A stretch of DNA of 61,812 bases, taken from the IMG/VR virus record IMGVR_UViG_3300050821_007079, positions 1 to 61,812 of that record; one strand, written 5' to 3'. The notes under the pieces were generated by a model. That model made no database searches. It saw nothing but the letters and a program-made list of their open reading frames with translations, and was not told the DNA's origin. The position numbers and the translations under genes were made by a program. Below are positions 1 to 61,812 of this stretch, in pieces (the stretch's first letter is position 1; every line of letters starts with the position of its first letter). The stretch is from a virus.

Positions 1-98
1 GCGGCACCAGTATGCGCACCTCAGCCGGCAGCGGTCGCACAGTTACTTCCTGCAGGTCAGCCGCAGCCAGTTCAGCTTGTTCTACCCCTGATCGTGAC
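1..98. repeat. Terminal direct repeat (left copy)
   Basis: These 98 bases are identical to 61715-61812. The primase-helicase reading frame continues without interruption from the right end into this copy, so the repeat marks closure of a circular or circularly permuted genome of about 61,714 bp. A length just under 100 is what a k-mer assembler leaves on a circular contig, so it need not be a physical terminal redundancy. Confidence 0.95.
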
Positions 99-1845
99 TG
101 CGCCGGTAGCGATGCCGGTCAGATGGCAGGCGGATCCAAAGGGCGGGTTCTCGATGCAGAAAAAGGTGGAAGATCCAGACACTGGTAACGATCGTTGGGT
201 GACGTGTATCAGTGGGTTTCGGATACTATCTCTCGACCTACTCAAGACAATCGACGCCGGCTCACACACTGCAGAATTAACTGTTCAGAACGCGGCCGGC
301 ACGGAGACAGCAACGTTCAGTGCCGGTGACCCAACTGCGGCTGCGGAGTTTCAAAAGCTACTCGGCGACCGCGGCATTTTCGTGAGCAAGAATGAGTTTA
401 AAGACCTACAGGAGCTACTTATGGAGTGGCTGAAAAAAATCCAAGATGCCCAGCGTGTCAAGCGCTCTTTCACTCACTTAGGATGGATGGAGAAGGACAA
501 CCAGCATATCGGGTTCGCTCTAGGTGACACGGCTTATTATGCTGACGGCTCTAAAGAGACCGGCATCAAGGTAGCCGCAGGTGGCGGCACAACCATATAC
601 AAGCACTACCTACCACAAGGAACCCTCGCAGCATGGAGTTCGGTATCCACATTCCTGAGTTCCCAGAATCGGGCGGAGCTGATGGCAGTCCTTTCGACGG
701 CGTTTGGCTCCCCACTGATGAAGTTCAGTGGGCACTCTGGGGCCGTCGTATCGATAGTATCTACTGCGTCTGGTGTCGGAAAGAGTACAGCACTGTCACT
801 GGCGCAGAGCGTTTGGGGAAATCCCAAAAGTGCGATGCACAGCGCCGCCGACACAGTTTTGTCACTATCCTCGAAGATGGGGTTTACGAAGGACCTCCCC
901 GCGTACTGGGATGACATCAAGGGTGAAAAGACCTTTGAGAACTTTGCCTCAGTGATCTACCAGATCACTCAAGGCAAGGAGAAGTCCCGACTCAACCAGC
1001 AGGCCGAACTCCGGGAAGTCCAGAACTGGAACTGCCTCGCGGTAGTCGCCACAAACGACTCTCTGATAGACATGGTGAAGCGCTATGGCAAGGGCACTGA
1101 TGCTGGCGCGGCGCGCATCTTCGAGATCCGTCTGGAGGCTCGTCCGGCAATGACCCAGCAGGCAACGTTCTTTGACGCCTGCTCGACGAACTACGGTCGC
1201 GCTGGAGAGATTTATGCCGCATGGCTGGCCGCCAACCCAGACAAAGCTCGAAAGCTCGTAGAGCAGCTCTCCGACCATCTCCATAAGGACCTACAGGTGG
1301 AGTCGGAAGAACGCTTCTGGGTGGCCGCAATCGCCGTAATGGTGGCCGGCGCTCAGATCGCCAAGCAACTGGGGCTGGTGGACTTTGACGTGAAGGGCCT
1401 TCTGGCCTACCTGAAGACCCGATTTATCCAGCTGCGTGGGGGCAAGACGGAGCAGATGAAGGAATCGGATCCAGGCCCCATGATCGCTGATTTGATCCTG
1501 GATCATCAGCCGACGACCCTGCGCATTGATACGATGCCCATCAAGAACCAAACCAAGCCGCTCATCACCCGCCCGCCGAAGAATGGCGACGTGGACCTTA
1601 TGATTGCCGACAAGGATGGGATTCTGCGAGTCCGCAAGGCCAAGTTCAACGAGTGGTGCCGGAGTCGTAACCACAGCGTCACCACGCTGCTCGAGAAACT
1701 GAGCCAAGAAGGGGCCGTCAAGGAGAAGAACGTCGACCCTATGGCCGGTGCGTCGCCCTATTCAACCTATAACCGCACGACCTGCTACGATATTGACCTG
1801 AAGAAACTCGGCATTCATGGAGAGGAAAATGTGGATCCCGCATAA
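1..1845 (+). CDS. Prim-pol/DUF927 primase-helicase, C-terminal part (continues from 60698-61812)
   Basis: This is the 3' part of a gene that starts at 60698 and crosses the circle join; the joined protein is 953 aa. This part carries a DUF927-type P-loop NTPase domain. Its Walker A is GVGKST, encoded near 776-793, and the segment AYWDDIKG further on is typical of DUF927. A Pro/Ala/Gln linker encoded by the first ~90 bases joins it to the prim-pol half and contains QLVLPL followed by IVTAP. The likely role is primer synthesis and unwinding at the phage fork. A GTG at 94 (GTG ACT GCG) could begin a separate DUF927 protein, but the open frame upstream favours one polypeptide. Confidence 0.85.
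   Translation, partial: AAPVCAPQPAAVAQLLPAGQPQPVQLVLPLIVTAPVAMPVRWQADPKGGFSMQKKVEDPDTGNDRWVTCISGFRILSLDLLKTIDAGSHTAELTVQNAAGTETATFSAGDPTAAAEFQKLLGDRGIFVSKNEFKDLQELLMEWLKKIQDAQRVKRSFTHLGWMEKDNQHIGFALGDTAYYADGSKETGIKVAAGGGTTIYKHYLPQGTLAAWSSVSTFLSSQNRAELMAVLSTAFGSPLMKFSGHSGAVVSIVSTASGVGKSTALSLAQSVWGNPKSAMHSAADTVLSLSSKMGFTKDLPAYWDDIKGEKTFENFASVIYQITQGKEKSRLNQQAELREVQNWNCLAVVATNDSLIDMVKRYGKGTDAGAARIFEIRLEARPAMTQQATFFDACSTNYGRAGEIYAAWLAANPDKARKLVEQLSDHLHKDLQVESEERFWVAAIAVMVAGAQIAKQLGLVDFDVKGLLAYLKTRFIQLRGGKTEQMKESDPGPMIADLILDHQPTTLRIDTMPIKNQTKPLITRPPKNGDVDLMIADKDGILRVRKAKFNEWCRSRNHSVTTLLEKLSQEGAVKEKNVDPMAGASPYSTYNRTTCYDIDLKKLGIHGEENVDPA
92..104 (+). repeat. TGACTGCGC motif, copy at the circle join
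   Basis: TCGTGACTGCGCC, in frame as VTAP within the primase-helicase linker. It lies right after the stop of an alternative-frame ORF ending SQFSLFYP. One of nine plus-strand copies. Confidence 0.7.
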
Positions 1846-2050
1846 GCCCTATGACCTGGTGATTGAGCAGCATGCCCTGGAGATCACGGAAGCAGCGCGG
1901 GACGCCGCCCTGGACTGCCCAGAGGGCTCACACCGCGTGGTAGGGGTCAAGTTCAAGTCCTCAGAGATCGCCCGTCGCGTTGTAGAGTGTCTGCAGGAGA
2001 AGTACGCAGAAGTGGGCGGCGCGACGATTCGGATCGAGTTGTTTCACTAA
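1829..2050 (+). CDS. Small protein, 73 aa, ending RIELFH
   Basis: The start ATG at 1829 follows a strong SD (GGAGAGGAAAA) and overlaps the end of the primase-helicase gene, so the two are probably translationally coupled. The protein is a compact alpha/beta-looking sequence with no recognised family. Its end, RIELFH, resembles the Q-x-x-L-F tail of the mini-proteins but lacks the Gln. It is the last plus-strand gene of the early operon, immediately before the convergent terminator. Confidence 0.75.
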   Translation: MWIPHKPYDLVIEQHALEITEAARDAALDCPEGSHRVVGVKFKSSEIARRVVECLQEKYAEVGGATIRIELFH

Positions 2051-2075
2051 AAAGAAAGGCCCCAGAACGGGGCCT
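2049..2075 (-). terminator. Rho-independent terminator of the long minus-strand operon
   Basis: A perfect GGCCCC/GGGGCC stem (2058-2063 with 2069-2074) has a 5-nt loop. On the minus strand it is followed by TTTCTTTTT. It ends the structural operon and sits between converging transcripts; the same hairpin may slow plus-strand transcription, although it lacks a T run in that direction. Confidence 0.8.
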
Positions 2076-2100
2076 CTCGAGTTCCCAGAACGGGTTTGGC

Positions 2101-2589
2101 TTAGTACGCCTCGACTCGAATCTGAATCACGTCGCCGGTCACCATGCCGGTATTCGTGACACTCGAGCACACCGTGGTCGTCGCACCGACCGCCGACACG
2201 ATCACGATCTGCGTGGTCTTGTCGAAGAACGTGCAAACCAGGCCATTCGGGGCCGCCGCGCTGTTCACGGCATTCTTGCCATCATTGTTGCCGCTGGACA
2301 CGACGATCGTCGGGGCTGCCAGGGTAACGGTCAGGGCGCACGTGGTGGCAAAGGTACCAATCGTGACACTGAGGGTGCTGGCGCCGCCGACCTGGCCGGT
2401 CAAAGTGCCGCAACCGACAGACCCGGTAACCACGGGCTGGAGGCCGCCGGACGTCGACAATCCCGTGAGGCCGAGCTGGCCGGTCTGGGGATTGAAGCCG
2501 GAATAGAACGTATTGGCAGCGAATGCCGCGCCACTGATGGCAACGAGGCCAGCCAGCACTGCGAGGACTTTTGACTTCAGCTTAGACAT
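2101..2589 (-). CDS. Secreted or virion-surface protein with signal peptide, 162 aa
   Basis: The start at 2589 has an SD GGAGA. The N terminus has two Lys, then a hydrophobic stretch and an AFA-A cleavage site, a classic signal peptide. The mature part is Gly/Thr/Ser/Val-rich, beta-type, with four Cys. No family recognised. As the last gene of the minus operon it has its own upstream hairpin. It may be a surface-decorating or periplasmic protein. Confidence 0.75.
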   Translation of the reverse strand: MSKLKSKVLAVLAGLVAISGAAFAANTFYSGFNPQTGQLGLTGLSTSGGLQPVVTGSVGCGTLTGQVGGASTLSVTIGTFATTCALTVTLAAPTIVVSSGNNDGKNAVNSAAAPNGLVCTFFDKTTQIVIVSAVGATTTVCSSVTNTGMVTGDVIQIRVEAY

Positions 2590-2607
2590 TGAGATCTCCA
2601 TAAAGTT

Positions 2608-2642
2608 AAGAAAGGGCGTCATCGGGCTCGAAGGACGCCCCT
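2608..2642 (-). terminator. Intercistronic terminator-like hairpin
   Basis: GGGCGTC (2614-2620) pairs with GACGCCC (2634-2640). On the minus strand the stem is followed by TTTCTT. It lies between the HNH genes and the secreted-protein gene. Confidence 0.6.
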
Positions 2643-2661
2643 CCTTACCCTGCCCCGGATT

Positions 2662-2931
2662 CTATAACGGACGGGACTTTCGGCGCAAGCCGGCGTCCTG
2701 GTCGCCCTCCGCCCGGTTGGCGTGCACTGAACGCGTCCTCCAGTTAGATGGGTCGTTAGATCCGCCTCCGGCCAGGGGGGTACGGTGATCTACATCGACG
2801 CCATCACCTTTATGGACTTTTCCCGCCTTCTCCATCTGATACCGCGCTTTGTTCCTGGCCTCGCGCTTCTTCACGATCTCCGGCTGCTCCTGGTAGATCT
2901 CTTCGTTGTGTAGATTGTGTCCGCCGCTCAT
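2662..2931 (-). CDS. Small HNH endonuclease-like protein, 89 aa
   Basis: The protein is highly charged and carries DVDHRTPLAGGGSNDPSNW, a typical HNH core (D-H pair, then N). Such small HNH proteins are common near phage packaging genes and as homing nucleases. It overlaps the 3' end of the Endo VII-type gene upstream by 122 bp in another frame, so one of the two tails may be non-native. Confidence 0.7.
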   Translation of the reverse strand: MSGGHNLHNEEIYQEQPEIVKKREARNKARYQMEKAGKVHKGDGVDVDHRTPLAGGGSNDPSNWRTRSVHANRAEGDQDAGLRRKSRPL

Positions 2932-3337
2932 TATGGAGCTCCACGTAGTCAGCCCAAGCGCGTAGTAGACCTGGCGAGTCCGCTGCTGATCCTAGCGCTA
3001 GATTGCAGCGGCGGCACAGCCACCCGCGAAACTCACCAGTTTCATGGTCGTGGTCCCAGTATAGCGCTCTAGTGGGTTTCCGACCACATCCAGGCATCTC
3101 GCATACCTCTGGGCGAGGGCGGTCCGCCATAGCCTCCCTAATCGCCCTGGTCCGGCTCCTACCATGCTCCTTGACCTTCTCAGGATTCTGAATCCGCCAT
3201 CGAGAGTGACACTCGCGGGCCTTTTCTAGGTTCCTGTGGTACCACTTGCGGTTGTACGCTAGGTAGCGTTCCTTGTTCGCTGCGCGGAGCTTTCGGCGGT
3301 ACGCTCGAGCTACTTCTGGATCTTTGTGTGGCATCAA
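2810..3337 (-). CDS. Endonuclease VII-type HNH homing endonuclease, 175 aa
   Basis: The core shows CEMPGCGRKP, then YWDHDHETGEFRGWLCRRCN, the Cys2/HNH/Cys2 pattern of the recombination endonuclease VII family. The basic N terminus (RAANKERYLAYNRKWY) is a typical nucleic-acid-binding lead-in. The tail after LHNERR looks non-homologous and overlaps the next HNH gene. It starts inside the 3' end of the DUF6378-like gene, as expected of an inserted homing nuclease. Confidence 0.85.
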   Translation of the reverse strand: MMPHKDPEVARAYRRKLRAANKERYLAYNRKWYHRNLEKARECHSRWRIQNPEKVKEHGRSRTRAIREAMADRPRPEVCEMPGCGRKPTRALYWDHDHETGEFRGWLCRRCNLALGSAADSPGLLRAWADYVELHNERRTQSTQRRDLPGAAGDREEARGQEQSAVSDGEGGKSP

Positions 3338-3584
3338 GTCTATCCTCTACCAGTTTGGCATACCCGCCGATGTCATGCCAGTTATCCGCGTAGGCAGGGT
3401 CCCCCGATAATAGGCGGCCGATCTTGCTGGCGATCAGCTCCAGGGCCTCCCGCTGGGACGACGCGAGCCGCCCCCAAGACCGCGAGCCCCGCATGATCTC
3501 CTTGATCCCCTGGGCATAACTCGCGTTGTCGGAGAAGTCCCCGTAGCGGGCTTCTCTGGCGGTCAGTGTATCTTCAATACTCAT
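3180..3584 (-). CDS. DUF6378-like protein with aberrant C terminus, 134 aa
   Basis: Residues 1-83 (TAREARYGDFSDNA, IASKIGRLLSGDP, DNWHDIGGYAKLVEDR) match the phage DUF6378 pattern. The remaining ~50 residues are Ser/Pro/Arg low-complexity sequence read out of frame through the neighbouring Endo VII-type gene. I infer that the native stop was lost when that nuclease inserted. The start overlaps the previous stop (ATGA). Confidence 0.8.
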   Translation of the reverse strand: MSIEDTLTAREARYGDFSDNASYAQGIKEIMRGSRSWGRLASSQREALELIASKIGRLLSGDPAYADNWHDIGGYAKLVEDRLDATQRSRSSSSVPPKAPRSEQGTLPSVQPQVVPQEPRKGPRVSLSMADSES

Positions 3585-3805
3585 TTCTTCACCCACTGGT
3601 AATAAAAGCCCCGACCCCACGAGAACGTGTAGAAAAACGAGGCCGCAAGGATCCCCCACTGATGGTGCACGGCAGCCGTGTAGAACCAGAACGGCTGAGA
3701 GATCAGACCGGCAATGCACCCGGACCGCCGAACCTGCGGCCGGGCGTCATTTGCCAGGTACACGGCCCCTACGCCGAATACGAAGATGCAGATCTGGTCG
3801 ATCAT
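3581..3805 (-). CDS. Small membrane protein, 74 aa
   Basis: Two hydrophobic segments (residues ~3-20 and ~31-60) with aromatic residues, ending QWVKK. It is coupled by ATGA overlaps to both neighbours. No family recognised. It belongs to the late minus-strand tail with the HD hydrolase and phosphoesterase. Confidence 0.7.
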   Translation of the reverse strand: MIDQICIFVFGVGAVYLANDARPQVRRSGCIAGLISQPFWFYTAAVHHQWGILAASFFYTFSWGRGFYYQWVKK

Positions 3806-4449
3806 CGCAGACCGCGGAGCCGCCGGCGGACGTCCGACATGCGCTGCATGAACTTCTCTTTGGCGTTCTCGGAGGTCCAGCAGGAGATCATGTAGGTCGT
3901 CTTGTTGACCGCCGCCCGCAGTTCCTGGGTCGTCGGGCCGTAGTCCGCATCGATTCCCTTGGAGGGCATCAGCTCTTTGGCTTCAATCAGGAGGGCCATC
4001 TGGTCCGCCTTACGGCAGCCGTCCGTCATGGCCTCCGGCAGATTGAAGACCTTGCGCATTGTGCCGCCAAGAGCAACATCCAGGGCTTTATAGTCCTTCA
4101 AGAGCAGTTTTGCGGGCCGCGGGACGTCGTTCAGGACACTCTCCACACCGTCGTGTAGAAGGCCTTCCATCGGGTCTCCGAGCCCCAGGTCCTCCATGAT
4201 CCGGCTGACCAGCACTGAGTGCTCCGCCACTGAGTAGAACTTGCGGCACTGCCCGTTGAAGCGGCAGAGCAGGGACAGGGAGTGGGCGATAGCACCAATG
4301 TCCCACGTGGGGTTGTTGTAGTAGAACCGGCCGCCGGTCACCAACTCGATATAGGGCGAGCCATCATCCACGATCTCTTTTCGCGGCTTCGGGGGCGGCT
4401 GCGTAATCATCGGGGCCTGCTCTTCAAAATGCACTTGGGGTTTTTTCAT
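3802..4449 (-). CDS. HD-domain phosphohydrolase (YfbR-like), 215 aa
   Basis: The motifs SVAEHSVLVSRI, GLLHDGVES and NDVPRP match the H...HD...D metal-binding arrangement of HD hydrolases that act on deoxynucleoside monophosphates. The likely role is nucleotide-pool adjustment. The N terminus is a Pro-rich extension of ~30 residues. SD GAGG precedes the ATG at 4449, and the gene overlaps the membrane-protein gene downstream. Confidence 0.8.
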   Translation of the reverse strand: MKKPQVHFEEQAPMITQPPPKPRKEIVDDGSPYIELVTGGRFYYNNPTWDIGAIAHSLSLLCRFNGQCRKFYSVAEHSVLVSRIMEDLGLGDPMEGLLHDGVESVLNDVPRPAKLLLKDYKALDVALGGTMRKVFNLPEAMTDGCRKADQMALLIEAKELMPSKGIDADYGPTTQELRAAVNKTTYMISCWTSENAKEKFMQRMSDVRRRLRGLR

Positions 4450-4455
4450 AGATCC

Positions 4456-5631
4456 TCAGCTTGGTATGAATGTCCCACGAGCGACTTCGCCGCGGGTTTT
4501 ATGATACGTCATTGACGTAGCTTGCCGCTTCGATAGCCACCCGCCGCGCGCAGCGTACGCATCGGGAGCCGCAAGGGTTGGATGTTGAATCCAATTCAGC
4601 CCTGGGTATTCCTTCTCATCCACGTGGTGTTTATGGCCACTGTGAACATATGTATGTGTTGACTGGCCCCACTCTTTACGAAACTTCTGAGCGAAGATCT
4701 GCGGCAGGTTGCTGTGCTTCGTCATGTGCCCATGGTGGAACCCCAGTAGGGTTTGCCCGTGCAGGTACGCTACGTAGGGGTTCGGCGACATTTCGATCTT
4801 GACGCGCGGGTTGTCGGCATAGAGTTGAGCGAACATAACTCTTAACCAGACACTCGCGGCAGGATCATGGTTCCCTTCATGCATGTACACCTGAACGACT
4901 TCATGTTTCGTCAGGGCATGCTGGATGATTCGACGCAGGATCCTAACTGCCACTTCGACGATCTTCTGGAAGCGACTGTCAGCGTCTAATACGTGATGGT
5001 TGGTGGGTGTCATTGGCGTCAGGGAGTCGAAGTGTAAGAAATCCCCGAGCTGGTTCACCACGCCTACGCGCGCGGCCGGCGCGGCGTCGATCATCTGCAT
5101 GAATGTAGCCGATAGACACCGCTCTGCGATCCCAAGATCCCAGTCCGCGCCCGTCTCCTTATCCCAGGCCAGCATGCCGACATGGCAGTCGGTCAAGGTA
5201 TAGAGATTGAGGAGGTCCTCCGGAAGATTCTCCGGACCAACAATCACCTCAAGCGGCGGAAGTTTGGCGCAGAGCTGGTCGAGTACCATCTTCTGCATCT
5301 CATAGAGCTTCTCCATCTCCGGCTGCGACTTGATCCACTGCTGCCGAATATTACCCTCGCCGTCAACCAGGGTTGACACTCCCTTGAGCATATAGCCCTC
5401 AGGGAAGGCGTTCGAGGGTGCTTCAGGCTTCAGTTTCGGATTGGATACCTGCCAGCCAGCCTGCATCTGCACCTCCGGCTTCATGCCATAACGCAGTGCC
5501 GCCTTATATCGGCAGTCGAATGTCGTTACGGGTATGCCAATTGCGCGAGCCGCCGCGGACCTGCTGCCGTGGTGGGCTGTGAGGTCCAGTGCTTGCTGGG
5601 CGAGTTCTCTACTGAGCTTCGGGGTGGCCAT
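4456..5631 (-). CDS. Calcineurin-like metallophosphoesterase with N-terminal HTH, 391 aa
   Basis: The N-terminal ~45 residues look like a helix-turn-helix (RSAAARAIGIPVTTFDCRYK). The catalytic domain shows DCHVG, NQLGDFLHFD, HEGNHD, FHHGH and HSGHKHH, the metal ligands of metallophosphoesterases. The substrate is unknown; a nucleic-acid or nucleotide phosphate is plausible given the HTH. SD AAGGAA precedes the start. Confidence 0.85.
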   Translation of the reverse strand: MATPKLSRELAQQALDLTAHHGSRSAAARAIGIPVTTFDCRYKAALRYGMKPEVQMQAGWQVSNPKLKPEAPSNAFPEGYMLKGVSTLVDGEGNIRQQWIKSQPEMEKLYEMQKMVLDQLCAKLPPLEVIVGPENLPEDLLNLYTLTDCHVGMLAWDKETGADWDLGIAERCLSATFMQMIDAAPAARVGVVNQLGDFLHFDSLTPMTPTNHHVLDADSRFQKIVEVAVRILRRIIQHALTKHEVVQVYMHEGNHDPAASVWLRVMFAQLYADNPRVKIEMSPNPYVAYLHGQTLLGFHHGHMTKHSNLPQIFAQKFRKEWGQSTHTYVHSGHKHHVDEKEYPGLNWIQHPTLAAPDAYAARGGWLSKRQATSMTYHKTRGEVARGTFIPS

Positions 5632-5732
5632 TGGGGTTCCTTGTCAAGAAGTTTCTTTTCTGCTGAACTATCAGGGGCTTACCAGAAGCACGAATCTGGT
5701 GAGGTAGAATGCGCTATCCACAGGAGAATCGC

Positions 5733-5802
5733 TATGATGCCACCGCGAGATGCAGATGAATGGGGTTTACCGGACGGCGCTGACGACGAGGCCGCGGAAT
5801 AG
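5733..5802 (+). CDS. Possible tiny plus-strand gene, 22 aa
   Basis: A GGAG SD lies 8 nt before ATG ATG and a short acidic peptide (DADEWGLPDGADDE) follows. It sits in the 171-bp gap 5632-5802 between two minus-strand genes. Nothing else in the gap is convincing. Could be chance. Confidence 0.25.
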
Positions 5803-6075
5803 TTACTGGCCATAAAGCCACTTGGTGAGCAGGATCGAAGCCATCGATCCAGTGCCACCGCCGAGAACACAGCCGGCCATCGACCATCGGTCGCGGTTGT
5901 CCGCATTCTCAATGAAGCGGACACCGATCGTGAAATTGAACGCAGAGATCATCATGTCAGTGACTAGCGTCCACATGTAGTGTCCCTGGTTGTACGCGCG
6001 GCCATTGGCGACCACGAGACCATAGAGAGCAAACTCCGCGGCGAACCAGAACGCAAATCTCTGGAATCGCGTCAT
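5803..6075 (-). CDS. Membrane protein, 90 aa, three hydrophobic segments
   Basis: Hydrophobic stretches at about residues 8-22, 36-52 and 66-85 suggest three membrane spans. It follows the giant virion protein gene by 8 bp. The size and topology could suit a second holin-like or membrane-remodelling protein, but no family is recognised. Confidence 0.65.
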   Translation of the reverse strand: MTRFQRFAFWFAAEFALYGLVVANGRAYNQGHYMWTLVTDMMISAFNFTIGVRFIENADNRDRWSMAGCVLGGGTGSMASILLTKWLYGQ

Positions 6076-6083
6076 AGACTCTC

Positions 6084-9000
6084 CTATTGAACGTTAAACG
6101 CGCTACCCGCACCTGTAACTTCCGGCAGCTGCTTGGCCCGTGCCCGCACGCCGTACTTCTGCATCTCCAGATCCGCGACCGCCTTGGCAGCCGCAGCCCG
6201 AACTAGCGACGATGAGTCTATCGCAAATCCAGGATGACGGGTATTGAACTCCTTCACCTTGTCTCGGACAGCCCGCCGGTCATTTGGTTCCGCAGCTGCG
6301 AACTCTTTTACGAGGGCCTTCTTCTGGTCCGTGATGTTGAGGAGGGCCGACCGCTCCGCGTTGTTGCGGTTCTGGACCTCCGCTACCGCATCGGGGTGGA
6401 ACCCCAGGGACTGCGCGAAGATCTCGCCGCCCGAGAGCTTGTCGGCGGGGATCAGCGTGGTGCCTGCGTTGTTGACCACACCCTGCTGCGACATCTGCCC
6501 GGCCTTCACCAGGTCACGGATGATGTGCGGCGAGGCATGCTCGATAGCACCCAACACGTCACCACTTAGGAACTTCTTCCCGGCGTCCCAGAAATTCTCA
6601 CCGACGTTCAGCCAAGGTCCACCCATGGCCTCTGCAACAGAACCGATAGTACTTGCGTCGGAGTCAGTTTTGAGATGGAACATATAGGTCGACCCGAGCG
6701 CCATGCGCTGAGAGAGATCCAGACCGACAGCTGTCGGGAGTCCTTTGGCGACCAGCTCGCCCATTTCGGTTCCGAACAGGTCACTCGTCACCTCCCGCAG
6801 CATATTGTCGTAGGTCTCGCCGGACATCGCGTTCGCCACCGTATATGGCGTATCTGTCATATTGAGCGCAGAGGCGCCAGCCATTAAAGCGCCCAGGGCC
6901 CACTTGATTGGCTGAATGGTGGCACCGACCGCGCCCGCTGCGATCAAATGGGTTGCGAGCACGCCGGCCAGGGTCTTCACTCCGATAGCACGTTCTTGTG
7001 GAGTCTTGCCCTTGAGGGCGGCGAGCCCGCTAGAAATCATCATCCCGTAGACCTGCTGCGGGTATTTCATGAATTGGAACAGCAGGGGGCGGGCACCGCC
7101 GAGCAGGCCCTTCGACTGGGCCATGAACATGCGCGGCGTGTTGCCGTACGAGTAGTCGTTGTGCGTTACGTTTATAGCATCTGCAGCATGTTCTACGGCT
7201 TGCGCTTCGGTCATTCCGGCCTTTAAGCCCAGCTCCCGCGCGGCGACCGCCGTCAGGACTCGGTTGTTCACTTCACACAGGTGCAGCATGATCCGGCTGG
7301 CGTCCAGAACGCGCGCCGTGAGTCCAGTGCTTTTGCCCTTCGAAATGTCAGAAAGTTCCGTTGCCATCGACAAATCGATCAAATTATTTTCGCGCAGGTG
7401 CTGGACCATGGCCGCGATCTTCGGCGCATCCGCGCCGGCGTTCGCCTTGATGTGCGCCAGGACCTGGTCGATCACGGTGTAGGACTTCTCCGCGGCTGCG
7501 CGGCTGAACAGTGCCTTGAGCCCCAGGCCCGACTGCACAGTCTCCTTCAAGAGCGGGTCTGCGATCATGGCCTGGGCCCGGCCGAGCGCGCCGACCGACT
7601 CCGCGAACCCGTGACGCGCACCCAGCCAGGGGGCCGAGAGCACGTAGGGCTGAGCCGCGCGCACGAACCAGTGCGACGGGCTCGTGAGCATCATGAAGCC
7701 CGTAAGGCTAGTACCTTTTCGCACAAGGTCTGATACCTTGTATGGATTGCTGGAAATTTGGTCCCGTAGCGCAAGCTCACGAGCAAATTCTCCCATTCGC
7801 ACAGCCGAGACCTGGGACTCATCTCGATGCTCCGACACAGCTCGTTGAACGTCGCCCTGGGCATTCGCCAGATGTCGTCCGTATTTAAGCTGGGACAGGT
7901 AATAGCTTTGAGATCTACCGTACTGGGCAAAGGAACGATGCTGGTTTTCAATGTCAACGCCCCGGCGGTTCGAGCGGAATAGTTCTCGCTTACGAAAGCT
8001 CTGATCGCCGAGCGAGCGCAAGTAGAAATCTTTGACAGCATTTTGTGCCGCTGCATTGCCTTCAAGGAGGCCGACGAGACGGTCAAGCGAACTACCAGTT
8101 GTGATCGACGCTTCACCTTTATACAGGTCAGCTTTGAGCTGGACCGGCTTCGTGTTCTCTTCGCCATACTGAGCTGCCATCTCACGCCGATGTTGGTTGG
8201 CCTCGGAGCGGGACTCCGCCATGCGGACTTCCTTCTCCGAGGTGCTTACGCGCCACGTGCCATCTTCCGTCGTCTTTACTGAAACAGACAGAGTTGGATC
8301 CGACGCACGCTGAGAGGCCATGTACGCCTGCGCTTCTTTAGACGAGTCAAACTCTTTGGACCCAAGTCTGCGTTCGGCTGATACAACATAGTCGCCATTC
8401 CTCATCAGTGGAAAGTATGGACCGGGGCGGTTGCCGATAGTTCCAATTTTCTCCACCATGTCCCGATGAGCACCCGAGAGTTTATCGCCGAACTCCTTTT
8501 CGAGGCCCTCGGCGGTGTCGAGTTTCAAAGATCGGACGGAATCGGATGTGTATTTGGAGTCGAACTCCTTGGGCGTCATGGCCGCATCCTCACCCTTCGT
8601 GAGCATGGCATGTAGCCCGTTCAGCACCATCTGGTCCGTCGAGTTGCGTTGCTCGTCGGCGTAGTACTTGCGCATCGTCTGATAATGCTCCTGCCACTCG
8701 GTGGGGAGCTTATCGAACACAGCCGCGCCGGCCTTCTGCCGGGCCTGCTGCTCAGGGCTCTTCAGATGCTCATTCAGCTCGTGGCTCAGGTCCATGTCCG
8801 GGTGGAACTGGTAGACCGTAGAGTCGTGCATCAGCTTGGAGACGGCTGCTGCGGTGTCGATGCCGTAGCGCTCCTCCAGGTTCGACCAGTTGTTCGAAAT
8901 CTTCCCGACCTTTTCCATGGAGATCGCGTTGTCCGCGGCTCGCTTGAAGAACGTGTCCCAGTACCGCTTGTAGGGGTTTGTGCCATCCGACCGCTCGAAG

Positions 9001-12000
9001 TACTTGCTGAACTGCGCGCTCTGCTGCCGGGGCGTCATAGCCGAGAGGCCGGCCTGTCCGATGCCCTGTGTGGCGTCCGCCGCCAGGTTCTTCATGGTCT
9101 GCCGGTCGAAGGTGACCGACTTCATCACGCGATCGATCGCGTTCCCAACGTGCTTTCCATCGGGATCCTGCTCTAGGTGCTGGTTACTCAGACGTCGGAC
9201 TTCGCCGGGAGTCTGCGCATACTGCTTGCCTTTGAAGATCGTGCCGTGCTCGCGCATGATCGCGTCGAGCGCCGAGAAGTGCTTGTCAGTGGAGCGGAAA
9301 CCCAAGATGTCGGCGACCACTTGCTTGAACATGCCCCAGAGGGTGCGGCTGGTGTTGGCGATCCGCACGGTATCGAGGAACTTCTGGAAGTTCGGATTTG
9401 AGTATGCCTCGGCAACCATCTCGTGCACGTTGTCGGTGCGAGCGCCGTAGAACCGGTTCGCGCCCGGCTGCCGGCGGACTTCCGCCAGGATGCCCTCCAG
9501 GCGCTGGCGGACCGCGGGGTTTGCGACGATCGCGCGGGAGGTGGCGACATGTGTCAGTTCGTGGCCGAGAACATGCATCAGGGTGAACGAGGGGTTCTGC
9601 CCGTCCGCGCGCAGGCCCTCCAGGTAGTCCCGGTTGATCCGGATGATCGGCCCCTGCTCGTGCCACTCGGTCTGCCCGGCGGAACTCGGCGTGTCCATCA
9701 GGGCTTCGTGGGCGTAGCCCACAACCGTGTTGCGATCGACGACTTTGGATAGAGCCGTAAAGAGCTTGTGCATGGGCGAGCCGGGGTCGAGGTGCTGCAA
9801 GGCGGCACCGATCAGGGCATGCGCATCCTTGCCGCCATCATCCCGGTAGGCAAGTTCCATCTGCTTGGCGACGGCTGCTGCCGCATTGTGGATGGCGGTG
9901 GGCTTCTGCGGATACCCGAGAGTGCTACGCAGCTCCTCCTGGTCCCGCCGGGCCGCCTCGCCTTCACGCAGCAGGGCGGCAACCGTGGAGTTCAAATGCA
10001 TGCGCCCTTCGTCTGTCGGCTTGAAGTCGAGCGGGCTCTCATCGTAATCGTCGTGCTCGAGGCGCTGCGTATCTCCGCGCTGGCGCGCTTCCTCTTCGTT
10101 GAGGCGTGCACGCTCATCCGCGGCGGCGCGCATGTCACGCAGGGCAACTGCACCCTCGCGCGGCCGGCGTTCGAACTTCCCAGACTCACCGCGATATCCT
10201 TCTTTCTTCGCGTTGAGTAGGGCCGAGAGTTCATCCTCATGTGCAGGGGTGAACTTCTCCTTAAGACCTGTGTATCCGGACTTAGGTTGCACTGCCTCCG
10301 GGAACGGCAGGGTCAGCTGCTGGCCATGGCTACGCAGGCTCGCGTTGCGCTCCTGAGCTTCTACCGCAGTGAGTATCGGGTGCTTCTCGACTGCCTCGCC
10401 GGCGACCGGCGCTGCCTTGAGGGGATAGCCCTCGTCGTCATGAGTGAGTCGATCCGGATTGGCACGAGCAGCAGACTTGGCCTGGCGTTGCAGCTCCGTC
10501 TTGTAAGTGTCAATCAAGTACTGGGCGCGGTTCGCCGGTTCTTTCTTACCCAGGGCGTCCATCAGGGTAGCGAATTTCTTGGCAGCCGAACGGGCCTCCG
10601 GCGAGCGCAGACTCTGCGCCTTGAGAGCACGACCGTACTGCAGCAGCTCGCGCATGTAGCGCTGAGCCATCAGGGGGCTGCCCTCAGACTTAAGGTCCGA
10701 TCGCTTGAGCGACATCAGCCCCTGCAGGTGCTTCTCGCCGTTCTCAATCGACACAGCGAGATCCTTATACTGCTGAACTCGCTCCGCTTTCTGCTCCGCG
10801 GGGGTCATCTTGGCTGCGCGCTCCATCTCGCGCTGCGACTCGACCGTCGTCATCAAGGCTTCGGGGTCGAACGTCTTGTAGCCGACCAGGCGGCGGGATC
10901 GAGTCCCGGCCTTGGCGGCGTTGACGCGCTGCTCGCGCTCCGTCAGGGCGCGGCGCGGCGAGACCGCAAACTTCTCGGACGTGGCGTTGCCCAGTTCTTC
11001 GTGTTTTTCCTGGCCACGATAGAACCGGTTGATGCGCTTCTCCATCTTGGAGCGCACACCCTGATCCTCCGACCGCATCTGCTCCGCGGTGAGTTTCGTC
11101 CGCGCGCCACCCTGGCTGCGCTCCAGGACTTCTTCGTAGGTGCGATCCAGGTCCGCCTCATTCATGCCGTGAATGTCGGCGCGGGACGGCCGGCGGCTAG
11201 GCTCCAGGACTTCCGGATTGAAAGTGCGCAGGGGCTCCGTGTACTGCTTACCTGGTGCCGCCTTGTTGTTGAGGTATTCCTCTACACCTTCGGGGGCGAC
11301 TTCGAGTGCGGCCCGCGCGATCTGGTCGGCCTTCGTCTCGTAGGCGTGCGTCCGAAGGAACGTGGCAACTTGCTTCTCAGCCAGCTCAATGCCGACTTTA
11401 GCTTTTGCCACATCCGCCTCGCCATGCGCGGTATTACGCATGACTCGCATGCCAGCAAGTTCATGATCGAGGTCTTGGTAGCGTCGCTGAGCATCCGGAG
11501 AATGAAAGACAACATCCTCTGGAGCAGGAAACCCAGCGCCACCCCATGCCCGACCCCGAATTTCATTGTGGAGACGACGCGCTTCCGCTGTTAGGCGGCC
11601 GGCGGCTTCGGTCCGAGAAACGGCAGGTGACTCTTTACCGCTGCCCAAATCGCGGCGAGCTGCGCCTTCAGCACGGGCCCGAACAGTGTCCCCAGAAGAA
11701 ACATTACGCTCGACAGCACTAGATACAGCACGGGAAGCTCCTTTCTCAGATTGAGTACGTTGAATTTGCTCATGTTCCAAACCAATCAGCTGCGCCCGGC
11801 GCAACACTGCGGCGGGAGCGGTCGTGACTTGCGCGGTTCGTCCCCGCGCCACGTCAGTATACTGCTGTGCGAGCTGGTGCGCTTCCTGTTCGGTTGCGAC
11901 GCCCGTCTCACGAGTAACATTACCCTGATCGTCGTGCTGCTGCACGATAAAGTTTCCGTTACTCGGCTTGCCCTCGCCGGCGCCTGTGGCATGCCCGAGG

Positions 12001-14084
12001 ATCTCCTGCATATTGCCGACTTTAGCGTCACGATAGTGCGTGTACTCGTCCGCATGGGCCTGGTCCTTCGCGATCAGGACGCCGCCCTTCTCGTCGAAGT
12101 TGACCATCGGAATTGCCTGGTCGCCAGCCGCTTCGCGGACCTGATCGAGTAGGCCATCACGTCGCAGACGCGCCACGTTGTCGGCGGAAAGGTAAACTGC
12201 CCCCCGCTCATGGTTAGGATCGGCCAGATCCTTTAATTGCGCCTGGATGTCTCCAAACGGTTCTGCAGAGGGATGGTCCGGGGTGCCGGCCTCCATGGGG
12301 CGGTTGCCGCGGGTCGTCAGCTCCGGCCGCGCGCGGACACCGGCTTGGAGGGACGGCTGGTCGCGGAACAGGTCCGGTTGGTTGATATCGGCGCGCTGGG
12401 CCGCGCGGGCGCGCAGCTCATCGGCGACCGTCTGCGGAGCCGGTTCAGGGCGAGTGTACTCGGCGCCGGGGCCGGCGATCGGCGCCTTACGGCCGGTCAT
12501 ATCCCGTAGGGGCAGGTTCAGCTGCTGGCCGGCGGCGTTCGCGGGTGGCGTCGGGCCGGGCCGCGGAGCGTTCATCTGGCCGCCGCGCAGGTCCAAGTTA
12601 CCTTGAGGACCGTTGGGCTCGAACATGCCGTAGCCGGCGGGCTGGTTGGGGCCAGTGGTCTCGGGGGCCGGGGCGCCCTGGTAAGGCGTCTCTGGAGCCT
12701 CGCCGAAGTTGTGCCGTGCCTGGATGGCCATGGCCTGGTCGGGGGCGACACCCTGCGGTAGCTGCAGGTCCATCTCAGCCTGTCCCGGCGGCTGGCCGGG
12801 GGTGATGATCCTGGGCTCCTCGCCGGTCAGGGTCTCGAAGCCCTCGCGGTTGCGCTCTACCGGCGTGTATTCGTCCGTGGGGACAGTGGTCGTGTGGTTC
12901 TCGCCACCGGCCGTCGTCTCCATGCCAGCGTGCGCCTCGCCGGGGTTCTGCTGATTGGGCAGCGGCTCTTGTGCGCGCGGCCCGTGACCCATGACTGCGC
13001 CAAATCCCGCGCCGGTGAGTCCGCCGGTGATCGCGCCTTCGAGAGCCTGCTTGCCTGCCTCGGCCATATCCGGGTTGCGGCTCGAGTCGTACGTGTGCGC
13101 CGCTGCCTCGCGAGCGACGTAGTCCGCTCCGGCCGTGCCGCCCATCTGCAGGGCTTGATCCGCCGCGCCGCCGGCGACCCGCGCGCCCAGGGTGGCACCT
13201 TCTTTGCTCAACACGGGAGTGAGGAACCGGCCGGCGACCGTCGCAATGGCACCGGAGACCAGGCCGCCGATCACGGGGGCGTACTTCTGGGCCTCCGTAG
13301 TCAGTTCCTGGCGGGCCTGCGCGGGGTCCATGCCGCTGGCGATCTTCTGCGCGTAGGCTGGCGAGCGCTGCCGTAGCACGTCCTCGGGGGTGTTCTGAAT
13401 GTCATCAGCAATGTTGTTCGCGAGCTGCCCTATCGAGAGGCCCGTCTGAGTCGCGCCGATATAGGTCAGGGCGCTGACGCCCGCGCGGGCGGCGGCACCG
13501 GCACCGAGGAGGGTCGTGAGAGTGGCGGGTGCGGCGGCGGCAACCTGTAGGGCAATTGCGTGCATTGCCTCTTTCGGGCCGCCTTGGAAGATGGTCTTGT
13601 GCGGGTCAAGCGTCGCCCATTGGCGTTCGCCGAGTTCCTGCTCCATCGGAGTGAGCTCGTTCTGCCAGTAGTTCTGTCCCTCTTGAGCCACGGTCCGTAC
13701 GGCGTGCATGCCCTGGGTAACCCCGCTATCGGGGCCGGTGAACCGGCTCGCGGCGTACTCGCCGAGACCCGCGACCTGTGAGCCGATGCCCGCGAGACCG
13801 CCCATGACCGCCCGGCCGGTACCGGCGAGCACTCCCTCTTTGGGGGGTGCCTGCCCGTACGTAGCAGCCTTGCGTAAAAGATCGTCAAGTTCGGGGTTGC
13901 CGGCAGCCTGGGTGCCCGGTGCGTTGGGCCGCTGCATGCCAATATCCTGCAGGCGCTGGGCAGCGTCCGCGCGTAAATCCTGAATGGAGCGACGCGCCGG
14001 GATGCCAAGCTGCGGCGCTGGCTGGTCCGGCTCCGGCTGGTCTATGGCCGAGGCTTCCTCAGAGATATTACGTATCGCCATCAT
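6084..14084 (-). CDS. Giant polyvalent/ejection protein with internal zinc metallopeptidase, 2666 aa
   Basis: This single gene fills 8 kb. The N terminus has Gly/Ala-rich hydrophobic stretches (residues ~90-370), then a Pro/Gln-rich linker. A zincin motif HELTH (about residue 1510) is followed by NVHEMVAEAYSN, a plausible third ligand. The C-terminal third has hydrophobic helices and RPLLFQFMKY near residue 2330, reminiscent of the PLxRFG region of large phage polyvalent proteins. It is probably packaged in the capsid and delivered with the DNA, possibly cleaving envelope or host proteins. It follows two other ejection-type genes. Confidence 0.85.
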   Translation of the reverse strand: MMAIRNISEEASAIDQPEPDQPAPQLGIPARRSIQDLRADAAQRLQDIGMQRPNAPGTQAAGNPELDDLLRKAATYGQAPPKEGVLAGTGRAVMGGLAGIGSQVAGLGEYAASRFTGPDSGVTQGMHAVRTVAQEGQNYWQNELTPMEQELGERQWATLDPHKTIFQGGPKEAMHAIALQVAAAAPATLTTLLGAGAAARAGVSALTYIGATQTGLSIGQLANNIADDIQNTPEDVLRQRSPAYAQKIASGMDPAQARQELTTEAQKYAPVIGGLVSGAIATVAGRFLTPVLSKEGATLGARVAGGAADQALQMGGTAGADYVAREAAAHTYDSSRNPDMAEAGKQALEGAITGGLTGAGFGAVMGHGPRAQEPLPNQQNPGEAHAGMETTAGGENHTTTVPTDEYTPVERNREGFETLTGEEPRIITPGQPPGQAEMDLQLPQGVAPDQAMAIQARHNFGEAPETPYQGAPAPETTGPNQPAGYGMFEPNGPQGNLDLRGGQMNAPRPGPTPPANAAGQQLNLPLRDMTGRKAPIAGPGAEYTRPEPAPQTVADELRARAAQRADINQPDLFRDQPSLQAGVRARPELTTRGNRPMEAGTPDHPSAEPFGDIQAQLKDLADPNHERGAVYLSADNVARLRRDGLLDQVREAAGDQAIPMVNFDEKGGVLIAKDQAHADEYTHYRDAKVGNMQEILGHATGAGEGKPSNGNFIVQQHDDQGNVTRETGVATEQEAHQLAQQYTDVARGRTAQVTTAPAAVLRRAQLIGLEHEQIQRTQSEKGASRAVSSAVERNVSSGDTVRARAEGAARRDLGSGKESPAVSRTEAAGRLTAEARRLHNEIRGRAWGGAGFPAPEDVVFHSPDAQRRYQDLDHELAGMRVMRNTAHGEADVAKAKVGIELAEKQVATFLRTHAYETKADQIARAALEVAPEGVEEYLNNKAAPGKQYTEPLRTFNPEVLEPSRRPSRADIHGMNEADLDRTYEEVLERSQGGARTKLTAEQMRSEDQGVRSKMEKRINRFYRGQEKHEELGNATSEKFAVSPRRALTEREQRVNAAKAGTRSRRLVGYKTFDPEALMTTVESQREMERAAKMTPAEQKAERVQQYKDLAVSIENGEKHLQGLMSLKRSDLKSEGSPLMAQRYMRELLQYGRALKAQSLRSPEARSAAKKFATLMDALGKKEPANRAQYLIDTYKTELQRQAKSAARANPDRLTHDDEGYPLKAAPVAGEAVEKHPILTAVEAQERNASLRSHGQQLTLPFPEAVQPKSGYTGLKEKFTPAHEDELSALLNAKKEGYRGESGKFERRPREGAVALRDMRAAADERARLNEEEARQRGDTQRLEHDDYDESPLDFKPTDEGRMHLNSTVAALLREGEAARRDQEELRSTLGYPQKPTAIHNAAAAVAKQMELAYRDDGGKDAHALIGAALQHLDPGSPMHKLFTALSKVVDRNTVVGYAHEALMDTPSSAGQTEWHEQGPIIRINRDYLEGLRADGQNPSFTLMHVLGHELTHVATSRAIVANPAVRQRLEGILAEVRRQPGANRFYGARTDNVHEMVAEAYSNPNFQKFLDTVRIANTSRTLWGMFKQVVADILGFRSTDKHFSALDAIMREHGTIFKGKQYAQTPGEVRRLSNQHLEQDPDGKHVGNAIDRVMKSVTFDRQTMKNLAADATQGIGQAGLSAMTPRQQSAQFSKYFERSDGTNPYKRYWDTFFKRAADNAISMEKVGKISNNWSNLEERYGIDTAAAVSKLMHDSTVYQFHPDMDLSHELNEHLKSPEQQARQKAGAAVFDKLPTEWQEHYQTMRKYYADEQRNSTDQMVLNGLHAMLTKGEDAAMTPKEFDSKYTSDSVRSLKLDTAEGLEKEFGDKLSGAHRDMVEKIGTIGNRPGPYFPLMRNGDYVVSAERRLGSKEFDSSKEAQAYMASQRASDPTLSVSVKTTEDGTWRVSTSEKEVRMAESRSEANQHRREMAAQYGEENTKPVQLKADLYKGEASITTGSSLDRLVGLLEGNAAAQNAVKDFYLRSLGDQSFRKRELFRSNRRGVDIENQHRSFAQYGRSQSYYLSQLKYGRHLANAQGDVQRAVSEHRDESQVSAVRMGEFARELALRDQISSNPYKVSDLVRKGTSLTGFMMLTSPSHWFVRAAQPYVLSAPWLGARHGFAESVGALGRAQAMIADPLLKETVQSGLGLKALFSRAAAEKSYTVIDQVLAHIKANAGADAPKIAAMVQHLRENNLIDLSMATELSDISKGKSTGLTARVLDASRIMLHLCEVNNRVLTAVAARELGLKAGMTEAQAVEHAADAINVTHNDYSYGNTPRMFMAQSKGLLGGARPLLFQFMKYPQQVYGMMISSGLAALKGKTPQERAIGVKTLAGVLATHLIAAGAVGATIQPIKWALGALMAGASALNMTDTPYTVANAMSGETYDNMLREVTSDLFGTEMGELVAKGLPTAVGLDLSQRMALGSTYMFHLKTDSDASTIGSVAEAMGGPWLNVGENFWDAGKKFLSGDVLGAIEHASPHIIRDLVKAGQMSQQGVVNNAGTTLIPADKLSGGEIFAQSLGFHPDAVAEVQNRNNAERSALLNITDQKKALVKEFAAAEPNDRRAVRDKVKEFNTRHPGFAIDSSSLVRAAAAKAVADLEMQKYGVRARAKQLPEVTGAGSAFNVQ

Positions 14085-14090
14085 CCTTCC

Positions 14091-16541
14091 TTATCGAGGA
14101 GGGACGCCGTAGCCCTGCCCGTAACCTTGCCCATATGCCATCGCCGGATCCATCGGAGTCTGCTGAGTCAGACTCGGCAGAGGGATCTTGTTCTCGAGCG
14201 CAAACTGCTGGCGCTGCTCAGGAGGCATAGCGTACAGCATGCCCACCAGAGAAGCGATCTTGCCCTGGGTCTGCGGATCGGACCGCCCGGCGCGGCCCTC
14301 CAACATCTCGGCAACGCCGAGTGCTTCTGCCTGATCGCGCGGATCGAGTACGTTCTTCAGCTGCGAGGCGTAGAACTTCTGACTCTGGGCCGGTAGCCGC
14401 GAGCCGCCGGCCGATGCCGCACGGATCGTCGCTGCCTCGAGCGTTGTGTCGTTGCGTTGACCGTAGTAGTTGCCGCGCTGCTGCGCTTCGTTGGCCTGTG
14501 CATGCGCGAGGCCTGCGTGCTCCTTGAGATACGGGATCTGCGCGGCGGTCTCCATGTTCTTGCGCTTCTGTTCCTGCATGGCGAGCGTCTCACCGACGAA
14601 ATTCTTCGGGTCGCTGTAGGTCGCCATTAGGTGATTCAGATTCTGCTGATCGAGCATCACGGGAGCGCCGACCGGCTTGCCGTGGTCCTCGTCGTAGCCG
14701 ACGCCGACAATATTCCCGGTCTGCGGATCGAGGCCGAAGTGCATTCCGTGACCCGTCGGCATGTAGTTGTAGGCCGTCTTCAATGCCGCCATGGCGCCCT
14801 GCTTGTTGCCGGCGCGGTCGAGCGCAATGCCCTGCTGCATGTACTGCATGAAGTTCTCGTGCTGGAACTTCGAGACCTGGTCATCCGCCATCATGGCGGC
14901 GGCGGCCGGACTGGAAGCCTGCCGGTGCGCGAGAAGTCCACCGATGATGCCCTGTTTCATCTTGTCCCATTCCTGGGTCGAGGTGTTCGGGATGTCCTGA
15001 TGGTCCATCTGGAGCTGCGAGAAATCGATTGGCGCGGCGGCGGCCGGCGCGGGCGCGGGCGCAGGCGGACCCTGCTGTTCGGGACCGCGGGAAGGAATCG
15101 CTCCGCCACCCCCACCGGAACCGCCCAGAGCTGCGGCCATGCCGCTGCGGCTATAAGGAGTGATCGGTGTGCCGTCGGGCGCGGTCGTTACCATGTCGCC
15201 AGGGGGGCGAGGACCGCCATGCTCTACCATGCTGGGATCGTCGTCGTACGGTGCCGGCGGACCCTGCATGGGCGGCGGCGCGGCCGGACCTTGGCTTGGC
15301 GCGGGAGCGGCGGCTGCTGCCGGGGCGGCCTTCGGTGCAGGCGCGGCGGCTGGCTCCTGGTTACCCATCAGCCACCGGTTGCCCGCCTGGTACGCACCTG
15401 CATAGGCGTTTTCGATCGGTACACCGACGTGCTTCGCGTAGAACTTGACGGAATTGCCGAGCGCCGGAATAAGCCCCGGCCACTCGTCCGTGGTCTGCGC
15501 GGGCTCGAGTCCAGAGGCAGGTTTGTCCTTCGCCGTGTCACCGCCGTCGGCGAATCGCTTGATCGTCTTGCCGAGCCGGTTGCGCTGGCCGTCGTTGTTC
15601 ACGTCCTTCTCAAACGAGTTCGGCTGCGGCTTAGGCTCCGCGGCCGGTTTGAAGGGCTGTGGCTTGTCGACTGCACCGCCATTAGAGAACTTACTCAAGG
15701 TTTCAGCGAACCGAGCGCGCTGGCCGAGCTTGCCTTTGGCGTGGGCGGCCTTGTCGAGTTTGCCCTTGGGGATTTTTTCGCCCTTGGGGACGCCTAGTTG
15801 CTCGTGCAGTGCACCCGGATGCTTGATCGCACCCTGGATGAAGTGGCCGCCGTCGGCCAACATGGGGTCCTGGCTGCCCGGCTGTGCGTCGGTGTTGCGC
15901 GGCGGACCGCCCTCAGCACCCATCTCCTGATTGTCTACTGGAGCTTTCTCCATGGGCGGGTGCATGGCGGTCTGCGCGGCCTTAGACGCCGGTGCCTTGT
16001 TGCCGGGCTTCGCCGGGCGTTGCCGAACGAGGCCAGTTGCCTTACGACCGGGGATACCGCCGTCGGCGAACGGGCGTGGCTGTCCCACTTGGGCGTCACT
16101 CTGCGGCAGGGGCATCGGACCCGAAGCGGCCGGAAGACCCGGCGCGGCGGAAGACCCCGACTGCCCAGGCTGCGGTGTGCTCATGGCGGCGTTGCCCGGC
16201 GCGGGAACCGTCGACTGTGCGGCAGGTCCCATCGCATGTTGGCCCTGGCCGGGAAGAAAGCTGGACAGTTTCGCCTTGGCCGACTTGTATACGTCCTGGA
16301 GGGCATTACGTACGGGGTCGAACAGCATGCCCTGCGACTGGAAGGGGGTCTGTCCGTTCTGCTGCTGCCACTTCTGGAAGTTCCCTGTGTCGTACTGGTT
16401 CGCCATAGCGGCGGGATCGACCATGGAGTCCTTCATGTACCGATTCCGGAGATCTTGCTCCGTCATCTTCTGCTCAGTCTCTGCGCCCTGGATACCGCCC
16501 TGGATAAGCGCGCCCCAGTTGCCTGCGTTCATCTTACCCAT
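14091..16541 (-). CDS. Internal virion/ejection-type protein, 816 aa
   Basis: Low-complexity Pro/Ala/Gly-rich protein with several ADGG/SNGG signatures (FADGGIPGRK, LADGGHFIQG, FSNGGAV, FADGGD) that recur in its neighbour and in the 119-aa protein beside the portal. The C-terminal ~280 residues are more ordered and helical. It starts by TAATG overlap after the 496-aa gene. It is probably a virion core or ejection protein acting with the giant protein. Confidence 0.7.
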   Translation of the reverse strand: MGKMNAGNWGALIQGGIQGAETEQKMTEQDLRNRYMKDSMVDPAAMANQYDTGNFQKWQQQNGQTPFQSQGMLFDPVRNALQDVYKSAKAKLSSFLPGQGQHAMGPAAQSTVPAPGNAAMSTPQPGQSGSSAAPGLPAASGPMPLPQSDAQVGQPRPFADGGIPGRKATGLVRQRPAKPGNKAPASKAAQTAMHPPMEKAPVDNQEMGAEGGPPRNTDAQPGSQDPMLADGGHFIQGAIKHPGALHEQLGVPKGEKIPKGKLDKAAHAKGKLGQRARFAETLSKFSNGGAVDKPQPFKPAAEPKPQPNSFEKDVNNDGQRNRLGKTIKRFADGGDTAKDKPASGLEPAQTTDEWPGLIPALGNSVKFYAKHVGVPIENAYAGAYQAGNRWLMGNQEPAAAPAPKAAPAAAAAPAPSQGPAAPPPMQGPPAPYDDDPSMVEHGGPRPPGDMVTTAPDGTPITPYSRSGMAAALGGSGGGGGAIPSRGPEQQGPPAPAPAPAAAAPIDFSQLQMDHQDIPNTSTQEWDKMKQGIIGGLLAHRQASSPAAAAMMADDQVSKFQHENFMQYMQQGIALDRAGNKQGAMAALKTAYNYMPTGHGMHFGLDPQTGNIVGVGYDEDHGKPVGAPVMLDQQNLNHLMATYSDPKNFVGETLAMQEQKRKNMETAAQIPYLKEHAGLAHAQANEAQQRGNYYGQRNDTTLEAATIRAASAGGSRLPAQSQKFYASQLKNVLDPRDQAEALGVAEMLEGRAGRSDPQTQGKIASLVGMLYAMPPEQRQQFALENKIPLPSLTQQTPMDPAMAYGQGYGQGYGVPPR

Positions 16542-18031
16542 TAGTGCATCCCCATCTGTGCGCGTTGGTCCTGAGCGGGAATGTGATACCGCTGCAGGAG
16601 CTTGTCGAAGAATTCCTTGCCCTTGGCGTGAACGACGTCTGCCGGGACGATGTACTCGCCCACGGAGACCTTGGCCGGGACCTGATCGTCGATGCCGGTG
16701 CCATCACTGGGGCCGTGCTGGATCATACCGGGACCCGGCGAGCCGCCATTGGCCGCGATCCAGGGACCTGGAATGCCGACCTGCGGCGGTAAACCCTGGG
16801 ACGCTTGAACCGGCGGACTGCCGTAGTCCATGCGCTTGCGCTGCGGGATGCCGCCGTCGGCGAACGTAGTCGTCTGCCCCTGCGGTCCCATACCCGCGGC
16901 GCTAAATTGCGGGGGAGCCATGTTTACCGGCTGCTGTAAAAACTGGTCTTTGGCTGCACCGGACTGTGCAGTCGTGGTTGGCAACATACCATTGGACTGC
17001 CCCCCATAATAGGCGCCCTGAACGGCATCGAGTCCTTTACCAGTGATACCCGCATCAAATCCCTGCGATGCGCCCTGACCGAGTCCTTGTCCGAAACTCT
17101 GCTGCGGAGCCTGATACTGCGCACCCTGCTGAATCTGCGGAAGTCCCTGCACCGGGACCATCGGCGCACCACCATCCGCATATCGATGCCGGCCGGGGAT
17201 CGCGCCACCATCGGCCATGAAGGCCATCGCCGCCATACCCGCCACGCTGCCGAGGCCGGACATGAGCGAGTTCGACCCCGCCTGCTGCGCGTTGTACTGC
17301 GTCATCTGATTCTGGAATGCCTGGTTCTGGATGTTGGCCGACTGGCCATAACCCTGCAGTCCCGTGCTCAACATCTGGGACGGCGCGGAGAGCGCGCTCG
17401 AGCCTGTCGCCGTGGTCTGGTTACCGAGACCGACGATGTTCGACCCCGTAGCGTTCGCGCCCGACGTGTACCCCTGGCCGACGCCGGCCGCCTGGAGGTT
17501 CTGTCCCAACGCCTGTGATGTAAGACCCATGCCGGTGAGCTGGCGCTGCTGGCCTGCGCCGTACGCCGCATTTCCGACCGCTCCGGCCTGTGCCAGGTTG
17601 GCATTCAAATTAAGGGCCCCAGACTTCAGCTGCGAAGGGTCGACGCCGTAGCTGCCGAGCTGCCGCTGGTTGTTGAGTCGGGCCGCGTTGTAGGCCTGGC
17701 CCGTCTGCGCCGCCGCCGCCGCACTGGCCTGCGCCATGCCCGCGGGCGAGCCGTAGTCCTGCGCTGTCTGGAGCTGGTTGTTCAGGCCGCCGAGGGTCTG
17801 ATTCTCGAACTGCTGAGTAGCCGCGCCGCCGGCGCCAGCCTGCTGGCCGATGAGCGGGTTGAGCTGGCTCTGGACACCTTGAGTCGTAGCGCCGTTCTGC
17901 GTGACTTGATTGTTTGCCCAGTTGAGCTGATTGCCGCCGGCCGTCTGCGCAGTCTGCCCGATGGCACTGCTCGAACCGGATTGCGCGCTCGTATTCGGCG
18001 CGTTAGGAACTGAACCGCCGCCCATACACAT
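16541..18031 (-). CDS. Virion-associated protein, 496 aa
   Basis: The first ~270 residues are Ala/Gln/Asn/Gly-rich with helical repeats. Then come ADGGAIPGRH and FADGGIPQRK, and a C-terminal domain with DDQVPAKVSVGEYIVPADVVHAKG and FFDKLL. That C-terminal signature is widely seen in virion proteins of podovirus-like phages. It is likely a capsid-internal or head-tail component. Confidence 0.75.
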   Translation of the reverse strand: MCMGGGSVPNAPNTSAQSGSSSAIGQTAQTAGGNQLNWANNQVTQNGATTQGVQSQLNPLIGQQAGAGGAATQQFENQTLGGLNNQLQTAQDYGSPAGMAQASAAAAAQTGQAYNAARLNNQRQLGSYGVDPSQLKSGALNLNANLAQAGAVGNAAYGAGQQRQLTGMGLTSQALGQNLQAAGVGQGYTSGANATGSNIVGLGNQTTATGSSALSAPSQMLSTGLQGYGQSANIQNQAFQNQMTQYNAQQAGSNSLMSGLGSVAGMAAMAFMADGGAIPGRHRYADGGAPMVPVQGLPQIQQGAQYQAPQQSFGQGLGQGASQGFDAGITGKGLDAVQGAYYGGQSNGMLPTTTAQSGAAKDQFLQQPVNMAPPQFSAAGMGPQGQTTTFADGGIPQRKRMDYGSPPVQASQGLPPQVGIPGPWIAANGGSPGPGMIQHGPSDGTGIDDQVPAKVSVGEYIVPADVVHAKGKEFFDKLLQRYHIPAQDQRAQMGMH

Positions 18032-18501
18032 TAGAGCACCTTCGAATAGGCAATCGCGATCTGCGAGTAACCTTCTGATTCAAATAGAACTTTCAAGTGC
18101 GGGGCACCGAGCGGGCTCTTGTCCGTAACGATCATGTAATCGGCTCCAAGCTCTTTGAGACGGGTCTGTGCAACTTGCAGGAGCCGGCGGGCGATGCCCG
18201 AGCCGCGGTGTTCCGGGAGCAGATAGAACATATCTGCAGTGGCCACCATACTATCGTCATGGGCCGACGGTGACAAGTACATGAAAAGATACGCGACCAG
18301 CTGTTTCGCATCGACTGTTGCACCAAATGCGTAAAGAGTGCCCTTCGCCTGACAGTCGATGAAGTGCTGGTAGTTCACATTGACCTGGTGCGTCTTGTAG
18401 TGTACCTCGGTCTCCGCGTAGTGCGCAGCATGCAGTACCTTCAAGTCGTCGACCGCCGGGGCAACCAGGAACTCGCCGATTTCGTAGTTCTTGAACTTCA
18501 T
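18031..18501 (-). CDS. GNAT-family N-acetyltransferase, 156 aa
   Basis: The acetyl-CoA-binding motif A is visible as FYLLPEHRGSGIARRLL, followed by a beta strand and GAPHLKVLFESEGY. The length is normal for GNAT. It lies between the spanin genes and virion proteins, so it may modify a virion or host protein; the target is unknown. The stop overlaps the next start. Confidence 0.85.
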   Translation of the reverse strand: MKFKNYEIGEFLVAPAVDDLKVLHAAHYAETEVHYKTHQVNVNYQHFIDCQAKGTLYAFGATVDAKQLVAYLFMYLSPSAHDDSMVATADMFYLLPEHRGSGIARRLLQVAQTRLKELGADYMIVTDKSPLGAPHLKVLFESEGYSQIAIAYSKVL

Positions 18502-18974
18502 GGCTTAGGGGCGGCAGCCTGAATTACGGTGACTTCGCGGGCGTCGTGGAGGCAGGTTGCTGTAACCTCTCTAATTGAGTCGCCAACGTCTGCAAACGCT
18601 TGTTCAAGAGCGCTATTGCTTCCGGGCTTTGTGCTGGCTCCGCTGCCTGCGCCGGTATTTGCCATTGAGCCAAACAAGGCGCTGGCTCGTAGCGCGGACT
18701 GAATGCTGCGCACGCTGTCAGCGACACTGCTGACAACAGCGTCAGACTTAGCTTTGAGATCATCATTTTGCTTCGCTACCTGCTGCTGGAGTTGTACGCG
18801 GTCGGCGAGTGCCACCGATAGATCCATCTGAGCCTTGCTGAGTGCGGTCGCCTGCGCGAGCTTGTCGATGTTCCACTGTGCCTGAACGTGGTGCATACCT
18901 AGTTTTACGCCGAGTGCGACCATCGCAGCCGCGAAAACCGCATACGCAATCGCTCGTAACTCGAGCGGTGACAC
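18498..18974 (-). CDS. Rz-like inner-membrane spanin, 158 aa
   Basis: One N-terminal membrane helix (residues ~8-25) is followed by a long Gln/Ala/Lys coiled-coil region, the Rz plan. An outer-membrane lipoprotein gene is nested in another frame (18524-18766). Together they would fuse the inner and outer membranes at the end of lysis. Confidence 0.8.
   Translation of the reverse strand: MSPLELRAIAYAVFAAAMVALGVKLGMHHVQAQWNIDKLAQATALSKAQMDLSVALADRVQLQQQVAKQNDDLKAKSDAVVSSVADSVRSIQSALRASALFGSMANTGAGSGASTKPGSNSALEQAFADVGDSIREVTATCLHDAREVTVIQAAAPKP
18524..18766 (-). CDS. Rz1-like outer-membrane spanin lipoprotein nested in Rz, 80 aa
   Basis: The signal sequence ends in the lipobox LTAC, followed by a short Pro/Gln-rich mature part. 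It lies wholly inside the Rz-like gene in another frame, as in lambda. It implies a Gram-negative host. Confidence 0.8.
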   Translation of the reverse strand: MMISKLSLTLLSAVSLTACAAFSPRYEPAPCLAQWQIPAQAAEPAQSPEAIALLNKRLQTLATQLERLQQPASTTPAKSP

Positions 18975-19207
18975 TACAGGTCCTTGCGGATCCGAGACCA
19001 GACGGCGGTAAGTGCCGAGACGGCGACCAGGTGGGCCTTATGGCTGATGACCCAGTGCGGCAGGACGGCGGCGGCCTGGTCCCAACTCCCGAGGAGTTCT
19101 GAGAGACCGGCGGTGCCGAGCGCGATATAGGTCGTCAGCTTGTTCTTGGCGAGGGCGTAGAACTTCGCGGTGTAGGCGCGGGCCTGGGCGTAGAATTTGC
19201 CGATCAT
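18974..19207 (-). CDS. Putative holin, 77 aa
   Basis: Basic N terminus, then hydrophobic segments around residues 25-40 and 50-68, ending in a charged tail (RIRKDL). Its place between the endolysin and the Rz genes suggests a holin. The hydrophobicity is modest, so this rests mainly on context. Confidence 0.5.
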   Translation of the reverse strand: MIGKFYAQARAYTAKFYALAKNKLTTYIALGTAGLSELLGSWDQAAAVLPHWVISHKAHLVAVSALTAVWSRIRKDL

Positions 19208-19208
19208 C

Positions 19209-19421
19209 TCAGGCTCCGAGTGCGGCGAATACCATCTGCGCGAGTTCGAGCGACGGAGCGCCCGGTACGTTGGCGGTACCCGCGGTGACCGCGGCCTTCA
19301 CATACTGGCAGACCGACTGGTCGGGATAGGTCAAACTGCCGACAGAACCGGCGGCGCAGACCGCGTTGACGTACTGGCCCAACGAAGAATTGTCATTCGG
19401 GGCATGGAAATTTGTGGCCAT
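19209..19421 (-). CDS. Unknown small protein in lysis cassette, 70 aa
   Basis: Ala/Val-rich with two Cys, no charged clusters and no clear membrane span. It starts by overlap with the endolysin stop. No family recognised. The context suggests lysis or virion. Confidence 0.6.
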   Translation of the reverse strand: MATNFHAPNDNSSLGQYVNAVCAAGSVGSLTYPDQSVCQYVKAAVTAGTANVPGAPSLELAQMVFAALGA

Positions 19422-19885
19422 CAGGGTATTCCTTCAAGTTGCGACAGAATCTTTTCAGCTCGACTGGGCGTCTGACTGTACCATTTGGTCGTCCGGCCGT
19501 CCACTGCCGCCGCTTTCCACTGTCGAGACACGATTAACGAATCAAACTGCTTGAATTGGGCGAGGTCCCCCATTTGGTAGGACATTTCCAGGAGAAGCGT
19601 CTGAACCAAGTCCGGGAGGGTAGCGAACGACGGGAACCGTGCGACGAGGTTGCGCAGGTCGCCAGCGAGCTTGCTGCGCATCAGATACCGTGCGCCGGTG
19701 CCAGAGATGCTGATCTGGATGAGCTTGTTGTCCAGAAGATATTTCCAATCGGCTGCAGAGATCGGGTTGCGCTCCAGGCAGGTGCCCTCACCCACGGTCC
19801 AGAGGCCCTGCGTGTCCTTGTAAGGGAGGGACTTGTAGCCTTCAAACTCCGCCGTATCGGCGACTGCTTTGTCGAGATCTGTCAT
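19421..19885 (-). CDS. Endolysin, GH24 lysozyme-type muramidase, 154 aa
   Basis: The N-terminal [24 protein letters not shown] matches the E...D...T catalytic pattern of T4/P22-type lysozymes. There is no signal peptide, so release needs a holin. The start at 19885 is chosen because its ATGA overlaps the previous stop; an in-frame ATG lies 9 bp upstream. Confidence 0.85.
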
Positions 19886-21084
19886 ACGCCCCACTTTGCA
19901 AATAGGTAATTTTCAACGGATATAACTTCGGCGGGCGAGAGAGTGCGATTGTAGACGATGAGGGCGGCAAGCGACCCAAACGACGGGTTTACCCCAGTGT
20001 CACCACTGATGTATCGCGATGGGTTTACCCCTACGCTAGTCGAGGTAGTACCGCTGCTGTCCGCCGCTCGCGACTGCCTAGTTATATATGCGCCGGTCGT
20101 AATGTTGTAGCTGACATTGGCCTGCACCGTCACGCCATTCGCCACCGTGCCAGCAAAAGTGGCCAGCACTGCTACTGTCGAGTTCACGAACCGGAAACTC
20201 GGCTGGCCGGCGGCAGGACCATAGAGCGCGATTGAGTTTCCGCCGCTGCCGCCCAGGATGCTCTGGTCAGAAGCCGCAGTATTGCACTTGTAGACCACAA
20301 AAATGGTGCAGCCATTATTCAATTTCGTATCGGCGAACTGTAAGTAACCCGATCCTGGCCATTTGACAACCGGTAGGCCGTTCAGCAGTGTGGAGTCGAT
20401 AGTCATGGCGGCCGTTACGGAAATTCCGAGCGGCCCTCCCAGCCAGGGGACTCTGTTTGGTAAATTGGGAACGCCTTGACCGGGCGTTATATTGATGATG
20501 TCGGTCTCCATCCAAATCGCGAGATCCGGGATCGTTGCCGGAAAGCCGGCACCGCCCGACGGTGGCGCGATCCATTTTAGCCCGGTCGCCTGCGTTGAGT
20601 CGGCCGACAGAATCTGTCCGTCACTCCCGACGCCAAGGCGTGCGTCGGTCGTCGTGTAGGTGAAAAGATCACCCTTCGTCGTAAGTGGACTCGAGCCGCC
20701 GCCGACTGCATACCATCCCTTCGTTCCGGATCCATTGGTGCCGTAGAAGAAGTTGTTACCGGGTGTCGGCGTGTCACCTTGCAGCTCGAGGGGTGATCCG
20801 CTGGATCCGTCGCCGGTGATGGAATCCTGCACGCTGACCGTGCCCGATCCGCCGCCGAACGTCGCCGCGGTAAGCGTGTCGCCGTTGAGTGTGACGAAGC
20901 CGAGCGCGACCAAGTCACTGACGCGAATCCATGCGTCGATGAAATTCTTCGAGTTGCGCAGGCCAACATCCATGATCTGATTGATCGACTGGATATTGCC
21001 AGCCAGCTGGTCGACGTTCTGTCCGACCGTGCCGATATCCTGGAAGCTGCGCGAGCCGGTGAGCTTGACAGTCTTGCTGGGCAT
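19882..21084 (-). CDS. LamG/concanavalin-like tail protein, 400 aa
   Basis: Residues 1-170 are Gly/Ser/Thr-rich fibre-like sequence. The C-terminal ~220 residues resemble a concanavalin-type lectin domain ([31 protein letters not shown]). It is probably a receptor-binding fibre or spike. It is coupled to both neighbours by overlapping stop and start codons. Confidence 0.7.
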
Positions 21085-22940
21085 CAGACCGCTGCCAGTT
21101 CCTTACCGGTCTCGCCGACCTGTAGGGAGTACGTGTTCGTGTTGCCGAAGAGTTCGAACTGCCAGATGTCGTGCTTGAAGCCCGCAGGTAGCCGGCGAAT
21201 CTTGTCGTCGGTCACTGTCTGATCCGAGACCAGTAGGCCGTTGCAGTAGACGATCAGGCGCACGCCGAGGCCCTGATTCTTGAGCTGCGCGAGATTGTAG
21301 AGCGGGCCGCCGCCGAGCGGCATCATGTTCTCGGGGAGCGTGTTGCCGGGGACGAGACCCTGATTGTACGGCGAGATGCCGCCGATCGGATTGCTGCCGA
21401 TAGGATTAAGCGGACCCGCATTGAACCGCGCGAGGTCATACGGTCCGTAGGTCGCCTGCACGTTAGTCCCGACATTGATCGTCCCAAAGTCCGCCTTGAT
21501 CTTGTAAGCGCCCATATTGAGGAACTTAGGAAACTGTACTTCCTTCGATACCCAGTGCCAGTAGAGTCGCTCCGCGCCCTCCGGATCCCAGTCAAATGCC
21601 ACATTATTAATGACAAGAAATGGATTACCCGTGTAGCGGTCTGTCTCAACCGCGGTCACATTGTTGAACGCAGTGATGGTCGCCATCTCCGCGCTGGTCT
21701 CAGTGGGGTTGATCTGGAACCCAGACGACTGACTCGAGTATGCGATGTACTGCAGGCCGAGCTGCGCTGCGAGAAGTGTCGTCGGACTAAACGTCGCCCA
21801 CTCCTCCTTCGTCAAAATAGGCTGAGTAATAGTCCTCAACCCCTCCACACTGAACATCGCCAGGCCATCGACCGTCGGGAAATAGGCACCACTGACAGTT
21901 GATACGATGCCCCTTCGCGAAAGACAAGGTGTAACACCATCCAGTTTCTGTAATGTAAATGCGCTGGGGGTTGAGCCCGAACCCAGATACAAATTGCTTG
22001 TGGTGCAGATGATTGCTGTTTGCGACCATATCACGATCCCCACGATTTCAAATTCAGTGGCGAGGTTGTACGTCGGGTTCCAGGCATGCGGCAGATATGG
22101 CTCTGTGAAGAGCAGGTTGCGCCCCTGAAAACCAATCAAGAATCCGCCGGGCATCAGGGCGAAGCCGGTCATATTCGCTGGCGGCGGAAAGTTGTCCACG
22201 AAGTCGAGCGTATTGTTGAGCGCAATATCCGCGTTCGCAGAGGCGTCATTGTAGCTTCCGCTGCTCGATATCCAGGTCGCGATAGGCACGGTCGCCACAA
22301 AGAAGAACGCCGGGTTCGTCTGGTTGGGGACCGTCCGATAAATGTTCACGGTCGCGACGTTGACCTGGCTGCCGCCGCTCCAGGTTGTCGATCCACCGGT
22401 GAGTACCCAAGTGCCGGGGTCTCCAGTGGCGGTCGTCGGATTTGCGGGAGGCCCTTCCTCACCGTACGCAGTAACGAACGTGTAGGTGTACGAGCGCGTC
22501 TCCGTCGTGCCGGCCGGCGGCGTGACGATCAGGGATGCGGCGGGCTGCGGTACGCCTAGATTCCAGGGATGGTTGCCCCCGGTGTTCCCGGCGACAATTC
22601 GCGCCAGGGTGTTGTATTGCGGCACTCCGTTGTCACTTGCCCAATAGTACCGGTTGTAAATATCGCCCAGCACGGGGGAGCGGATGATGTCGGTGTTGGG
22701 GGACTGGAAGGCAAGCCAGGCGTCGACTGAACCTGTGACCGAAGCAGGAATGCGATAAGCGCGGCCGACAGGAAAACCCAGACTCGAAAGGTCCTTGATG
22801 AAGGTTGGTTTTCGGTATCCACGAAGCTCCCCTTCCAGGAGTTTTGTATTCTCCGCCTGGGTTGCGGATTGGTTCGGCAATAATCTCCGCGACACGCGCG
22901 GACGAATACCACCGAAGTTTTCGAGTTTGAAGGCGGTCAT
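21084..22940 (-). CDS. Tail nozzle/tubular-like structural protein, 618 aa
   Basis: The N terminus ([20 protein letters not shown]) followed by long beta-rich sequence is typical of the ~600-aa virion proteins that podovirus-like phages place next to adaptors and fibres. Size and position fit a tail-tube or nozzle subunit. I assign it by pattern and context, not by a definite family match. Confidence 0.6.
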
Positions 22941-23953
22941 TACGGACCTACGAACTGAATGTAGTAAAGCGCATAGAACGGCGGACCCGGAATCGTATGC
23001 GTGTGCCCTGCGAGCGCTGATGCGGTGTGCGTATGCGCAGTGCCACTGCCCTCAGGGGTGCCCGCGAATGCGATGCGCGTGCCGCTGCCCGTTCCGCCGA
23101 AGATGAACTGACTCGGAAGCGAGAAGCCAGGAATGCCGATAATGGCGGTCGAGTTAGCGTTCGAATAGTCGAATGGGTGATTGTGTGTGGCGAGTTCCGC
23201 GGTCGTCAGGGAGTGCCCATTGATCGTCGGAGTTCCGGCGGAAGTCGAGCCACTCGTCTCGGCCAGATTCCCGCTTGCGCCGAGAGCGTGCGATCCGCCG
23301 GCACCAAGTACGAACCTGTCCCGCAGATCGGGAGTCCCACTCGTTCCATCGCAGATATGCCATCCCGCGGGAATGTCCGGAATCGATGCATTCCACATCA
23401 TAACCATGCCGATCGTAAACGCCGGGATCGGGTCACCCTGGGCAAGAATGCGCAGGCCACCAACCGTAGCGCGCGTGCCGTCCGACGGAACCACAAGCTC
23501 ATTGGTAGTTATGCCAGTCGCGCCGCGGATCGGAGTGTTGACGATCTCCGTCGCGCTTTCGATCGAGATCCCGCTTCCCAGGATGCCGTTCGTGACATTC
23601 TGGCCACCCATATTCATCGGGCCGGAGAGCGTATCGCCGTCCCTCTGATATAGGTTCGACATCGAGAGCGCGGTGTCCCGCAGCTCGAAGCGCGCGAGAT
23701 TCGCCGTGAAAGCAAGTGCCGTCGTACCTTCCTGGGCGCGCACCACCGTGAGTACGTCGCCGGACCGCGCGGTGCACTTCATGAACTCGATATTGCCGGA
23801 CGTATCCTGCATCGCGACTGTGAAATACTGACTGCCCGAAAGTGTGGGGAACAGTGCGCCCTGCCCTGTTGACGCCTGAATTGACGTCGAGACATTCGTG
23901 ATCGTAGCCGCGAGGATTGTCGTGGCGTTATTACTGTATTGTCGGTTGCCCAA
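22940..23953 (-). CDS. Tail fibre/collar-domain protein, 337 aa
   Basis: A C-terminal collar-like domain is visible as MWNASIPDIPAGWHICDGTSG, then TPDLRDRFVLGAG and His-rich HNHPF and HTHTASALAGHTH segments. Residues 1-120 look like a virion-attachment part. It is probably a short tail fibre involved in host contact. Its start overlaps the Endo VII-type gene by 23 bp. Confidence 0.8.
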   Translation of the reverse strand: MGNRQYSNNATTILAATITNVSTSIQASTGQGALFPTLSGSQYFTVAMQDTSGNIEFMKCTARSGDVLTVVRAQEGTTALAFTANLARFELRDTALSMSNLYQRDGDTLSGPMNMGGQNVTNGILGSGISIESATEIVNTPIRGATGITTNELVVPSDGTRATVGGLRILAQGDPIPAFTIGMVMMWNASIPDIPAGWHICDGTSGTPDLRDRFVLGAGGSHALGASGNLAETSGSTSAGTPTINGHSLTTAELATHNHPFDYSNANSTAIIGIPGFSLPSQFIFGGTGSGTRIAFAGTPEGSGTAHTHTASALAGHTHTIPGPPFYALYYIQFVGP

Positions 23954-24308
23954 GAGCCTTCTCCAAGTAGCGAATGGCCGCTTTCAGCCCTTCTATATCG
24001 TCACCAAGTTTTCCGATTGCAGTATTGCAAGCGGAACAAATCCAACCCCGAAACGTGCCTGTCTTGTGGTCGTGATCTCGCATCAGAGGACGCTTCGTGT
24101 CTATATTGCGGCATCCTTCATTTTCGCAGCGATCCGGACAGGGGCGCGTAGCTTCGGGTATACCTAAGTACCGTCGCTGTATGACGCGAACCAGATCGCG
24201 ATTCGCTGCCGCCCACTCTCGGGTCTTTGCGTTGCGTTGCGCGCGATATTCTGGAGTCCATTTGGTCCTCCAGGCTCGTTCTGTAGCCCGATTCCGTGCC
24301 GACCTCAT
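23931..24308 (-). CDS. Endonuclease VII-type HNH endonuclease, 125 aa
   Basis: CENEGCRN, MRDHDHKTGTFRGWICSACNT and YLEKAL form the Endo VII core. It is wedged between two tail genes with overlaps at both ends, the usual position of a free-standing homing endonuclease. It is related in sequence to the copies at 2810, 33324 and 58804. Confidence 0.85.
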   Translation of the reverse strand: MRSARNRATERAWRTKWTPEYRAQRNAKTREWAAANRDLVRVIQRRYLGIPEATRPCPDRCENEGCRNIDTKRPLMRDHDHKTGTFRGWICSACNTAIGKLGDDIEGLKAAIRYLEKALGQPTIQ

Positions 24309-25654
24309 GGGAATTGGTCCTGTACCAGGATGCGGATACTGAAGATCTCTTCAACTGTACTCGTCTGGATCTGTGTCGTCGTGGTGAACTGGACTTCGTA
24401 TTCGATGCCATCTTGTCCGCCGCTCACGTTGTATGCAAACTTAGTCCCAGACGGATCCAGGAGCAAGTTCGTAATCACGAGTGGCGTAACAAGCGGATTC
24501 GTGTCGACCTGTAGCACACCCTGTGCACTGATGCCTGTCACGGCCAGGGTCTGAATGGTCTCACCTGGAACCAGGAAGAAATGATAGTCCACCCCGCGCT
24601 GGCGATTGTCTGTGGGCTCTTGCAGGTATCTGTTTATAATCATTGGGCTAGGGCTCGCTAGAAAAGGTTCACGCTCCGGCAGATATACGAACTCTACCAG
24701 ATTCAGGACCCCGCCGAAGTAGGCACCGAACATCAGTTCATCGTCAAAGAAATTCGGAATTACACCGGCCTGAGTGACAATCAAGTCGATCGCGGTGCCC
24801 ACGGGCTGCAGCCCAGAAGGACTCTGCGACACAACAATGCCGGGGGGCGACCCAGGAACTCCCGTTACCGTACCAACGGTGAACCCGGCGGCTACGATAT
24901 CCGTCTCAGCCTGAGTAACCGTCTCCCCTGTAACGTCAGGGACTTGTGTCGCTACCCCTGCTGTGTAGTGTGCCAGGACTTGCGCAGGAGATAGGGCAAC
25001 CCCGTACAGAGCAAAGTTGTTCGCTGTACCTATAAAGGACTCAGTCACCTGTATTCCGGCGTTCCAAAAGCCGAATCCGTTAGTCGAGGCCGCTGTGAAC
25101 GCAGTCGACTGAGCGACATTCACAGCGTCAACATAGATGATCGCCGTCCCAGTGCCTGCGTCCCATGTGACAGCGACGTAATGCCAGTTGCCGTCGTTCA
25201 GTGTGGTGGCCGCGGTTAGAGTCGCATCATTGCCCGTGCCAGGAAGCCCCAAACTGAAAGAGGGCTTCATCGCACCGGTAAACCCTAAGCCCCAGTCGGT
25301 ATGTCCGAACCCTGATACGTCGGAGCACATTCCGGATGCGGGGCACGTGGTGCCGCTGCCCGTCGCGGGTAGTGTGTCGGTTGAGTTGACCCACAACTCA
25401 AGAGAAAGCGCACCCGTGCCAGGGGCCGCGAATGGGTTGGGGAACTCCATCCCCATTGCGCCACCAGACCGATAAAATCCTAGACCCGTACCCCCAAGTA
25501 ACAGGGGCGCAGGTAGGCCCAGTGTCGGGTGCTGGATGCTATCGCTATCCGTAACGTTCTGGATAATATCGACGACAGGAGAAACCGTGTCGTTGCCAGG
25601 TACGTAGCTTACGGCTCCATCTGCGATAACGAGGCTTTGATACGGTGTCGGCAT
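24305..25654 (-). CDS. LamG-PASTA tail/adhesion protein, 449 aa
   Basis: Residues ~40-230 look like a LamG/concanavalin domain (LSLELWVNS, WHYVAVTWDAGTG, FALYGVALSPAQVLAHY). It is followed by a PASTA-like repeat (VPDVTGETVTQAETDI, then VVSQSPS and GTAIDLIV) at ~240-305 and a unique C terminus. PASTA repeats usually bind peptidoglycan fragments, so this may combine glycan recognition with wall binding. Confidence 0.75.
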   Translation of the reverse strand: MPTPYQSLVIADGAVSYVPGNDTVSPVVDIIQNVTDSDSIQHPTLGLPAPLLLGGTGLGFYRSGGAMGMEFPNPFAAPGTGALSLELWVNSTDTLPATGSGTTCPASGMCSDVSGFGHTDWGLGFTGAMKPSFSLGLPGTGNDATLTAATTLNDGNWHYVAVTWDAGTGTAIIYVDAVNVAQSTAFTAASTNGFGFWNAGIQVTESFIGTANNFALYGVALSPAQVLAHYTAGVATQVPDVTGETVTQAETDIVAAGFTVGTVTGVPGSPPGIVVSQSPSGLQPVGTAIDLIVTQAGVIPNFFDDELMFGAYFGGVLNLVEFVYLPEREPFLASPSPMIINRYLQEPTDNRQRGVDYHFFLVPGETIQTLAVTGISAQGVLQVDTNPLVTPLVITNLLLDPSGTKFAYNVSGGQDGIEYEVQFTTTTQIQTSTVEEIFSIRILVQDQFP

Positions 25655-25657
25655 TGC

Positions 25658-26065
25658 CTACAGCCTGAACCACCCACCAAAATTGAGGTTCTGGTAGACA
25701 AAATAGTCGAGTCCACTGAGCACGGCCGGCAGGCCTGGCAGGGTCGCAGGGTCGAAATACGCGATCAGGCGCGAGGTCGACGGTGTGCCGGTGTCTTCGA
25801 AGAAAACGAGCGATGCAGCGAGCCGCGGATCCGATATGACACCAAAACCTACAGTATCCCCATCACAATAACCTAGCGTCGCTGTGCGGCCGGTGATGTT
25901 CGCGCTGGTCGCGATAACGTTGCCCGCCGGAATATCCGAGCGGAACTGTTTCGTAAAGTCTGGGACAAAGCCGACATCCATCAGGAGAATCTTGACTGTA
26001 TTCGCGGTCCAGTCGAAATTCTTCGTCGCGAAGTCCTGCCGGATCGTGGGATAGAGCTGGCTCAT
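25658..26065 (-). CDS. Structural protein, 135 aa
   Basis: Small beta-rich protein (ANTVKILLMD, FGVISDPRLAASLVFFED, GLDYFVYQNLNFGG). It resembles small baseplate or tail-completion proteins in size and position, but no family is certain. The start at 26065 is fixed by a TAATG overlap with the adaptor gene. Confidence 0.6.
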   Translation of the reverse strand: MSQLYPTIRQDFATKNFDWTANTVKILLMDVGFVPDFTKQFRSDIPAGNVIATSANITGRTATLGYCDGDTVGFGVISDPRLAASLVFFEDTGTPSTSRLIAYFDPATLPGLPAVLSGLDYFVYQNLNFGGWFRL

Positions 26066-26766
26066 TACCATCGTCCTATACGAGAAGGATTGCCGAAGTA
26101 TGCGAACCGCCAAGAAGCTCCGTTGTTGAACCCTTTCTTCGCGACACCTGCGTAGGTACCGATGAGGGTCCGGAAGCGGGACTCAAAGTAGGCGGAGAGC
26201 GCCGGATTGCTATACGGCTTCGCCGGCTGGTTCAAGATCCGGTACAGGACCCCGGCAAGGATCGCATCGTAGAAATTCGTGGTCGCTATATGCGGGACCT
26301 GCTTGACCGAAGGCTTCGGCTTCAGGGCGCACAGGACCGACATGTTCAGAGGCGTCGGGATGGTCGTTACGACCGGGTCGAGTGCGATAATGTCCGGCCG
26401 CACCATGAAGTAGCTGCTGGGGAAATTGGACGACGAAGGCGGTGCCATCGGGACGTGGATGGGCTTCTCCGCGGACGGCGCGATCGGAACTCCGTTGATG
26501 CTCACGCCGATTACGCCAACGACATCGGTCGTAGAGTTGAAGGGCGAGAGCATATACGTCGGCTGACTGGCGACAATGGGGATAGGCCCTAGCGTCGCGC
26601 GCCAGGCCCAGGACTGCTCGAAGAACTCCCGGCAGGCTAGGATCAGCTGCCGCTTCAGAACACTCCTGTGGATCCCTGGGACGTACACAGAGACATCCTT
26701 GAGCCATAGGTTGAGGTTAGCTTGGCCCTCGGCACCGGAAGCGACTACTTGGGCATTGTCGGTCAT
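26065..26766 (-). CDS. Head-tail adaptor/connector-like protein, 233 aa
   Basis: The N-terminal helices (HRSVLKRQLILACREFFEQSWAW) followed by beta segments and a helical C terminus fit phage adaptor proteins that bridge portal and tail. It lies just downstream of the coat gene and overlaps its neighbours. Assignment is by pattern and position. Confidence 0.6.
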   Translation of the reverse strand: MTDNAQVVASGAEGQANLNLWLKDVSVYVPGIHRSVLKRQLILACREFFEQSWAWRATLGPIPIVASQPTYMLSPFNSTTDVVGVIGVSINGVPIAPSAEKPIHVPMAPPSSSNFPSSYFMVRPDIIALDPVVTTIPTPLNMSVLCALKPKPSVKQVPHIATTNFYDAILAGVLYRILNQPAKPYSNPALSAYFESRFRTLIGTYAGVAKKGFNNGASWRFAYFGNPSRIGRW

Positions 26767-27152
26767 AGGCCGTTCACCATCTGTTTGAACTGCGCGAGGA
26801 ACTGCGTGCTGCGCGAGTCTTCCGTGAACTCGTCATCCACCGACTCGAGCATCGCGATCACCCAGTCGACCATCGGCGCATAGAACATCATCGGAATCGC
26901 GAACGGCAGCAGCCACGACGTCGGGACCGTGACCAAGTCAATCGTAATGACAGGAACCACAAAATCCTCTGCAGTATCATCCCAGAGATCGTAGAAGGCG
27001 TCTGGACGGATACGGTAAAGTTCTTGGAAGCCGCGATTGAAAATGTCGATGAGGGTCTGGTCCGGATACCGCTGGAGGGTCGGATCAGTGTTGGAATCTT
27101 GGACGATTTCGCGCGATTCAGCCAGAAGTTGCTGGTAGGTTTTGTTCGCCAC
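26763..27152 (-). CDS. Phage adaptor (DUF6682-like), 129 aa
   Basis: YQQLLAESREIVQDSN, YPDQTLIDIFNRGFQELYRIRPDAF and DDEFTEDSRS resemble small adaptors found next to coat genes. I chose the GTG at 27152 because it has a good SD (GGAGA, 6 nt). The ATG at 27185 lies inside a stable hairpin. Confidence 0.65.
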   Translation of the reverse strand: MANKTYQQLLAESREIVQDSNTDPTLQRYPDQTLIDIFNRGFQELYRIRPDAFYDLWDDTAEDFVVPVITIDLVTVPTSWLLPFAIPMMFYAPMVDWVIAMLESVDDEFTEDSRSTQFLAQFKQMVNGL

Positions 27153-27172
27153 GATCGTCTCCGGTAGGGATG

Positions 27173-27199
27173 CCCCTGCGGCCATAGGGACCGCAGGGG
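27173..27199 (-). other. Stable intercistronic hairpin after the coat gene
   Basis: CCCCTGCGG (27173-27181) pairs perfectly with CCGCAGGGG (27191-27199) around a 9-nt loop. No T run follows on the minus strand. It could protect the coat mRNA 3' end or weakly attenuate downstream transcription. Confidence 0.65.
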
Positions 27200-27215
27200 A
27201 CTTGTCACATCACTC

Positions 27216-28193
27216 TTAGGTCTTCAACCCGTTGATCACGATCGCACGACCCATGGCGGCAGCGGTCACCACCTTGAAGCCGTACACCTGCAACCCGCGG
27301 ACCAGGTTGCTGAACGAACGCTCAGACCGGATCGTCTCCATCTTGGTGAACTGCGCGGCGAAAGTCAGCGCCGCAGGCACGCCGAAGAACACCGAGTAGG
27401 CCAAGCCCGACGTATCAACCGTCGGCAGGAGGTTGCTGTAGTACAGCGTGAAGCGGTCGATCTCGCCCAAGCGGCCATTCCGCAGGATCGAGGTCATGTC
27501 GCCGGCGATCGACGCATTCCGCAAGTCGGACTGCTTGATCAGGGCGGCCATCCAGGACGGGATCACCATCCAACGACCCGACTCCGGGATGTTCGCTTCG
27601 TCCAACACCTGGCCGGCCTGAGTGATCAGGTCGAGCACATACGTGTGGGTCGTCGCGGGATTCGCGGAGACGGTCAACGCTGCGGCTGCAGTTCCCAGGT
27701 TGATCGCGGCGGTGATGGCACCGGCGGTCGCACCGTAGTTCGTGCTCGCAATGTCGGTCGTGGTGCTGAGGTAGCTCAACACGCTCGTGTCGACGGAGAT
27801 CTTCATCTGCTCTGCGGCATCCTGCGCCCAGATGTTCATGAGATCGATATCCGACTGCACTTCCATCACGTCGTCGAGGGCGACGTTGAAGTACTTGCCG
27901 TTGTTGATCTGCAGAACGACCAGGTTGCTGGACGGACGCTGAACCGACAGGTCTTGATCAACCTGGTAGTCCGAGATGACGATCGTCGGACGGGTACGGA
28001 TGTTGACCGTATCGCCGAAGTTCTTGATTTCACCCTCGTAGTCGGTGTTCGAGATCGCAGCCAGCACGGTCGCGGCGTAGAACTTCTCAACCAACTTCCC
28101 AGACCAAATCTGGGGAATGAAAATGCCGCTGTACGCGGGATTCGGGTTCTGGCCAACCCAGGGGGTGGCGGAAACCGGATACACTGTGGCCAT
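27216..28193 (-). CDS. Major capsid protein, 325 aa
   Basis: The order after portal and scaffold, the strong SD (AGGAG), the lack of low-complexity sequence and the fold pattern (VNIRTRPTIVISDYQVDQDL, ALDDVMEVQSDIDLMNIWAQDAAEQM, GRWMVIPSWMAALI) match HK97-fold phage coat proteins of this size. It assembles the icosahedral shell around the scaffold. Confidence 0.85.
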   Translation of the reverse strand: MATVYPVSATPWVGQNPNPAYSGIFIPQIWSGKLVEKFYAATVLAAISNTDYEGEIKNFGDTVNIRTRPTIVISDYQVDQDLSVQRPSSNLVVLQINNGKYFNVALDDVMEVQSDIDLMNIWAQDAAEQMKISVDTSVLSYLSTTTDIASTNYGATAGAITAAINLGTAAAALTVSANPATTHTYVLDLITQAGQVLDEANIPESGRWMVIPSWMAALIKQSDLRNASIAGDMTSILRNGRLGEIDRFTLYYSNLLPTVDTSGLAYSVFFGVPAALTFAAQFTKMETIRSERSFSNLVRGLQVYGFKVVTAAAMGRAIVINGLKT

Positions 28194-28225
28194 GTGAGGA
28201 AACTCCTGTCAAAGAAAAACTGTTA

Positions 28226-29419
28226 CTAACGGATCCGGCCAGTTTTCCCCGCCATGAAGATGTCCTTTTCGATCGCTTCTTTCTCTGCGACCCGGCTCCG
28301 ATAGAGCCCCTTTTGAACATCCGCATAGAATGCGGCGATTTCCGGTCGGGTATACACCCGCTGTCCAGGTTCGTTGGGAGCGCCTCCAGTTGCGGGACCA
28401 CCGACTCCGGTGCCCGGTGCTGCCAAGGACTCGAGGGTGACCTGCGGGGTTCTCTGCTGGGTTTGCCCAGTGGGAGCCGCCGGCGCCTGCTGTCCTGTGG
28501 GAGCGACTGCTGCGTGTTCTTTCATGAAGCCCGTAAAGAAAGCCACTACCCGCGGAAGGTCGTGGACTTTGTACGCTGCGGCCAGCATAGCACCGCGCTG
28601 CGCCCCTGCATAGGGGTCGACCTGCTCGAGCCATGTCTGGAACTCCGGAGAGGTATTGATCTGCTCCCAGTTGGTCACTGCACTGTCCAGCCCGTTGTAG
28701 AACTTCTCGTGAGCAAGTTCTGAAGCGGTTTGTTGGGATTCCTGCGCGGTGTGCTGCACCTGCGGAGCCATTTGCTGAACAGCGTGCGCCACGGGGCGGA
28801 ACTGCTCTTCCAGAGTTCGCATTTTCGGAGCGACTGTCTCGAGCGCGGTGCGCCGGATGACGTCGATCAAATCCGCCCCAAACTCGGTTACTTCCTTGTC
28901 TGTTACCAGACGCGGATCTTGATGAACCTGTGCGGGAGCGGGGGGTTGGCTCAAGCTGGCGAGCAGGGTCTGCGTCGCCGTGAGCTGATCCTGGAGGGCG
29001 CGAATGCTTCGCTCCTGCTCCTGGGTCTGTTTGTGTAGGCGCGGCACCTCGGCGTTGTACTTGCCCTGGAGGACCTTGAACCGGTGCTCTGAAGCGCCCT
29101 CGTCGACGGCTGCATTTGCCGTCTGGCCACCCTGAGGGTTGGGAGCAGCCTGTTGAACGGGCTGTTGCGCTGCGCGCTGTTGCTGCTCCGGCGTCTGCGC
29201 CGATTGCGGATTGAATCCGGGAGTACCGAGACCGGGAACTCCGGGGCCGGCGGGCTGCGGCTGAAAGCCGACAGGCATGACCGGCTGAGCGGCTGGCATC
29301 TGGACTTGGCCCGGCGACATGTTCACGTCTTCATACGTGAGGGTACCGGACTTCAATTTCTGAGAAAGCTGGTTAGAAAGCTCCGCTTGCCTGCGGACTG
29401 ATTCTGGTAGAGCGGGCAT
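28226..29419 (-). CDS. Capsid scaffold protein, 397 aa
   Basis: Gln/Pro/Ala-rich, acidic and helical protein with a central coiled coil (KQTQEQERSIRALQDQLTA), immediately upstream of the coat gene, as scaffolds are. The start at 29419 is preferred because AGGAGAAG lies 7 nt upstream; an in-frame ATG at 29446 has no SD. Confidence 0.75.
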   Translation of the reverse strand: MPALPESVRRQAELSNQLSQKLKSGTLTYEDVNMSPGQVQMPAAQPVMPVGFQPQPAGPGVPGLGTPGFNPQSAQTPEQQQRAAQQPVQQAAPNPQGGQTANAAVDEGASEHRFKVLQGKYNAEVPRLHKQTQEQERSIRALQDQLTATQTLLASLSQPPAPAQVHQDPRLVTDKEVTEFGADLIDVIRRTALETVAPKMRTLEEQFRPVAHAVQQMAPQVQHTAQESQQTASELAHEKFYNGLDSAVTNWEQINTSPEFQTWLEQVDPYAGAQRGAMLAAAYKVHDLPRVVAFFTGFMKEHAAVAPTGQQAPAAPTGQTQQRTPQVTLESLAAPGTGVGGPATGGAPNEPGQRVYTRPEIAAFYADVQKGLYRSRVAEKEAIEKDIFMAGKTGRIR

Positions 29420-29672
29420 TGCCGTCTTCTCCTGGTTGGTTGTCATTACGCTGGTATTTTGCGAGCGTCGCTTCAGCAGTGTTGGCTATGTCTAAGATCT
29501 CGCGGGATAGCGCCGCCCGGCCTTGTAAGCGTCCTACACGCTCAGGCGGTGCATCCACAAGATCCAGCATGGCGTCAACGCCGGCTTGATCGATCGCTTG
29601 CAGAAATAGTCGGAACGCTGGATACGGCTTCAGCTTGCTGAGCGCCTCACAGAGTTCCTTGGATGAGTTCAC
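29373..29672 (-). CDS. Unknown small head-region protein, 99 aa
   Basis: Helical, with ALSKLKPYPAFRLFLQAIDQ and ILDIANTAEATLAKYQRN. The last ~15 codons overlap the scaffold start. Coupled to the upstream gene by overlap. No family recognised; possibly an assembly factor. Confidence 0.65.
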   Translation of the reverse strand: MNSSKELCEALSKLKPYPAFRLFLQAIDQAGVDAMLDLVDAPPERVGRLQGRAALSREILDIANTAEATLAKYQRNDNQPGEDGNARSTRISPQASGAF

Positions 29673-30004
29673 TTGCCGAAGCCACCCTTGTTTCCGGTGA
29701 AATCCTTGCGACCGCGACCCGCGACGTGCTCGCCGCCGTGTCCGCCGCCGGTTCCACGAGAAATGTCGATCGGACGATCCTTATTGCCCTTGGTATCCCC
29801 CAAGAACGGACCGCTGCAGTTGAACGGATGGCTCTCGCCCGATCCGCCGCCGCTGGGGCCGGACAGATTGGTGTTGCGGTCGGCATTGCCTTCCGTGTCG
29901 CCATAGAACTTCGCCGTCAATCCGCTCTCCTTGTGGGAGTCGGTTTCCTGAGCCGGGGGAGAAGTCGCCTTGCTGCCCTTGCTCACAGTCTCTACTTTCG
30001 CCAT
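29669..30004 (-). CDS. Unknown Gly-rich basic protein, 111 aa
   Basis: Gly/Lys/Asn-rich, with repeated D-x-x-G-N stretches (GDTEGNADRN, GDTKGNKDRP), ending KDFTGNKGGFGK. It looks disordered and is probably a minor virion protein. No family recognised. Confidence 0.6.
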   Translation of the reverse strand: MAKVETVSKGSKATSPPAQETDSHKESGLTAKFYGDTEGNADRNTNLSGPSGGGSGESHPFNCSGPFLGDTKGNKDRPIDISRGTGGGHGGEHVAGRGRKDFTGNKGGFGK

Positions 30005-30014
30005 ATCAATCTCC

Positions 30015-30287
30015 TTAAACGATCTTCTTGCCCTTGGCGGCGAAGCGATCTTCGACTTCCTCGGGGACGTAGTTCTCGGTCGTGGTCTTCACGCCCAAGT
30101 CAGACAGCAATTGCTCCTGATCCTCGGGGCCAATCTTCTTGTGACTGAACCCATGGATCTTGCGAGCCAAGTCAGACGTCTGACCGTAGCCCATCTGATT
30201 CTTCAGGCGATCTTCCCAGGTGGGAGCGTTGTCGCCGCCGGTGAACTCTTCGACGAGCTTCGCCGCGCCTTTGTGACTCTTGATCAT
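30015..30287 (-). CDS. Unknown head-region protein, 90 aa
   Basis: Charged helical protein (HKGAAKLVEEFTGG, GYGQTSDLARKIHGFS, PEEVEDRF). The start at 30287 has the SD AGGAG. It forms part of the portal-to-scaffold block of small genes. Confidence 0.65.
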   Translation of the reverse strand: MIKSHKGAAKLVEEFTGGDNAPTWEDRLKNQMGYGQTSDLARKIHGFSHKKIGPEDQEQLLSDLGVKTTTENYVPEEVEDRFAAKGKKIV

Positions 30288-30288
30288 C

Positions 30289-30648
30289 CTATTCTCCTGT
30301 CTCGGCACTGCGTACCGTGTCATCGATCGTCTTGCTGCGGTTCCGCTGAGCGGATGCCTGAGCGTCCTTCACCGGGTTCGCGTCAAGGCTTTCCTTGGGC
30401 GCGGTCGTCGTGATCTGGTTGTAGGTATCCTTGAGGGCGTGTCCGTAGTCGGCCAGCTTGCCGCGGATGCCGCCGCCCAGAATATCTCCACCATCTGCGT
30501 AGCAGGCCTTCCCGCCATTGCTGAACATCTGCGGGGCCGGGCCCTGCGCGCCGCCGCCGGCGGGCTCCGCCGAGGCGTGCGACTCGCTGTAATTGTGCGG
30601 GCCAGCTACGACCTTGTGGTTCGGGCTAAAAGTATGTGTCTTTCTCAC
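30289..30648 (-). CDS. Virion-associated protein with NGG/DGG signature, 119 aa
   Basis: GTG start with AGGAG SD just after the portal stop. It contains FSNGGKACYADGGDILGGG, the same signature repeated in the 496- and 816-aa proteins, which suggests that all three enter the virion or contact the same partner. The C terminus is helical and polar. Confidence 0.65.
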   Translation of the reverse strand: MRKTHTFSPNHKVVAGPHNYSESHASAEPAGGGAQGPAPQMFSNGGKACYADGGDILGGGIRGKLADYGHALKDTYNQITTTAPKESLDANPVKDAQASAQRNRSKTIDDTVRSAETGE

Positions 30649-30649
30649 G

Positions 30650-33259
30650 TCAAGCTCCTGGGTTCATGCCTGGTCGACGCGCAAACATCTGTTGCGTGCC
30701 GTGTTCTTGCGCCGTCGTAAGTCCGTTGGTCGGGTGTGGTTTCTGTCCCATGTTGCGCCCGCCGATCGGATTCGGCCCGTTGTGCGGAGGAGTGACTTGT
30801 CCTTGCGGGGCGCCGCCGGGGGTTGGCACGGGAGGTGCCAGCCCTGCTTGTGCCGCGTACAGGTTCGCGTGTTCCTCATGCTCCAAAATCATCGACTGCT
30901 GCATCTGCGCCATCTGCGCGTCGTGCTGCTGTTGCTGCTGCGCCTGCTGCTGCGCCTGCTGCTGCTGTGCCTGCTTCATCGCGTCGTCGTCCGGGACGAT
31001 GTTGTCCCAGTCCAGTCCGATCGCGCCGGCAACCGCGCCCAGCACCTTCGCCCGGCCTTCCAAACCGACGATCTGCATGTCGGTCGGATTGCCCGTCATA
31101 TTCAAGAACTCGAGCTGCCGTGTCCGGTCCTGCTCGCGCTTCACAGCGTACGTTACACCCTTAATGACAACGGACTCATCACCGCGGAACACGCCCGGCA
31201 TGGTGAGCATCACCGTCTCATACAAATGCTTCAGCAACGGATCGAAGATATCCCGGTCGATGCTGGCCGCCACGTTCTGTAGTGTCTTGGCCGCATTCGA
31301 CATCAGCATGCTCAAACCCGAAGCCGTGCGACCCGCGCCGCCCGCCTGCGGTCCGCCGGTCATATACCGCGGAATCGCCGACACATCATCGGCCATCACG
31401 TTCAAATTTGCAATCAGCCCCTGGATCTCCTGGGAGCGCGAGTCCGGCTGGTAGAACTCGATCGGCTTGACCGACCCGTTCGCCATCGTCGGATCATAGT
31501 TGACATGCCAACGCTTCCAAGGATACATGTCGTCGGTTTCGCCCGGCGCCAGTACCTTGTCATTGATGACCACCTGGGGACCAGATGCCATGCCCATATT
31601 GTTGACCAAAGCACGGTAGGCAGCATTGGCCACAGTTTGCACATCATCCAGAAGATCGGGTAGGCCATAGCCGTACATCGTTCCCGGAATCTTCTCGAAC
31701 TGAGTGACATAGTACGGCGCTCTCTGGCTGGGCGTCGGATCAAGTTGTGTTTTGATGACAAACCGGTCGATCAGCCACGCTGTGACCCGGTATTCTTGTT
31801 CAGGATCAGGGATTTGGGACTCGTCCATCCCCCACTCCAAAAGCGTCTTGCCCGATACACTTCCGTGATACTCGGCGGTGTCGATAAGGCTGGATGAGGT
31901 TCGCGGCCAGGCCTCGCGGTTCTCGAGAAGCGCTCGCTCAACGTCCACCACGTCCCACCACTCGCGGAACCCCCGGTCATGAAAGCGATCCAGGCACTCG
32001 CTGATGGCCGCATCGTTGTACCCCGGCAAACCCTTACACGCGAGAAGGTCGGCCCGCGTGAGCCGCAACCGCTCAACGAACTCGGCTTCATGCACGTTAT
32101 GGGCGGTCGGGGTCCAGTATAGGTCGAACGGGCTGACCCGTGACCAGAACATTTTCGGCACCTTCTGCCGTACCGGCGCACCGTTGACCCATTTCACCTG
32201 CGAGCACATGCGCACAGTTGGGCCTTTTATTGCGGCAAAAGGGAAAATCGGCAAGTCAATCAAAAATTCTGCGAAGGCTTGATAGAAGTTGCCCTCGGTC
32301 AGGAGGTCGTCCAGCTCATCCGCTGCTTCGCCGGCTTCCTTGACTGCGTTTTTCTTGGCCGCTTTTCTGGCCGCTTCACGCAGCTGCGTCACCCGGTCCT
32401 CGATCTGGTCCTGGGTCGGCATTGTCGGCGGGGTGCCACCGGTCGCCCCGACCGGGGTTTCGGGCGTTAAAGTACCGCTCCAGCCCTGCCCTGGCGGAGG
32501 CGTCGGCGGTGCCTGTGGCGGCGGGACAGGGGGCTGCATCTGCGGGGGCTGCATGCCCTGCATGGCCGCTTGGCTGGCCGCTTGCTGTTGCTGCTGCATC
32601 TGGGCCTGAGCTTGTGCCTGGGCCTGCATAATCTGTTGTAACTGCTGCTGGCATGCGGCGATCTCCGCGGCTACGAGCTTTTGAATCGCCTGCTCGATAT
32701 CCTCGGGAATTTCAGGTTCTGGAGTCGGCTGAATATCCCAGGGTCGTTCGGACCCCAGGTAGATGTCACGCAGGAGAGAAGTTGCGCCACGACACTTGCC
32801 TGGCACGATTCTTGCGAAGACCTCAGAGCCGCCAAACGCTTTGATGTCGCGGAGCCGCGCTGGGTCATAGTTGCCTTTGTAGGTCCGGAGCGCGTCGATC
32901 AGGCGCTGGCCGATACCCATCATGTTGCGAAAATTTCTCATCTCGTATAATCTGTAGCGAATGTGTTTCGCCACCTCGAGCACAGAAGGATCATTTTGCC
33001 AATCAGGACTGCCACCGCCGGGCTGTGCCGCCAACGACTGTGCTTCATCGCGTTGCGCAACTTGGTCGGGAGAGAGCATGCGAGTCAGCGCGCGGCCGGG
33101 AACAGCCCCGATCTGTTGCGGCATACCTTGGGGGGCCTGCTGATTCGAAGGCGGTCCGCCACGCGGCATAGCCGGCATACTACGGATATTCGCCATCCCC
33201 TGACTCCCGAGAGGATTTACGAAACGCTGGTTCTGGGTCGATTGGGGTACAGAAACCAT
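30650..33259 (-). CDS. Portal protein, 869 aa
   Basis: Long portal of the podovirus-like type. It has an N-terminal low-complexity segment, a Gln-rich insertion near residues 205-280, a central portal core (FWSRVSPFDLYWTP, EKIPGTMYGYGLPDLLDD, ALVNNMGMASGPQVVINDK) and a second Gln-rich C terminus. It forms the dodecameric DNA channel at one capsid vertex. I prefer the start at 33259 because GGAGCC precedes it. Confidence 0.85.
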   Translation of the reverse strand: MVSVPQSTQNQRFVNPLGSQGMANIRSMPAMPRGGPPSNQQAPQGMPQQIGAVPGRALTRMLSPDQVAQRDEAQSLAAQPGGGSPDWQNDPSVLEVAKHIRYRLYEMRNFRNMMGIGQRLIDALRTYKGNYDPARLRDIKAFGGSEVFARIVPGKCRGATSLLRDIYLGSERPWDIQPTPEPEIPEDIEQAIQKLVAAEIAACQQQLQQIMQAQAQAQAQMQQQQQAASQAAMQGMQPPQMQPPVPPPQAPPTPPPGQGWSGTLTPETPVGATGGTPPTMPTQDQIEDRVTQLREAARKAAKKNAVKEAGEAADELDDLLTEGNFYQAFAEFLIDLPIFPFAAIKGPTVRMCSQVKWVNGAPVRQKVPKMFWSRVSPFDLYWTPTAHNVHEAEFVERLRLTRADLLACKGLPGYNDAAISECLDRFHDRGFREWWDVVDVERALLENREAWPRTSSSLIDTAEYHGSVSGKTLLEWGMDESQIPDPEQEYRVTAWLIDRFVIKTQLDPTPSQRAPYYVTQFEKIPGTMYGYGLPDLLDDVQTVANAAYRALVNNMGMASGPQVVINDKVLAPGETDDMYPWKRWHVNYDPTMANGSVKPIEFYQPDSRSQEIQGLIANLNVMADDVSAIPRYMTGGPQAGGAGRTASGLSMLMSNAAKTLQNVAASIDRDIFDPLLKHLYETVMLTMPGVFRGDESVVIKGVTYAVKREQDRTRQLEFLNMTGNPTDMQIVGLEGRAKVLGAVAGAIGLDWDNIVPDDDAMKQAQQQQAQQQAQQQQQHDAQMAQMQQSMILEHEEHANLYAAQAGLAPPVPTPGGAPQGQVTPPHNGPNPIGGRNMGQKPHPTNGLTTAQEHGTQQMFARRPGMNPGA

Positions 33260-33323
33260 TGAGGCTCCGGGATTAGACTTGTAGACGATACCAGACGTAG
33301 TAACCAAACACTAGAGGTGTAAG

Positions 33324-33755
33324 ATGTTATCAGAGAAGCAGAAATTATGGCGGGCGGCGAATAAAGATCGTCTTAGCGCTAACTCGAAGCAATACTATGA
33401 AGCGAACCGCGCTCGAATTCTAGAGCGCAACAAAGCATACGCCGCTACAAAAAAGGAGAAGATCCGCGAGTATTATCGAGAATATCGCGGCATACCCACA
33501 GCCACCAGATCAGAACCAACTCACTGTGAAAATTGCGGTCGACTTCCAGGGCGAATGGGAAGACTCGAAATTGACCACGACCATAATACAGGTGCTTTTC
33601 GTGGCTGGTTGTGTCATCGTTGCAATCTCGGACTCGGGAATCTCGGCGACACCATTGAGGCCGTCGAGCGAACCCTCGAATATCTGAAGCGAGCACTATG
33701 TCAAACGAAGTCATTGTCCCAGGCACCGGAACCTCGATCAATCTCGGGGACCTGA
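33324..33755 (+). CDS. Endonuclease VII-type HNH endonuclease next to terminase, 143 aa
   Basis: CENCGRLPG, LEIDHDHNTGAFRGWLCHRCN and TLEYLKRAL give a complete Endo VII core. The basic Arg/Lys/Tyr N terminus resembles the other copies. SD GAGGTG precedes the ATG. Its last 58 bp overlap the small-terminase start. HNH proteins beside terminases can aid packaging cleavage, or this may be a homing nuclease. Confidence 0.85.
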   Translation: MLSEKQKLWRAANKDRLSANSKQYYEANRARILERNKAYAATKKEKIREYYREYRGIPTATRSEPTHCENCGRLPGRMGRLEIDHDHNTGAFRGWLCHRCNLGLGNLGDTIEAVERTLEYLKRALCQTKSLSQAPEPRSISGT

Positions 33756-34183
33756 GCCCCTCGATTGCTGCAGAACTCGCCGCCGAACTCGCGGGGCCGG
33801 AGGATATCCGTGCCAAGTACGGCCTGACCAAAGGCCAGTGGGACCGCCTACGACAGAACCCAGTCTTCCGTGCCATGGTGCTCGAGTCCCTGAAGACTTT
33901 CCGCGGCTCCCTCGCCGCCGGCGCGCGCATCACGAAGAAGGCTGAGATCCTCCTGGAAGATGCATTACCAGACCTATACGCCATCGCCAAGGCCAAAGAC
34001 GTCCCGGTCGACGGGCGCATCAAGGCGATCAACCAACTGGCGGAGCTCGCCGGGCGCGGCAAGGGCTCCGGCCAGTCCGACCCGAACGCGCCCAAGATCG
34101 CCGGATTTACCCTGAACATAAATGTGGGCGGCGACCAGCCGGTCACCATCACTGCGAGCCCCAATGTCCCAAGCGACGTATAA
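33698..34183 (+). CDS. Terminase small subunit, 161 aa
   Basis: It carries an HTH-like segment (AGPEDIRAKYGLTKGQWDRLRQNP) for DNA recognition and a helical oligomerisation part, and sits directly before the large subunit. It selects the packaging site and activates the motor. It overlaps the large-subunit gene by 20 bp. Confidence 0.8.
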   Translation: MSNEVIVPGTGTSINLGDLSPSIAAELAAELAGPEDIRAKYGLTKGQWDRLRQNPVFRAMVLESLKTFRGSLAAGARITKKAEILLEDALPDLYAIAKAKDVPVDGRIKAINQLAELAGRGKGSGQSDPNAPKIAGFTLNINVGGDQPVTITASPNVPSDV

Positions 34184-35567
34184 CGCTCCCCCGACGATCC
34201 AGCGGTTCATGCACGACAGCACCTCGGAGGTCCGCCTCCTGATGGGGCCGTACGGATCCGGCAAGACCACTGCGAATCTCATGGAACTCATCCGGCGCGC
34301 GTGCGGAGAGTTCCCCAACGCCCAGGGCATACGGCAGACCCGGTTCGCCGTGGTCCGTAACACCTCCGGCCAGCTCAGACAAACCGTCCTTCCCGAAATC
34401 GAGAAGTGGCTCTCCGCGGCGTTCCGCTACAAAGTCACTGACTCGACCCTGAATTTTAATTTCCGGCTCCCCGACGGTACGACCGTCGACTCTTCGTGGA
34501 TGATGATCCCGCTGGACGAGCCGCGCGACCAGGAGCGCCTGCTGTCGTTGAACCTCACCGGCGCGTGGATCTCCGAGTTCCGCCAGGTCCCCATTGAAAT
34601 CATGGACCCTCTCATCGGCCGGTGCGGCCGGTTCAAGCCGCTGGGCCTGAGCAAGAACGCCTGGTACGGCGTGATCGCCGAGTCAAACCCGCCCGACGAA
34701 GAGTCGCCCTGGTTCATGAAGATGGAGGTCAACAAGCCGGAGACCTGGACCGTCTACAAGCAGCCGTCGGGCCTCGCGGCCGATGCAGAGAATCTCGAGA
34801 ACCTGCGCGCCGGCTACTACCAGTCGCTGGTTGCCTCCAGCACTGAAGACTGGTCCGACGTGCACGTGCGCTGCCAGTACGGCAAGTCGCTCTCAGGGCA
34901 GGCCGTCTTCCGCACCTCGTTCAAGGCCGATTTCCACGTCACGAAGAACCCGCTTAAGCTGACGGACGGATATCCCATAATGATTGGTCAGGATTTCGGA
35001 CGCACGCCGGCAGCACTGATAACGCAGGTTGACGTTCGCGGACGTCTTCTCGTCCTGGGTGAACAGACGTCCACGGATATGGGGGTGGAACAGTTTACGC
35101 AGACCCTGCTTAAACCAACGCTGGCACGGCAGTTCCCAGGAGCTGCTGTATTCATGGTGGCTGACCCAGCCGGTCGTCAGAAATCGCAGATCAACGATGA
35201 GTCGCCATTCGATGCCCTTCAGCGACTTGGGTTCAAAGCGTACCCGGCCCCGACCAACGACATCGACACGCGGCTGCGGGCTGTCGAACAGCTCTTTCTG
35301 CGCAACGTCGACGGCGGGCCAGCGATACTCATAAGTGCCACCGGATGCCCAATACTGATACGCGCTCTGAAATTCGATTATCGTTACCGCCGTAAACAGA
35401 CGGGCGATCTTGAAGACAAGCCTGAGAAGAAGCATCCCGCGTCGGACATTGCCGACTGCTTGCAGTACGCAGCATTGGGTGCCAATGGGAACTACACGGC
35501 ACAGGTAATTGCGGAGAACCGGCCACGTGCGCCGTCGAAGCGCATGCCGGTCAGGGCCTGGACCTAG
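34164..35567 (+). CDS. Terminase large subunit, 467 aa
   Basis: Walker A GPYGSGKTT spans residues 28-36. The nuclease domain begins around MIGQDFGRTPAALITQ, with later acidic positions (HPASDIADCLQYA). It packages DNA through the portal. The start at 34164 (MSQATYNAPP) is chosen inside the small-subunit 3' end. Its stop shares CTAG with the stop of the convergent glycosyltransferase gene. Confidence 0.9.
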   Translation: MSQATYNAPPTIQRFMHDSTSEVRLLMGPYGSGKTTANLMELIRRACGEFPNAQGIRQTRFAVVRNTSGQLRQTVLPEIEKWLSAAFRYKVTDSTLNFNFRLPDGTTVDSSWMMIPLDEPRDQERLLSLNLTGAWISEFRQVPIEIMDPLIGRCGRFKPLGLSKNAWYGVIAESNPPDEESPWFMKMEVNKPETWTVYKQPSGLAADAENLENLRAGYYQSLVASSTEDWSDVHVRCQYGKSLSGQAVFRTSFKADFHVTKNPLKLTDGYPIMIGQDFGRTPAALITQVDVRGRLLVLGEQTSTDMGVEQFTQTLLKPTLARQFPGAAVFMVADPAGRQKSQINDESPFDALQRLGFKAYPAPTNDIDTRLRAVEQLFLRNVDGGPAILISATGCPILIRALKFDYRYRRKQTGDLEDKPEKKHPASDIADCLQYAALGANGNYTAQVIAENRPRAPSKRMPVRAWT

Positions 35568-36268
35568 CGGGGGCAGTCCTGCAGAGGAATTGGTTGGCCG
35601 CGGTCGAACCATAAGCCGAGGTGTCCTACGTCGTAGGCACACAGGCCATACTCGACGAATTTGTGCACGAGCGGACGGGAGGAGAGTCCAGCACAGAGCA
35701 CTACCGTCTCTCGCCTAGTGAGCATGGCGTCCTCGAACATGCTGTCGAACATGTCGAAGTTATCCTTCGCCGGGCACATGATCTCTTTCACCGACTTCGG
35801 CGGTCGGGGCGACTCCATGAGCTTTTTCTCGGTGAGACTACGCTCAGTCCCGCGAAGCAAACAGATATCCTTGTCCTGCCACAATTTGGCTACTTCTAGC
35901 CACCAAGAGGTCGTATGCAAATGCGGCTGACTGTCCATCCGGGAAATGTTTGACGAGCCATAGTACTCGTCGATCAGAAAGGGAAAGATCCCCGCATTCA
36001 TTTCCATGTAGTTGTGCCACCTCTGAAAGGCCAGCGTCCCCTCGGGTGTCAGGGGCGGAGGGATCAGACAGTTCAGGACCTTGTTGCTCCCACGGTGAAG
36101 GCAGGTAGCCAAGGCTTCCGCTAGTTTGGGGCATGGTTTATGGTACCTATCGCGCTGTCCGCGAATTATGTTGAAGTCTCCGTCACCGAATCGCGCAAGC
36201 CCGCGATACTTGCCGCTGGCAACTCGCTCGATGGTTGTGGTCTCGTCCAAGACCCTCGGGTAACTCAC
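35564..36268 (-). CDS. GT-D-fold glycosyltransferase-like protein (DUF1792-like), 234 aa
   Basis: LARFGDGDFNIIRG near residue 28 matches the RFGDGE signature of GT-D glycosyltransferases. The GTG start at 36268 overlaps the previous stop (GTGA). It could glycosylate a host surface polymer, a phage protein or modified DNA bases; nothing here decides which. It is the last gene of the minus-strand mini-gene operon. Confidence 0.75.
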   Translation of the reverse strand: MSYPRVLDETTTIERVASGKYRGLARFGDGDFNIIRGQRDRYHKPCPKLAEALATCLHRGSNKVLNCLIPPPLTPEGTLAFQRWHNYMEMNAGIFPFLIDEYYGSSNISRMDSQPHLHTTSWWLEVAKLWQDKDICLLRGTERSLTEKKLMESPRPPKSVKEIMCPAKDNFDMFDSMFEDAMLTRRETVVLCAGLSSRPLVHKFVEYGLCAYDVGHLGLWFDRGQPIPLQDCPR

Positions 36269-36564
36269 GACTCGATATCGCCACACAACTCGTCGAACCG
36301 CAAAGCATTCTTTCCTGCCTTGTCGCCGTACGCGAGTACTTCCTCCCAAGTCTTAAACCCGTGCTGCTGGTGTTTCGTGATGCGAATCACCGAACCGTCG
36401 GCGTAGGTGATTACGACAATCATCGCCAACCCCTCGCAGTTCGCCACCAGAGTCGCCGAGACGGGGTCCTGCGTTGGCGGCCGGTCGTCGGCATGCGCCA
36501 CCAGAACGAGCGCAGCGGAGACCAATACCGCGGCAATTATCAACCGCACCATCCAGTCCTTCAT
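36265..36564 (-). CDS. Small exported protein, 99 aa
   Basis: The signal peptide spans residues 1-25, ending AHA-DD, followed by a short soluble domain (CEGLAMIVVITYADGSVIRITKHQQHG). The start at 36564 is internal to a longer frame whose upstream part reads as nonsense. A periplasmic target is likely. Function unknown. Confidence 0.7.
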   Translation of the reverse strand: MKDWMVRLIIAAVLVSAALVLVAHADDRPPTQDPVSATLVANCEGLAMIVVITYADGSVIRITKHQQHGFKTWEEVLAYGDKAGKNALRFDELCGDIES

Positions 36565-36571
36565 AAAATCC

Positions 36572-36742
36572 TCACAGATGTTTTGAGTCAACGAACCGCA
36601 AATACGTGTCGATCGCGCGGCGCAGAGTCTCCGATATTGAATACCCGCCGGCCGCCGCGAGCTTCTGGATCCTGGCATATTGCTGCTTGGTGACGCGGAG
36701 GTGGATCCGGGTACCCGCTTCTTCTGATTTTGGACGAGGCAT
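36572..36742 (-). CDS. Ribbon-helix-helix DNA-binding protein, 56 aa
   Basis: RIHLRVTKQQYARIQKLAAAGGYSI, then SETLRRAIDTYL, matches the beta-strand plus two-helix plan of Arc/CopG-type repressors. Its ATG overlaps the preceding TAA (TAAATG). It is the only clear small transcription factor in the window, so it is a candidate for binding the TTACAA-N3-TTGTAA sites or its own promoter. That link is inference. Confidence 0.8.
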   Translation of the reverse strand: MPRPKSEEAGTRIHLRVTKQQYARIQKLAAAGGYSISETLRRAIDTYLRFVDSKHL

Positions 36743-36907
36743 TTACTTTTTCCGGTAATGGACGATCGCGTACCACGAGGCGAACATCGAAAGAACCAGG
36801 GCCAAAACCCGCAGCCCGAGCTCCAAATTTGATATCCAGGGAACGCCAGCAAACGTCACTGCGCTGGCTAAGCTCGCTGGGCCTACTATGTCATGTTGTG
36901 GTGTCAT
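36743..36907 (-). CDS. Small single-span membrane protein, 54 aa
   Basis: A hydrophobic stretch at residues ~30-48 (LRVLALVLSMFASWYAIV) ends in basic YRKK. The stop adjoins the RHH start codon. Function unknown. Confidence 0.65.
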   Translation of the reverse strand: MTPQHDIVGPASLASAVTFAGVPWISNLELGLRVLALVLSMFASWYAIVHYRKK

Positions 36908-36916
36908 GGCGTGAGC

Positions 36917-37045
36917 TTAGGGTGTGTGGTCGCCGAAGTCAAAGCTCAGTTGCAACGCGTTGTCTGCAAAGAGCATTTCCTGCGCGTGCCGGTCCTCACA
37001 CCGGAACCTCCACAGGTCCTGCAGATCCGCGTGCATCCCCTCCAT
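36917..37045 (-). CDS. Mini-protein with QLSFDF tail, 42 aa
   Basis: Acidic peptide with two motif-like elements, QEMLF and the near-terminal QLSFDF, close to hexameric clamp-binding forms. It overlaps the 3' end of the 125-aa gene in another frame. The start is supported only by position. Confidence 0.5.
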   Translation of the reverse strand: MEGMHADLQDLWRFRCEDRHAQEMLFADNALQLSFDFGDHTP

Positions 37046-37373
37046 TGGCAGGATCAGCTCCGCGACTGCGCGCGGTGAGCAACTCGATAATCCGGGTCTG
37101 ACACATAAGCCGACAGTGGGAGATGGATCCGGTGATCCTGGCCCGCTTCTTCTTAAGGACCTTATAGAACCCCTTTCCAGAAGTTCGAGGGTTGTATTGA
37201 AGCGTACGATTTGTGAATGTGCGTTCATCACCGACTCGGTCAGTATAGGTTTTCGGGTACTCATACACCAGAAGAAGGCTTGACACCCCCTTCTCGTTGA
37301 CCGCTGGGTTCGGCATCATCGACTCCTGCACTCTGGCGTACCAGCGCAGTTTCTTCCCCATCTTGCTGTTCAT
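36996..37373 (-). CDS. Unknown protein, 125 aa
   Basis: The N-terminal ~85 residues look native (KLRWYARVQESMMPNPAV, LLLVYEYPKTYTDR, NRTLQYNPRTSGKGFYKVLKKKR). The last ~40 are lower in complexity and overlap the next gene. It starts 113 bp before the end of the upstream gene. No family recognised. Confidence 0.6.
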   Translation of the reverse strand: MNSKMGKKLRWYARVQESMMPNPAVNEKGVSSLLLVYEYPKTYTDRVGDERTFTNRTLQYNPRTSGKGFYKVLKKKRARITGSISHCRLMCQTRIIELLTARSRGADPANGGDARGSAGPVEVPV

Positions 37374-37554
37374 AAGTGACTCCGTGTTGTTTCAGTAGCG
37401 CGCGGTCCGCGGCAATATCTTGCTCGAGTGTGAGGTGGCGCAGCATCGTGTTCAGCAGCTCCGGCATTTGCTGCATCATCTGCGCGACGTTATCGCCTTC
37501 GATCTGAGTCTCGACGCGCCGCTTGCCATTATCTAGTCCGAGATTTAATTTCAT
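37261..37554 (-). CDS. Unknown protein, 97 aa
   Basis: Charged, helical centre (NVAQMMQQMPELLNTMLRHL) and a Gly/Gln/Glu tail. ATGA overlap with the gene upstream. No family recognised. The long overlap with the 125-aa gene means one C terminus may be longer than functionally needed. Confidence 0.6.
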   Translation of the reverse strand: MKLNLGLDNGKRRVETQIEGDNVAQMMQQMPELLNTMLRHLTLEQDIAADRALLKQHGVTYEQQDGEETALVRQSAGVDDAEPSGQREGGVKPSSGV

Positions 37555-37766
37555 AGATCCTCCAGTTGTTCCTGCCAGTCTGCCACGATCTCATCCAGTT
37601 TGGAGCGTAGGTACTGGATATCCGCCGGCCGATCAAACTCAATCGTCACTTCCCGCGGAGCCCCGGTGCCAGTTTGGTCGAAGAACTTCAGCTGCGCCGA
37701 GTGCCAGCTCTTCACGGCCTGGATGTGGTAAATGCCAACCTTCATCGTTCGCTTCTTCGTCACCAT
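37551..37766 (-). CDS. Unknown protein, 71 aa
   Basis: Beta-strand-like N terminus (KVGIYHIQAVKSWHSAQLKFFD) and an acidic helical C terminus (LRSKLDEIVADWQEQLEDL). It contains QLKFF internally rather than a terminal motif. Start 37766 lies 7 nt inside the previous gene. Confidence 0.65.
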   Translation of the reverse strand: MVTKKRTMKVGIYHIQAVKSWHSAQLKFFDQTGTGAPREVTIEFDRPADIQYLRSKLDEIVADWQEQLEDL

Positions 37767-37897
37767 AAAATAACCACTCCAATGTGAAATCCTAGAACCC
37801 GCAGGCCGGCGACACATCCGCGAGGTTCGCGCCGCGCAATGACATGGAACCACCACGGTCGCGCGTCAGAAGAAAATCCGATCACGATATCAATCAT
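37760..37897 (-). CDS. Small hydrophobic protein, 45 aa
   Basis: It begins by TAATG overlap with the 131-aa gene and ends 7 nt inside the next gene, so it fits the coupled operon. Hydrophobic ends flank an Arg-rich centre (IARREPRG). Function unknown. Confidence 0.5.
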   Translation of the reverse strand: MIDIVIGFSSDARPWWFHVIARREPRGCVAGLRVLGFHIGVVILW

Positions 37898-38292
37898 TAC
37901 TCATACTCATGCCACAAATTCCACTGCTCTGGCATCGCAAAGTGACGCCAGAATGTTTTACCGCTGAGGCCTATCTGGTTGGACTCCCGCATCTGCAGGT
38001 ACCAATCGAACCATATCCAGTGGTCGTACCAGTTTATCCCCTCCACCCTCACCGGGGTCACCATGCCGCCTTCACTTTTAGTGGTAGGTGTTTGCACCCT
38101 GTTGCGCATGCCGCGGTGAGCGGGTAAGTTCACCGGGGGGTGGCCGAATTGGTTGTACATCCAATCCGCCTTATAGGGGATATCCGGATGCCCGGTCGCG
38201 ATCCACTTACCCCGCATCTCGAACATGCGATGCGGCAGCCACGCGAAGCGCTTGCGCACCGTGCCCACGATAGGTTTACGTCCGAACTTCAT
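37897..38292 (-). CDS. Trp-rich protein with QWNLW tail, 131 aa
   Basis: Rich in Trp, Tyr, His and Arg (NWYDHWIWFDWYLQM), ending PEQWNLWHEYE, which fits Q-x-x-L-W. It is the largest member of the minus-strand motif set. ATGA overlap upstream and TAATG downstream. No family recognised. Confidence 0.7.
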   Translation of the reverse strand: MKFGRKPIVGTVRKRFAWLPHRMFEMRGKWIATGHPDIPYKADWMYNQFGHPPVNLPAHRGMRNRVQTPTTKSEGGMVTPVRVEGINWYDHWIWFDWYLQMRESNQIGLSGKTFWRHFAMPEQWNLWHEYE

Positions 38293-38483
38293 ATGATTTC
38301 ATCCCGGTCGCCCCAGCACTTCGACATCGGAATTTTTCCGCACAGCCGGCACTCCACCTCACCGCAGAGGTTCGGCTCCGCAAAGTGCAGGAAGAAGAGC
38401 TGCGACCCGCACTCACATGTGTAGACAAACTCGGAGTTCTTCTTTTTGAACTCGGAGAGATTGGTGATTTTGTTTTCAGTCAT
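38289..38483 (-). CDS. Zinc-ribbon-like mini-protein, 64 aa
   Basis: CECG at residues 23-26, then CGEVECRLCGK, gives a four-Cys zinc-ribbon arrangement. QLFFL lies just after the first Cys pair, and there is no terminal motif. Coupled by overlaps on both sides. Confidence 0.65.
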   Translation of the reverse strand: MTENKITNLSEFKKKNSEFVYTCECGSQLFFLHFAEPNLCGEVECRLCGKIPMSKCWGDRDEII

Positions 38484-38640
38484 ACATGCACGCCTGTCGT
38501 TTGTTCGTCTGTCTGATCTCGGGCTCTTCGTCGAATGGCACATGGTTGTACCAGTTCGCGCCTAGGATCGCCGCCGTCAAGATCGAATCCTTCATTGTGT
38601 TCATTATGGAGTCGGACCAGAGCTTCGCAACAAAGTTCAT
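38476..38640 (-). CDS. Mini-protein with QACMY tail, 54 aa
   Basis: A short amphipathic helix, then NWYNHVPFDEEPE and the terminal RQACMYD. QACMY fits Q-x-x-[LM]-[FY]. The start shares ATGA with the upstream gene's stop. Confidence 0.6.
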   Translation of the reverse strand: MNFVAKLWSDSIMNTMKDSILTAAILGANWYNHVPFDEEPEIRQTNKRQACMYD

Positions 38641-38789
38641 AAAAATAAACTCCACTGGCAATGTTGCTCGCGCATCTGAAACCACTCAGCAAGAACCCAC
38701 CGCTTGCCGCGCCACATGCGAGCCCTCTCGTACTGCGCGTTGCGCCGGGCACGGAAGCGGATGGCGCGCAGGTGCGGATCCCTAATCAT
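38637..38789 (-). CDS. Mini-protein with QWSLF tail, 50 aa
   Basis: Arg-rich (RFRARRNAQYERARMWRGKR) with terminal HCQWSLFL. ATGA overlaps at both ends put it in a tight translational chain. The QWSLF end is close to the clamp-binding consensus. Confidence 0.7.
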   Translation of the reverse strand: MIRDPHLRAIRFRARRNAQYERARMWRGKRWVLAEWFQMREQHCQWSLFL

Positions 38790-38950
38790 TCGAACATGCA
38801 CCACTGACCGGAGACCTCAACATACCACTCGTCCCGTTGCAGGTCGTACTCCTTCCCAGACATCATGGCACGCTCGTCCGCAGGGACGTTGCGCATAGCC
38901 CTATGCACTGCCGGCCATACGGATCCGACGGGATCGACACGGACTTTCAT
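38786..38950 (-). CDS. Mini-protein with QWCMF tail, 54 aa
   Basis: Ends YVEVSGQWCMFE. The start at 38950 shares ATGA with the upstream stop, which decides it over an ATG at 38983. The body has no known domain. Confidence 0.7.
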   Translation of the reverse strand: MKVRVDPVGSVWPAVHRAMRNVPADERAMMSGKEYDLQRDEWYVEVSGQWCMFE

Positions 38951-39072
38951 GAAAACAACGGCCACTGCATCATCTGCCACCATGGGTCGTGCTCCACTCC
39001 CCCCTGGCCGCCCACTGTTTCGGAGAACAAGAGGTGCATGAGCGAATAGTAGTACTCGGCGGAGGGGATCAC
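38947..39072 (-). CDS. Mini-protein with QWPLF tail, 41 aa
   Basis: GTG start at 39072 (GTGA overlap). The body (SAEYYYSLMHLLFSE, HDPWWQMMQWPLFS) is Tyr/Trp-rich. The terminal QWPLF fits the family. Confidence 0.65.
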   Translation of the reverse strand: MIPSAEYYYSLMHLLFSETVGGQGGVEHDPWWQMMQWPLFS

Positions 39073-39155
39073 AGGAACAAGTCCCATTGCACGGGCATGT
39101 AGAAAATCACGTCCGCTTCCGCGTAGAGGATTTCGAATTGGATCCACTTGTTCAT
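39069..39155 (-). CDS. Mini-protein with QWDLF tail, 28 aa, probably leaderless
   Basis: MNKWIQFEILYAEAD, then MPVQWDLFL. It is the first gene of the minus operon. The predicted transcription start (7 nt after the -10 at 39162-39167) falls on its ATG, suggesting a leaderless mRNA. QWDLF is near-consensus for clamp binding. Confidence 0.65.
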   Translation of the reverse strand: MNKWIQFEILYAEADVIFYMPVQWDLFL

Positions 39156-39161
39156 AAAAGC

Positions 39162-39191
39162 ACGATAGCACACAAATGGCCCATTAGTCAA
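39162..39191 (-). promoter_or_regulatory. Sigma70-like promoter of the minus-strand mini-gene operon
   Basis: On the minus strand, TTGACT (-35, 39186-39191), an 18-bp spacer and TATCGT (-10, 39162-39167) with an extended TG-C before the -10. It would start transcription at or next to the first ATG. Confidence 0.65.
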
Positions 39192-39235
39192 TTTTGGGTG
39201 GCTATGTTATTTAGTGCCCCGAAGGGACGCCACCA

Positions 39236-39270
39236 CCCCACCCCCGCCTGGGCCCTATACCGGGGTGGGG
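39236..39270. other. GC-rich inverted repeat in the divergent control region
   Basis: CCCCACCCC (39236-39244) pairs with GGGGTGGGG (39262-39270). It lies between the minus promoter and the first TTACAA-N3-TTGTAA site, in the 224-bp region separating the two early operons. It may be an operator or an RNA hairpin. No clear plus-strand promoter is visible here. Confidence 0.5.
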
Positions 39271-39279
39271 GCCGGGGGC

Positions 39280-39294
39280 TTACAACCCTTGTAA
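39280..39294. promoter_or_regulatory. TTACAA-N3-TTGTAA site 1 (intergenic)
   Basis: TTACAACCCTTGTAA in the divergent region between the two early operons, placed where an operator could control both. It is the first of 11 sites. Confidence 0.75.
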
Positions 39295-39379
39295 CCACGG
39301 GAGCAAAAAACCATTTCCTCAGCGGTGATAAGTAGGAGCGAACGCTTCTAGTTTCAACACACAATCAATGGAGAATCAC

Positions 39380-39967
39380 ATGGCCGTCACTAAACCTGTT
39401 TCTAGTCTGAGCGCTGCGATCGTTACAACCCTTGTAACCGCGTTGGGTGATGCCCTCACCAATGCGAAGAACAGCGGCACCGCGCTCAATTCGTTCTGTC
39501 AAGTCGCTGCAAAAGCGAAGTTTCCCAAGATCCCCAATGAGGCCGACGTCGTCGCGGTTGTCGATGCGCTGTCCGCGAAGCTGTCCTGGAATGGCACACC
39601 GCGTGAGAAGGTGAGCAAGTCTGAGGCTCGCAACATCGTGAGACAGCATGCCTACTTGCCTGAGTTGCAAGCAGCGCTGCGTGCCAGTGAGTATGGTCAC
39701 TGCGGCTACCATGACGCTGTCAAGTTGTGCCGGCTGCTCAAGTCTGAGGGTAACATCGCCGGAGCCGTCATCAAGTTCAATACCAAACCCAAGCAGGCGG
39801 AAGTGGATATGTCCGGGTTGTTTGGCAAGGCGTTGCAGCGGATGTATCAGAACGTCTCGGAGGAGAAGTCGGGCAAGACGAAGAGCAAGCGTCTCGCGGC
39901 ATTGGTCGCATGCGCTGAGGTGTTCGGGGTCGAAGTTGTTCCGGGTGCAGAGGAGATTGCCGCCTAA
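39380..39967 (+). CDS. Unknown early protein, 195 aa
   Basis: First gene of the rightward early operon. The ATG at 39380 has SD GGAG. It is helical and basic in the middle and C terminus (EARNIVRQHAYLPELQ, KSGKTKSKRLAALVACAEVFGVE). Operator-like site 2 lies inside its 5' end. No family recognised. Confidence 0.7.
   Translation: MAVTKPVSSLSAAIVTTLVTALGDALTNAKNSGTALNSFCQVAAKAKFPKIPNEADVVAVVDALSAKLSWNGTPREKVSKSEARNIVRQHAYLPELQAALRASEYGHCGYHDAVKLCRLLKSEGNIAGAVIKFNTKPKQAEVDMSGLFGKALQRMYQNVSEEKSGKTKSKRLAALVACAEVFGVEVVPGAEEIAA
39423..39437. promoter_or_regulatory. TTACAA-N3-TTGTAA site 2 (intragenic)
   Basis: TTACAACCCTTGTAA in frame as VTTLVT within the first early gene, 129 bp from site 1. Confidence 0.75.
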
Positions 39968-40086
39968 TGGACGAAACCTATTACGCTTTGATCCAGCGGT
40001 ACAAGCTGGCACGCAAAGCAGAAGACGAAGAGACAAGCGACTGGTTACTCAACGCCATACTCGCACACTTGTCCCACTCTCATTAA
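39967..40086 (+). CDS. Small acidic/basic helical protein, 39 aa
   Basis: TAATG overlap with the 195-aa gene. Helical (YYALIQRYKLARKAEDEETSDW), ending HLSHSH. A terminator follows within 10 bp, closing this two-gene unit. Confidence 0.65.
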   Translation: MDETYYALIQRYKLARKAEDEETSDWLLNAILAHLSHSH

Positions 40087-40095
40087 GACCTCACC

Positions 40096-40126
40096 AAACC
40101 CCATGCTTAACGGCATGGGGTTTTTC
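40096..40126 (+). terminator. Rho-independent terminator
   Basis: CCCCATGC (40099-40106) pairs with GCATGGGG (40113-40120), loop TTAACG, followed by TTTTTC. The AAA/TTT flanks extend the stem. Confidence 0.85.
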
Positions 40127-40187
40127 TTGCGTATGATTAGGTAGAGATTAGGTAGTGGCCCACTAAACCCTCGGTACTACTGAGTAT

Positions 40188-40216
40188 TTGCAGGAATTTC
40201 CTGCATATTATATATT
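40188..40216 (+). promoter_or_regulatory. Putative sigma70-like early promoter
   Basis: TTGCAG (40188-40193), a 17-bp spacer and TATATT (40211-40216). It would drive the long rightward operon. Confidence 0.6.
40190..40204. promoter_or_regulatory. 15-bp palindrome overlapping the promoter
   Basis: GCAGGAATTTCCTGC, a perfect inverted repeat overlapping the -35 and spacer, is well placed for a repressor. Its sequence differs from the dispersed TTACAA sites. Confidence 0.65.
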
Positions 40217-40279
40217 AAGTAGTCTAAGTATAGTAGTATACAGAACACTACACGAAGCGTGGAGACACACACAGGGATT

Positions 40280-40291
40280 TCGTGACTGCGC
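40280..40291 (+). repeat. TGACTGCGC motif (intergenic copy)
   Basis: TCGTGACTGCGC lies between the GAAGCGT/ACGCTTC arms of the control region. It is the only copy outside a coding frame. Confidence 0.7.
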
Positions 40292-40440
40292 TGCAGCACG
40301 TAATTACGTAGTAACCAAAATCTGTGTTTCACTGTCCGTGTGTACCGGGACGCTTCCTACCTACCTAATCACCAAATCAAGCAAGCAAGGGGTCACAAGG
40401 TCAATTTCACCAATGTTACGTAGTAAGGAGGTTTTTAGTT

Positions 40441-40749
40441 ATGCCGTGGTTTAGCGTGCAAGCCGGTATCGGCGACAAAATGCACTTCCAATGTTCGACA
40501 AATACTGACGCGACAACAACGTGGCAGCGCAGCACTGCAGTGCGCATCTTCGACCGAATCAAAGGTGGCGGCTGCCCTCGCAATGCCAATCTGACCGGCG
40601 ATACTGGCAATGCATTCACTGGCCCGGCCTTCAAACCAACATGGGTGCGCGTGCTAATCAATGGTAACAAGCAAGTCCCGGATCTTGCGCATGGCGATTG
40701 CCCGACCGATCTTGACCTATACTGGACCAACCTGGGAGATTCATTATGA
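40441..40749 (+). CDS. Unknown protein, 102 aa
   Basis: Very strong SD (AAGGAGG, 9 nt). Thr/Asn/Gly-rich beta-type protein with three Cys (FQCSTNTDATTTW, GGGCPRNANLTGDTGN, HGDCPTDLDLYW). First gene after the control region, so probably abundant. No family recognised. Confidence 0.7.
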   Translation: MPWFSVQAGIGDKMHFQCSTNTDATTTWQRSTAVRIFDRIKGGGCPRNANLTGDTGNAFTGPAFKPTWVRVLINGNKQVPDLAHGDCPTDLDLYWTNLGDSL

Positions 40750-41600
40750 CTTTGTACAATGTTATTACAACCCTTGTAACCCTGTCCGCTCTGGCCTTAA
40801 GCCTGACGACAATTCATTACGCCAAACAGTCCACGCGCGAAGCGCTCAACGCAATGCGGGACCTGCTGCTGGAACTGGCACGCAGTGAGTCCGAGGAGGT
40901 GCGACAGGATACCCGCGAGGAACGCATTCGAGTCGTCGTGACTGCGCTCGACCGACGCGTAAACAATCACAGCCAACGACTCAACGAGTTGGAAGACCTG
41001 GTTGACCTGTTGAACCACGACTCTTCCGATCCGATCACGCAGGATGCGGATGAGAGTCTCACCTCTGAGATGCTGCCGGCGAACGACTGGGTTCCGGCTC
41101 TGGCTGCCGGTTGGACGGTTGTTGAGAATGGGTTGCCGACGTTTGCAGAGTTGCAGGCGGAGCGGCTGCGCCGCCAGGAGCATGCACAGACTGCGTGCCA
41201 TGACCCCTCTCTGGGCGCACTGCTGCCCGATGGCTGGCAGACCTTGAGTCGCGAGCCCGTTACAATGCGCCCAAGCGCCAATGCGTTCGATGGGGTGATT
41301 AAGGCGGCACAGAAGATCGACCCGAGCATTGGCGCAGCACATGCGGGCGAAGCGGAGGAGCGTACAGAGATGGCTGTGCGCAGCGATAGACAAGTTACAA
41401 CGGTTGTAACCGACGAGCCGGACCTGGGCGACGACAGCGGTAGCTTCTATCGCGCACAATATCAGGTCGAGCGCGTGAGTCCGGTTGCGGCACCGAGCTA
41501 CTATGCTGCGTCGGTGCGTGAACTTGCGCGGCATCATTTGAAGTTCAGTCTTGACTGGTATCTTAACGAAGATTTGGCGCGCAAAGATCATGCCATCTGA
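40746..41600 (+). CDS. Membrane-anchored coiled-coil protein, 284 aa
   Basis: Residues 1-24 form one membrane segment, followed by a long charged helix (STREALNAMRDLLLELARSE, RVNNHSQRLNELEDLVDLL) and a less ordered C terminus. It carries sites 3 and 4 of TTACAA-N3-TTGTAA and one TGACTGCGC copy. ATGA overlap with the previous gene. No family recognised. Confidence 0.7.
   Translation: MTLYNVITTLVTLSALALSLTTIHYAKQSTREALNAMRDLLLELARSESEEVRQDTREERIRVVVTALDRRVNNHSQRLNELEDLVDLLNHDSSDPITQDADESLTSEMLPANDWVPALAAGWTVVENGLPTFAELQAERLRRQEHAQTACHDPSLGALLPDGWQTLSREPVTMRPSANAFDGVIKAAQKIDPSIGAAHAGEAEERTEMAVRSDRQVTTVVTDEPDLGDDSGSFYRAQYQVERVSPVAAPSYYAASVRELARHHLKFSLDWYLNEDLARKDHAI
40765..40779. promoter_or_regulatory. 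TTACAA-N3-TTGTAA site 3 (intragenic)
   Basis: TTACAACCCTTGTAA in frame as ITTLVT near the start of the coiled-coil gene. Confidence 0.75.
40936..40947 (+). repeat. TGACTGCGC motif (intragenic)
   Basis: TCGTGACTGCGC, in frame as VVTAL inside the coiled-coil gene. Confidence 0.7.
41395..41409. promoter_or_regulatory. TTACAA-N3-TTGTAA site 4 (intragenic)
   Basis: TTACAACGGTTGTAA in frame as VTTVVT near the 3' end of the coiled-coil gene. Confidence 0.75.
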
Positions 41601-41629
41601 GGCAGGGACGCTCAGCTGTGTCTGTTCTG

Positions 41630-41824
41630 ATGGAGACAATAATTATTGGAGGTGTGCGGTTCCGGTTCATGCAGTTGGAACACTGGGCGGATGTGGAAGT
41701 AGGTGAGGTAACACCTAACCTGAACGACGGCTGCTGGTATCCGGGTGAGCCGGACGCCAACACCTACTTCAGTGTGGTGATGTACTGCAACATGCAGAAA
41801 GATCTATTCGACGAGGAGGAGTGA
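41630..41824 (+). CDS. Mini-protein with QKDLF tail, 64 aa
   Basis: METIIIGGVRFRFMQLEHW, then a C-terminal MQKDLFDEEE. The start is uncertain: a GTG 12 bp upstream and a short alternative ORF from 41590 also exist. The end fits the Q-x-x-L-F family with an acidic cap. Confidence 0.55.
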   Translation: METIIIGGVRFRFMQLEHWADVEVGEVTPNLNDGCWYPGEPDANTYFSVVMYCNMQKDLFDEEE

Positions 41825-41827
41825 TCC

Positions 41828-42085
41828 GTGTATCAAACGAAGATTCAGAAATCAATGGTGGTCAGTCGTGGTCGTGCGCTGGCTAAGATGAACGGCAGCA
41901 AGCGAGGTTACAACGGGAGAGCAATTCATGACTGCGCGCAACCGAGCACGCCAGCGCAGGCCACAGCGCGTACGAACGGTTTCGATAAATGGGACGACAT
42001 ACCGCTTGAACGAGAGCTTTCTGCAAGCGAAGGCATCGCAGACGTTCGACAACGACTTGGAATGGATCGGTTGTATCGGGAGTAA
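41828..42085 (+). CDS. Possible overlapping gene, 85 aa
   Basis: The GTG start has a strong SD (GGAGG, 8 nt). It overlaps the QADVF gene by 158 bp in another frame, and both frames look protein-like. A shorter GTGA-coupled peptide from 41821 is an alternative. No motif or family. Confidence 0.4.
   Translation: MYQTKIQKSMVVSRGRALAKMNGSKRGYNGRAIHDCAQPSTPAQATARTNGFDKWDDIPLERELSASEGIADVRQRLGMDRLYRE
41925..41937 (+). repeat. TGACTGCGC motif at a gene start
   Basis: TTCATGACTGCGC, whose ATG is the start codon of the QADVF gene (MTA...). Confidence 0.7.
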
Positions 42086-42155
42086 GGACAGTATGCTCTA
42101 CGACCAGACACTGGCGTGGAGCGCGATGCAGGCGGATGTGTTTTTCACTGACTAG
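41928..42155 (+). CDS. Arg-rich mini-protein with QADVF tail, 75 aa
   Basis: SD GGGAGA, 8 nt. The Arg-rich head (ARNRARQRRPQRVR) suggests nucleic-acid contact. The end AMQADVFFTD is close to QADMF of DNA polymerase III alpha. It is a good candidate clamp ligand. Confidence 0.7.
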   Translation: MTARNRARQRRPQRVRTVSINGTTYRLNESFLQAKASQTFDNDLEWIGCIGSKDSMLYDQTLAWSAMQADVFFTD

Positions 42156-42201
42156 AGCATGGCTTGCGGGCCTGGGACCCGCAAGCCGGCGGGAGACAAA
42201 C

Positions 42202-42342
42202 ATGGACGAAGACTCAAACGAGATCTTGGAGAAGTTCGAGACATTCAAGAAGCTCTGCGACTGGACCGAGCCCACGATGATTCAGTGGGCGGCGTATCTC
42301 GAACACACGCAGCCGGTTACAACGGTTGTAACACTGCACTAG
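42202..42342 (+). CDS. Small helical protein, 46 aa
   Basis: Acidic helical N terminus (DEDSNEILEKFETFKKL), SD GGGAGA. It ends VTTVVTLH because site 5 forms its 3' end. No Q-x-x-L-F tail. Confidence 0.6.
   Translation: MDEDSNEILEKFETFKKLCDWTEPTMIQWAAYLEHTQPVTTVVTLH
42317..42331. promoter_or_regulatory. TTACAA-N3-TTGTAA site 5 (3' end of a gene)
   Basis: TTACAACGGTTGTAA encodes VTTVVT just before the stop, upstream of the next gene's SD. Confidence 0.75.
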
Positions 42343-42350
42343 GAGGAGGA

Positions 42351-42476
42351 ATGAACATCGACAAGGTAATGGGTAATTGCTGGATAGCATACAGCATTGG
42401 GTTGTATGCCACGGGGCATTGGATCGCTGGACTGGTGGCCAATGCGTTCGCACTTCTACTACTGATAGGAAACTAA
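42351..42476 (+). CDS. Small membrane protein, 41 aa
   Basis: Strong purine-rich SD (AGGAGGAGGA) directly before the ATG. One or two hydrophobic segments (CWIAYSIGLYATGHWIAGLV, FALLLLIG). Function unknown. Confidence 0.65.
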   Translation: MNIDKVMGNCWIAYSIGLYATGHWIAGLVANAFALLLLIGN

Positions 42477-42480
42477 AGTC

Positions 42481-43020
42481 ATGGCAACAAAGAAACAAGC
42501 AAGCAAGAAGATCAAACTGGTCAACGCAATGGGTCCTGCGTATCTACTCAACATCGTGACACAACTCACGGTGCGATGCGATCAGTACGCACAGCGGTTC
42601 GAAGACGTGGACCAGTGGCTCAAGGAACTGCAAGAGGCGATCTGTCCGAAGGTCGCGGCGCGGCTCACTGCACTGGAGAAGGACAACAAGTTCCTTCGCG
42701 ATCTGTTGAATCAGATGATTAATAACAACGTCAACAACTTCACTGCAATTGGTGAGCTGAAGAAGCAAGGGACTGCTGCAGACAACACGATGACCAACTT
42801 CTCGCAGCGGCTGGCCAAACACATTGCGGAGACGGACAAGGAGTTGGATGAGCTACACAAGCACCTACCCCAGGTTAGTCCCAAGAGCACACTAGGGCAG
42901 TGGTCCGCAGTGGTCGAGGCGGCGCGAAGGTTCGTTGCGTACGGCGGTGCACCCTTGAGCAAGGGCGAGATTTCTCCCTACGCTACGCTATTCGATGCAG
43001 TCAAGGCGCTGGACAAATGA
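42481..43020 (+). CDS. Coiled-coil protein, 179 aa
   Basis: Lys-rich head, then long helices (LTALEKDNKFLRDLLNQMIN, RLAKHIAETDKELDELHKHL). No catalytic motif. It could be a structural or host-interacting early protein. Family not recognised. Confidence 0.65.
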   Translation: MATKKQASKKIKLVNAMGPAYLLNIVTQLTVRCDQYAQRFEDVDQWLKELQEAICPKVAARLTALEKDNKFLRDLLNQMINNNVNNFTAIGELKKQGTAADNTMTNFSQRLAKHIAETDKELDELHKHLPQVSPKSTLGQWSAVVEAARRFVAYGGAPLSKGEISPYATLFDAVKALDK

Positions 43021-43115
43021 CAGCGTTCTGGTCTGTGTTCGCCGCGCTGGTATCCTTCTGGGTACTGGCCGGCGTGGGCGTGGAGTTGGCACGTGACTAC
43101 CTCTTCGAAGAGTAG
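43017..43115 (+). CDS. Single-span membrane mini-protein, 32 aa
   Basis: ATGA overlap with the coiled-coil gene. One hydrophobic span (FWSVFAALVSFWVLAGVGV), ending RDYLFEE, which resembles the family tail without Gln. Confidence 0.6.
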   Translation: MTAFWSVFAALVSFWVLAGVGVELARDYLFEE

Positions 43116-43287
43116 AAACGCGTACAACGATGGGAGTGATAGCAAAAGATATAACGAGCCCCTCAGTCACTCCCAGTATGCCGACCATACTACCTGGAAG
43201 GAGCATTTGGATACGGAGGAGAGGACTACCAACTTATACTGGAATTGTTTGCAGGCTAATCTTTTCAACACGAGGGATAGGACATGA
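43093..43287 (+). CDS. Mini-protein with QANLF tail, 64 aa
   Basis: GTG start with GGAG SD, 8 nt, overlapping the previous gene. Ser/Asn/Thr/His-rich body, then NLYWNCLQANLFNTRDRT. The stop overlaps the next start (ATGA). Confidence 0.65.
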   Translation: MTTSSKSRNAYNDGSDSKRYNEPLSHSQYADHTTWKEHLDTEERTTNLYWNCLQANLFNTRDRT

Positions 43288-43973
43288 ACGTTTTGAATCG
43301 CGGGTTTCTTCTTGGGCTTCTATTCGTGACTGCGCTGGCGTGGTGCGTGCAGGCAATGGCGTGCGACTGCACACAACCTGCCAACTATGGCAATCCAGCA
43401 TGTAAGCAAATCATCACGCAGGCACTTAACGGAGCGAGCAATGTCAATGCGACAGGCGGTAATGGAGGCCAGGGAGGATCAGGAGGCAATGCGGCAAGCC
43501 GAGCTGTGTCGCGATCTGATTCTAGCAGCAACTCAGAGTCGAGCGCGCGAGGTGGCAACGCAAGGGCTGATGCGAGTAACGCAGGTAATACGCAATCGTC
43601 AGTATATGCTGTGGAGCGATCGGCACCGCCGGTGGGACCTGGTGTTATAGCTCCCAACGGCTGTGGTGCAGGTGCGCAGGGTGGCGGCAGCAATACCCGC
43701 GGCGCGATGATGGCCGGGTTCGCATGGACGACCGACGAGTGTTATGCGTTTATTCTCGCGCAGTCGTTCCAGGCTATTGGTGACCGCACCTCGGCGTGCG
43801 AGATCCTGCTCACGACCAACGCAGCCAAGCGTGCAATCAAACGCGGGGCAACATTCAAGCAATGCGTTACAACGGTTGTAACGAGAGAGCCAGTGCCTGA
43901 ACTACCAGCAACAGAGAGGATGTACACCCGTGCCCAAGTCGACACCATCGTCCGTAAAGCCGTCGCTAAATAA
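43284..43973 (+). CDS. Exported Gly/Ser/Asn-rich protein, 229 aa
   Basis: Signal peptide at residues 1-26 (ending AMA-CDC), a long Gly/Ser/Asn-rich middle, then a Cys-containing C-terminal region (TTDECYAFILAQSFQAIGDR). It is probably periplasmic or cell-surface. It carries one copy each of the two dispersed DNA motifs. Early expression suggests host-envelope interference or superinfection exclusion; that is inference. Confidence 0.7.
   Translation: MNVLNRGFLLGLLFVTALAWCVQAMACDCTQPANYGNPACKQIITQALNGASNVNATGGNGGQGGSGGNAASRAVSRSDSSSNSESSARGGNARADASNAGNTQSSVYAVERSAPPVGPGVIAPNGCGAGAQGGGSNTRGAMMAGFAWTTDECYAFILAQSFQAIGDRTSACEILLTTNAAKRAIKRGATFKQCVTTVVTREPVPELPATERMYTRAQVDTIVRKAVAK
43323..43335 (+). 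repeat. TGACTGCGC motif (in a signal-peptide coding region)
   Basis: TTCGTGACTGCGC, in frame as FVTAL within the signal peptide. Confidence 0.7.
43867..43881. promoter_or_regulatory. TTACAA-N3-TTGTAA site 6 (intragenic)
   Basis: TTACAACGGTTGTAA, in frame as VTTVVT, near the 3' end of the exported-protein gene. Confidence 0.75.
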
Positions 43974-44145
43974 ATATCGGCGGTGCGTGGTTGGCCGTGA
44001 GGGTATCCATCGTTGGTCGCCGCAGTGGCATCGACTAAAAACTATATGGCTGCGGCTGCGCTGGCTCTTTCCTCCGGAGACTACCTATGGGCAACACATT
44101 TGGGACGGGGTCGCGTATGACCGTCAATACTGCCTCTTCAACTAG
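43930..44145 (+). CDS. Mini-protein with QYCLF tail, 71 aa
   Basis: GTG start overlapping the previous gene by 44 bp (a later GTG is possible). Trp/Arg-rich (HRWSPQWHRLKTIWLRLRW), ending YDRQYCLFN. Confidence 0.6.
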   Translation: MPKSTPSSVKPSLNKYRRCVVGREGIHRWSPQWHRLKTIWLRLRWLFPPETTYGQHIWDGVAYDRQYCLFN

Positions 44146-44308
44146 GGGAAGTAACTACTGGATCCAGCGTCAGAGGGAGCGTGATGCGCAGCAGTTCTGG
44201 CAGCAGTGCTGGATGGACGTGGTGGCGGTCGAGGACTGGGTAATGGAACTACCTGGGTCCTCGACTTATGCCTCACCGTTCAACATGCAAGGGTGTGTGT
44301 TTCAATGA
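44087..44308 (+). CDS. Mini-protein with QGCVF tail, 73 aa
   Basis: SD CGGAGA before ATG 44087. Gln/Trp-rich centre (YWIQRQRERDAQQFWQQCW), ending NMQGCVFQ. Overlaps the previous gene by 59 bp. Confidence 0.65.
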   Translation: MGNTFGTGSRMTVNTASSTRGSNYWIQRQRERDAQQFWQQCWMDVVAVEDWVMELPGSSTYASPFNMQGCVFQ

Positions 44309-44514
44309 AGAGAACATACAAACCAATTCCCACGTTCAACGTTGCGCGCGGGCCCGACCACGTAAGTCCCAATGCCTGTTGGGCGAGATACGACCGGGCC
44401 GACTACAACGAGGGTATGTGGCTCGACTATGCAGAGTGGCATCGGCAGTTCCACGGTAAGGGCAAGAAGGAAGAGATAGCATGGAAGCATTTCCAGGGGA
44501 ATCTATTCTCATGA
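44305..44514 (+). CDS. Mini-protein with QGNLF tail, 69 aa
   Basis: ATGA overlaps at both ends. Contains RGPDHVSPNACWARYDRADY and GMWLDYAEWHRQFHGKGKK; ends WKHFQGNLFS. Confidence 0.7.
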   Translation: MKRTYKPIPTFNVARGPDHVSPNACWARYDRADYNEGMWLDYAEWHRQFHGKGKKEEIAWKHFQGNLFS

Positions 44515-44723
44515 AACAATCCAACAAGGCGTCTCTTATAGGGCTTCAACAGCACTGGGTCAACGTACGTGCGGGTATGCCACTAGGAGATGAAGACCAT
44601 TCGGAGGTTGCGTGGTCCTCGCTTCTGGTCCCAATAGATGAAGTCACGTGGGGACAAGTGCCTAAGGAAGCGGACCCCGATGGTGACGAACCCTGCATCG
44701 AGCAGCACATGGTGTTCAGATGA
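44511..44723 (+). CDS. Mini-protein with QHMVF tail, 70 aa
   Basis: ATGA-coupled. Acidic middle (MPLGDEDHSEVAW, KEADPDGDEP), ends CIEQHMVFR. Confidence 0.7.
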   Translation: MKQSNKASLIGLQQHWVNVRAGMPLGDEDHSEVAWSSLLVPIDEVTWGQVPKEADPDGDEPCIEQHMVFR

Positions 44724-44740
44724 ACAGAGAAAGGTGATCT

Positions 44741-45016
44741 ATGAGACTTAAACGATGGCGCGTGGTTAACGGCCACGGCTTCAAATACGCACAGCTTGAT
44801 GGTAATGGATACCGGGCGAAGGCAGGGAGGGATGGGATCATCTGTTACAACTGCGGTGTGTGGACAGTACATCCACGGAGGGATGAGTTGGTGGATCAGA
44901 AGATTAACCAGAACACACTGTCGCAATGTCCGATGTTCCATATGGACCTGTTCGGTGGGCCGATGTTCATGAGCAAGGATCTGAAGGATCAGATCCCGCG
45001 AAGGAGGGGAAGGTGA
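44741..45016 (+). CDS. Cys-containing protein, 91 aa
   Basis: SD AAAGGTG. It carries CYNCG and a later QCPMFHMDLFGG, a possible half zinc site, and a basic tail. The motif-like HMDLF is internal and lacks Gln. GTGA overlap with the next gene. Confidence 0.6.
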   Translation: MRLKRWRVVNGHGFKYAQLDGNGYRAKAGRDGIICYNCGVWTVHPRRDELVDQKINQNTLSQCPMFHMDLFGGPMFMSKDLKDQIPRRRGR

Positions 45017-45195
45017 AGCTAACACGATCACAACTCCATGCGGTTGTCGAGTGTGCGGTAGTAGAAGGGTATAGCCGCATGACTCTCAATGACAGTATAT
45101 ATTCTCCAGACTGGAACGGCCAGTGTTGGAACTTGTTTTCCGAGGACGTCGAATTACTCAAGACGTGGCTGTCCTGGTGGAGGAAGATCAAATGA
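45013..45195 (+). CDS. Mini-protein with QCWNLF element, 60 aa
   Basis: GTG start (GTGA overlap). Contains SPDWNGQCWNLFSED, a one-residue-longer variant of the motif, followed by a Trp-rich tail (LLKTWLSWWRKIK). Confidence 0.6.
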   Translation: MKLTRSQLHAVVECAVVEGYSRMTLNDSIYSPDWNGQCWNLFSEDVELLKTWLSWWRKIK

Positions 45196-45449
45196 AAACA
45201 CCAGCATGGTATTACAACGAGAACGGGCATCGGTGGCGTAAGTTGAAGGCTGGCGAAGCTAGGGATCCCCGTGCTGTACGCGGCTGTACGTGGTGTGGAT
45301 GCACATCACGTCTCTCTGCGCGCACATACAAGTCGAGGGTGCGGTACACGTTGTTTGTCTGTCTTGGCCGGCAGTCAATGCTGTTCCCCGGTAAGGGCAC
45401 TACGGTTGGCGGCTGGTCGCAGCCGAGGTTCTGGAAGTCATTTTCATGA
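45192..45449 (+). CDS. Cys-pair protein with internal QSMLF, 85 aa
   Basis: ATGA overlap. CTWCGC near residue 32 and C-x-G-R-QSMLF-P near residue 60; ends FWKSFS. Perhaps a zinc-binding relative of the mini-protein family. Confidence 0.6.
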   Translation: MKTPAWYYNENGHRWRKLKAGEARDPRAVRGCTWCGCTSRLSARTYKSRVRYTLFVCLGRQSMLFPGKGTTVGGWSQPRFWKSFS

Positions 45450-45455
45450 CTGCGC
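45443..45455 (+). repeat. TGACTGCGC motif at a gene start
   Basis: TTCATGACTGCGC, whose ATG starts the 87-aa gene. The flanks resemble the copy at 41925. Confidence 0.7.
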
Positions 45456-45709
45456 GCACAGCATCGGCAGCAGGCTTGACGATCCAATCAGATCCGGGTG
45501 AAAGCCCAACGGAGGTAATCAGCTCTTATATAAGAGAGTTAGTTGCGGCAGGTCACGAAATCACGGGAACTCATCGCTGCCGCAACTGTCATACAGAGTT
45601 CAGGCACTACATGCCGATCGTAGGGTCGGGTGTGCAGATCTTCTCTGACTTCGAGGACGGAGTGCAGTGTCCGCACAGACAGATGAACGTGCACGGAGGT
45701 GAGTCGTGA
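45446..45709 (+). CDS. Small zinc-finger-like protein, 87 aa
   Basis: ATGA overlap. CRNCHTEF and a distant QCPH suggest a zinc site. Helical N-terminal half (TEVISSYIRELVAAGHEI). No terminal motif; QIFSDF is internal. Confidence 0.6.
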   Translation: MTARTASAAGLTIQSDPGESPTEVISSYIRELVAAGHEITGTHRCRNCHTEFRHYMPIVGSGVQIFSDFEDGVQCPHRQMNVHGGES

Positions 45710-45813
45710 TCTGGTATCGGCACATAGACTGGCAGGAGAGCGAGGTGTGGGTGAGTACGCCCTGGCTTAACAATGAAGCAATGCAGTACTGCCTGTTCGG
45801 AGATTGGCCATGA
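45706..45813 (+). CDS. Trp-rich mini-protein with QYCLF tail, 35 aa
   Basis: GTG start (GTGA overlap). IWYRHIDWQESEVWVSTPW, then EAMQYCLFGDWP. Stop overlaps the next start. Confidence 0.7.
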   Translation: MIWYRHIDWQESEVWVSTPWLNNEAMQYCLFGDWP

Positions 45814-45977
45814 GATGGGGAAGCAGCGCACCAATAGAGGACGGAGATATAGGCTCAGAGGTAGTGCCGGAGAACTACAGCTCGTACTGGCCAGAGTGGG
45901 CCAGGGAGCACGAGATACACGTGTGGCCGGGAACGTGGAACTTGCAGTGGATGCTGTTCGAGAGGGAGAGGAAATGA
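45810..45977 (+). CDS. Trp-rich mini-protein with QWMLF tail, 55 aa
   Basis: ATGA overlaps on both sides. Acidic head, then YWPEWAREHEIHVWPGTW and NLQWMLFERERK. Confidence 0.7.
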   Translation: MRWGSSAPIEDGDIGSEVVPENYSSYWPEWAREHEIHVWPGTWNLQWMLFERERK

Positions 45978-46081
45978 ACGGCTGGATGGATTGGGAGGCA
46001 CAGGCGTTTTGGTTAGCCGAGGGTGAGGGCTGGCTGAGGTGGTTCGATATGCAGTGGTGTATGTGGGATGACGAGGATTAA
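45974..46081 (+). CDS. Trp-rich mini-protein with QWCMW tail, 35 aa
   Basis: ATGA overlap. Seven Trp in 35 residues; ends DMQWCMWDDED, a Phe-to-Trp variant of the motif. Confidence 0.65.
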   Translation: MNGWMDWEAQAFWLAEGEGWLRWFDMQWCMWDDED

Positions 46082-46086
46082 GGCGT

Positions 46087-46185
46087 ATGAACAAGAATCA
46101 TGCTTGCTACTTCGTCCCTCACGATGAGTATCTGCAGGCTGTGGGCGATAGAGGCGGCAAGAGCGGAGTTATATGGATCTTGTAG
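46087..46185 (+). CDS. Small protein, 32 aa
   Basis: Short ORF after a weak SD (AAGG). HACYFVPHDEYLQAVGDRGG, ending VIWIL. No motif. Between it and 46408 I see only a 14-codon ORF (46257-46301) behind a strong SD, and site 7. Confidence 0.4.
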   Translation: MNKNHACYFVPHDEYLQAVGDRGGKSGVIWIL

Positions 46186-46256
46186 GTCTGCTTGTTTGAT
46201 ACCTATGCATCAACCGGATCCTTGTGGGCTGACGGACTAATAGAAAGGAGGAAGTC

Positions 46257-46301
46257 GTGTGGAGATTCTTAAACTTGATGGTTCGACTATCTAGACGGTG
46301 A
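46257..46301 (+). CDS. Possible 14-aa leader or minigene
   Basis: GTG behind AAAGGAGGAAGTC, a near-ideal SD, encodes a 14-residue basic/hydrophobic peptide and stops. It could be a leader peptide or an inactive remnant. Confidence 0.3.
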   Translation: MWRFLNLMVRLSRR

Positions 46302-46378
46302 CACTAGACACGAATGGGCGAGCATCAGCACAGGAGCAACAAATCACTTAAACATGCAGGCGAATACGTTTAGAGATA

Positions 46379-46393
46379 TTACAACCCTTGTAA
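46379..46393. promoter_or_regulatory. TTACAA-N3-TTGTAA site 7 (upstream of a gene)
   Basis: TTACAACCCTTGTAA directly abuts the SD (CAGGAGA) of the 157-aa gene. Confidence 0.8.
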
Positions 46394-46407
46394 CAGGAGA
46401 TTTGAAA

Positions 46408-46881
46408 ATGGTGAATGAAGTCAAGATCGACGGTCAGGTAGCGGAGCGCAAGACATTCAAGATCAAGATCGGTGCGCCGACGAACTCGGAGCAAGTGTAT
46501 CTGGAGGGCGAGGGCATCGCATGCGGCGACCATATCGTAGCCCACGCACTGCCGGTGTACCGACAGAAGGACTACCCCGTCTACAAGACCCGCAAGAACG
46601 GGCCGTACTGCGTGAGCTTCATTGCGAGTGGGCTGCGCGCGTCGGGCACCAATCAGAAGCTGGTGTTCTCCAAGCTCGAGGCTGCCGCGGAGTTTGGCAT
46701 GAGTGTTGCCAGTCTCTACGCGCTGCTTGGGTTCCCCATGTCCGAGGAAGATCCGCGCAAGGTACTCGAGTACGCCAAGGAGCATCGCGAGGAGTTGTAT
46801 GAACCCCTGTGCAATCTCGCGGTGCAGTATGGAGGGGTGCTGGTCACGCCGGAGACTGCCGCCAAGGCCGATGGAGAGTAG
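46408..46881 (+). CDS. Unknown protein, 157 aa
   Basis: The ATG at 46408 has SD AGGAGA; an in-frame ATG at 46354 would place site 7 inside the gene. The N-terminal half is beta-rich (KTFKIKIGAPTNSEQVYL), the C-terminal half helical (SKLEAAAEFGMSVASLYALL, PRKVLEYAKEHREEL). No family recognised. Confidence 0.7.
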   Translation: MVNEVKIDGQVAERKTFKIKIGAPTNSEQVYLEGEGIACGDHIVAHALPVYRQKDYPVYKTRKNGPYCVSFIASGLRASGTNQKLVFSKLEAAAEFGMSVASLYALLGFPMSEEDPRKVLEYAKEHREELYEPLCNLAVQYGGVLVTPETAAKADGE

Positions 46882-47041
46882 GGCCAATCTCGCGGAGATC
46901 GGTAGGGATGCGAAGGGTGGTCCGGTCTATATATTCCAGTGCTCACCTGAGTGGCAGGAGGCACCGATACATAGCCTAAAGGAGGAGCAGTACATTCACT
47001 TGGCGGATTGCCGCCAGTACTGCTTGTTCCTGCCGTCATGA
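46871..47041 (+). CDS. Mini-protein with QYCLF tail, 56 aa
   Basis: Overlaps the previous gene's end. PVYIFQCSPEWQEAPIHSL, then LADCRQYCLFLPS. Stop overlaps the next ATG. Confidence 0.7.
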   Translation: MESRANLAEIGRDAKGGPVYIFQCSPEWQEAPIHSLKEEQYIHLADCRQYCLFLPS

Positions 47042-47178
47042 GCAACGCCACTGCCTTCGACGATCTGGATGATATCAGCATGTGGCTGGATCATATCCCT
47101 GCCGACGAGGTGATGGACACGGCTGCGCTGCCGGCGTTCAAAGGAGGCATACCTGAACAGGTGTGTTTGTTCGAATGA
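47038..47178 (+). CDS. Acidic mini-protein with QVCLF tail, 46 aa
   Basis: ATGA overlaps at both ends. Asp-rich (FDDLDDISMWLDHIPADEV), ends PEQVCLFE. It could mimic DNA or a partner's acidic surface. Confidence 0.7.
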   Translation: MSNATAFDDLDDISMWLDHIPADEVMDTAALPAFKGGIPEQVCLFE

Positions 47179-47336
47179 GTGCGAACCCCTTTGTTTTACA
47201 TCAGTGGTACCACTGGGTGCTGACTCATGAGGAAAGTATGCAGACCATGCACTGGGAGGATGGCAGGTCAATAGTGGACTACGCTAATGTCTGGATGACT
47301 TGGCAGGCGAATCTCTTCAGCAATGAGGGCAAGTAA
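47175..47336 (+). CDS. Trp-rich mini-protein with QANLF tail, 53 aa
   Basis: HQWYHWVLTHEESMQTMHWEDG, then WMTWQANLFSNEGK. It resembles the next protein in layout (W-rich head, H/TWEDG, W, motif), so the two are likely duplicates. Confidence 0.75.
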   Translation: MSANPFVLHQWYHWVLTHEESMQTMHWEDGRSIVDYANVWMTWQANLFSNEGK

Positions 47337-47507
47337 ATGAACAGGCATTGGGAGTTCGACTCCTATATGTGGGCCCTAACCAGTGAGCAGGCAGTGCTTA
47401 AGTGGACATGGGAGGATGGTACAGAGTGGGGGCCGACAGCGAGGAGCGCCTCCACAGTTCAGGTGTGGAACACATTTCAGCTAAATCTGTTTAACAATGA
47501 GGTATAG
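47337..47507 (+). CDS. Trp-rich mini-protein with QLNLF tail, 56 aa
   Basis: Begins immediately after the previous stop. DSYMWALTSEQAVLKWTWEDG, then VWNTFQLNLFNNEV. QLNLF is identical to the clamp-binding motif of E. coli UmuC, the best single match in the set. Confidence 0.75.
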   Translation: MNRHWEFDSYMWALTSEQAVLKWTWEDGTEWGPTARSASTVQVWNTFQLNLFNNEV

Positions 47508-47511
47508 GTAA

Positions 47512-48567
47512 ATGCGAATCAGCAAAGCAATTAGTCTTCTGGTCACGGTCGTCGATGTAGCCTTGGAGACAGGAGAGTACGGCTGCGTCCGCCTTCTCTC
47601 AGGTCCTGGCATTGGTAAGTCCAGTGCAGTGCGCGAGGCGGCGAGGATCCTGTCCAAGAAGCATGGCAAGAAGTGTGGGGTGAAACTCGTACGGCTGTGC
47701 GAGGTGGAGCAGCCCGACGTCAAGGGGTTCGGGATGGCGGATATCCCCAACCGCAAGATGGTGTTCACTGATCCGTACTGGGCGATTGACCCGGAGAAGG
47801 ACGGAGAGTTTGGGTTTGTGTTCTTCGACGAGCAGCCCCAGTCAGCGGATGACGTCAACAAGGTGTGGGCGGAGATCGCAGACCAGAGGCGCGTGGGTGA
47901 GTACAACATCCCTGACGGATGGGTGGTGGTGTCAGCCGGCAACCGCGAGGGCGATCGGTCCGGTGTGCGCAAGACGATGGCATTCATTCAGAACAGGATC
48001 GTGGATATCTTTGTCGACGGACACAAGGATGACCTGGTGGACTGGCAGGAGAAGAACAACATTCACCACACGATCATCTCTTACACCGAGGCATTTCCGG
48101 GAGAGGTGTTGGCAGACAGGGTTCCCGACAAGCCGGGTCCGTTCTGCACGCCGCGCTCGCTGTGCCGCCTGAGTCCGTTCATCGACCGCATGAGCATTGA
48201 GATGTTCACGGAGTATGCGGCCGGTGCGATTGGTGAGGGTGCGGCGGCCAAGTTCGTGGCGCATCTGCGCGTGCATGATGAGCTGCCGACCTACGCACAG
48301 ATAGTCAAGGCACCGAAGACGACCAAGGTCCCGGAGCGGCCGGACGCGGTGTACGCGACGGTCAGGATGGTTGCACACAACGTGGACAAGGACACGGCTG
48401 TGCAGGCGTTCGAGTACCTGGGCAGGCTGCCGCCTGAGTTCCAGGCGACCGCCCTGCGGCATGCCGTGCGCCGGACCCCGCAGATCGTGCAGCACCCGGA
48501 GTTCGCAACGTGGCTGCGGTCGAACAAGAAGTTGCTGGAGGCGGCGAACCTGCTGGATAAGAAATGA
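47512..48567 (+). CDS. MoxR-like AAA+ ATPase, 351 aa
   Basis: Walker A GPGIGKSS at residues 31-38 and Walker B GFVFFDEQ near 103, with an Arg-finger-like region (SAGNREGDRSGVRK). MoxR ATPases work with VWA-domain proteins as chaperone-like remodellers. The VWA partner is encoded four genes downstream (50191-51405). The stop overlaps the next start (ATGA). Confidence 0.85.
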   Translation: MRISKAISLLVTVVDVALETGEYGCVRLLSGPGIGKSSAVREAARILSKKHGKKCGVKLVRLCEVEQPDVKGFGMADIPNRKMVFTDPYWAIDPEKDGEFGFVFFDEQPQSADDVNKVWAEIADQRRVGEYNIPDGWVVVSAGNREGDRSGVRKTMAFIQNRIVDIFVDGHKDDLVDWQEKNNIHHTIISYTEAFPGEVLADRVPDKPGPFCTPRSLCRLSPFIDRMSIEMFTEYAAGAIGEGAAAKFVAHLRVHDELPTYAQIVKAPKTTKVPERPDAVYATVRMVAHNVDKDTAVQAFEYLGRLPPEFQATALRHAVRRTPQIVQHPEFATWLRSNKKLLEAANLLDKK

Positions 48568-49736
48568 GTGACTTCGACTTACAATCTGTCCTAAGAGGAC
48601 TGCTCAATGATGACCCAGTCGTGGATGACACACAGGTCGTGGAACAAGTGGCTGAAGCAAGTCCGCCGTGTGGCGACCTCGGAGGCGGAGCACTACCAGC
48701 GAGCGAACAAGAGGAACCGGCTCTGGGTGGAGAGGCGGACTTGCCAGGCGATGCTGTTCCTCTAATCGTGACTGCGCCAGCCGACGAGCCTGACGATGTT
48801 ACAACCCTTGTAATGAACTATCCAGCATTCACTGAGGAGAACCTCGCGGAGACCATGGATATCCGCAACTACGCGACACTGTGCAAGCTCAAGGTGCGCA
48901 AGTGGGGCGGGCGCGTCAAGGACAAGAAAGCAGCGAGGCAATCGGCGAGGGACATGGGGGCAGTGGATGGTGCCTACTCGACCTACAAGCGCTTGTTCGC
49001 CGGTGTGGAGGACCGGCTGCGCGCGGTCAACAGTGTCCTGGATGCGGCTCGCACGCGCCACTACGAGTTGACACTGCCGTGGTCAGTGACAGGGAGCGAC
49101 GACAAGGGCAGGCGCGATGGACCGCGGCTCATGGCGAACACTCTGTTCATGGAGTATGTGACAGAGATGGGGCAGGCCAAGCAGCAGAAGGATCAAGTGC
49201 TGGCCGAACTTGAGCGGGCGTACCCGTCCATGTTGGTGGAGGCCAAGAAGAACTTAGGCAATGGGTTTGACATCAAACAGTATCCAACATCTGCCGAGAT
49301 CAAGGACTACTTTGACCTGGAGTTTGAGTTCATGCCGGTGCCGCTGGGTGTCGACTACAAGGGCCTGCCGCGCCAGCAGATAGGAGCGCTGGCGAACAAG
49401 CTCAACAAGTCAATGCAGCAATGCATGGAGAATGCTCTGCGCGACGTGTGGGCCAGGCTGTACTCACGGGTGCAGAAGATGCAGGAGCGGCTCAGCAACC
49501 CCAAGCATATCTTTCACGACACTCTCGTGAGTAACATGCGCGAGTTGGCTGCGACGGTCGAGCATCTGAACGCAACGAAGGACCCCAGGATTGAGAACAT
49601 CCGTAAACAAATAGAGGCAAACCTATGCAGGTTCGAGGCAGAGGATCTAAGAAAGGATCTGACAAAGCGGGCACTGACCGCACAACTCGCGGGGGAAATC
49701 TTGCGGGATATGGAGGCAAGCGTCTCCAGGCCCTAG
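48564..49736 (+). CDS. Unknown MoxR/VWA-module protein, 390 aa
   Basis: The first ~80 residues are acidic, Pro/Ala-rich linker sequence that overprints a mini-gene (48607-48765). The rest is helical and charged (CKLKVRKWGGRVKDKKAARQ, ELAATVEHLNATKD). The start is uncertain: the ATG at 48564 is coupled to the MoxR stop, but a GTG at 48768 and an ATG at 48813 are in frame. Its position between MoxR and VWA genes suggests a shared complex. Confidence 0.65.
   Translation: MSDFDLQSVLRGLLNDDPVVDDTQVVEQVAEASPPCGDLGGGALPASEQEEPALGGEADLPGDAVPLIVTAPADEPDDVTTLVMNYPAFTEENLAETMDIRNYATLCKLKVRKWGGRVKDKKAARQSARDMGAVDGAYSTYKRLFAGVEDRLRAVNSVLDAARTRHYELTLPWSVTGSDDKGRRDGPRLMANTLFMEYVTEMGQAKQQKDQVLAELERAYPSMLVEAKKNLGNGFDIKQYPTSAEIKDYFDLEFEFMPVPLGVDYKGLPRQQIGALANKLNKSMQQCMENALRDVWARLYSRVQKMQERLSNPKHIFHDTLVSNMRELAATVEHLNATKDPRIENIRKQIEANLCRFEAEDLRKDLTKRALTAQLAGEILRDMEASVSRP
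48607..48765 (+). CDS. Overprinted mini-protein with QAMLF tail, 52 aa
   Basis: It lies wholly inside the 390-aa gene in another frame. SD AAGAGGA sits 7 nt before ATG. The body is Trp/Arg-rich (SWNKWLKQVRR, KRNRLWVERRTC) and ends CQAMLFL. The tail and SD argue that it is real. The stop is followed at once by a TGACTGCGC copy. Confidence 0.55.
   Translation: MMTQSWMTHRSWNKWLKQVRRVATSEAEHYQRANKRNRLWVERRTCQAMLFL
48766..48778 (+). repeat. TGACTGCGC motif
   Basis: TCGTGACTGCGCC follows the stop of the QAMLF ORF and is in frame as VTAP in the 390-aa gene. The context is like the copy at 92-104. Confidence 0.7.
48799..48813. promoter_or_regulatory. TTACAA-N3-TTGTAA site 8
   Basis: TTACAACCCTTGTAA, whose last A begins an in-frame ATG of the 390-aa gene. 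It lies 33 bp after a TGACTGCGC copy. Confidence 0.75.
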
Positions 49737-49957
49737 TCAAGGCTGTGTTCGCTGAAGGTCCGGAAGGGTACGTATGTTCGAACTGCGGTGGAGACTGCGT
49801 GACTTTCCACGGGACTGTGCAGTGGAGTATCCGCAAGAACGACTTCGAGGTCATGGAAGTCGGCGACTCGGAATACTGCGGGACTTGTGAAGATGGTTGC
49901 GGCACGGACTGGGTTCACTTTAACCAATGGGAACTATTCACAGATGAAGACACTTAA
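49625..49957 (+). CDS. Zinc-binding-like protein with QWELF tail, 110 aa
   Basis: Gly/Lys/Arg-rich head, CSNCGGDC and CGTCEDGCG Cys clusters, and the tail NQWELFTDEDT. The start overlaps the previous gene by 112 bp; a GTG at 49743 is an alternative. Confidence 0.6.
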   Translation: MQVRGRGSKKGSDKAGTDRTTRGGNLAGYGGKRLQALVKAVFAEGPEGYVCSNCGGDCVTFHGTVQWSIRKNDFEVMEVGDSEYCGTCEDGCGTDWVHFNQWELFTDEDT

Positions 49958-50198
49958 ACAAGGCACCATCAAACGTCTGCATGTCAACCGACATGTGATG
50001 GGGGCCAATCGTAAGACAGGCGCGGACGACTACGCCCTGACGATACAGACGAGCAAGGGACCTATACGAACCAACGCAGCCTGGGTCGAGGGCAAGTGCA
50101 GGTTCGTGCAGGCGGGCGGTATCCACAATATCAAGCCGCTCAAGTGCGGGGCGCGGGCGTGGATCGAGACAAGAGCAGAGGTAAACTACAATGAGTAA
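49944..50198 (+). CDS. Unknown basic protein, 84 aa
   Basis: Beta-rich basic protein (KQGTIKRLHVNRHVMGANRK, YALTIQTSKGPIRTNAAW, KCRFVQAGGIHNI). It overlaps both neighbours slightly. No family recognised. Confidence 0.65.
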   Translation: MKTLKQGTIKRLHVNRHVMGANRKTGADDYALTIQTSKGPIRTNAAWVEGKCRFVQAGGIHNIKPLKCGARAWIETRAEVNYNE

Positions 50199-51405
50199 TG
50201 ACAGCAGGCATCCAGCATTCACGGAGATCAAAACCGCGATGCTTCTACACGTCCCGTTCTTCGCGAGTCTGTTACTAGATATCATGAAGATCTGGATCGG
50301 GGACCTGATTGCCAAGGGGGTGATGCCCCCTGGCATGAAGGCGACAATGGCAACCGATGGTAAGACAATCTGGATGGATGAGCAGTTCATTAAGGAACTC
50401 CCCATAGAGAACTCGGTCTTCGCGGTATGCCATGAGATCGGCCACACCATGTTCGAGCACATGGCGCGGGCTAAGCGATACGTGGACCTGGGGTTCGATG
50501 GGCAGAAGTTCATCCCTCTGCTGTGGAACATCGCGGCCGACTTCTATATTAATGATCTATTGGTCAAGTCGGGGGTAGGAAAGATCAAACTTGACGCAGA
50601 TGGTAAGCCGGAGTGGTTGCTCGACCCTAAATATACTTGCCAGATGGCAGTGGAGGATATCTACCGGGACCTGATAAAGAACGGCATGCCGAAGTCCTGC
50701 ACGGGCGACGGGGACGGGCAGATGGACGGGCATATCTTCGACCTGAGCGATATCTCGGACGCAGAGTTGAAGCGGGCGATTGCGACCGCGGCAGACACTG
50801 CCAAGGCAATGGGCAAGCTGCCGGCTGAACTCGAGCGGTTCGCAGAGGAGATCCTGGCGGCCCAAGTTACATGGCAGGAACTGCTCCGTACAACCATTGT
50901 AACGACCACTGCACGCGATACGAACTCCTGGGCGAGGCCACACCGGCGCAGGCTGGTAGGGCAAGGGGTGTACCTGGCGCGGCCAGCCTCGTACGGCTGT
51001 GACACGATCGTGTGGATCTGGGACACCAGCGGTAGTATCGGGCAGGCAGAGATGAACATCTTCGGCAGTGAGTGCCAGGATATCATCCGGACCTGCCACC
51101 CGGAGCGGGTGATCTTGATCGGTTGTGACAGCCGTATTGCCAGTGTCGAGGAGTTCACTGGCGACCAGGAGATCGACTGGAGCAAGACAGAGGTGAAGGG
51201 GGGTGGCGGGACTGACTTCCGGCCACCGTTCGACTGGCTCGAGGAACAGGGGATCATTCCGGATGCGTGTATCTACTTCACGGACTTGCAAGGGCCGGGG
51301 CCGAGCGACGAGCCGGGCTATCCAGTCATATGGTGCAGTACAACACCAGAACTCAAGGGCCCAACTGGTACCACGATCTATGTGGACCTTGAACCCGCCA
51401 AGTAA
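50191..51405 (+). CDS. VWA-like putative metallopeptidase (DUF2201-like), 404 aa
   Basis: Zinc motif HEIGHTMFEH at residues 81-90. The C-terminal VWA-like domain has MIDAS DTSGS near residue 278 and GGGGTDFRP. The family pairs with MoxR-type ATPases, and a MoxR gene lies 1.6 kb upstream. The complex may remodel or cleave host proteins. Site 9 lies mid-gene. Confidence 0.85.
   Translation: MSNDSRHPAFTEIKTAMLLHVPFFASLLLDIMKIWIGDLIAKGVMPPGMKATMATDGKTIWMDEQFIKELPIENSVFAVCHEIGHTMFEHMARAKRYVDLGFDGQKFIPLLWNIAADFYINDLLVKSGVGKIKLDADGKPEWLLDPKYTCQMAVEDIYRDLIKNGMPKSCTGDGDGQMDGHIFDLSDISDAELKRAIATAADTAKAMGKLPAELERFAEEILAAQVTWQELLRTTIVTTTARDTNSWARPHRRRLVGQGVYLARPASYGCDTIVWIWDTSGSIGQAEMNIFGSECQDIIRTCHPERVILIGCDSRIASVEEFTGDQEIDWSKTEVKGGGGTDFRPPFDWLEEQGIIPDACIYFTDLQGPGPSDEPGYPVIWCSTTPELKGPTGTTIYVDLEPAK
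50888..50902. promoter_or_regulatory. TTACAA-N3-TTGTAA site 9 (variant)
   Basis: GTACAACCATTGTAA, first base changed, in frame as TTIVT within the VWA gene. Confidence 0.65.
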
Positions 51406-51553
51406 GGACAACTACTGCTCGCAGCAGTATTATGAAGGGGACGGCTGCTGTGGACTGGATGTCTACTCAACGCGCTCCGGCGAGTGGGAGTTTCTGCAAG
51501 AGGACGGCGGTGGGTATTTCACTGGGCAGTCGATGCTGTTTGAGGAGGGGTAG
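51380..51553 (+). CDS. Mini-protein with QSMLF tail, 57 aa
   Basis: Overlaps the VWA gene by 26 bp. Tyr/Gly/Cys-rich (NYCSQQYYEGDGCCGLDVY), ends YFTGQSMLFEEG. Its stop abuts the next GTG. Confidence 0.65.
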   Translation: MWTLNPPSKDNYCSQQYYEGDGCCGLDVYSTRSGEWEFLQEDGGGYFTGQSMLFEEG

Positions 51554-51753
51554 TGAACATCTACGAGCAGCAGCATATAGACTGGCACACCTGGAAACCT
51601 TGGCGGAACTGTAACAGCCCCGCACAGTGGCAGGAGCTACAGACAACGGACGATGGTAGCCTGCGTTGGCTGTGGACGCCTAACTACGAGCACCTGTCAG
51701 GACCCGCCGGATTGCATCAGCAGTGGTTTCTATTTCTCGATGTTCCTTTTTAG
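51553..51753 (+). CDS. Trp-rich mini-protein with QWFLF tail, 66 aa
   Basis: GTG behind GAGGAGGGG. IDWHTWKPWRNCNSPAQWQELQ, DDGSLRWLW, then LHQQWFLFLDVPF. Last gene before a terminator. Confidence 0.7.
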   Translation: MNIYEQQHIDWHTWKPWRNCNSPAQWQELQTTDDGSLRWLWTPNYEHLSGPAGLHQQWFLFLDVPF

Positions 51754-51773
51754 TTGATGTGTGTTGGAACTTT

Positions 51774-51816
51774 TGCGCTAGTTCAGGTTCATAGCCTGGG
51801 CTAGCGCATTTTTTTG
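51774..51816 (+). terminator. Rho-independent terminator
   Basis: TGCGCTAG (51774-51781) pairs with CTAGCGCA (51801-51808), inner CAGG/CCTG, then a run of seven T's. Confidence 0.85.
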
Positions 51817-51839
51817 TTTAAAATTCACGAGGTACCTCA

Positions 51840-52433
51840 ATGCAAATGTCAGCAGCAGAACTCGCTCAGCTCAACCAGGCCGGCGGATGGATCGCGATTG
51901 CGAGCCCCATCCCCACGCCTCCGGTCGTGACTGCGCCACCCCCGCCTCCTCCCGCCATCGGTCCCGGCACCATCTATGATAATGGCAAGCTCATGTGGCC
52001 GGGCGACTGGGACGGATCATCTCTCAAGGTGAACTACGCGGACGCCACCAAGATCCCCGGCAAGGTGGTCGCCTCCATGACCTCTATCGCCCCCTGGGCT
52101 TACTGGCTACCGTACGTGCTGCATCTGCAGACGTCGCAGTTCACCAACTTGATCCTGAGGATCAAGCCGAGTGTCGCCGGACAGAAGTTCAGCGCAGCCG
52201 CGTACACGTCCGTGCTGAACCCGGACGGGACCTGGAAGAACGACGTGGTTACCGGGGGCGTCTCGAGTTTGCTTCCCTATGCATCCAATCCGGATGCAGA
52301 TGGTGTGGTCACATACACCATCCCGCTGTCAGCCCTGAAGGCAGTGAATATCGACCTCTACAAGATCATCGTGCAGGACCAGACGGGCCTCACTGGTGAT
52401 GTGTGGTGTGTCGTATATGCGGCATTCATGTAA
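51840..52433 (+). CDS. Unknown beta-rich protein with Pro linker, 197 aa
   Basis: A short N-terminal helix (SAAELAQLNQAGGW), a Pro-rich linker carrying a TGACTGCGC copy, then a beta-sandwich-like domain (TIYDNGKLMWPGDWDGSS, LILRIKPSVAGQKF, YKIIVQDQTG). It may be a carbohydrate-binding or virion-decorating protein. SD GAGG. Confidence 0.65.
   Translation: MQMSAAELAQLNQAGGWIAIASPIPTPPVVTAPPPPPPAIGPGTIYDNGKLMWPGDWDGSSLKVNYADATKIPGKVVASMTSIAPWAYWLPYVLHLQTSQFTNLILRIKPSVAGQKFSAAAYTSVLNPDGTWKNDVVTGGVSSLLPYASNPDADGVVTYTIPLSALKAVNIDLYKIIVQDQTGLTGDVWCVVYAAFM
51925..51937 (+). repeat. TGACTGCGC motif (intragenic)
   Basis: TCGTGACTGCGCC, in frame as VVTAP in the Pro-rich linker of the 197-aa protein. 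Confidence 0.7.
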
Positions 52434-52466
52434 ACTTCAGTTTCATTCACAAAGGAGTAAGTCGAA

Positions 52467-52985
52467 ATGAAGAGTCTCTTTCTAGGATTGCTTTTGGCCA
52501 CGGGCGTAGGTGCGGCACAGGCCGATGCAACAGTGCAGCTGCTGCAGCCGGCACTTGTCGGTCTCGGTCAGGTTGGTCGTACTGCGTGTGTCGGCGGTAG
52601 CTTCAATGCAGATCACTCAATCACTGGAGCATGCCATACGGCTATCGCAGGGGCTTGTAGCGGACGTGGCTGCCAGCCTGTCGTTACGACCACTAACTAC
52701 ATTGCGACATGGAACTCAGTCGGTGAGCCGACCGGGGTCCAGGCATGTGCGACAGTACGGCGACACGGAGCCCAGAGTGATGTTACCTACCTGAATGGGC
52801 ACAGTGCGGCCGACTGCGTGGGTGTGGTATTCAATCCGACCGGTGCGGTTATCGTAATCGACGGGATGCCGCTGTTCTACGTGACGACCGACGCGATCAC
52901 TGGTGCCGTGCTTGCGAACAGCAACACCGCAGGGTATCTGTTCCTGCCCAGTGTCCAAGCGGATGCTCCGGGTAAATTCTACTAA
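52467..52985 (+). CDS. Exported Cys-rich protein, 172 aa
   Basis: SD AAAGGAG. Signal peptide at residues 1-20 (LLLATGVGAAQA), then a beta-type domain with several Cys. It is probably periplasmic or secreted. No family recognised. Confidence 0.7.
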   Translation: MKSLFLGLLLATGVGAAQADATVQLLQPALVGLGQVGRTACVGGSFNADHSITGACHTAIAGACSGRGCQPVVTTTNYIATWNSVGEPTGVQACATVRRHGAQSDVTYLNGHSAADCVGVVFNPTGAVIVIDGMPLFYVTTDAITGAVLANSNTAGYLFLPSVQADAPGKFY

Positions 52986-53017
52986 ACCTTCCGGCGGGGA
53001 CTGACACCCGCCTTCTC

Positions 53018-53032
53018 TTACAAGGGTTGTAA
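53018..53032. promoter_or_regulatory. TTACAA-N3-TTGTAA site 10, containing the polymerase SD
   Basis: TTACAAGGGTTGTAA ends 1 nt before the polymerase ATG, and its centre (AAGGG) is the only SD. A bound protein, or pairing of the arms in the RNA, could block initiation. Confidence 0.8.
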
Positions 53033-53033
53033 C

Positions 53034-54860
53034 ATGCAGTTGATTACTCTGGATGTCGAAACTTTCTACGGCCCCGACTACACGCTGAGCAAGATGACCA
53101 CTGAGGATTACGTGCGTGATCCCCGCTTTGAGGTTATCCTGCTGAGTGTTCAAGTCGGCAAGGGAACACCCAAATGGTTCAGTGGGACGATGAAACAGAC
53201 GGGCGAATGGCTCAAGCAGTTCGACTTGGCGAACCAGGCGATATTGGGCCACCATATGGCCTTCGATGGATTAGTCCTGCAGCATCACTTCGGAATCGTT
53301 CCCAAGATGTATTTCGATACCCGGCTCATGGCCCAGGCGAAGTACAAACCCTATACGGGCTCTGCATCGTTGAAAAACTGTATGACGTATGCTGGCCTCG
53401 GCCTGGAGAAGGGGGACGAAGTCCACAACATGTTCGGCCGCAGCAGAGCCTCTTTGTCCCGTGAAGAACTAGAGAAGTACGCCGGCTACTGCTGCAACGA
53501 CGTCGCCTGTACCGCCGCTCTCTTTGCGCAGCTGATGCTCGACTACCCGCGGGACGAACTCAAGGTCATCGACCTGACCCTGCGGATGTACCTGGAGCCC
53601 CAATTTGAACTCGACACGCAGGTCCTCGCCGAGCACCTGCAGGAGGTCCGAGCCAAGAAAGAGACTATCCTGCAGCGGGTGTTCTCGGTCTGCTCGCAAG
53701 AGGATCTAATGTCGAACCAGAAGTTCGCGAAACTTCTGCAGGGGTTCGGTGTCGAGCCTCCCATGAAGACTAGCCCGACGACGGGCAAGCCGACATTCGC
53801 ATTTGCCAAGGCGGATGCCGCTTGGAAAGATTTTGTGGAGGAGAACGAAAGCGATGAACTCATCTCGGCGCTCTGCGCCGCCCGAACTGGAGTTAAATCT
53901 ACACTGGAAGAAACCCGCACGCAGAGACTGCTTACGATGGGGAATACCAGTCCGCTTCTTCGAGTCCCACTACTCTACTATGCTGCTCATACTGGACGGT
54001 ATGGTGGAACCGAGAAGATCAACCTGCAGAACCTTCCTCAGCCTCATAAGTCCCGTATTCGCTTCGCTCTTAGGGCCCCAGCTGGATCTGTGGTTGTGGG
54101 TGCCGACCTCTCCCAAATCGAGGCCCGACTCGCTGCTTGGCTTGCAGGTCAGAGCAGCCTCGTCACTGCTTTCCGAGACGGCGTTGATGTTTACTCGGCA
54201 TTTGCTTCTAAGCTCTACGGAAGAACTATTACACGGGCGGACAAAAGAGAGAGATTCCTTGCTAAGACAGCTGTACTCGGGCTTCAATACGGCATGGGAC
54301 CAGTTAAGTACATCGGGACTTGCCGGGCCCAAGAAAACATTAAAGTCGATCTCGAAGAAGCCACAAAGGTCGTCTACATCTACCGCGACACCTACTCGAT
54401 GATTCCGGACCTGTGGCGCACGCTCGACCGGATGCTCGACATCATGGCAGAACCGGGTGCCCGCGCGACCCTGGGGCCGCTGGTGTTCATGCATCAGAAG
54501 GTCAAGCTGCCGAACGGGATGGAGATCGTTTACCCGAACCTGGAGAAAACCGATGCGGGGTACCAGTATACATTCGGGAGAAGTCTTAGAAATCTGTGGG
54601 GTGGCTCTACGCTAGAGAATATCTGCCAGGCGCTCGCGCGGATCGTGATTACGGAGAATATGCTGCGCATTGAAAAGGAACTAAAACTGCGGCCACTACT
54701 CCAAGTACACGACGAACTGGTGTACTGCATCGCTAAGGGCCGGGAACAAGAAATCACCGAAGCCCTTAATAAAATTATGACTGCGCCACCTAAGTGGGCC
54801 AGCAGCCTTCCATTAGACGTAGAGGTGCACTGTGGGGCGAACTTTGGCGAACTCAAGTAG
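53034..54860 (+). CDS. Family A DNA polymerase with 3'-5' exonuclease, 608 aa
   Basis: Exonuclease motifs: LDVETF (D7, E9), HHMAFDGL and YCCNDVACT. Polymerase motif A GADLSQIEAR near residue 356, motif B RERFLAKTAVLGLQYG near 405 and motif C QVHDELVY near 559. There is no 5'-nuclease domain. It replicates the phage DNA with the primase-helicase. The C terminus carries a TGACTGCGC copy. Confidence 0.95.
   Translation: MQLITLDVETFYGPDYTLSKMTTEDYVRDPRFEVILLSVQVGKGTPKWFSGTMKQTGEWLKQFDLANQAILGHHMAFDGLVLQHHFGIVPKMYFDTRLMAQAKYKPYTGSASLKNCMTYAGLGLEKGDEVHNMFGRSRASLSREELEKYAGYCCNDVACTAALFAQLMLDYPRDELKVIDLTLRMYLEPQFELDTQVLAEHLQEVRAKKETILQRVFSVCSQEDLMSNQKFAKLLQGFGVEPPMKTSPTTGKPTFAFAKADAAWKDFVEENESDELISALCAARTGVKSTLEETRTQRLLTMGNTSPLLRVPLLYYAAHTGRYGGTEKINLQNLPQPHKSRIRFALRAPAGSVVVGADLSQIEARLAAWLAGQSSLVTAFRDGVDVYSAFASKLYGRTITRADKRERFLAKTAVLGLQYGMGPVKYIGTCRAQENIKVDLEEATKVVYIYRDTYSMIPDLWRTLDRMLDIMAEPGARATLGPLVFMHQKVKLPNGMEIVYPNLEKTDAGYQYTFGRSLRNLWGGSTLENICQALARIVITENMLRIEKELKLRPLLQVHDELVYCIAKGREQEITEALNKIMTAPPKWASSLPLDVEVHCGANFGELK
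54776..54788 (+). repeat. TGACTGCGC motif (intragenic)
   Basis: TTATGACTGCGCC, in frame as IMTAP near the polymerase C terminus. Confidence 0.65.
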
Positions 54861-55335
54861 CTATGAGGATCGGCTCTGGAAAAATACGATCCAGGACGGC
54901 GAGTGCCTTCTTTGGGCGGGGGATACCTGGCAGGACGGCTACGGAAAAATCTCCTGGCATGGAGTGCATTGGCGGACTCACCGTCTCGCCTACACGCTCA
55001 AGCACGGCCCTATTCCATATGGCAAGCTGATTCGGCATACCTGCGACAAACCCCTATGCCTAGTCGATGCGCACCATTTGCTAGGAAACGAAGCGCAGAA
55101 TATGCAGGATAAGGTTGCACGAAACCGCCAGTCGCGTGGCAAGCGGCACTCTGATATTATGCGGGAAGTAGTTAAGCGCGGTAATGAGCATAGGTGGACA
55201 AAGCTGCCCGATAACAAGGTAGAGCTTGTCCGCCGTAAGCGGCTCGCCGGCGCAACCCTTAAGAGTCTAGCCAAGGAGTACGGTATGAGCATCAGTGGCA
55301 TTCATCACATTTGCAGCGGACGAACACGTACGTGA
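54832..55335 (+). CDS. HNH endonuclease with C-terminal HTH, 167 aa
   Basis: HRLAYTLKHGPIP, RHTCDKPLC and DAHHLLGNEAQNMQD form an HNH nuclease core. The C terminus (LAGATLKSLAKEYGMSISGI) is a helix-turn-helix as in free-standing homing nucleases. It starts (GTG) inside the polymerase 3' end, so it is probably a homing element beside the polymerase gene. Confidence 0.8.
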   Translation: MGRTLANSSSYEDRLWKNTIQDGECLLWAGDTWQDGYGKISWHGVHWRTHRLAYTLKHGPIPYGKLIRHTCDKPLCLVDAHHLLGNEAQNMQDKVARNRQSRGKRHSDIMREVVKRGNEHRWTKLPDNKVELVRRKRLAGATLKSLAKEYGMSISGIHHICSGRTRT

Positions 55336-56000
55336 GCCGCGAGTTCGCCTGGAGTTTCAGCGCTCTAACTCGATACGAGAATTGCCCGAAGCAGTACTAC
55401 CACGTCAACGTCATCAAGGATGTGAAGGATGAAGACTCATCGTTCTCGGCGGATGGGCAGATTATTCATAAGGGCATGTATGAGCGAATTACAAAGGGAA
55501 AACCCCTCCCTCTCAACTATCGCTATCTGGAGTCGACGGCAGCTAAATTTGTGGGGCTCCCTGGAGATACATCCGGTGAACTCAAATTCGCCATGGCTCG
55601 TGATTTCCAGCCGACGAGTTATTTCGATCAATCAGTCTTCGTTCGAGTGGTTGTGGACCTTCTTGTCGTGGCGGGAAAGCGAGCTATTATCATTGATTGG
55701 AAAACAGGTAAGCCGCAGCCATGGTCGATTCAGCTGGACCTTACTGCGGCTGTTCTCTCGACTCACCTGCCGGAGATTGAAACATTCGATCTTGCGTACG
55801 TGTGGCTTAAGGATACGAAGATACCCCCCACTAGAAGCCGTCGAACGAAGTCATCTATGGTAGAGGTATGGAACAATCTCCTGCCGCGCGTCGCCAAGAT
55901 CGAAGCGGCAATCAAGACGACCGACTTCCCGGCGAAGCCGTCGGGGCTCTGCAAGTACTGCCCGGTGAGATCGTGCCCGCACAACACAAACGACAGATGA
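55332..56000 (+). CDS. PD-(D/E)XK (RecB/Cas4-like) nuclease, 222 aa
   Basis: FSFSALTRYENCPKQYY-type N-terminal motif (here SFSALTRYENCPKQYY), nuclease core IIIDWKTGKP, and a C-terminal Cys cluster CKYCPVRSCP with the early Cys, as in iron-sulphur Cas4-like nucleases. The GTG at 55332 (GTGA overlap) is preferred over an upstream TTG. Role: DNA-end processing in phage recombination. Confidence 0.85.
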   Translation: MSREFAWSFSALTRYENCPKQYYHVNVIKDVKDEDSSFSADGQIIHKGMYERITKGKPLPLNYRYLESTAAKFVGLPGDTSGELKFAMARDFQPTSYFDQSVFVRVVVDLLVVAGKRAIIIDWKTGKPQPWSIQLDLTAAVLSTHLPEIETFDLAYVWLKDTKIPPTRSRRTKSSMVEVWNNLLPRVAKIEAAIKTTDFPAKPSGLCKYCPVRSCPHNTNDR

Positions 56001-56074
56001 CGTGGACGGCGTGGATACTGCTGTTCGAATGGGAAGCTGTCGACAACGCGTCGCAACGGAGCCTATGGCGGTGA
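55997..56074 (+). CDS. Mini-protein with QRSLW tail, 25 aa
   Basis: ATGA overlap. TAWILLFEWEAVDNASQRSLWR; the smallest member of the set. The next gene begins inside its stop (GTGA). Confidence 0.55.
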   Translation: MTWTAWILLFEWEAVDNASQRSLWR

Positions 56075-56199
56075 GTATCTCCCAACTGTTTTCTACAGAG
56101 CGGTACTGGCCGACCGACATGCGGCTAACTAACGGCCGGAGCCTCCACTGGAGTGGGGCGGTTGATATCGTAAATTTCCAGTTGAGTTTGTCCTGGTGA
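56071..56199 (+). CDS. Mini-protein with QLSLSW tail, 42 aa
   Basis: GTG start. Begins SISQLFSTERYW and ends VNFQLSLSW. QLSL-S-W is close to the hexameric clamp motif of Hda (QLSLPL), and a second QLF lies at the N terminus. Confidence 0.6.
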   Translation: MSISQLFSTERYWPTDMRLTNGRSLHWSGAVDIVNFQLSLSW

Positions 56200-56291
56200 A
56201 TACCAAATATAGCGCTTGGCTTGTGCATACGAATCAGGATGAGCAGAAAGACTGCTATTCCTGGCAGATGCAAGGGTGTGTGTTCGAATGA
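56196..56291 (+). CDS. Mini-protein with QGCVF tail, 31 aa
   Basis: GTG start (GTGA overlap). Ends SWQMQGCVFE, the same tail as the protein at 44087. Confidence 0.65.
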   Translation: MNTKYSAWLVHTNQDEQKDCYSWQMQGCVFE

Positions 56292-56587
56292 CCCCCGAAG
56301 GCAAAGTAAAATCAAAAGTGAAGGAACTTCTCAACCTCCACGTTGCCTATCAGTTCTGGCCGGTACAGACTGGCATGGGATCACGGACACTGGACTGCCT
56401 TGGCTGTCACAGCGGCCGGTTCTTCTCGATAGAGACGAAAGCAAAAGGTAAACACATGACCGAACAACAGGCATCGATCGCTGACCGCATGCTGCGCTCC
56501 GGCGCGCGGGTCTTCGAAATTGACGGGGACCTGTCGGAACTCGAGTATTGGCTGCGGCTCGAGCCGCAGGTTTGCGTGTTTTCCTGA
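56288..56587 (+). CDS. VRR-NUC-type nuclease with QVCVF tail, 99 aa
   Basis: TPEGKVKSKVKELLN, SRTLDCLGCHSGRFFSIETKAKGK and TEQQASIADRMLRSG match the stand-alone VRR-NUC fold (D...E-x-K). The terminal PQVCVFS is the mini-protein motif on an enzyme, which suggests that the motif is a docking tag. ATGA-coupled. Confidence 0.85.
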   Translation: MTPEGKVKSKVKELLNLHVAYQFWPVQTGMGSRTLDCLGCHSGRFFSIETKAKGKHMTEQQASIADRMLRSGARVFEIDGDLSELEYWLRLEPQVCVFS

Positions 56588-56706
56588 TGGCTACCTTCGG
56601 CGCACAGTTTATATGGGGCGTTCCCGATCATTATCCTGGTGTGCCAGAGAATGAACTTTGTGACTGGATGTACGCCAAGCGCTACCAATGGATGCTGTTT
56701 TTATGA
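56587..56706 (+). CDS. Mini-protein with QWMLF tail, 39 aa
   Basis: ATFGAQFIWGVPDHYPGVPE, then AKRYQWMLFL. Starts at the previous stop and ends in ATGA. Confidence 0.65.
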   Translation: MATFGAQFIWGVPDHYPGVPENELCDWMYAKRYQWMLFL

Positions 56707-57008
56707 GTCTCCTAAAAAACCTATTTGGTGCAGCGACCCCTCCGCACCTGGTCACACAGGGACAGTCTCCGGCAATGACGGCCACCCAAGTCGCAATGCA
56801 GCAACAAGCATGGGCCGGGCAGCTAGGGCAGGCGCAAAGCCAATACCAGAACCAGCTCAATCAGCAGATGCAACAGATGGTTGGCGCTGCCATGCCTATA
56901 CCGACCTTCAACGAACACGTGCCCGTATGGGACGAGGGCGGATACGAGCCCTGGCTGGGCAAACCGACGCATCGGACCGACTACTGCCAGCGATGCATGT
57001 TTCTGTGA
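56703..57008 (+). CDS. Gln-rich protein with QRCMF tail, 101 aa
   Basis: A short hydrophobic head (SLLKNLFGAA), a Gln-rich coil (AGQLGQAQSQYQNQLNQQMQ) and a tail ending DYCQRCMFL. The N-terminal pattern resembles small virion proteins, but the operon context is early. Confidence 0.65.
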   Translation: MSLLKNLFGAATPPHLVTQGQSPAMTATQVAMQQQAWAGQLGQAQSQYQNQLNQQMQQMVGAAMPIPTFNEHVPVWDEGGYEPWLGKPTHRTDYCQRCMFL

Positions 57009-57121
57009 GCGGATTCCTTACATACCAACCAGACGACGAGTTCGAACAGGCCTGGCGAGAATGCACGACAACTCAGACGATGTTCAACTTTCGCTGGATG
57101 CAGTGGTGCCTGTTCGAATGA
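57005..57121 (+). CDS. Mini-protein with QWCLF tail, 38 aa
   Basis: GTG start (GTGA overlap). YQPDDEFEQAWRECTTTQTM, then FRWMQWCLFE. Stop overlaps the next start. Confidence 0.7.
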   Translation: MSGFLTYQPDDEFEQAWRECTTTQTMFNFRWMQWCLFE

Positions 57122-57270
57122 AGCAGACACCAGGGCACGAGTGGGCCATGCGCGGATGGGGGCGGATCCTGTCCGGCAAAGAGGTGCGGCAGTTCCACGC
57201 TGCCGTGCGGAAGGCCCAGGAGAAGAAACTCGCGCCGCCGCCACCGAAGTGGGTGAACCCGTGGCAGTAG
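57118..57270 (+). CDS. Small basic protein, 50 aa
   Basis: ATGA overlap. Lys/Arg helix (GKEVRQFHAAVRKAQEKKL) then PPPPKWVNPWQ. No Q-x-x-L-F tail. Function unknown. Confidence 0.6.
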   Translation: MKQTPGHEWAMRGWGRILSGKEVRQFHAAVRKAQEKKLAPPPPKWVNPWQ

Positions 57271-58817
57271 CTCAGGTCTCGTCCAAACACAAGGTTTTCA
57301 TGCTGCCCTACGATCAGGGGCTCTACAATCTCATCCCTGGTACAAGGGTTGTAACATTGACCGGAGGTCCTCATGTCATTGTCCCGCACACAATTGAAAC
57401 AACTAAACTCGCTCGCAACCTGGGGTATCGCGTGGAAGCTCCTATCATTGGCCAATACGATTGGGCTGGTGATACTCCTTTTGAGGCTCAGGAAGTAACC
57501 GCAGCCCTTGCCACTATGAATCCGAGAGCATTTATTCTCTCGGAGATCGGCACTGGCAAGACTCGCGCAATCCTCTACGCGATCGACTACCTGATCCGCG
57601 AGGGCGTGATTAAATCGGCACTGGTGGCCGCGCCCCTCTCGACGTTATCCCAAGTCTGGGATAAAGAGATCTTCCGGTATTTCCCGCACCTGAAGGCGGT
57701 CGTCCTGCACGGCACGCGCAAGCAGCGGCTCGAGCTGCTTAAAGGCGGCGCTGACATCTACATAATCAATCACGATGGCATCCAAACAATACAGAAGGAC
57801 CTATGTGCAACTTCATCCATCGGGGCTGTAGTAGTGGACGAGTTATCGTACTATCGAAACGGCACGACGGACAGATGGAAGTCTATGTCGAAACTGGTGG
57901 AGGGGCGCCGGTACGTGTGGGGCCTGACGGGGTCCCCTACCCCCAACGAACCGGCAGACGCGTACTCTCAAATCAAATTGCTACGTCCCGAAGCTGTGCC
58001 GAAATACTACAAGCACTTCAAAGAACTCGTCATGACTCAGGTCTCGAACTTTCGCTGGGTGGCCAAGCCGACTGCTTTGGACATAGTCCATAGTGCGATG
58101 CAGCCGGGAGTACGATACTTACGTAAAGACATCATGGAGTTACCCGAGACCAGCTACCAGACCCGTGATTGTCCGCTGACACCGGACCAGTCCAAGGTGT
58201 ATAAACAGCTTTATGACAAGGCTCATTATATGCACCAGCACGGGGAGATCACGGCCCTTAACGCCGGCGTGCTCATGTCGAAACTGCTCCAGGTTAGTGG
58301 AGGATGGGTCTACTCGACGACCCGCGGCATTGTGGCGCTTGACAATTCCACTCGAGTTGACTCTTTGCTTGAAGTGTTGGAGGAAATTGGTCAGGGACGC
58401 GCTCTTATTTTTGTAGAACTCATCAGTGCGGTCAATGAGCTGCGCGCCCGCCTAACTAAAGAAGGTATTATCTGTGAAACTGTCACCGGCGAGACTAGCC
58501 TACGTGAGCGCAACCGTATTTTTGGCGAGTTTCAAAGCGGGGCTGGACCTGCAAGGGTACTTATTGCTCACCCTAAGTGCTGTAGTCACGGCCTCACTCT
58601 TACCGCTGCATCCACTGTCATCTGGTACATTCCTACCACGTCTCTGGAGACGTATGAGCAAGCTAATGGCCGGATCACGAGACCGGGACAAGTAAACAAA
58701 ACACTCGTGGTGCATCTATGCGGGAGTGCTGTGGAGCGTAAGCTCTACGCCCTCCTTCAGAGAAAAGCTGTTACTCAGGCCTCACTATTAGAGATGTTCG
58801 CAAGTGCCTCAGAGTAA
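57261..58817 (+). CDS. SNF2-type helicase, 518 aa
   Basis: Motif I SEIGTGKTRA near residue 94, motif II VVVDELS near 192, LTGSPTPN, and motif VI QANGRITRPGQ near 467. It lies among the nuclease and replication genes; such helicases remodel forks or recombination intermediates. The GTG at 57261 is preferred because upstream codons are out-of-frame sequence of the previous gene. Confidence 0.85.
   Translation: MAVAQVSSKHKVFMLPYDQGLYNLIPGTRVVTLTGGPHVIVPHTIETTKLARNLGYRVEAPIIGQYDWAGDTPFEAQEVTAALATMNPRAFILSEIGTGKTRAILYAIDYLIREGVIKSALVAAPLSTLSQVWDKEIFRYFPHLKAVVLHGTRKQRLELLKGGADIYIINHDGIQTIQKDLCATSSIGAVVVDELSYYRNGTTDRWKSMSKLVEGRRYVWGLTGSPTPNEPADAYSQIKLLRPEAVPKYYKHFKELVMTQVSNFRWVAKPTALDIVHSAMQPGVRYLRKDIMELPETSYQTRDCPLTPDQSKVYKQLYDKAHYMHQHGEITALNAGVLMSKLLQVSGGWVYSTTRGIVALDNSTRVDSLLEVLEEIGQGRALIFVELISAVNELRARLTKEGIICETVTGETSLRERNRIFGEFQSGAGPARVLIAHPKCCSHGLTLTAASTVIWYIPTTSLETYEQANGRITRPGQVNKTLVVHLCGSAVERKLYALLQRKAVTQASLLEMFASASE
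57340..57354. promoter_or_regulatory. TTACAA-N3-TTGTAA site 11 (variant)
   Basis: GTACAAGGGTTGTAA, first base changed, near the 5' end of the SNF2 gene, in frame as TRVVT. Confidence 0.65.
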
Positions 58818-59508
58818 GCTCTCGCAGGAAGACAGGACCAGGAAGGTCCGATGGTGGAACCTCAAACATAAATATGGGCTTACGCCGGAACTTCTCGACA
58901 TTATGGAGGTCCAGCAATGTAGGGCCTGCGCGATCTGCAGAAAGCATTTCGACAAAACACCCCATATAGACCATGACCATAAAAGTGGGTCTGTACGGGG
59001 CTTGCTATGTAAGCAGTGTAACCTTATGATTGGCTTCGCACGAGAAAAGGACGCCAATCTACTGAACGGGGCTGAGTATCTAAAACATTGGAGAGGACAG
59101 ATGGCAACGATTCTCGAGACATTGAAAATTACCCCCGGTCAAGCGACCGAGGCATATATCAAGCTGAGGGACAAAAAGAAAGAGAAGGATGATGCGCACA
59201 AAGAGTCAATGCAGCCTCTCGTGCGAATGATGGACCAGATCGAGGCCGGGCTCCTCGAATTTCTGGACGCGAGTGGAAGCAACTCCATCGCATCCGATGC
59301 AGGTACAGCCTACAAATCAGTCAAAACATCCACGTCCGTCGCTGACAAAGAAACCTTCATGGCTTTCGTCAAAGAGACGGAACAATGGGACGCGCTGGAT
59401 GTCAAATGCAACCAGACATTCGCGAAAGATTACATGGAGGAGAACGAAGAGGTCCCTCCTGGTGTCAAAGTCAGTCAGATAGCAACCGTCGGAGTACAGC
59501 GCAAGTGA
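58804..59508 (+). CDS. Endonuclease VII-type HNH fused in frame to a phage protein, 234 aa
   Basis: Residues 1-98 are an Endo VII nuclease (CRACAICRKHFD, PHIDHDHKSG, CKQCNLMIG). From residue 100 a different protein begins at an internal ATG (59101) with its own SD (GGAGAGG). That 135-aa part (TLKITPGQATEAYIKL, PPGVKVSQIATVGVQRK) resembles a conserved phage recombination-region protein. No stop separates them, so either a fusion or two nested products are made. Confidence 0.8.
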   Translation: MPQSKLSQEDRTRKVRWWNLKHKYGLTPELLDIMEVQQCRACAICRKHFDKTPHIDHDHKSGSVRGLLCKQCNLMIGFAREKDANLLNGAEYLKHWRGQMATILETLKITPGQATEAYIKLRDKKKEKDDAHKESMQPLVRMMDQIEAGLLEFLDASGSNSIASDAGTAYKSVKTSTSVADKETFMAFVKETEQWDALDVKCNQTFAKDYMEENEEVPPGVKVSQIATVGVQRK

Positions 59509-60608
59509 GCAATCAATTGGTAAAGAGCGATTTGGGGCAGCTTCCGGCTGCGATGGCTGATCTGTTTGCGGGGCAGGCGAAGGCCGCCGCGCAGGATCTC
59601 ACGACAGGAGTCATGGCGGGGTTTCCGACCATCTCCTACCGCGGCAAGGTGTGGCGCATCCGTAAGGGTGGCGAGGAGCAGAACTACGTGGATGCGAACG
59701 GCGATGCCGTGCAGTCCCTGGAGCTGATCCTGGTCAAGGCAACACCGACGCTCGCAAAGGTCTTCTACGCGAAGGCGTTCGAGGAAGGTGCGACCGGCAA
59801 GCCGGATTGCTGGAGTGCGGACGGTGTCAAACCGGACGCGAACGTCGAGACGCCGGTAAGCAAGTCCTGCGCCGCCTGCCCGAACAATATTTGGGGGTCC
59901 CGCATCTCCGAGTCCGGCAAGAAGGGCAAGCTCTGCGCCGACCGTCGCCGCATGGCCGTTGTGGGGCCTCTGGACTTGAACACCAATGGTGTGGACTGCG
60001 AGAAGCTGCTGCTGCATGCGCCCGCCGGTTCGCTCAAGGGCCTGAAGGAGTACGCAGAGAAGGTGCTCCAGCCGAAGGGCGTGCCCTACTACGCGGTTGT
60101 GACCCGTATTGGGTTCGACGTCAAGGAAGCGCACCCGCTTCTCACATTCCGCGCGACCCGCTTCCTGACGGAGGACGAGGCCCGCGCCATCCTGGAGATC
60201 CGCGACGGTGACGAAGTTGCCCGCATCCTCCAGGAGAGTCACGAGTTTGACGGGACGGCCGATGAGGCTGCCCCTGGGACGGAAGGTATTGCTGGCACAA
60301 TGCCAGCTGCGATGTCCGGTCAGGCCGCTAAGAGCGACCTCTCCGCGGGCGTAGCTGCCCCGCAGCAGGCAGCAACTCGGGTTGCTCCCGAGGCTGCACC
60401 AACCCCCGCACCGGCCGCATCACCTCCGGCCGCCCGTCAGACTGCAGTTGAAGCGGAACTGATGCCCGAGAAGCCGAAGCGAACGCGCAAGGCAGCCCCG
60501 GCGCAGCAGGCCGCACCGGTTACCGTTGCTCAGCCGACTCCTCCCCCCGCGCAAACCTCCGCGGCGGCCGACGACTTCGACAAGATGCTCGACAGCATCC
60601 TGGGCTAA
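59505..60608 (+). CDS. Phage ssDNA-binding-like protein, 367 aa
   Basis: GTG start (GTGA overlap). The N-terminal domain has a Cys cluster (CAACPNNIWGS, KLCADRR), followed by a Pro/Ala linker and an acidic tail DDFDKMLDSILG like that of SSB proteins. Its place between the recombination and primase genes supports a ssDNA-binding role. Confidence 0.65.
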   Translation: MSNQLVKSDLGQLPAAMADLFAGQAKAAAQDLTTGVMAGFPTISYRGKVWRIRKGGEEQNYVDANGDAVQSLELILVKATPTLAKVFYAKAFEEGATGKPDCWSADGVKPDANVETPVSKSCAACPNNIWGSRISESGKKGKLCADRRRMAVVGPLDLNTNGVDCEKLLLHAPAGSLKGLKEYAEKVLQPKGVPYYAVVTRIGFDVKEAHPLLTFRATRFLTEDEARAILEIRDGDEVARILQESHEFDGTADEAAPGTEGIAGTMPAAMSGQAAKSDLSAGVAAPQQAATRVAPEAAPTPAPAASPPAARQTAVEAELMPEKPKRTRKAAPAQQAAPVTVAQPTPPPAQTSAAADDFDKMLDSILG

Positions 60609-60613
60609 CGGAC

Positions 60614-60682
60614 AGAGGGCTAGCGCCCCAGCAGGACGACGCCACAACTCCCCGTGGTGTGCTGGTAGGCTGCTAGCCCTCT
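60614..60682 (+). other. Long structured hairpin between ssDNA-binding-like and primase genes
   Basis: AGAGGGCTAGC (60614-60624) pairs perfectly with GCTAGCCCTCT (60672-60682). Inside are CCAGCA/TGCTGG and CCAC/GTGG stems. It is followed by AATTTTAA and then the primase SD. It could be a leaky terminator or a translational control element. Confidence 0.65.
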
Positions 60683-60697
60683 AATTTTAAGGGGCAG

Positions 60698-61812
60698 ATG
60701 TTGCACATTTCATTTGGAAAGAACTTCCGCGATACGGTGCCCGTCGGCAAGGAGATGTCGTTTGAGCGATTTGTCAAGGTGGTTACAGACCTACCAGTCC
60801 ACGTCGGACGACTACACTGGGCCGAGTATTGCGCCGCCGATAAACCTGTTCGGTCTCGAGACAAAGATGCAGCCTGGTTCATTCCAGCTCAATTTGTTCG
60901 ACCGGAGCGAAGAGCCGACGCTGTTGGAGTTCTTACGGGGTTCGTGTGCGATTTTGACGACGGAGCGGTGGGCCGAGCTGAGATTACAGCAGCGTTATCT
61001 CAATATCGACACGTCGCTTGGACTTCCTACTCGAACGGGCTTGATGGGCTATCTAAGTGGCGTTGCTTTATACCCTATGCGGCACCTATTACACCTGATC
61101 GACACCTAGCCGTTTATGAACACTTCAACAAAATCTTCGGCGGTCACCTCGATCCGCGTTGTGCTACGGTCTCCCAACTCTGGTACCTCCGTGGTCGTCC
61201 CGTCGGTGGTCCCCCTAGCGATCTCTTTGCGAACCTTGAAGGTAGCGATTTCAATCCTGGACAAGCAGTCAGTGCCGGAGGACGAGATGGCGGACATGCT
61301 GTGGCTGGAGTGCTTCCAGTCAGTGGTCTCAGTACACTGGCCGCCAGGGCAGCACAAGACAACAATGACCTCATCGCAAGAGGCCCGGCGTCTATCCTCG
61401 ATATTAAAAGCGCGCTCGCAGCGTTAGACCCGAACCTCTACGGCACGGACCAATACACGGAATGGCTCAATCTGGCCATGGCCGTCTTCGACGGTACTAA
61501 AGGATCTCAGGAAGGTTATGACATCTTCGACGCCTGGTCTCGGACCATCCCCGGATATGAACACGAAGGCTGCTCAGCTTCCAAGTGGCATTCATTTGGT
61601 GGGCGTGCCGGCCTCAGTCGAAGGACGGTTGCATCTCTATTTAAGTCGGCCCAGGATGCAGGATGGTCCCCCGGCGTCGGAAATAATGCTCAGCAGCCAC
61701 ATGTTCAACAGCCTGCGGCACCAGTATGCGCACCTCAGCCGGCAGCGGTCGCACAGTTACTTCCTGCAGGTCAGCCGCAGCCAGTTCAGCTTGTTCTACC
61801 CCTGATCGTGAC
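60698..61812 (+). CDS. Prim-pol/DUF927 primase-helicase, N-terminal part (continues at 1-1845)
   Basis: Prim-pol-like motifs VCDFDDG (near residue 83) and TSYSNG...WRCFIP, then a PriCT-like helical domain (DIKSALAALDPNLYG, TEWLNLAMAVFDG, SKWHSF) and a Pro/Gln/Ala linker. ATG 60698 follows GGGG. An alternative-frame ORF over the linker (to 61805) ends SQFSLFYP. The gene continues across the circle join into the DUF927 ATPase half. Confidence 0.85.
   Translation, partial: MLHISFGKNFRDTVPVGKEMSFERFVKVVTDLPVHVGRLHWAEYCAADKPVRSRDKDAAWFIPAQFVRPERRADAVGVLTGFVCDFDDGAVGRAEITAALSQYRHVAWTSYSNGLDGLSKWRCFIPYAAPITPDRHLAVYEHFNKIFGGHLDPRCATVSQLWYLRGRPVGGPPSDLFANLEGSDFNPGQAVSAGGRDGGHAVAGVLPVSGLSTLAARAAQDNNDLIARGPASILDIKSALAALDPNLYGTDQYTEWLNLAMAVFDGTKGSQEGYDIFDAWSRTIPGYEHEGCSASKWHSFGGRAGLSRRTVASLFKSAQDAGWSPGVGNNAQQPHVQQPAAPVCAPQPAAVAQLLPAGQPQPVQLVLPLIV
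61715..61812. repeat. Terminal direct repeat (right copy)
   Basis: Identical to 1-98. See the left copy for interpretation. Confidence 0.95.

Follow-up and report, generated by a model that had tools for sequence, protein, structure and literature searches.

The window, by which we mean the whole 61,812-nucleotide stretch analysed (positions 1 to 61,812 of IMG/VR virus record IMGVR_UViG_3300050821_007079), contains two regions, one on each strand, in which small genes end in variants of a pentapeptide Q-x-x-[LMV]-F, written below with any residues that follow it after a hyphen. The plus-strand series begins with a 64 aa mini-protein (QKDLF-DEEE, 41630–41824), which starts on TGATGG directly after an in-frame QLCLF remnant, and continues with mini-proteins of 75 aa (QADVF-FTD, 41928–42155) and 64 aa (QANLF-NTRDRT, 43093–43287) and one of uncertain start (RQYCLF-N, 43930–44145), whose tail AYDRQYCLF is identical in the sister genome L004. 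Mini-proteins of 73 aa (QGCVF-Q, 44087–44308, overlapping the next gene at ATGA), 69 aa (QGNLF-S, 44305–44514; QCNLF-A in the L004 orthologue) and 70 aa (QHMVF-R, 44511–44723) are followed by three looser cases: a CxxC-bearing protein of 91 aa with QCPMF about 26 residues from its end (44741–45016), a 60 aa protein with QCWNLF, longer by one residue (45013–45195), and a CxxC-bearing protein of 85 aa with an internal QSMLF about 20 residues from its end (45192–45449). Beyond these lie a Trp-rich 35 aa mini-protein with relatives in L004 and L006 (QYCLF-GDWP, 45706–45813) and mini-proteins of 55 aa (QWMLF-ERERK, 45810–45977), 35 aa (QWCMW-DDED, 45974–46081), 56 aa (QYCLF-LPS, 46871–47041), 46 aa (QVCLF-E, 47038–47178) and 53 aa (QANLF-SNEGK, 47175–47336), the last with orthologues in L004 and L006 and an adjoining 56 aa paralogue (QLNLF-NNEV, 47337–47507). 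A zinc-ribbon-like protein (CxxC...CxxC) of uncertain start ends in QWELF-TDEDT (49625–49957), and two mini-proteins, of 57 aa (QSMLF-EEG, 51380–51553) and 66 aa (QWFLF-LDVPF, 51553–51753, with a strong SD sequence AGGAGG), precede a final group made up of a 25 aa ORF (QRSLW-R, 55997–56074), a small ORF ending in QLSLSW (56065–56199), a 31 aa ORF (QGCVF-E, 56196–56291), a VRR-NUC-type nuclease of 99 aa (QVCVFS, 56288–56587), a 39 aa mini-protein (QWMLF-L, 56587–56706), a 101 aa protein (QRCMF-L, 56703–57008) and a 38 aa mini-protein (QWCLF-E, 57005–57121).

The minus-strand series comprises mini-proteins ending in QWDLF-L (39069–39155), QWPLF-S (38947–39087), QWCMF-E (38786–38950), QWSLF-L (38637–38789) and the variant QACMY-D (38476–38640), a 131 aa protein ending in QWNLW-HEYE (37897–38292), which has a relative in L161 of 25 % identity ending in QWNLW-HEYY, and, as the least certain member, a small ORF with QLSFDF near its end (36917–37264). 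Both QLSLSW and QLSFDF are reminiscent of the hexameric form in which the bacterial clamp-binding motif (CBM) is also known.

A strict tail was defined as Q..[LMV]F within 7 residues of the stop of an ORF of at least 30 aa. On the plus strand between 41600 and 57130, 23 ORFs carry such a tail, as against none antisense and a mean of 0.17 (maximum 1) in shuffled sequence; on the minus strand between 36700 and 39250 there are four, as against none antisense and a shuffle mean of 0, so that the two regions together give 27 sense tails versus 0 antisense, and the remaining 40 kb of the window holds 0–1 per strand. It could be objected that the series arose by chance or is a compositional artefact of small Trp-rich ORFs, and a few entries in the raw list do lie out of frame inside conserved genes: the QQSLF ORF at 53174–53464, within a conserved polymerase gene, and the QAMLF ORF at 48607–48765, an alternate-frame reading within a conserved 390 aa gene, were both dropped, leaving 21 plus-strand and four minus-strand strict tails (25 in total, within 8 residues of the stop) on plausible small genes. 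Nevertheless, the shuffles and antisense counts, together with the recurrence of the swarm in three further contigs, refute this objection, to which we attach practically no probability; the tail swarm is real. Four further tails have Trp or Tyr at position 5 (QWCMW, QRSLW, QWNLW and QACMY) and five are looser variants: QCPMF and QSMLF lie 16–26 residues before the C-terminus, QCWNLF has one residue more, and QLSLSW and QLSFDF are hexamer-like. All classes together number 34. The original prediction had counted at least 26 tails on the plus strand and seven on the minus strand, about 34 altogether; that total stands, and its plus-strand figure takes in a few variants. Tails lie 0–26 residues from the stop, with a mode of 1, about half of them at one residue, and in many the stop codon comes one residue later and shares an ATGA with the start of the following gene.

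Residue preferences were taken from a pool of 63 tails from four genomes, which still includes a few embedded or alternate-frame ORFs. Position 1 is Gln in 63 of 63, the search pattern having required it, and an independent scan for X..[LMV]F over all residues returned 27 cases with Gln and 0–2 with any other residue. Position 4 is Leu in 50, Val in seven and Met in six; when all 20 residues were scanned in the window, Leu, Met and Val occurred there and Ile never. Position 5 is Phe in 53 and Trp in 10, and Leu is never found there in the window's tails. Position 3 favours Cys (20), Asn (11), Met (10), Ser (8) and Asp (4), and position 2 is aliphatic (Leu, Ala, Val, Ile or Met) in 23 of 63 and Trp in 16. 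The residues after the motif are acidic in 31 % of cases, compared with 8 % at the C-termini of ORFs that lack a tail (Fisher P about 1e-18). All six Leu codons (CTG, CTA, TTG, CTC, CTT and TTA) and both codons for each of Gln and Phe are used in the tails; selection therefore acts on the protein, as had been proposed from their synonymous variation, and a signal at the RNA level can be rejected for the same reason.

Most of the mini-protein bodies have no detectable relationship to one another while the tail persists, which bears out the earlier description of a shared tail on dissimilar bodies. Searches of the mini-proteins against Pfam and PHROGs gave a convincing family for the nuclease alone. 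Only one phage lineage has the swarm, namely this genome and three IMG/VR contigs; phages about 50 % identical in the polymerase lack it and have small genes without the tail. A pattern scan of IMG/VR for other swarms (CAGNNNTGYYTGTTCNNATGA) returned 74 loci and no swarm, although the pattern is not very sensitive, and GTDB genomes yielded no related locus when queried with the 157 aa protein described below and with a polymerase profile. The single Q-x-C-L-F tails seen in three marine polymerase relatives (L033, L037 and L041) apparently belong to out-of-frame ORFs and were set aside.

The clearest case of a tail acquired within the swarm lineage is the nuclease at 56288–56587. Its product is predicted to have a PD-(D/E)xK-type core, with D36, E49 and K51 invariant in the alignment, and the fold of solved VRR_NUC domains; the best fold match is VRR_NUC structure 4qbn (TM 0.71/0.75, E 4e-3), a profile search matches 4qbo, and Pfam VRR_NUC is positive for four of seven aligned orthologues, the window member itself being negative. 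Among the aligned orthologues only the two swarm members have a tail, QVCVFS here and QISLFV in the sister genome. The proteins of L005, L066, L067 and L072 stop short of the tail position and those of L073, L075 and L077 have different C-terminal ends, so that the tail starts exactly past the point where non-swarm orthologues terminate or diverge; the alignment thus shows gain of a docking-type tail by this nuclease within the lineage. In the AF2 model, which is confident to residue 90, the last nine residues average pLDDT 63 and have no secondary structure, placing the tail in a loose segment outside a complete fold. A motif buried in a fold core, named in the original prediction as grounds for abandoning it, is thus not what is seen in the one well-modelled tail protein.

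We hypothesize that the tail acts as a short linear motif for docking, and the receptor that we consider most likely, with some confidence, is the host sliding clamp DnaN. The hydrophobic pocket of DnaN binds tails of the form Q-x-x-[L/M]-[F/L], Leu being accepted at position 5, and position 2 of a canonical CBM is aliphatic but reported to tolerate substitution. The phage encodes a family-A polymerase, a helicase and a primase of its own, and no sliding clamp gene was found in it. The sequence QL[SD]LF was reportedly described by Dalrymple as the bacterial β-clamp-binding motif, and none of the window's tails matches it exactly. The tails share with CBMs the Gln at position 1, Leu or Met at position 4, Phe at position 5, and an acidic flank or a nearby free C-terminus, and depart from them at position 2; because that position is often Trp and is aliphatic in so few tails, they are, by their residues, CBM-like and not canonical CBMs. 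The earlier equation of the tail with the DnaN-binding pentapeptide thus holds at positions 1, 4 and 5, in the acidic flanks and in the C-terminal placement, and fails at position 2. CBM flanks are mostly negative, or the motif ends in a free carboxyl (PMC11139829). Counting against DnaN, Trp at position 5 (10 of 63) weakens binding in the Escherichia coli Pol III alpha motif, and Val at position 4 (7 of 63) falls outside the canonical set (PMC11139829).

Other readings of the tail must be weighed against docking on DnaN. It is improbable that the motif is a structural piece, the last strand or helix, of a single divergent and much-duplicated Trp-rich mini-fold: some mini-proteins are indeed related (47175 with 47337; 45706 with the L004 and L006 members) and share two residues ahead of the Gln, Trp at −4 and Met at −1, but no kinship is detectable among most bodies, the tail also sits on CxxC proteins and at very variable distances from the stop, the nuclease fold is complete without it, and the non-swarm orthologues of the nuclease lack it. 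Still less credible, and in our view very improbable, is a signal for degradation or for translation coupling at the ends of overlapping genes, for which the frequent spacing of one residue and the many ATGA overlaps could be cited; small genes of non-swarm relatives have no such tail, and since tails lie anywhere from 0 to 26 residues from the stop a pocket-binding motif is favoured over a C-terminal degron, to which acidic downstream residues are also unsuited. The PIP-box of PCNA, Q-x-x-[I/L]-x-x-F-F, was rejected, as the aromatic residue of the tail is at +4 and not at +6/+7.

A more serious alternative, though one we think unlikely, is that the tail tags its bearers for some receptor that is not DnaN, most plausibly one encoded by the phage, which would gather the mini-proteins into one complex or deliver them to it. 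The candidate is a 157 aa protein without a tail (46408–46881, plus strand), the best-conserved protein of the region and a marker of the lineage: each of the three other swarm contigs has it at 79–84 % identity, whereas five non-swarm relatives lack it, as do GenBank phages, and it has no detected relative in Pfam, PHROG or the PDB. The preferences for Trp at position 2 and Cys at position 3, which are unlike those of E. coli CBMs, would also suit such a receptor. However, co-occurrence within one lineage is expected of any lineage-specific gene, positions 1, 4 and 5 and the acidic flanks already fit a known pocket, and the AF2 model of the 157 aa protein (mean pLDDT 43) is of too low quality to reveal a peptide-binding site.

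Compared with bacterial CBMs, which are likewise often C-terminal, near acidic residues or a free carboxyl, and borne by unrelated proteins, the phage tails differ in having mostly Trp, Tyr, Gly or Ala at position 2, a preference for Cys, Asn and Met at position 3, some Val at position 4 and some Trp at position 5, and in numbering about 25–34 per genome. In many IS families the transposase binds the clamp via a C-terminal Q-L-x-L-F tail; mobile elements, too, thereby bring their own enzymes to the host clamp, but with a single tail per element, on the transposase, in contrast to dozens of small orphan proteins (PMC4549789). The Caulobacter toxin SocB, reported to bind DnaN through a CBM and to block replication elongation (PMC9690074), is one chromosomal member of a toxin–antitoxin pair, and is likened to the phage proteins by description and not by sequence. 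Gp168 of phage Twort is also a phage protein directed at the host clamp, but it acts singly and occupies the clamp's DNA channel instead of the CBM pocket (PMC11139829), whereas the residues of the phage tails suggest the pocket. In T4, gp33 and gp55 are tethered to the sliding clamp by a short hydrophobic C-terminal motif, LDFL (PMC9690074), although these are two proteins only and the clamp is the phage's own gp45. We found no open-access literature on a battery of tails such as this one.

Our current working hypothesis is that a motif Q-x-x-[L/M/V]-[F/W], with acidic residues or the C-terminus after it, has been attached to and kept on about 25–34 small, fast-evolving proteins of the early region of one phage lineage, the receptor being presumably the hydrophobic pocket of host DnaN. 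The mini-proteins, including the VRR-NUC nuclease, would load onto host clamps, which may crowd out host replication proteins and may also place phage activities at replicating DNA. We judge it an even question whether the host clamp serves as a general docking platform: early proteins by the dozen, unrelated small orphans together with at least one nuclease, would carry clamp-binding tails independently of one another, and would be delivered to and compete for one hub while the tails are kept and the bodies turn over. The data suggest a lineage that commandeers one host protein at a scale not previously reported. Even with another receptor, one tail on some 25–34 unrelated proteins in a small genome is unusual, and the shared tail means that one pull-down could identify that receptor. 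Should the tails prove to bind DnaN, no larger set of viral proteins directed at one host hub via a single short motif would be known; the set would parallel, in bacteria, the many proteins with which eukaryotic viruses mimic motifs, and the nuclease would be a clear example of a linear motif appended to an existing protein. Many 'hypothetical' small early genes would then be explained together, and the tails would constitute a ready collection of natural peptides for the clamp pocket, a recognised antibacterial target.

ORFs of at least 30 aa that carry Q..[LMV]F no more than seven residues from the stop number 23 on the plus strand at 41.6-57.13 kb and four on the minus strand at 36.7-39.25 kb. 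The swarm of tailed small genes described in the original prediction is thus real, with 27 sense ORFs against none on the antisense strands of both regions, and means of 0.17 (plus-strand region) and 0 (minus-strand region) in dinucleotide shuffles. Two of the 23 plus-strand ORFs were set aside as lying out of frame within conserved large genes, leaving 25 strict tails; the predicted total of 34 is reached when W or Y at position 5 and looser variants are included. A scan of all 20 residues at each position found enrichment of Q alone at position 1, of L, M and V alone at position 4 and, at position 5, of F alone plus a few W/Y, with no enrichment when the spacing was one residue longer or shorter. 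Synonymous variation was also borne out, all six Leu codons and both codons each for Phe and Gln being used. The tailed genes form tightly packed chains, such as those at 56.2-57.1 kb (plus strand) and 38.5-39.1 kb (minus strand), in which a stop often overlaps the following start codon as ATGA. A 284-aa gene (40746-41630) has a TGA at 41600, followed in frame by GRDAQLCLF and a stop at 41630; this continuation reads as an exact tail motif, pointing to either a recent nonsense mutation or readthrough of the stop.

The 61,812-bp record has a 98-bp direct repeat at both ends, consistent with a complete circular assembly. It encodes a terminase, a portal/head-tail protein, a very large DarB-like structural protein, a family-A DNA polymerase with exonuclease, a SNF2-type helicase, a DUF927 primase/helicase-like protein and a PD-(D/E)xK exonuclease; no tRNA genes were found in the window, and no sliding clamp was seen among the proteins scanned. 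A GT-D-fold glycosyltransferase domain (PF08759, E 2e-19; 35564-36349, minus strand) adjoins the terminase. None of the GenBank phages is closely related to it in DNA sequence, the nearest named phages being Rhizobium phage RHph_TM3_14A and its relatives (portal 50%, polymerase 34% identity). A tail search in related phages, as originally suggested, found the same swarm in three IMG/VR contigs: 3300020579_000013 (with a polymerase 75% identical to that of the window and about 20-24 tails, almost all of them on a single strand), the 6.4 kb fragment 3300012944_000242, and 3300010343_000015, where several tails have W at position 5 (QLNLW, QANLW, QLCLW). The swarm was absent from 3300032322_001602 (polymerase 50%) and, at the loci searched, from at least seven other relatives, among them the Rhizobium phage and the Pseudomonas phages KPP25 and Rollin. 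The swarm therefore originated in, or has been retained by, a single lineage; among 2.9 million viral contigs, a pattern scan of limited sensitivity found no other swarms. A pair comprising a MoxR-like ATPase (phrog_1297; 47512-48567) and a DUF2201 VWA/metallopeptidase-like protein (50191-51405) is retained in swarm and non-swarm relatives alike.

The bodies, which include short Trp-rich peptides, CxxC-bearing zinc-ribbon-like proteins and one nuclease, are as dissimilar as predicted, most having no detectable relative between swarm genomes. In the few orthologous families the tail stays and the body drifts; a 131-aa protein whose body is 25% identical between the window and 3300010343 still has the tail QWNLW-HEYE in the former and QWNLW-HEYY in the latter. 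The product of 56288-56587 belongs with the VRR-NUC nucleases. Among its orthologues from relatives without the swarm, four (loci L005, L066, L067 and L072) stop at or close to '...WLxLxP' and three (L073, L075 and L077) have short, unrelated ends; the window nuclease continues with QVCVFS and its sister with QISLFV. AlphaFold2 modelled the window protein with a mean pLDDT of 88.6 and a core in the 90s, the last nine residues having a pLDDT of 63 and no secondary structure. The orthologue ends and the model are direct evidence that the tail is a module added here (or lost elsewhere), and the concern that the motif might sit within a fold core is answered for that one protein.

A palindromic, operator-like 17-mer, GTTACAAC[C/G][C/G]TTGTAAC, occurs 11 times in the window, always within 39.2-57.4 kb (39279, 39422, 40764, 41394, 42316, 43866, 46378, 48798, 50887, 53017 and 57339). 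The other swarm contigs have eight, six and three copies and four non-swarm relatives have none. In all four swarm contigs one copy lies ahead of the gene for a 157-aa protein (46408-46881 in the window), and the set looks like a lineage-specific regulon. A ribbon-helix-helix (CopG/Arc-like) protein is encoded at 36572-36742 (minus strand) and is 67% identical in the sister genome; it is a possible regulator of the palindromic sites. A separate 15-24-mer around ATCGTGACTGCGCC recurs at 85-108, 43317-43340, 48759-48782 and 51918-51941.

Bacterial clamp-binding motifs are pentamers or hexamers of the form Q-phi-x-[L/M]-[F/L] that often lie at the C-terminus and have negative flanks (PMC11139829), and transposases use C-terminal Q-L-x-L-F tails (PMC4549789). 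A pool of 63 tails from four genomes, a few of doubtful reading frame, gave the consensus Q; W/L/A/Y/G; C/N/M/S/D; L>V,M; F>W, with 31% acidic residues after the tail, against 8% at control ORF ends. The original equation with the DnaN-binding pentapeptide holds for positions 1, 4 and 5; these, with the acidic flank and placement, support DnaN, the host sliding clamp, as the probable receptor. Unlike the Escherichia coli motif, however, the tails often have Trp at position 2 and Cys at position 3, and some have Trp at position 5, so they are best called clamp-binding-motif-like and kept apart from canonical motifs.

The main rival is a receptor other than DnaN, for which the 157-aa protein (46408-46881) is a candidate. 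No other protein of the region is so well conserved: this one shows 79-84% identity between swarm phages, adjacent small genes being almost unrelated, and it is present in every swarm contig and absent from five non-swarm relatives; shared lineage occurrence by itself, however, proves little. No family match to it was found. Single clamp-binding proteins have been described from phages and mobile elements; the literature searched contained no battery of about 25-34 clamp-type tails in one small genome. Most likely, the tail docks its proteins on host DnaN. Once docked, they would presumably compete with host clamp users and slow host replication, and docking may also concentrate phage activities at replicating DNA. 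Because many distinct bodies are retained, one of them a nuclease, such recruitment is no less favoured than simple flooding of the clamp.
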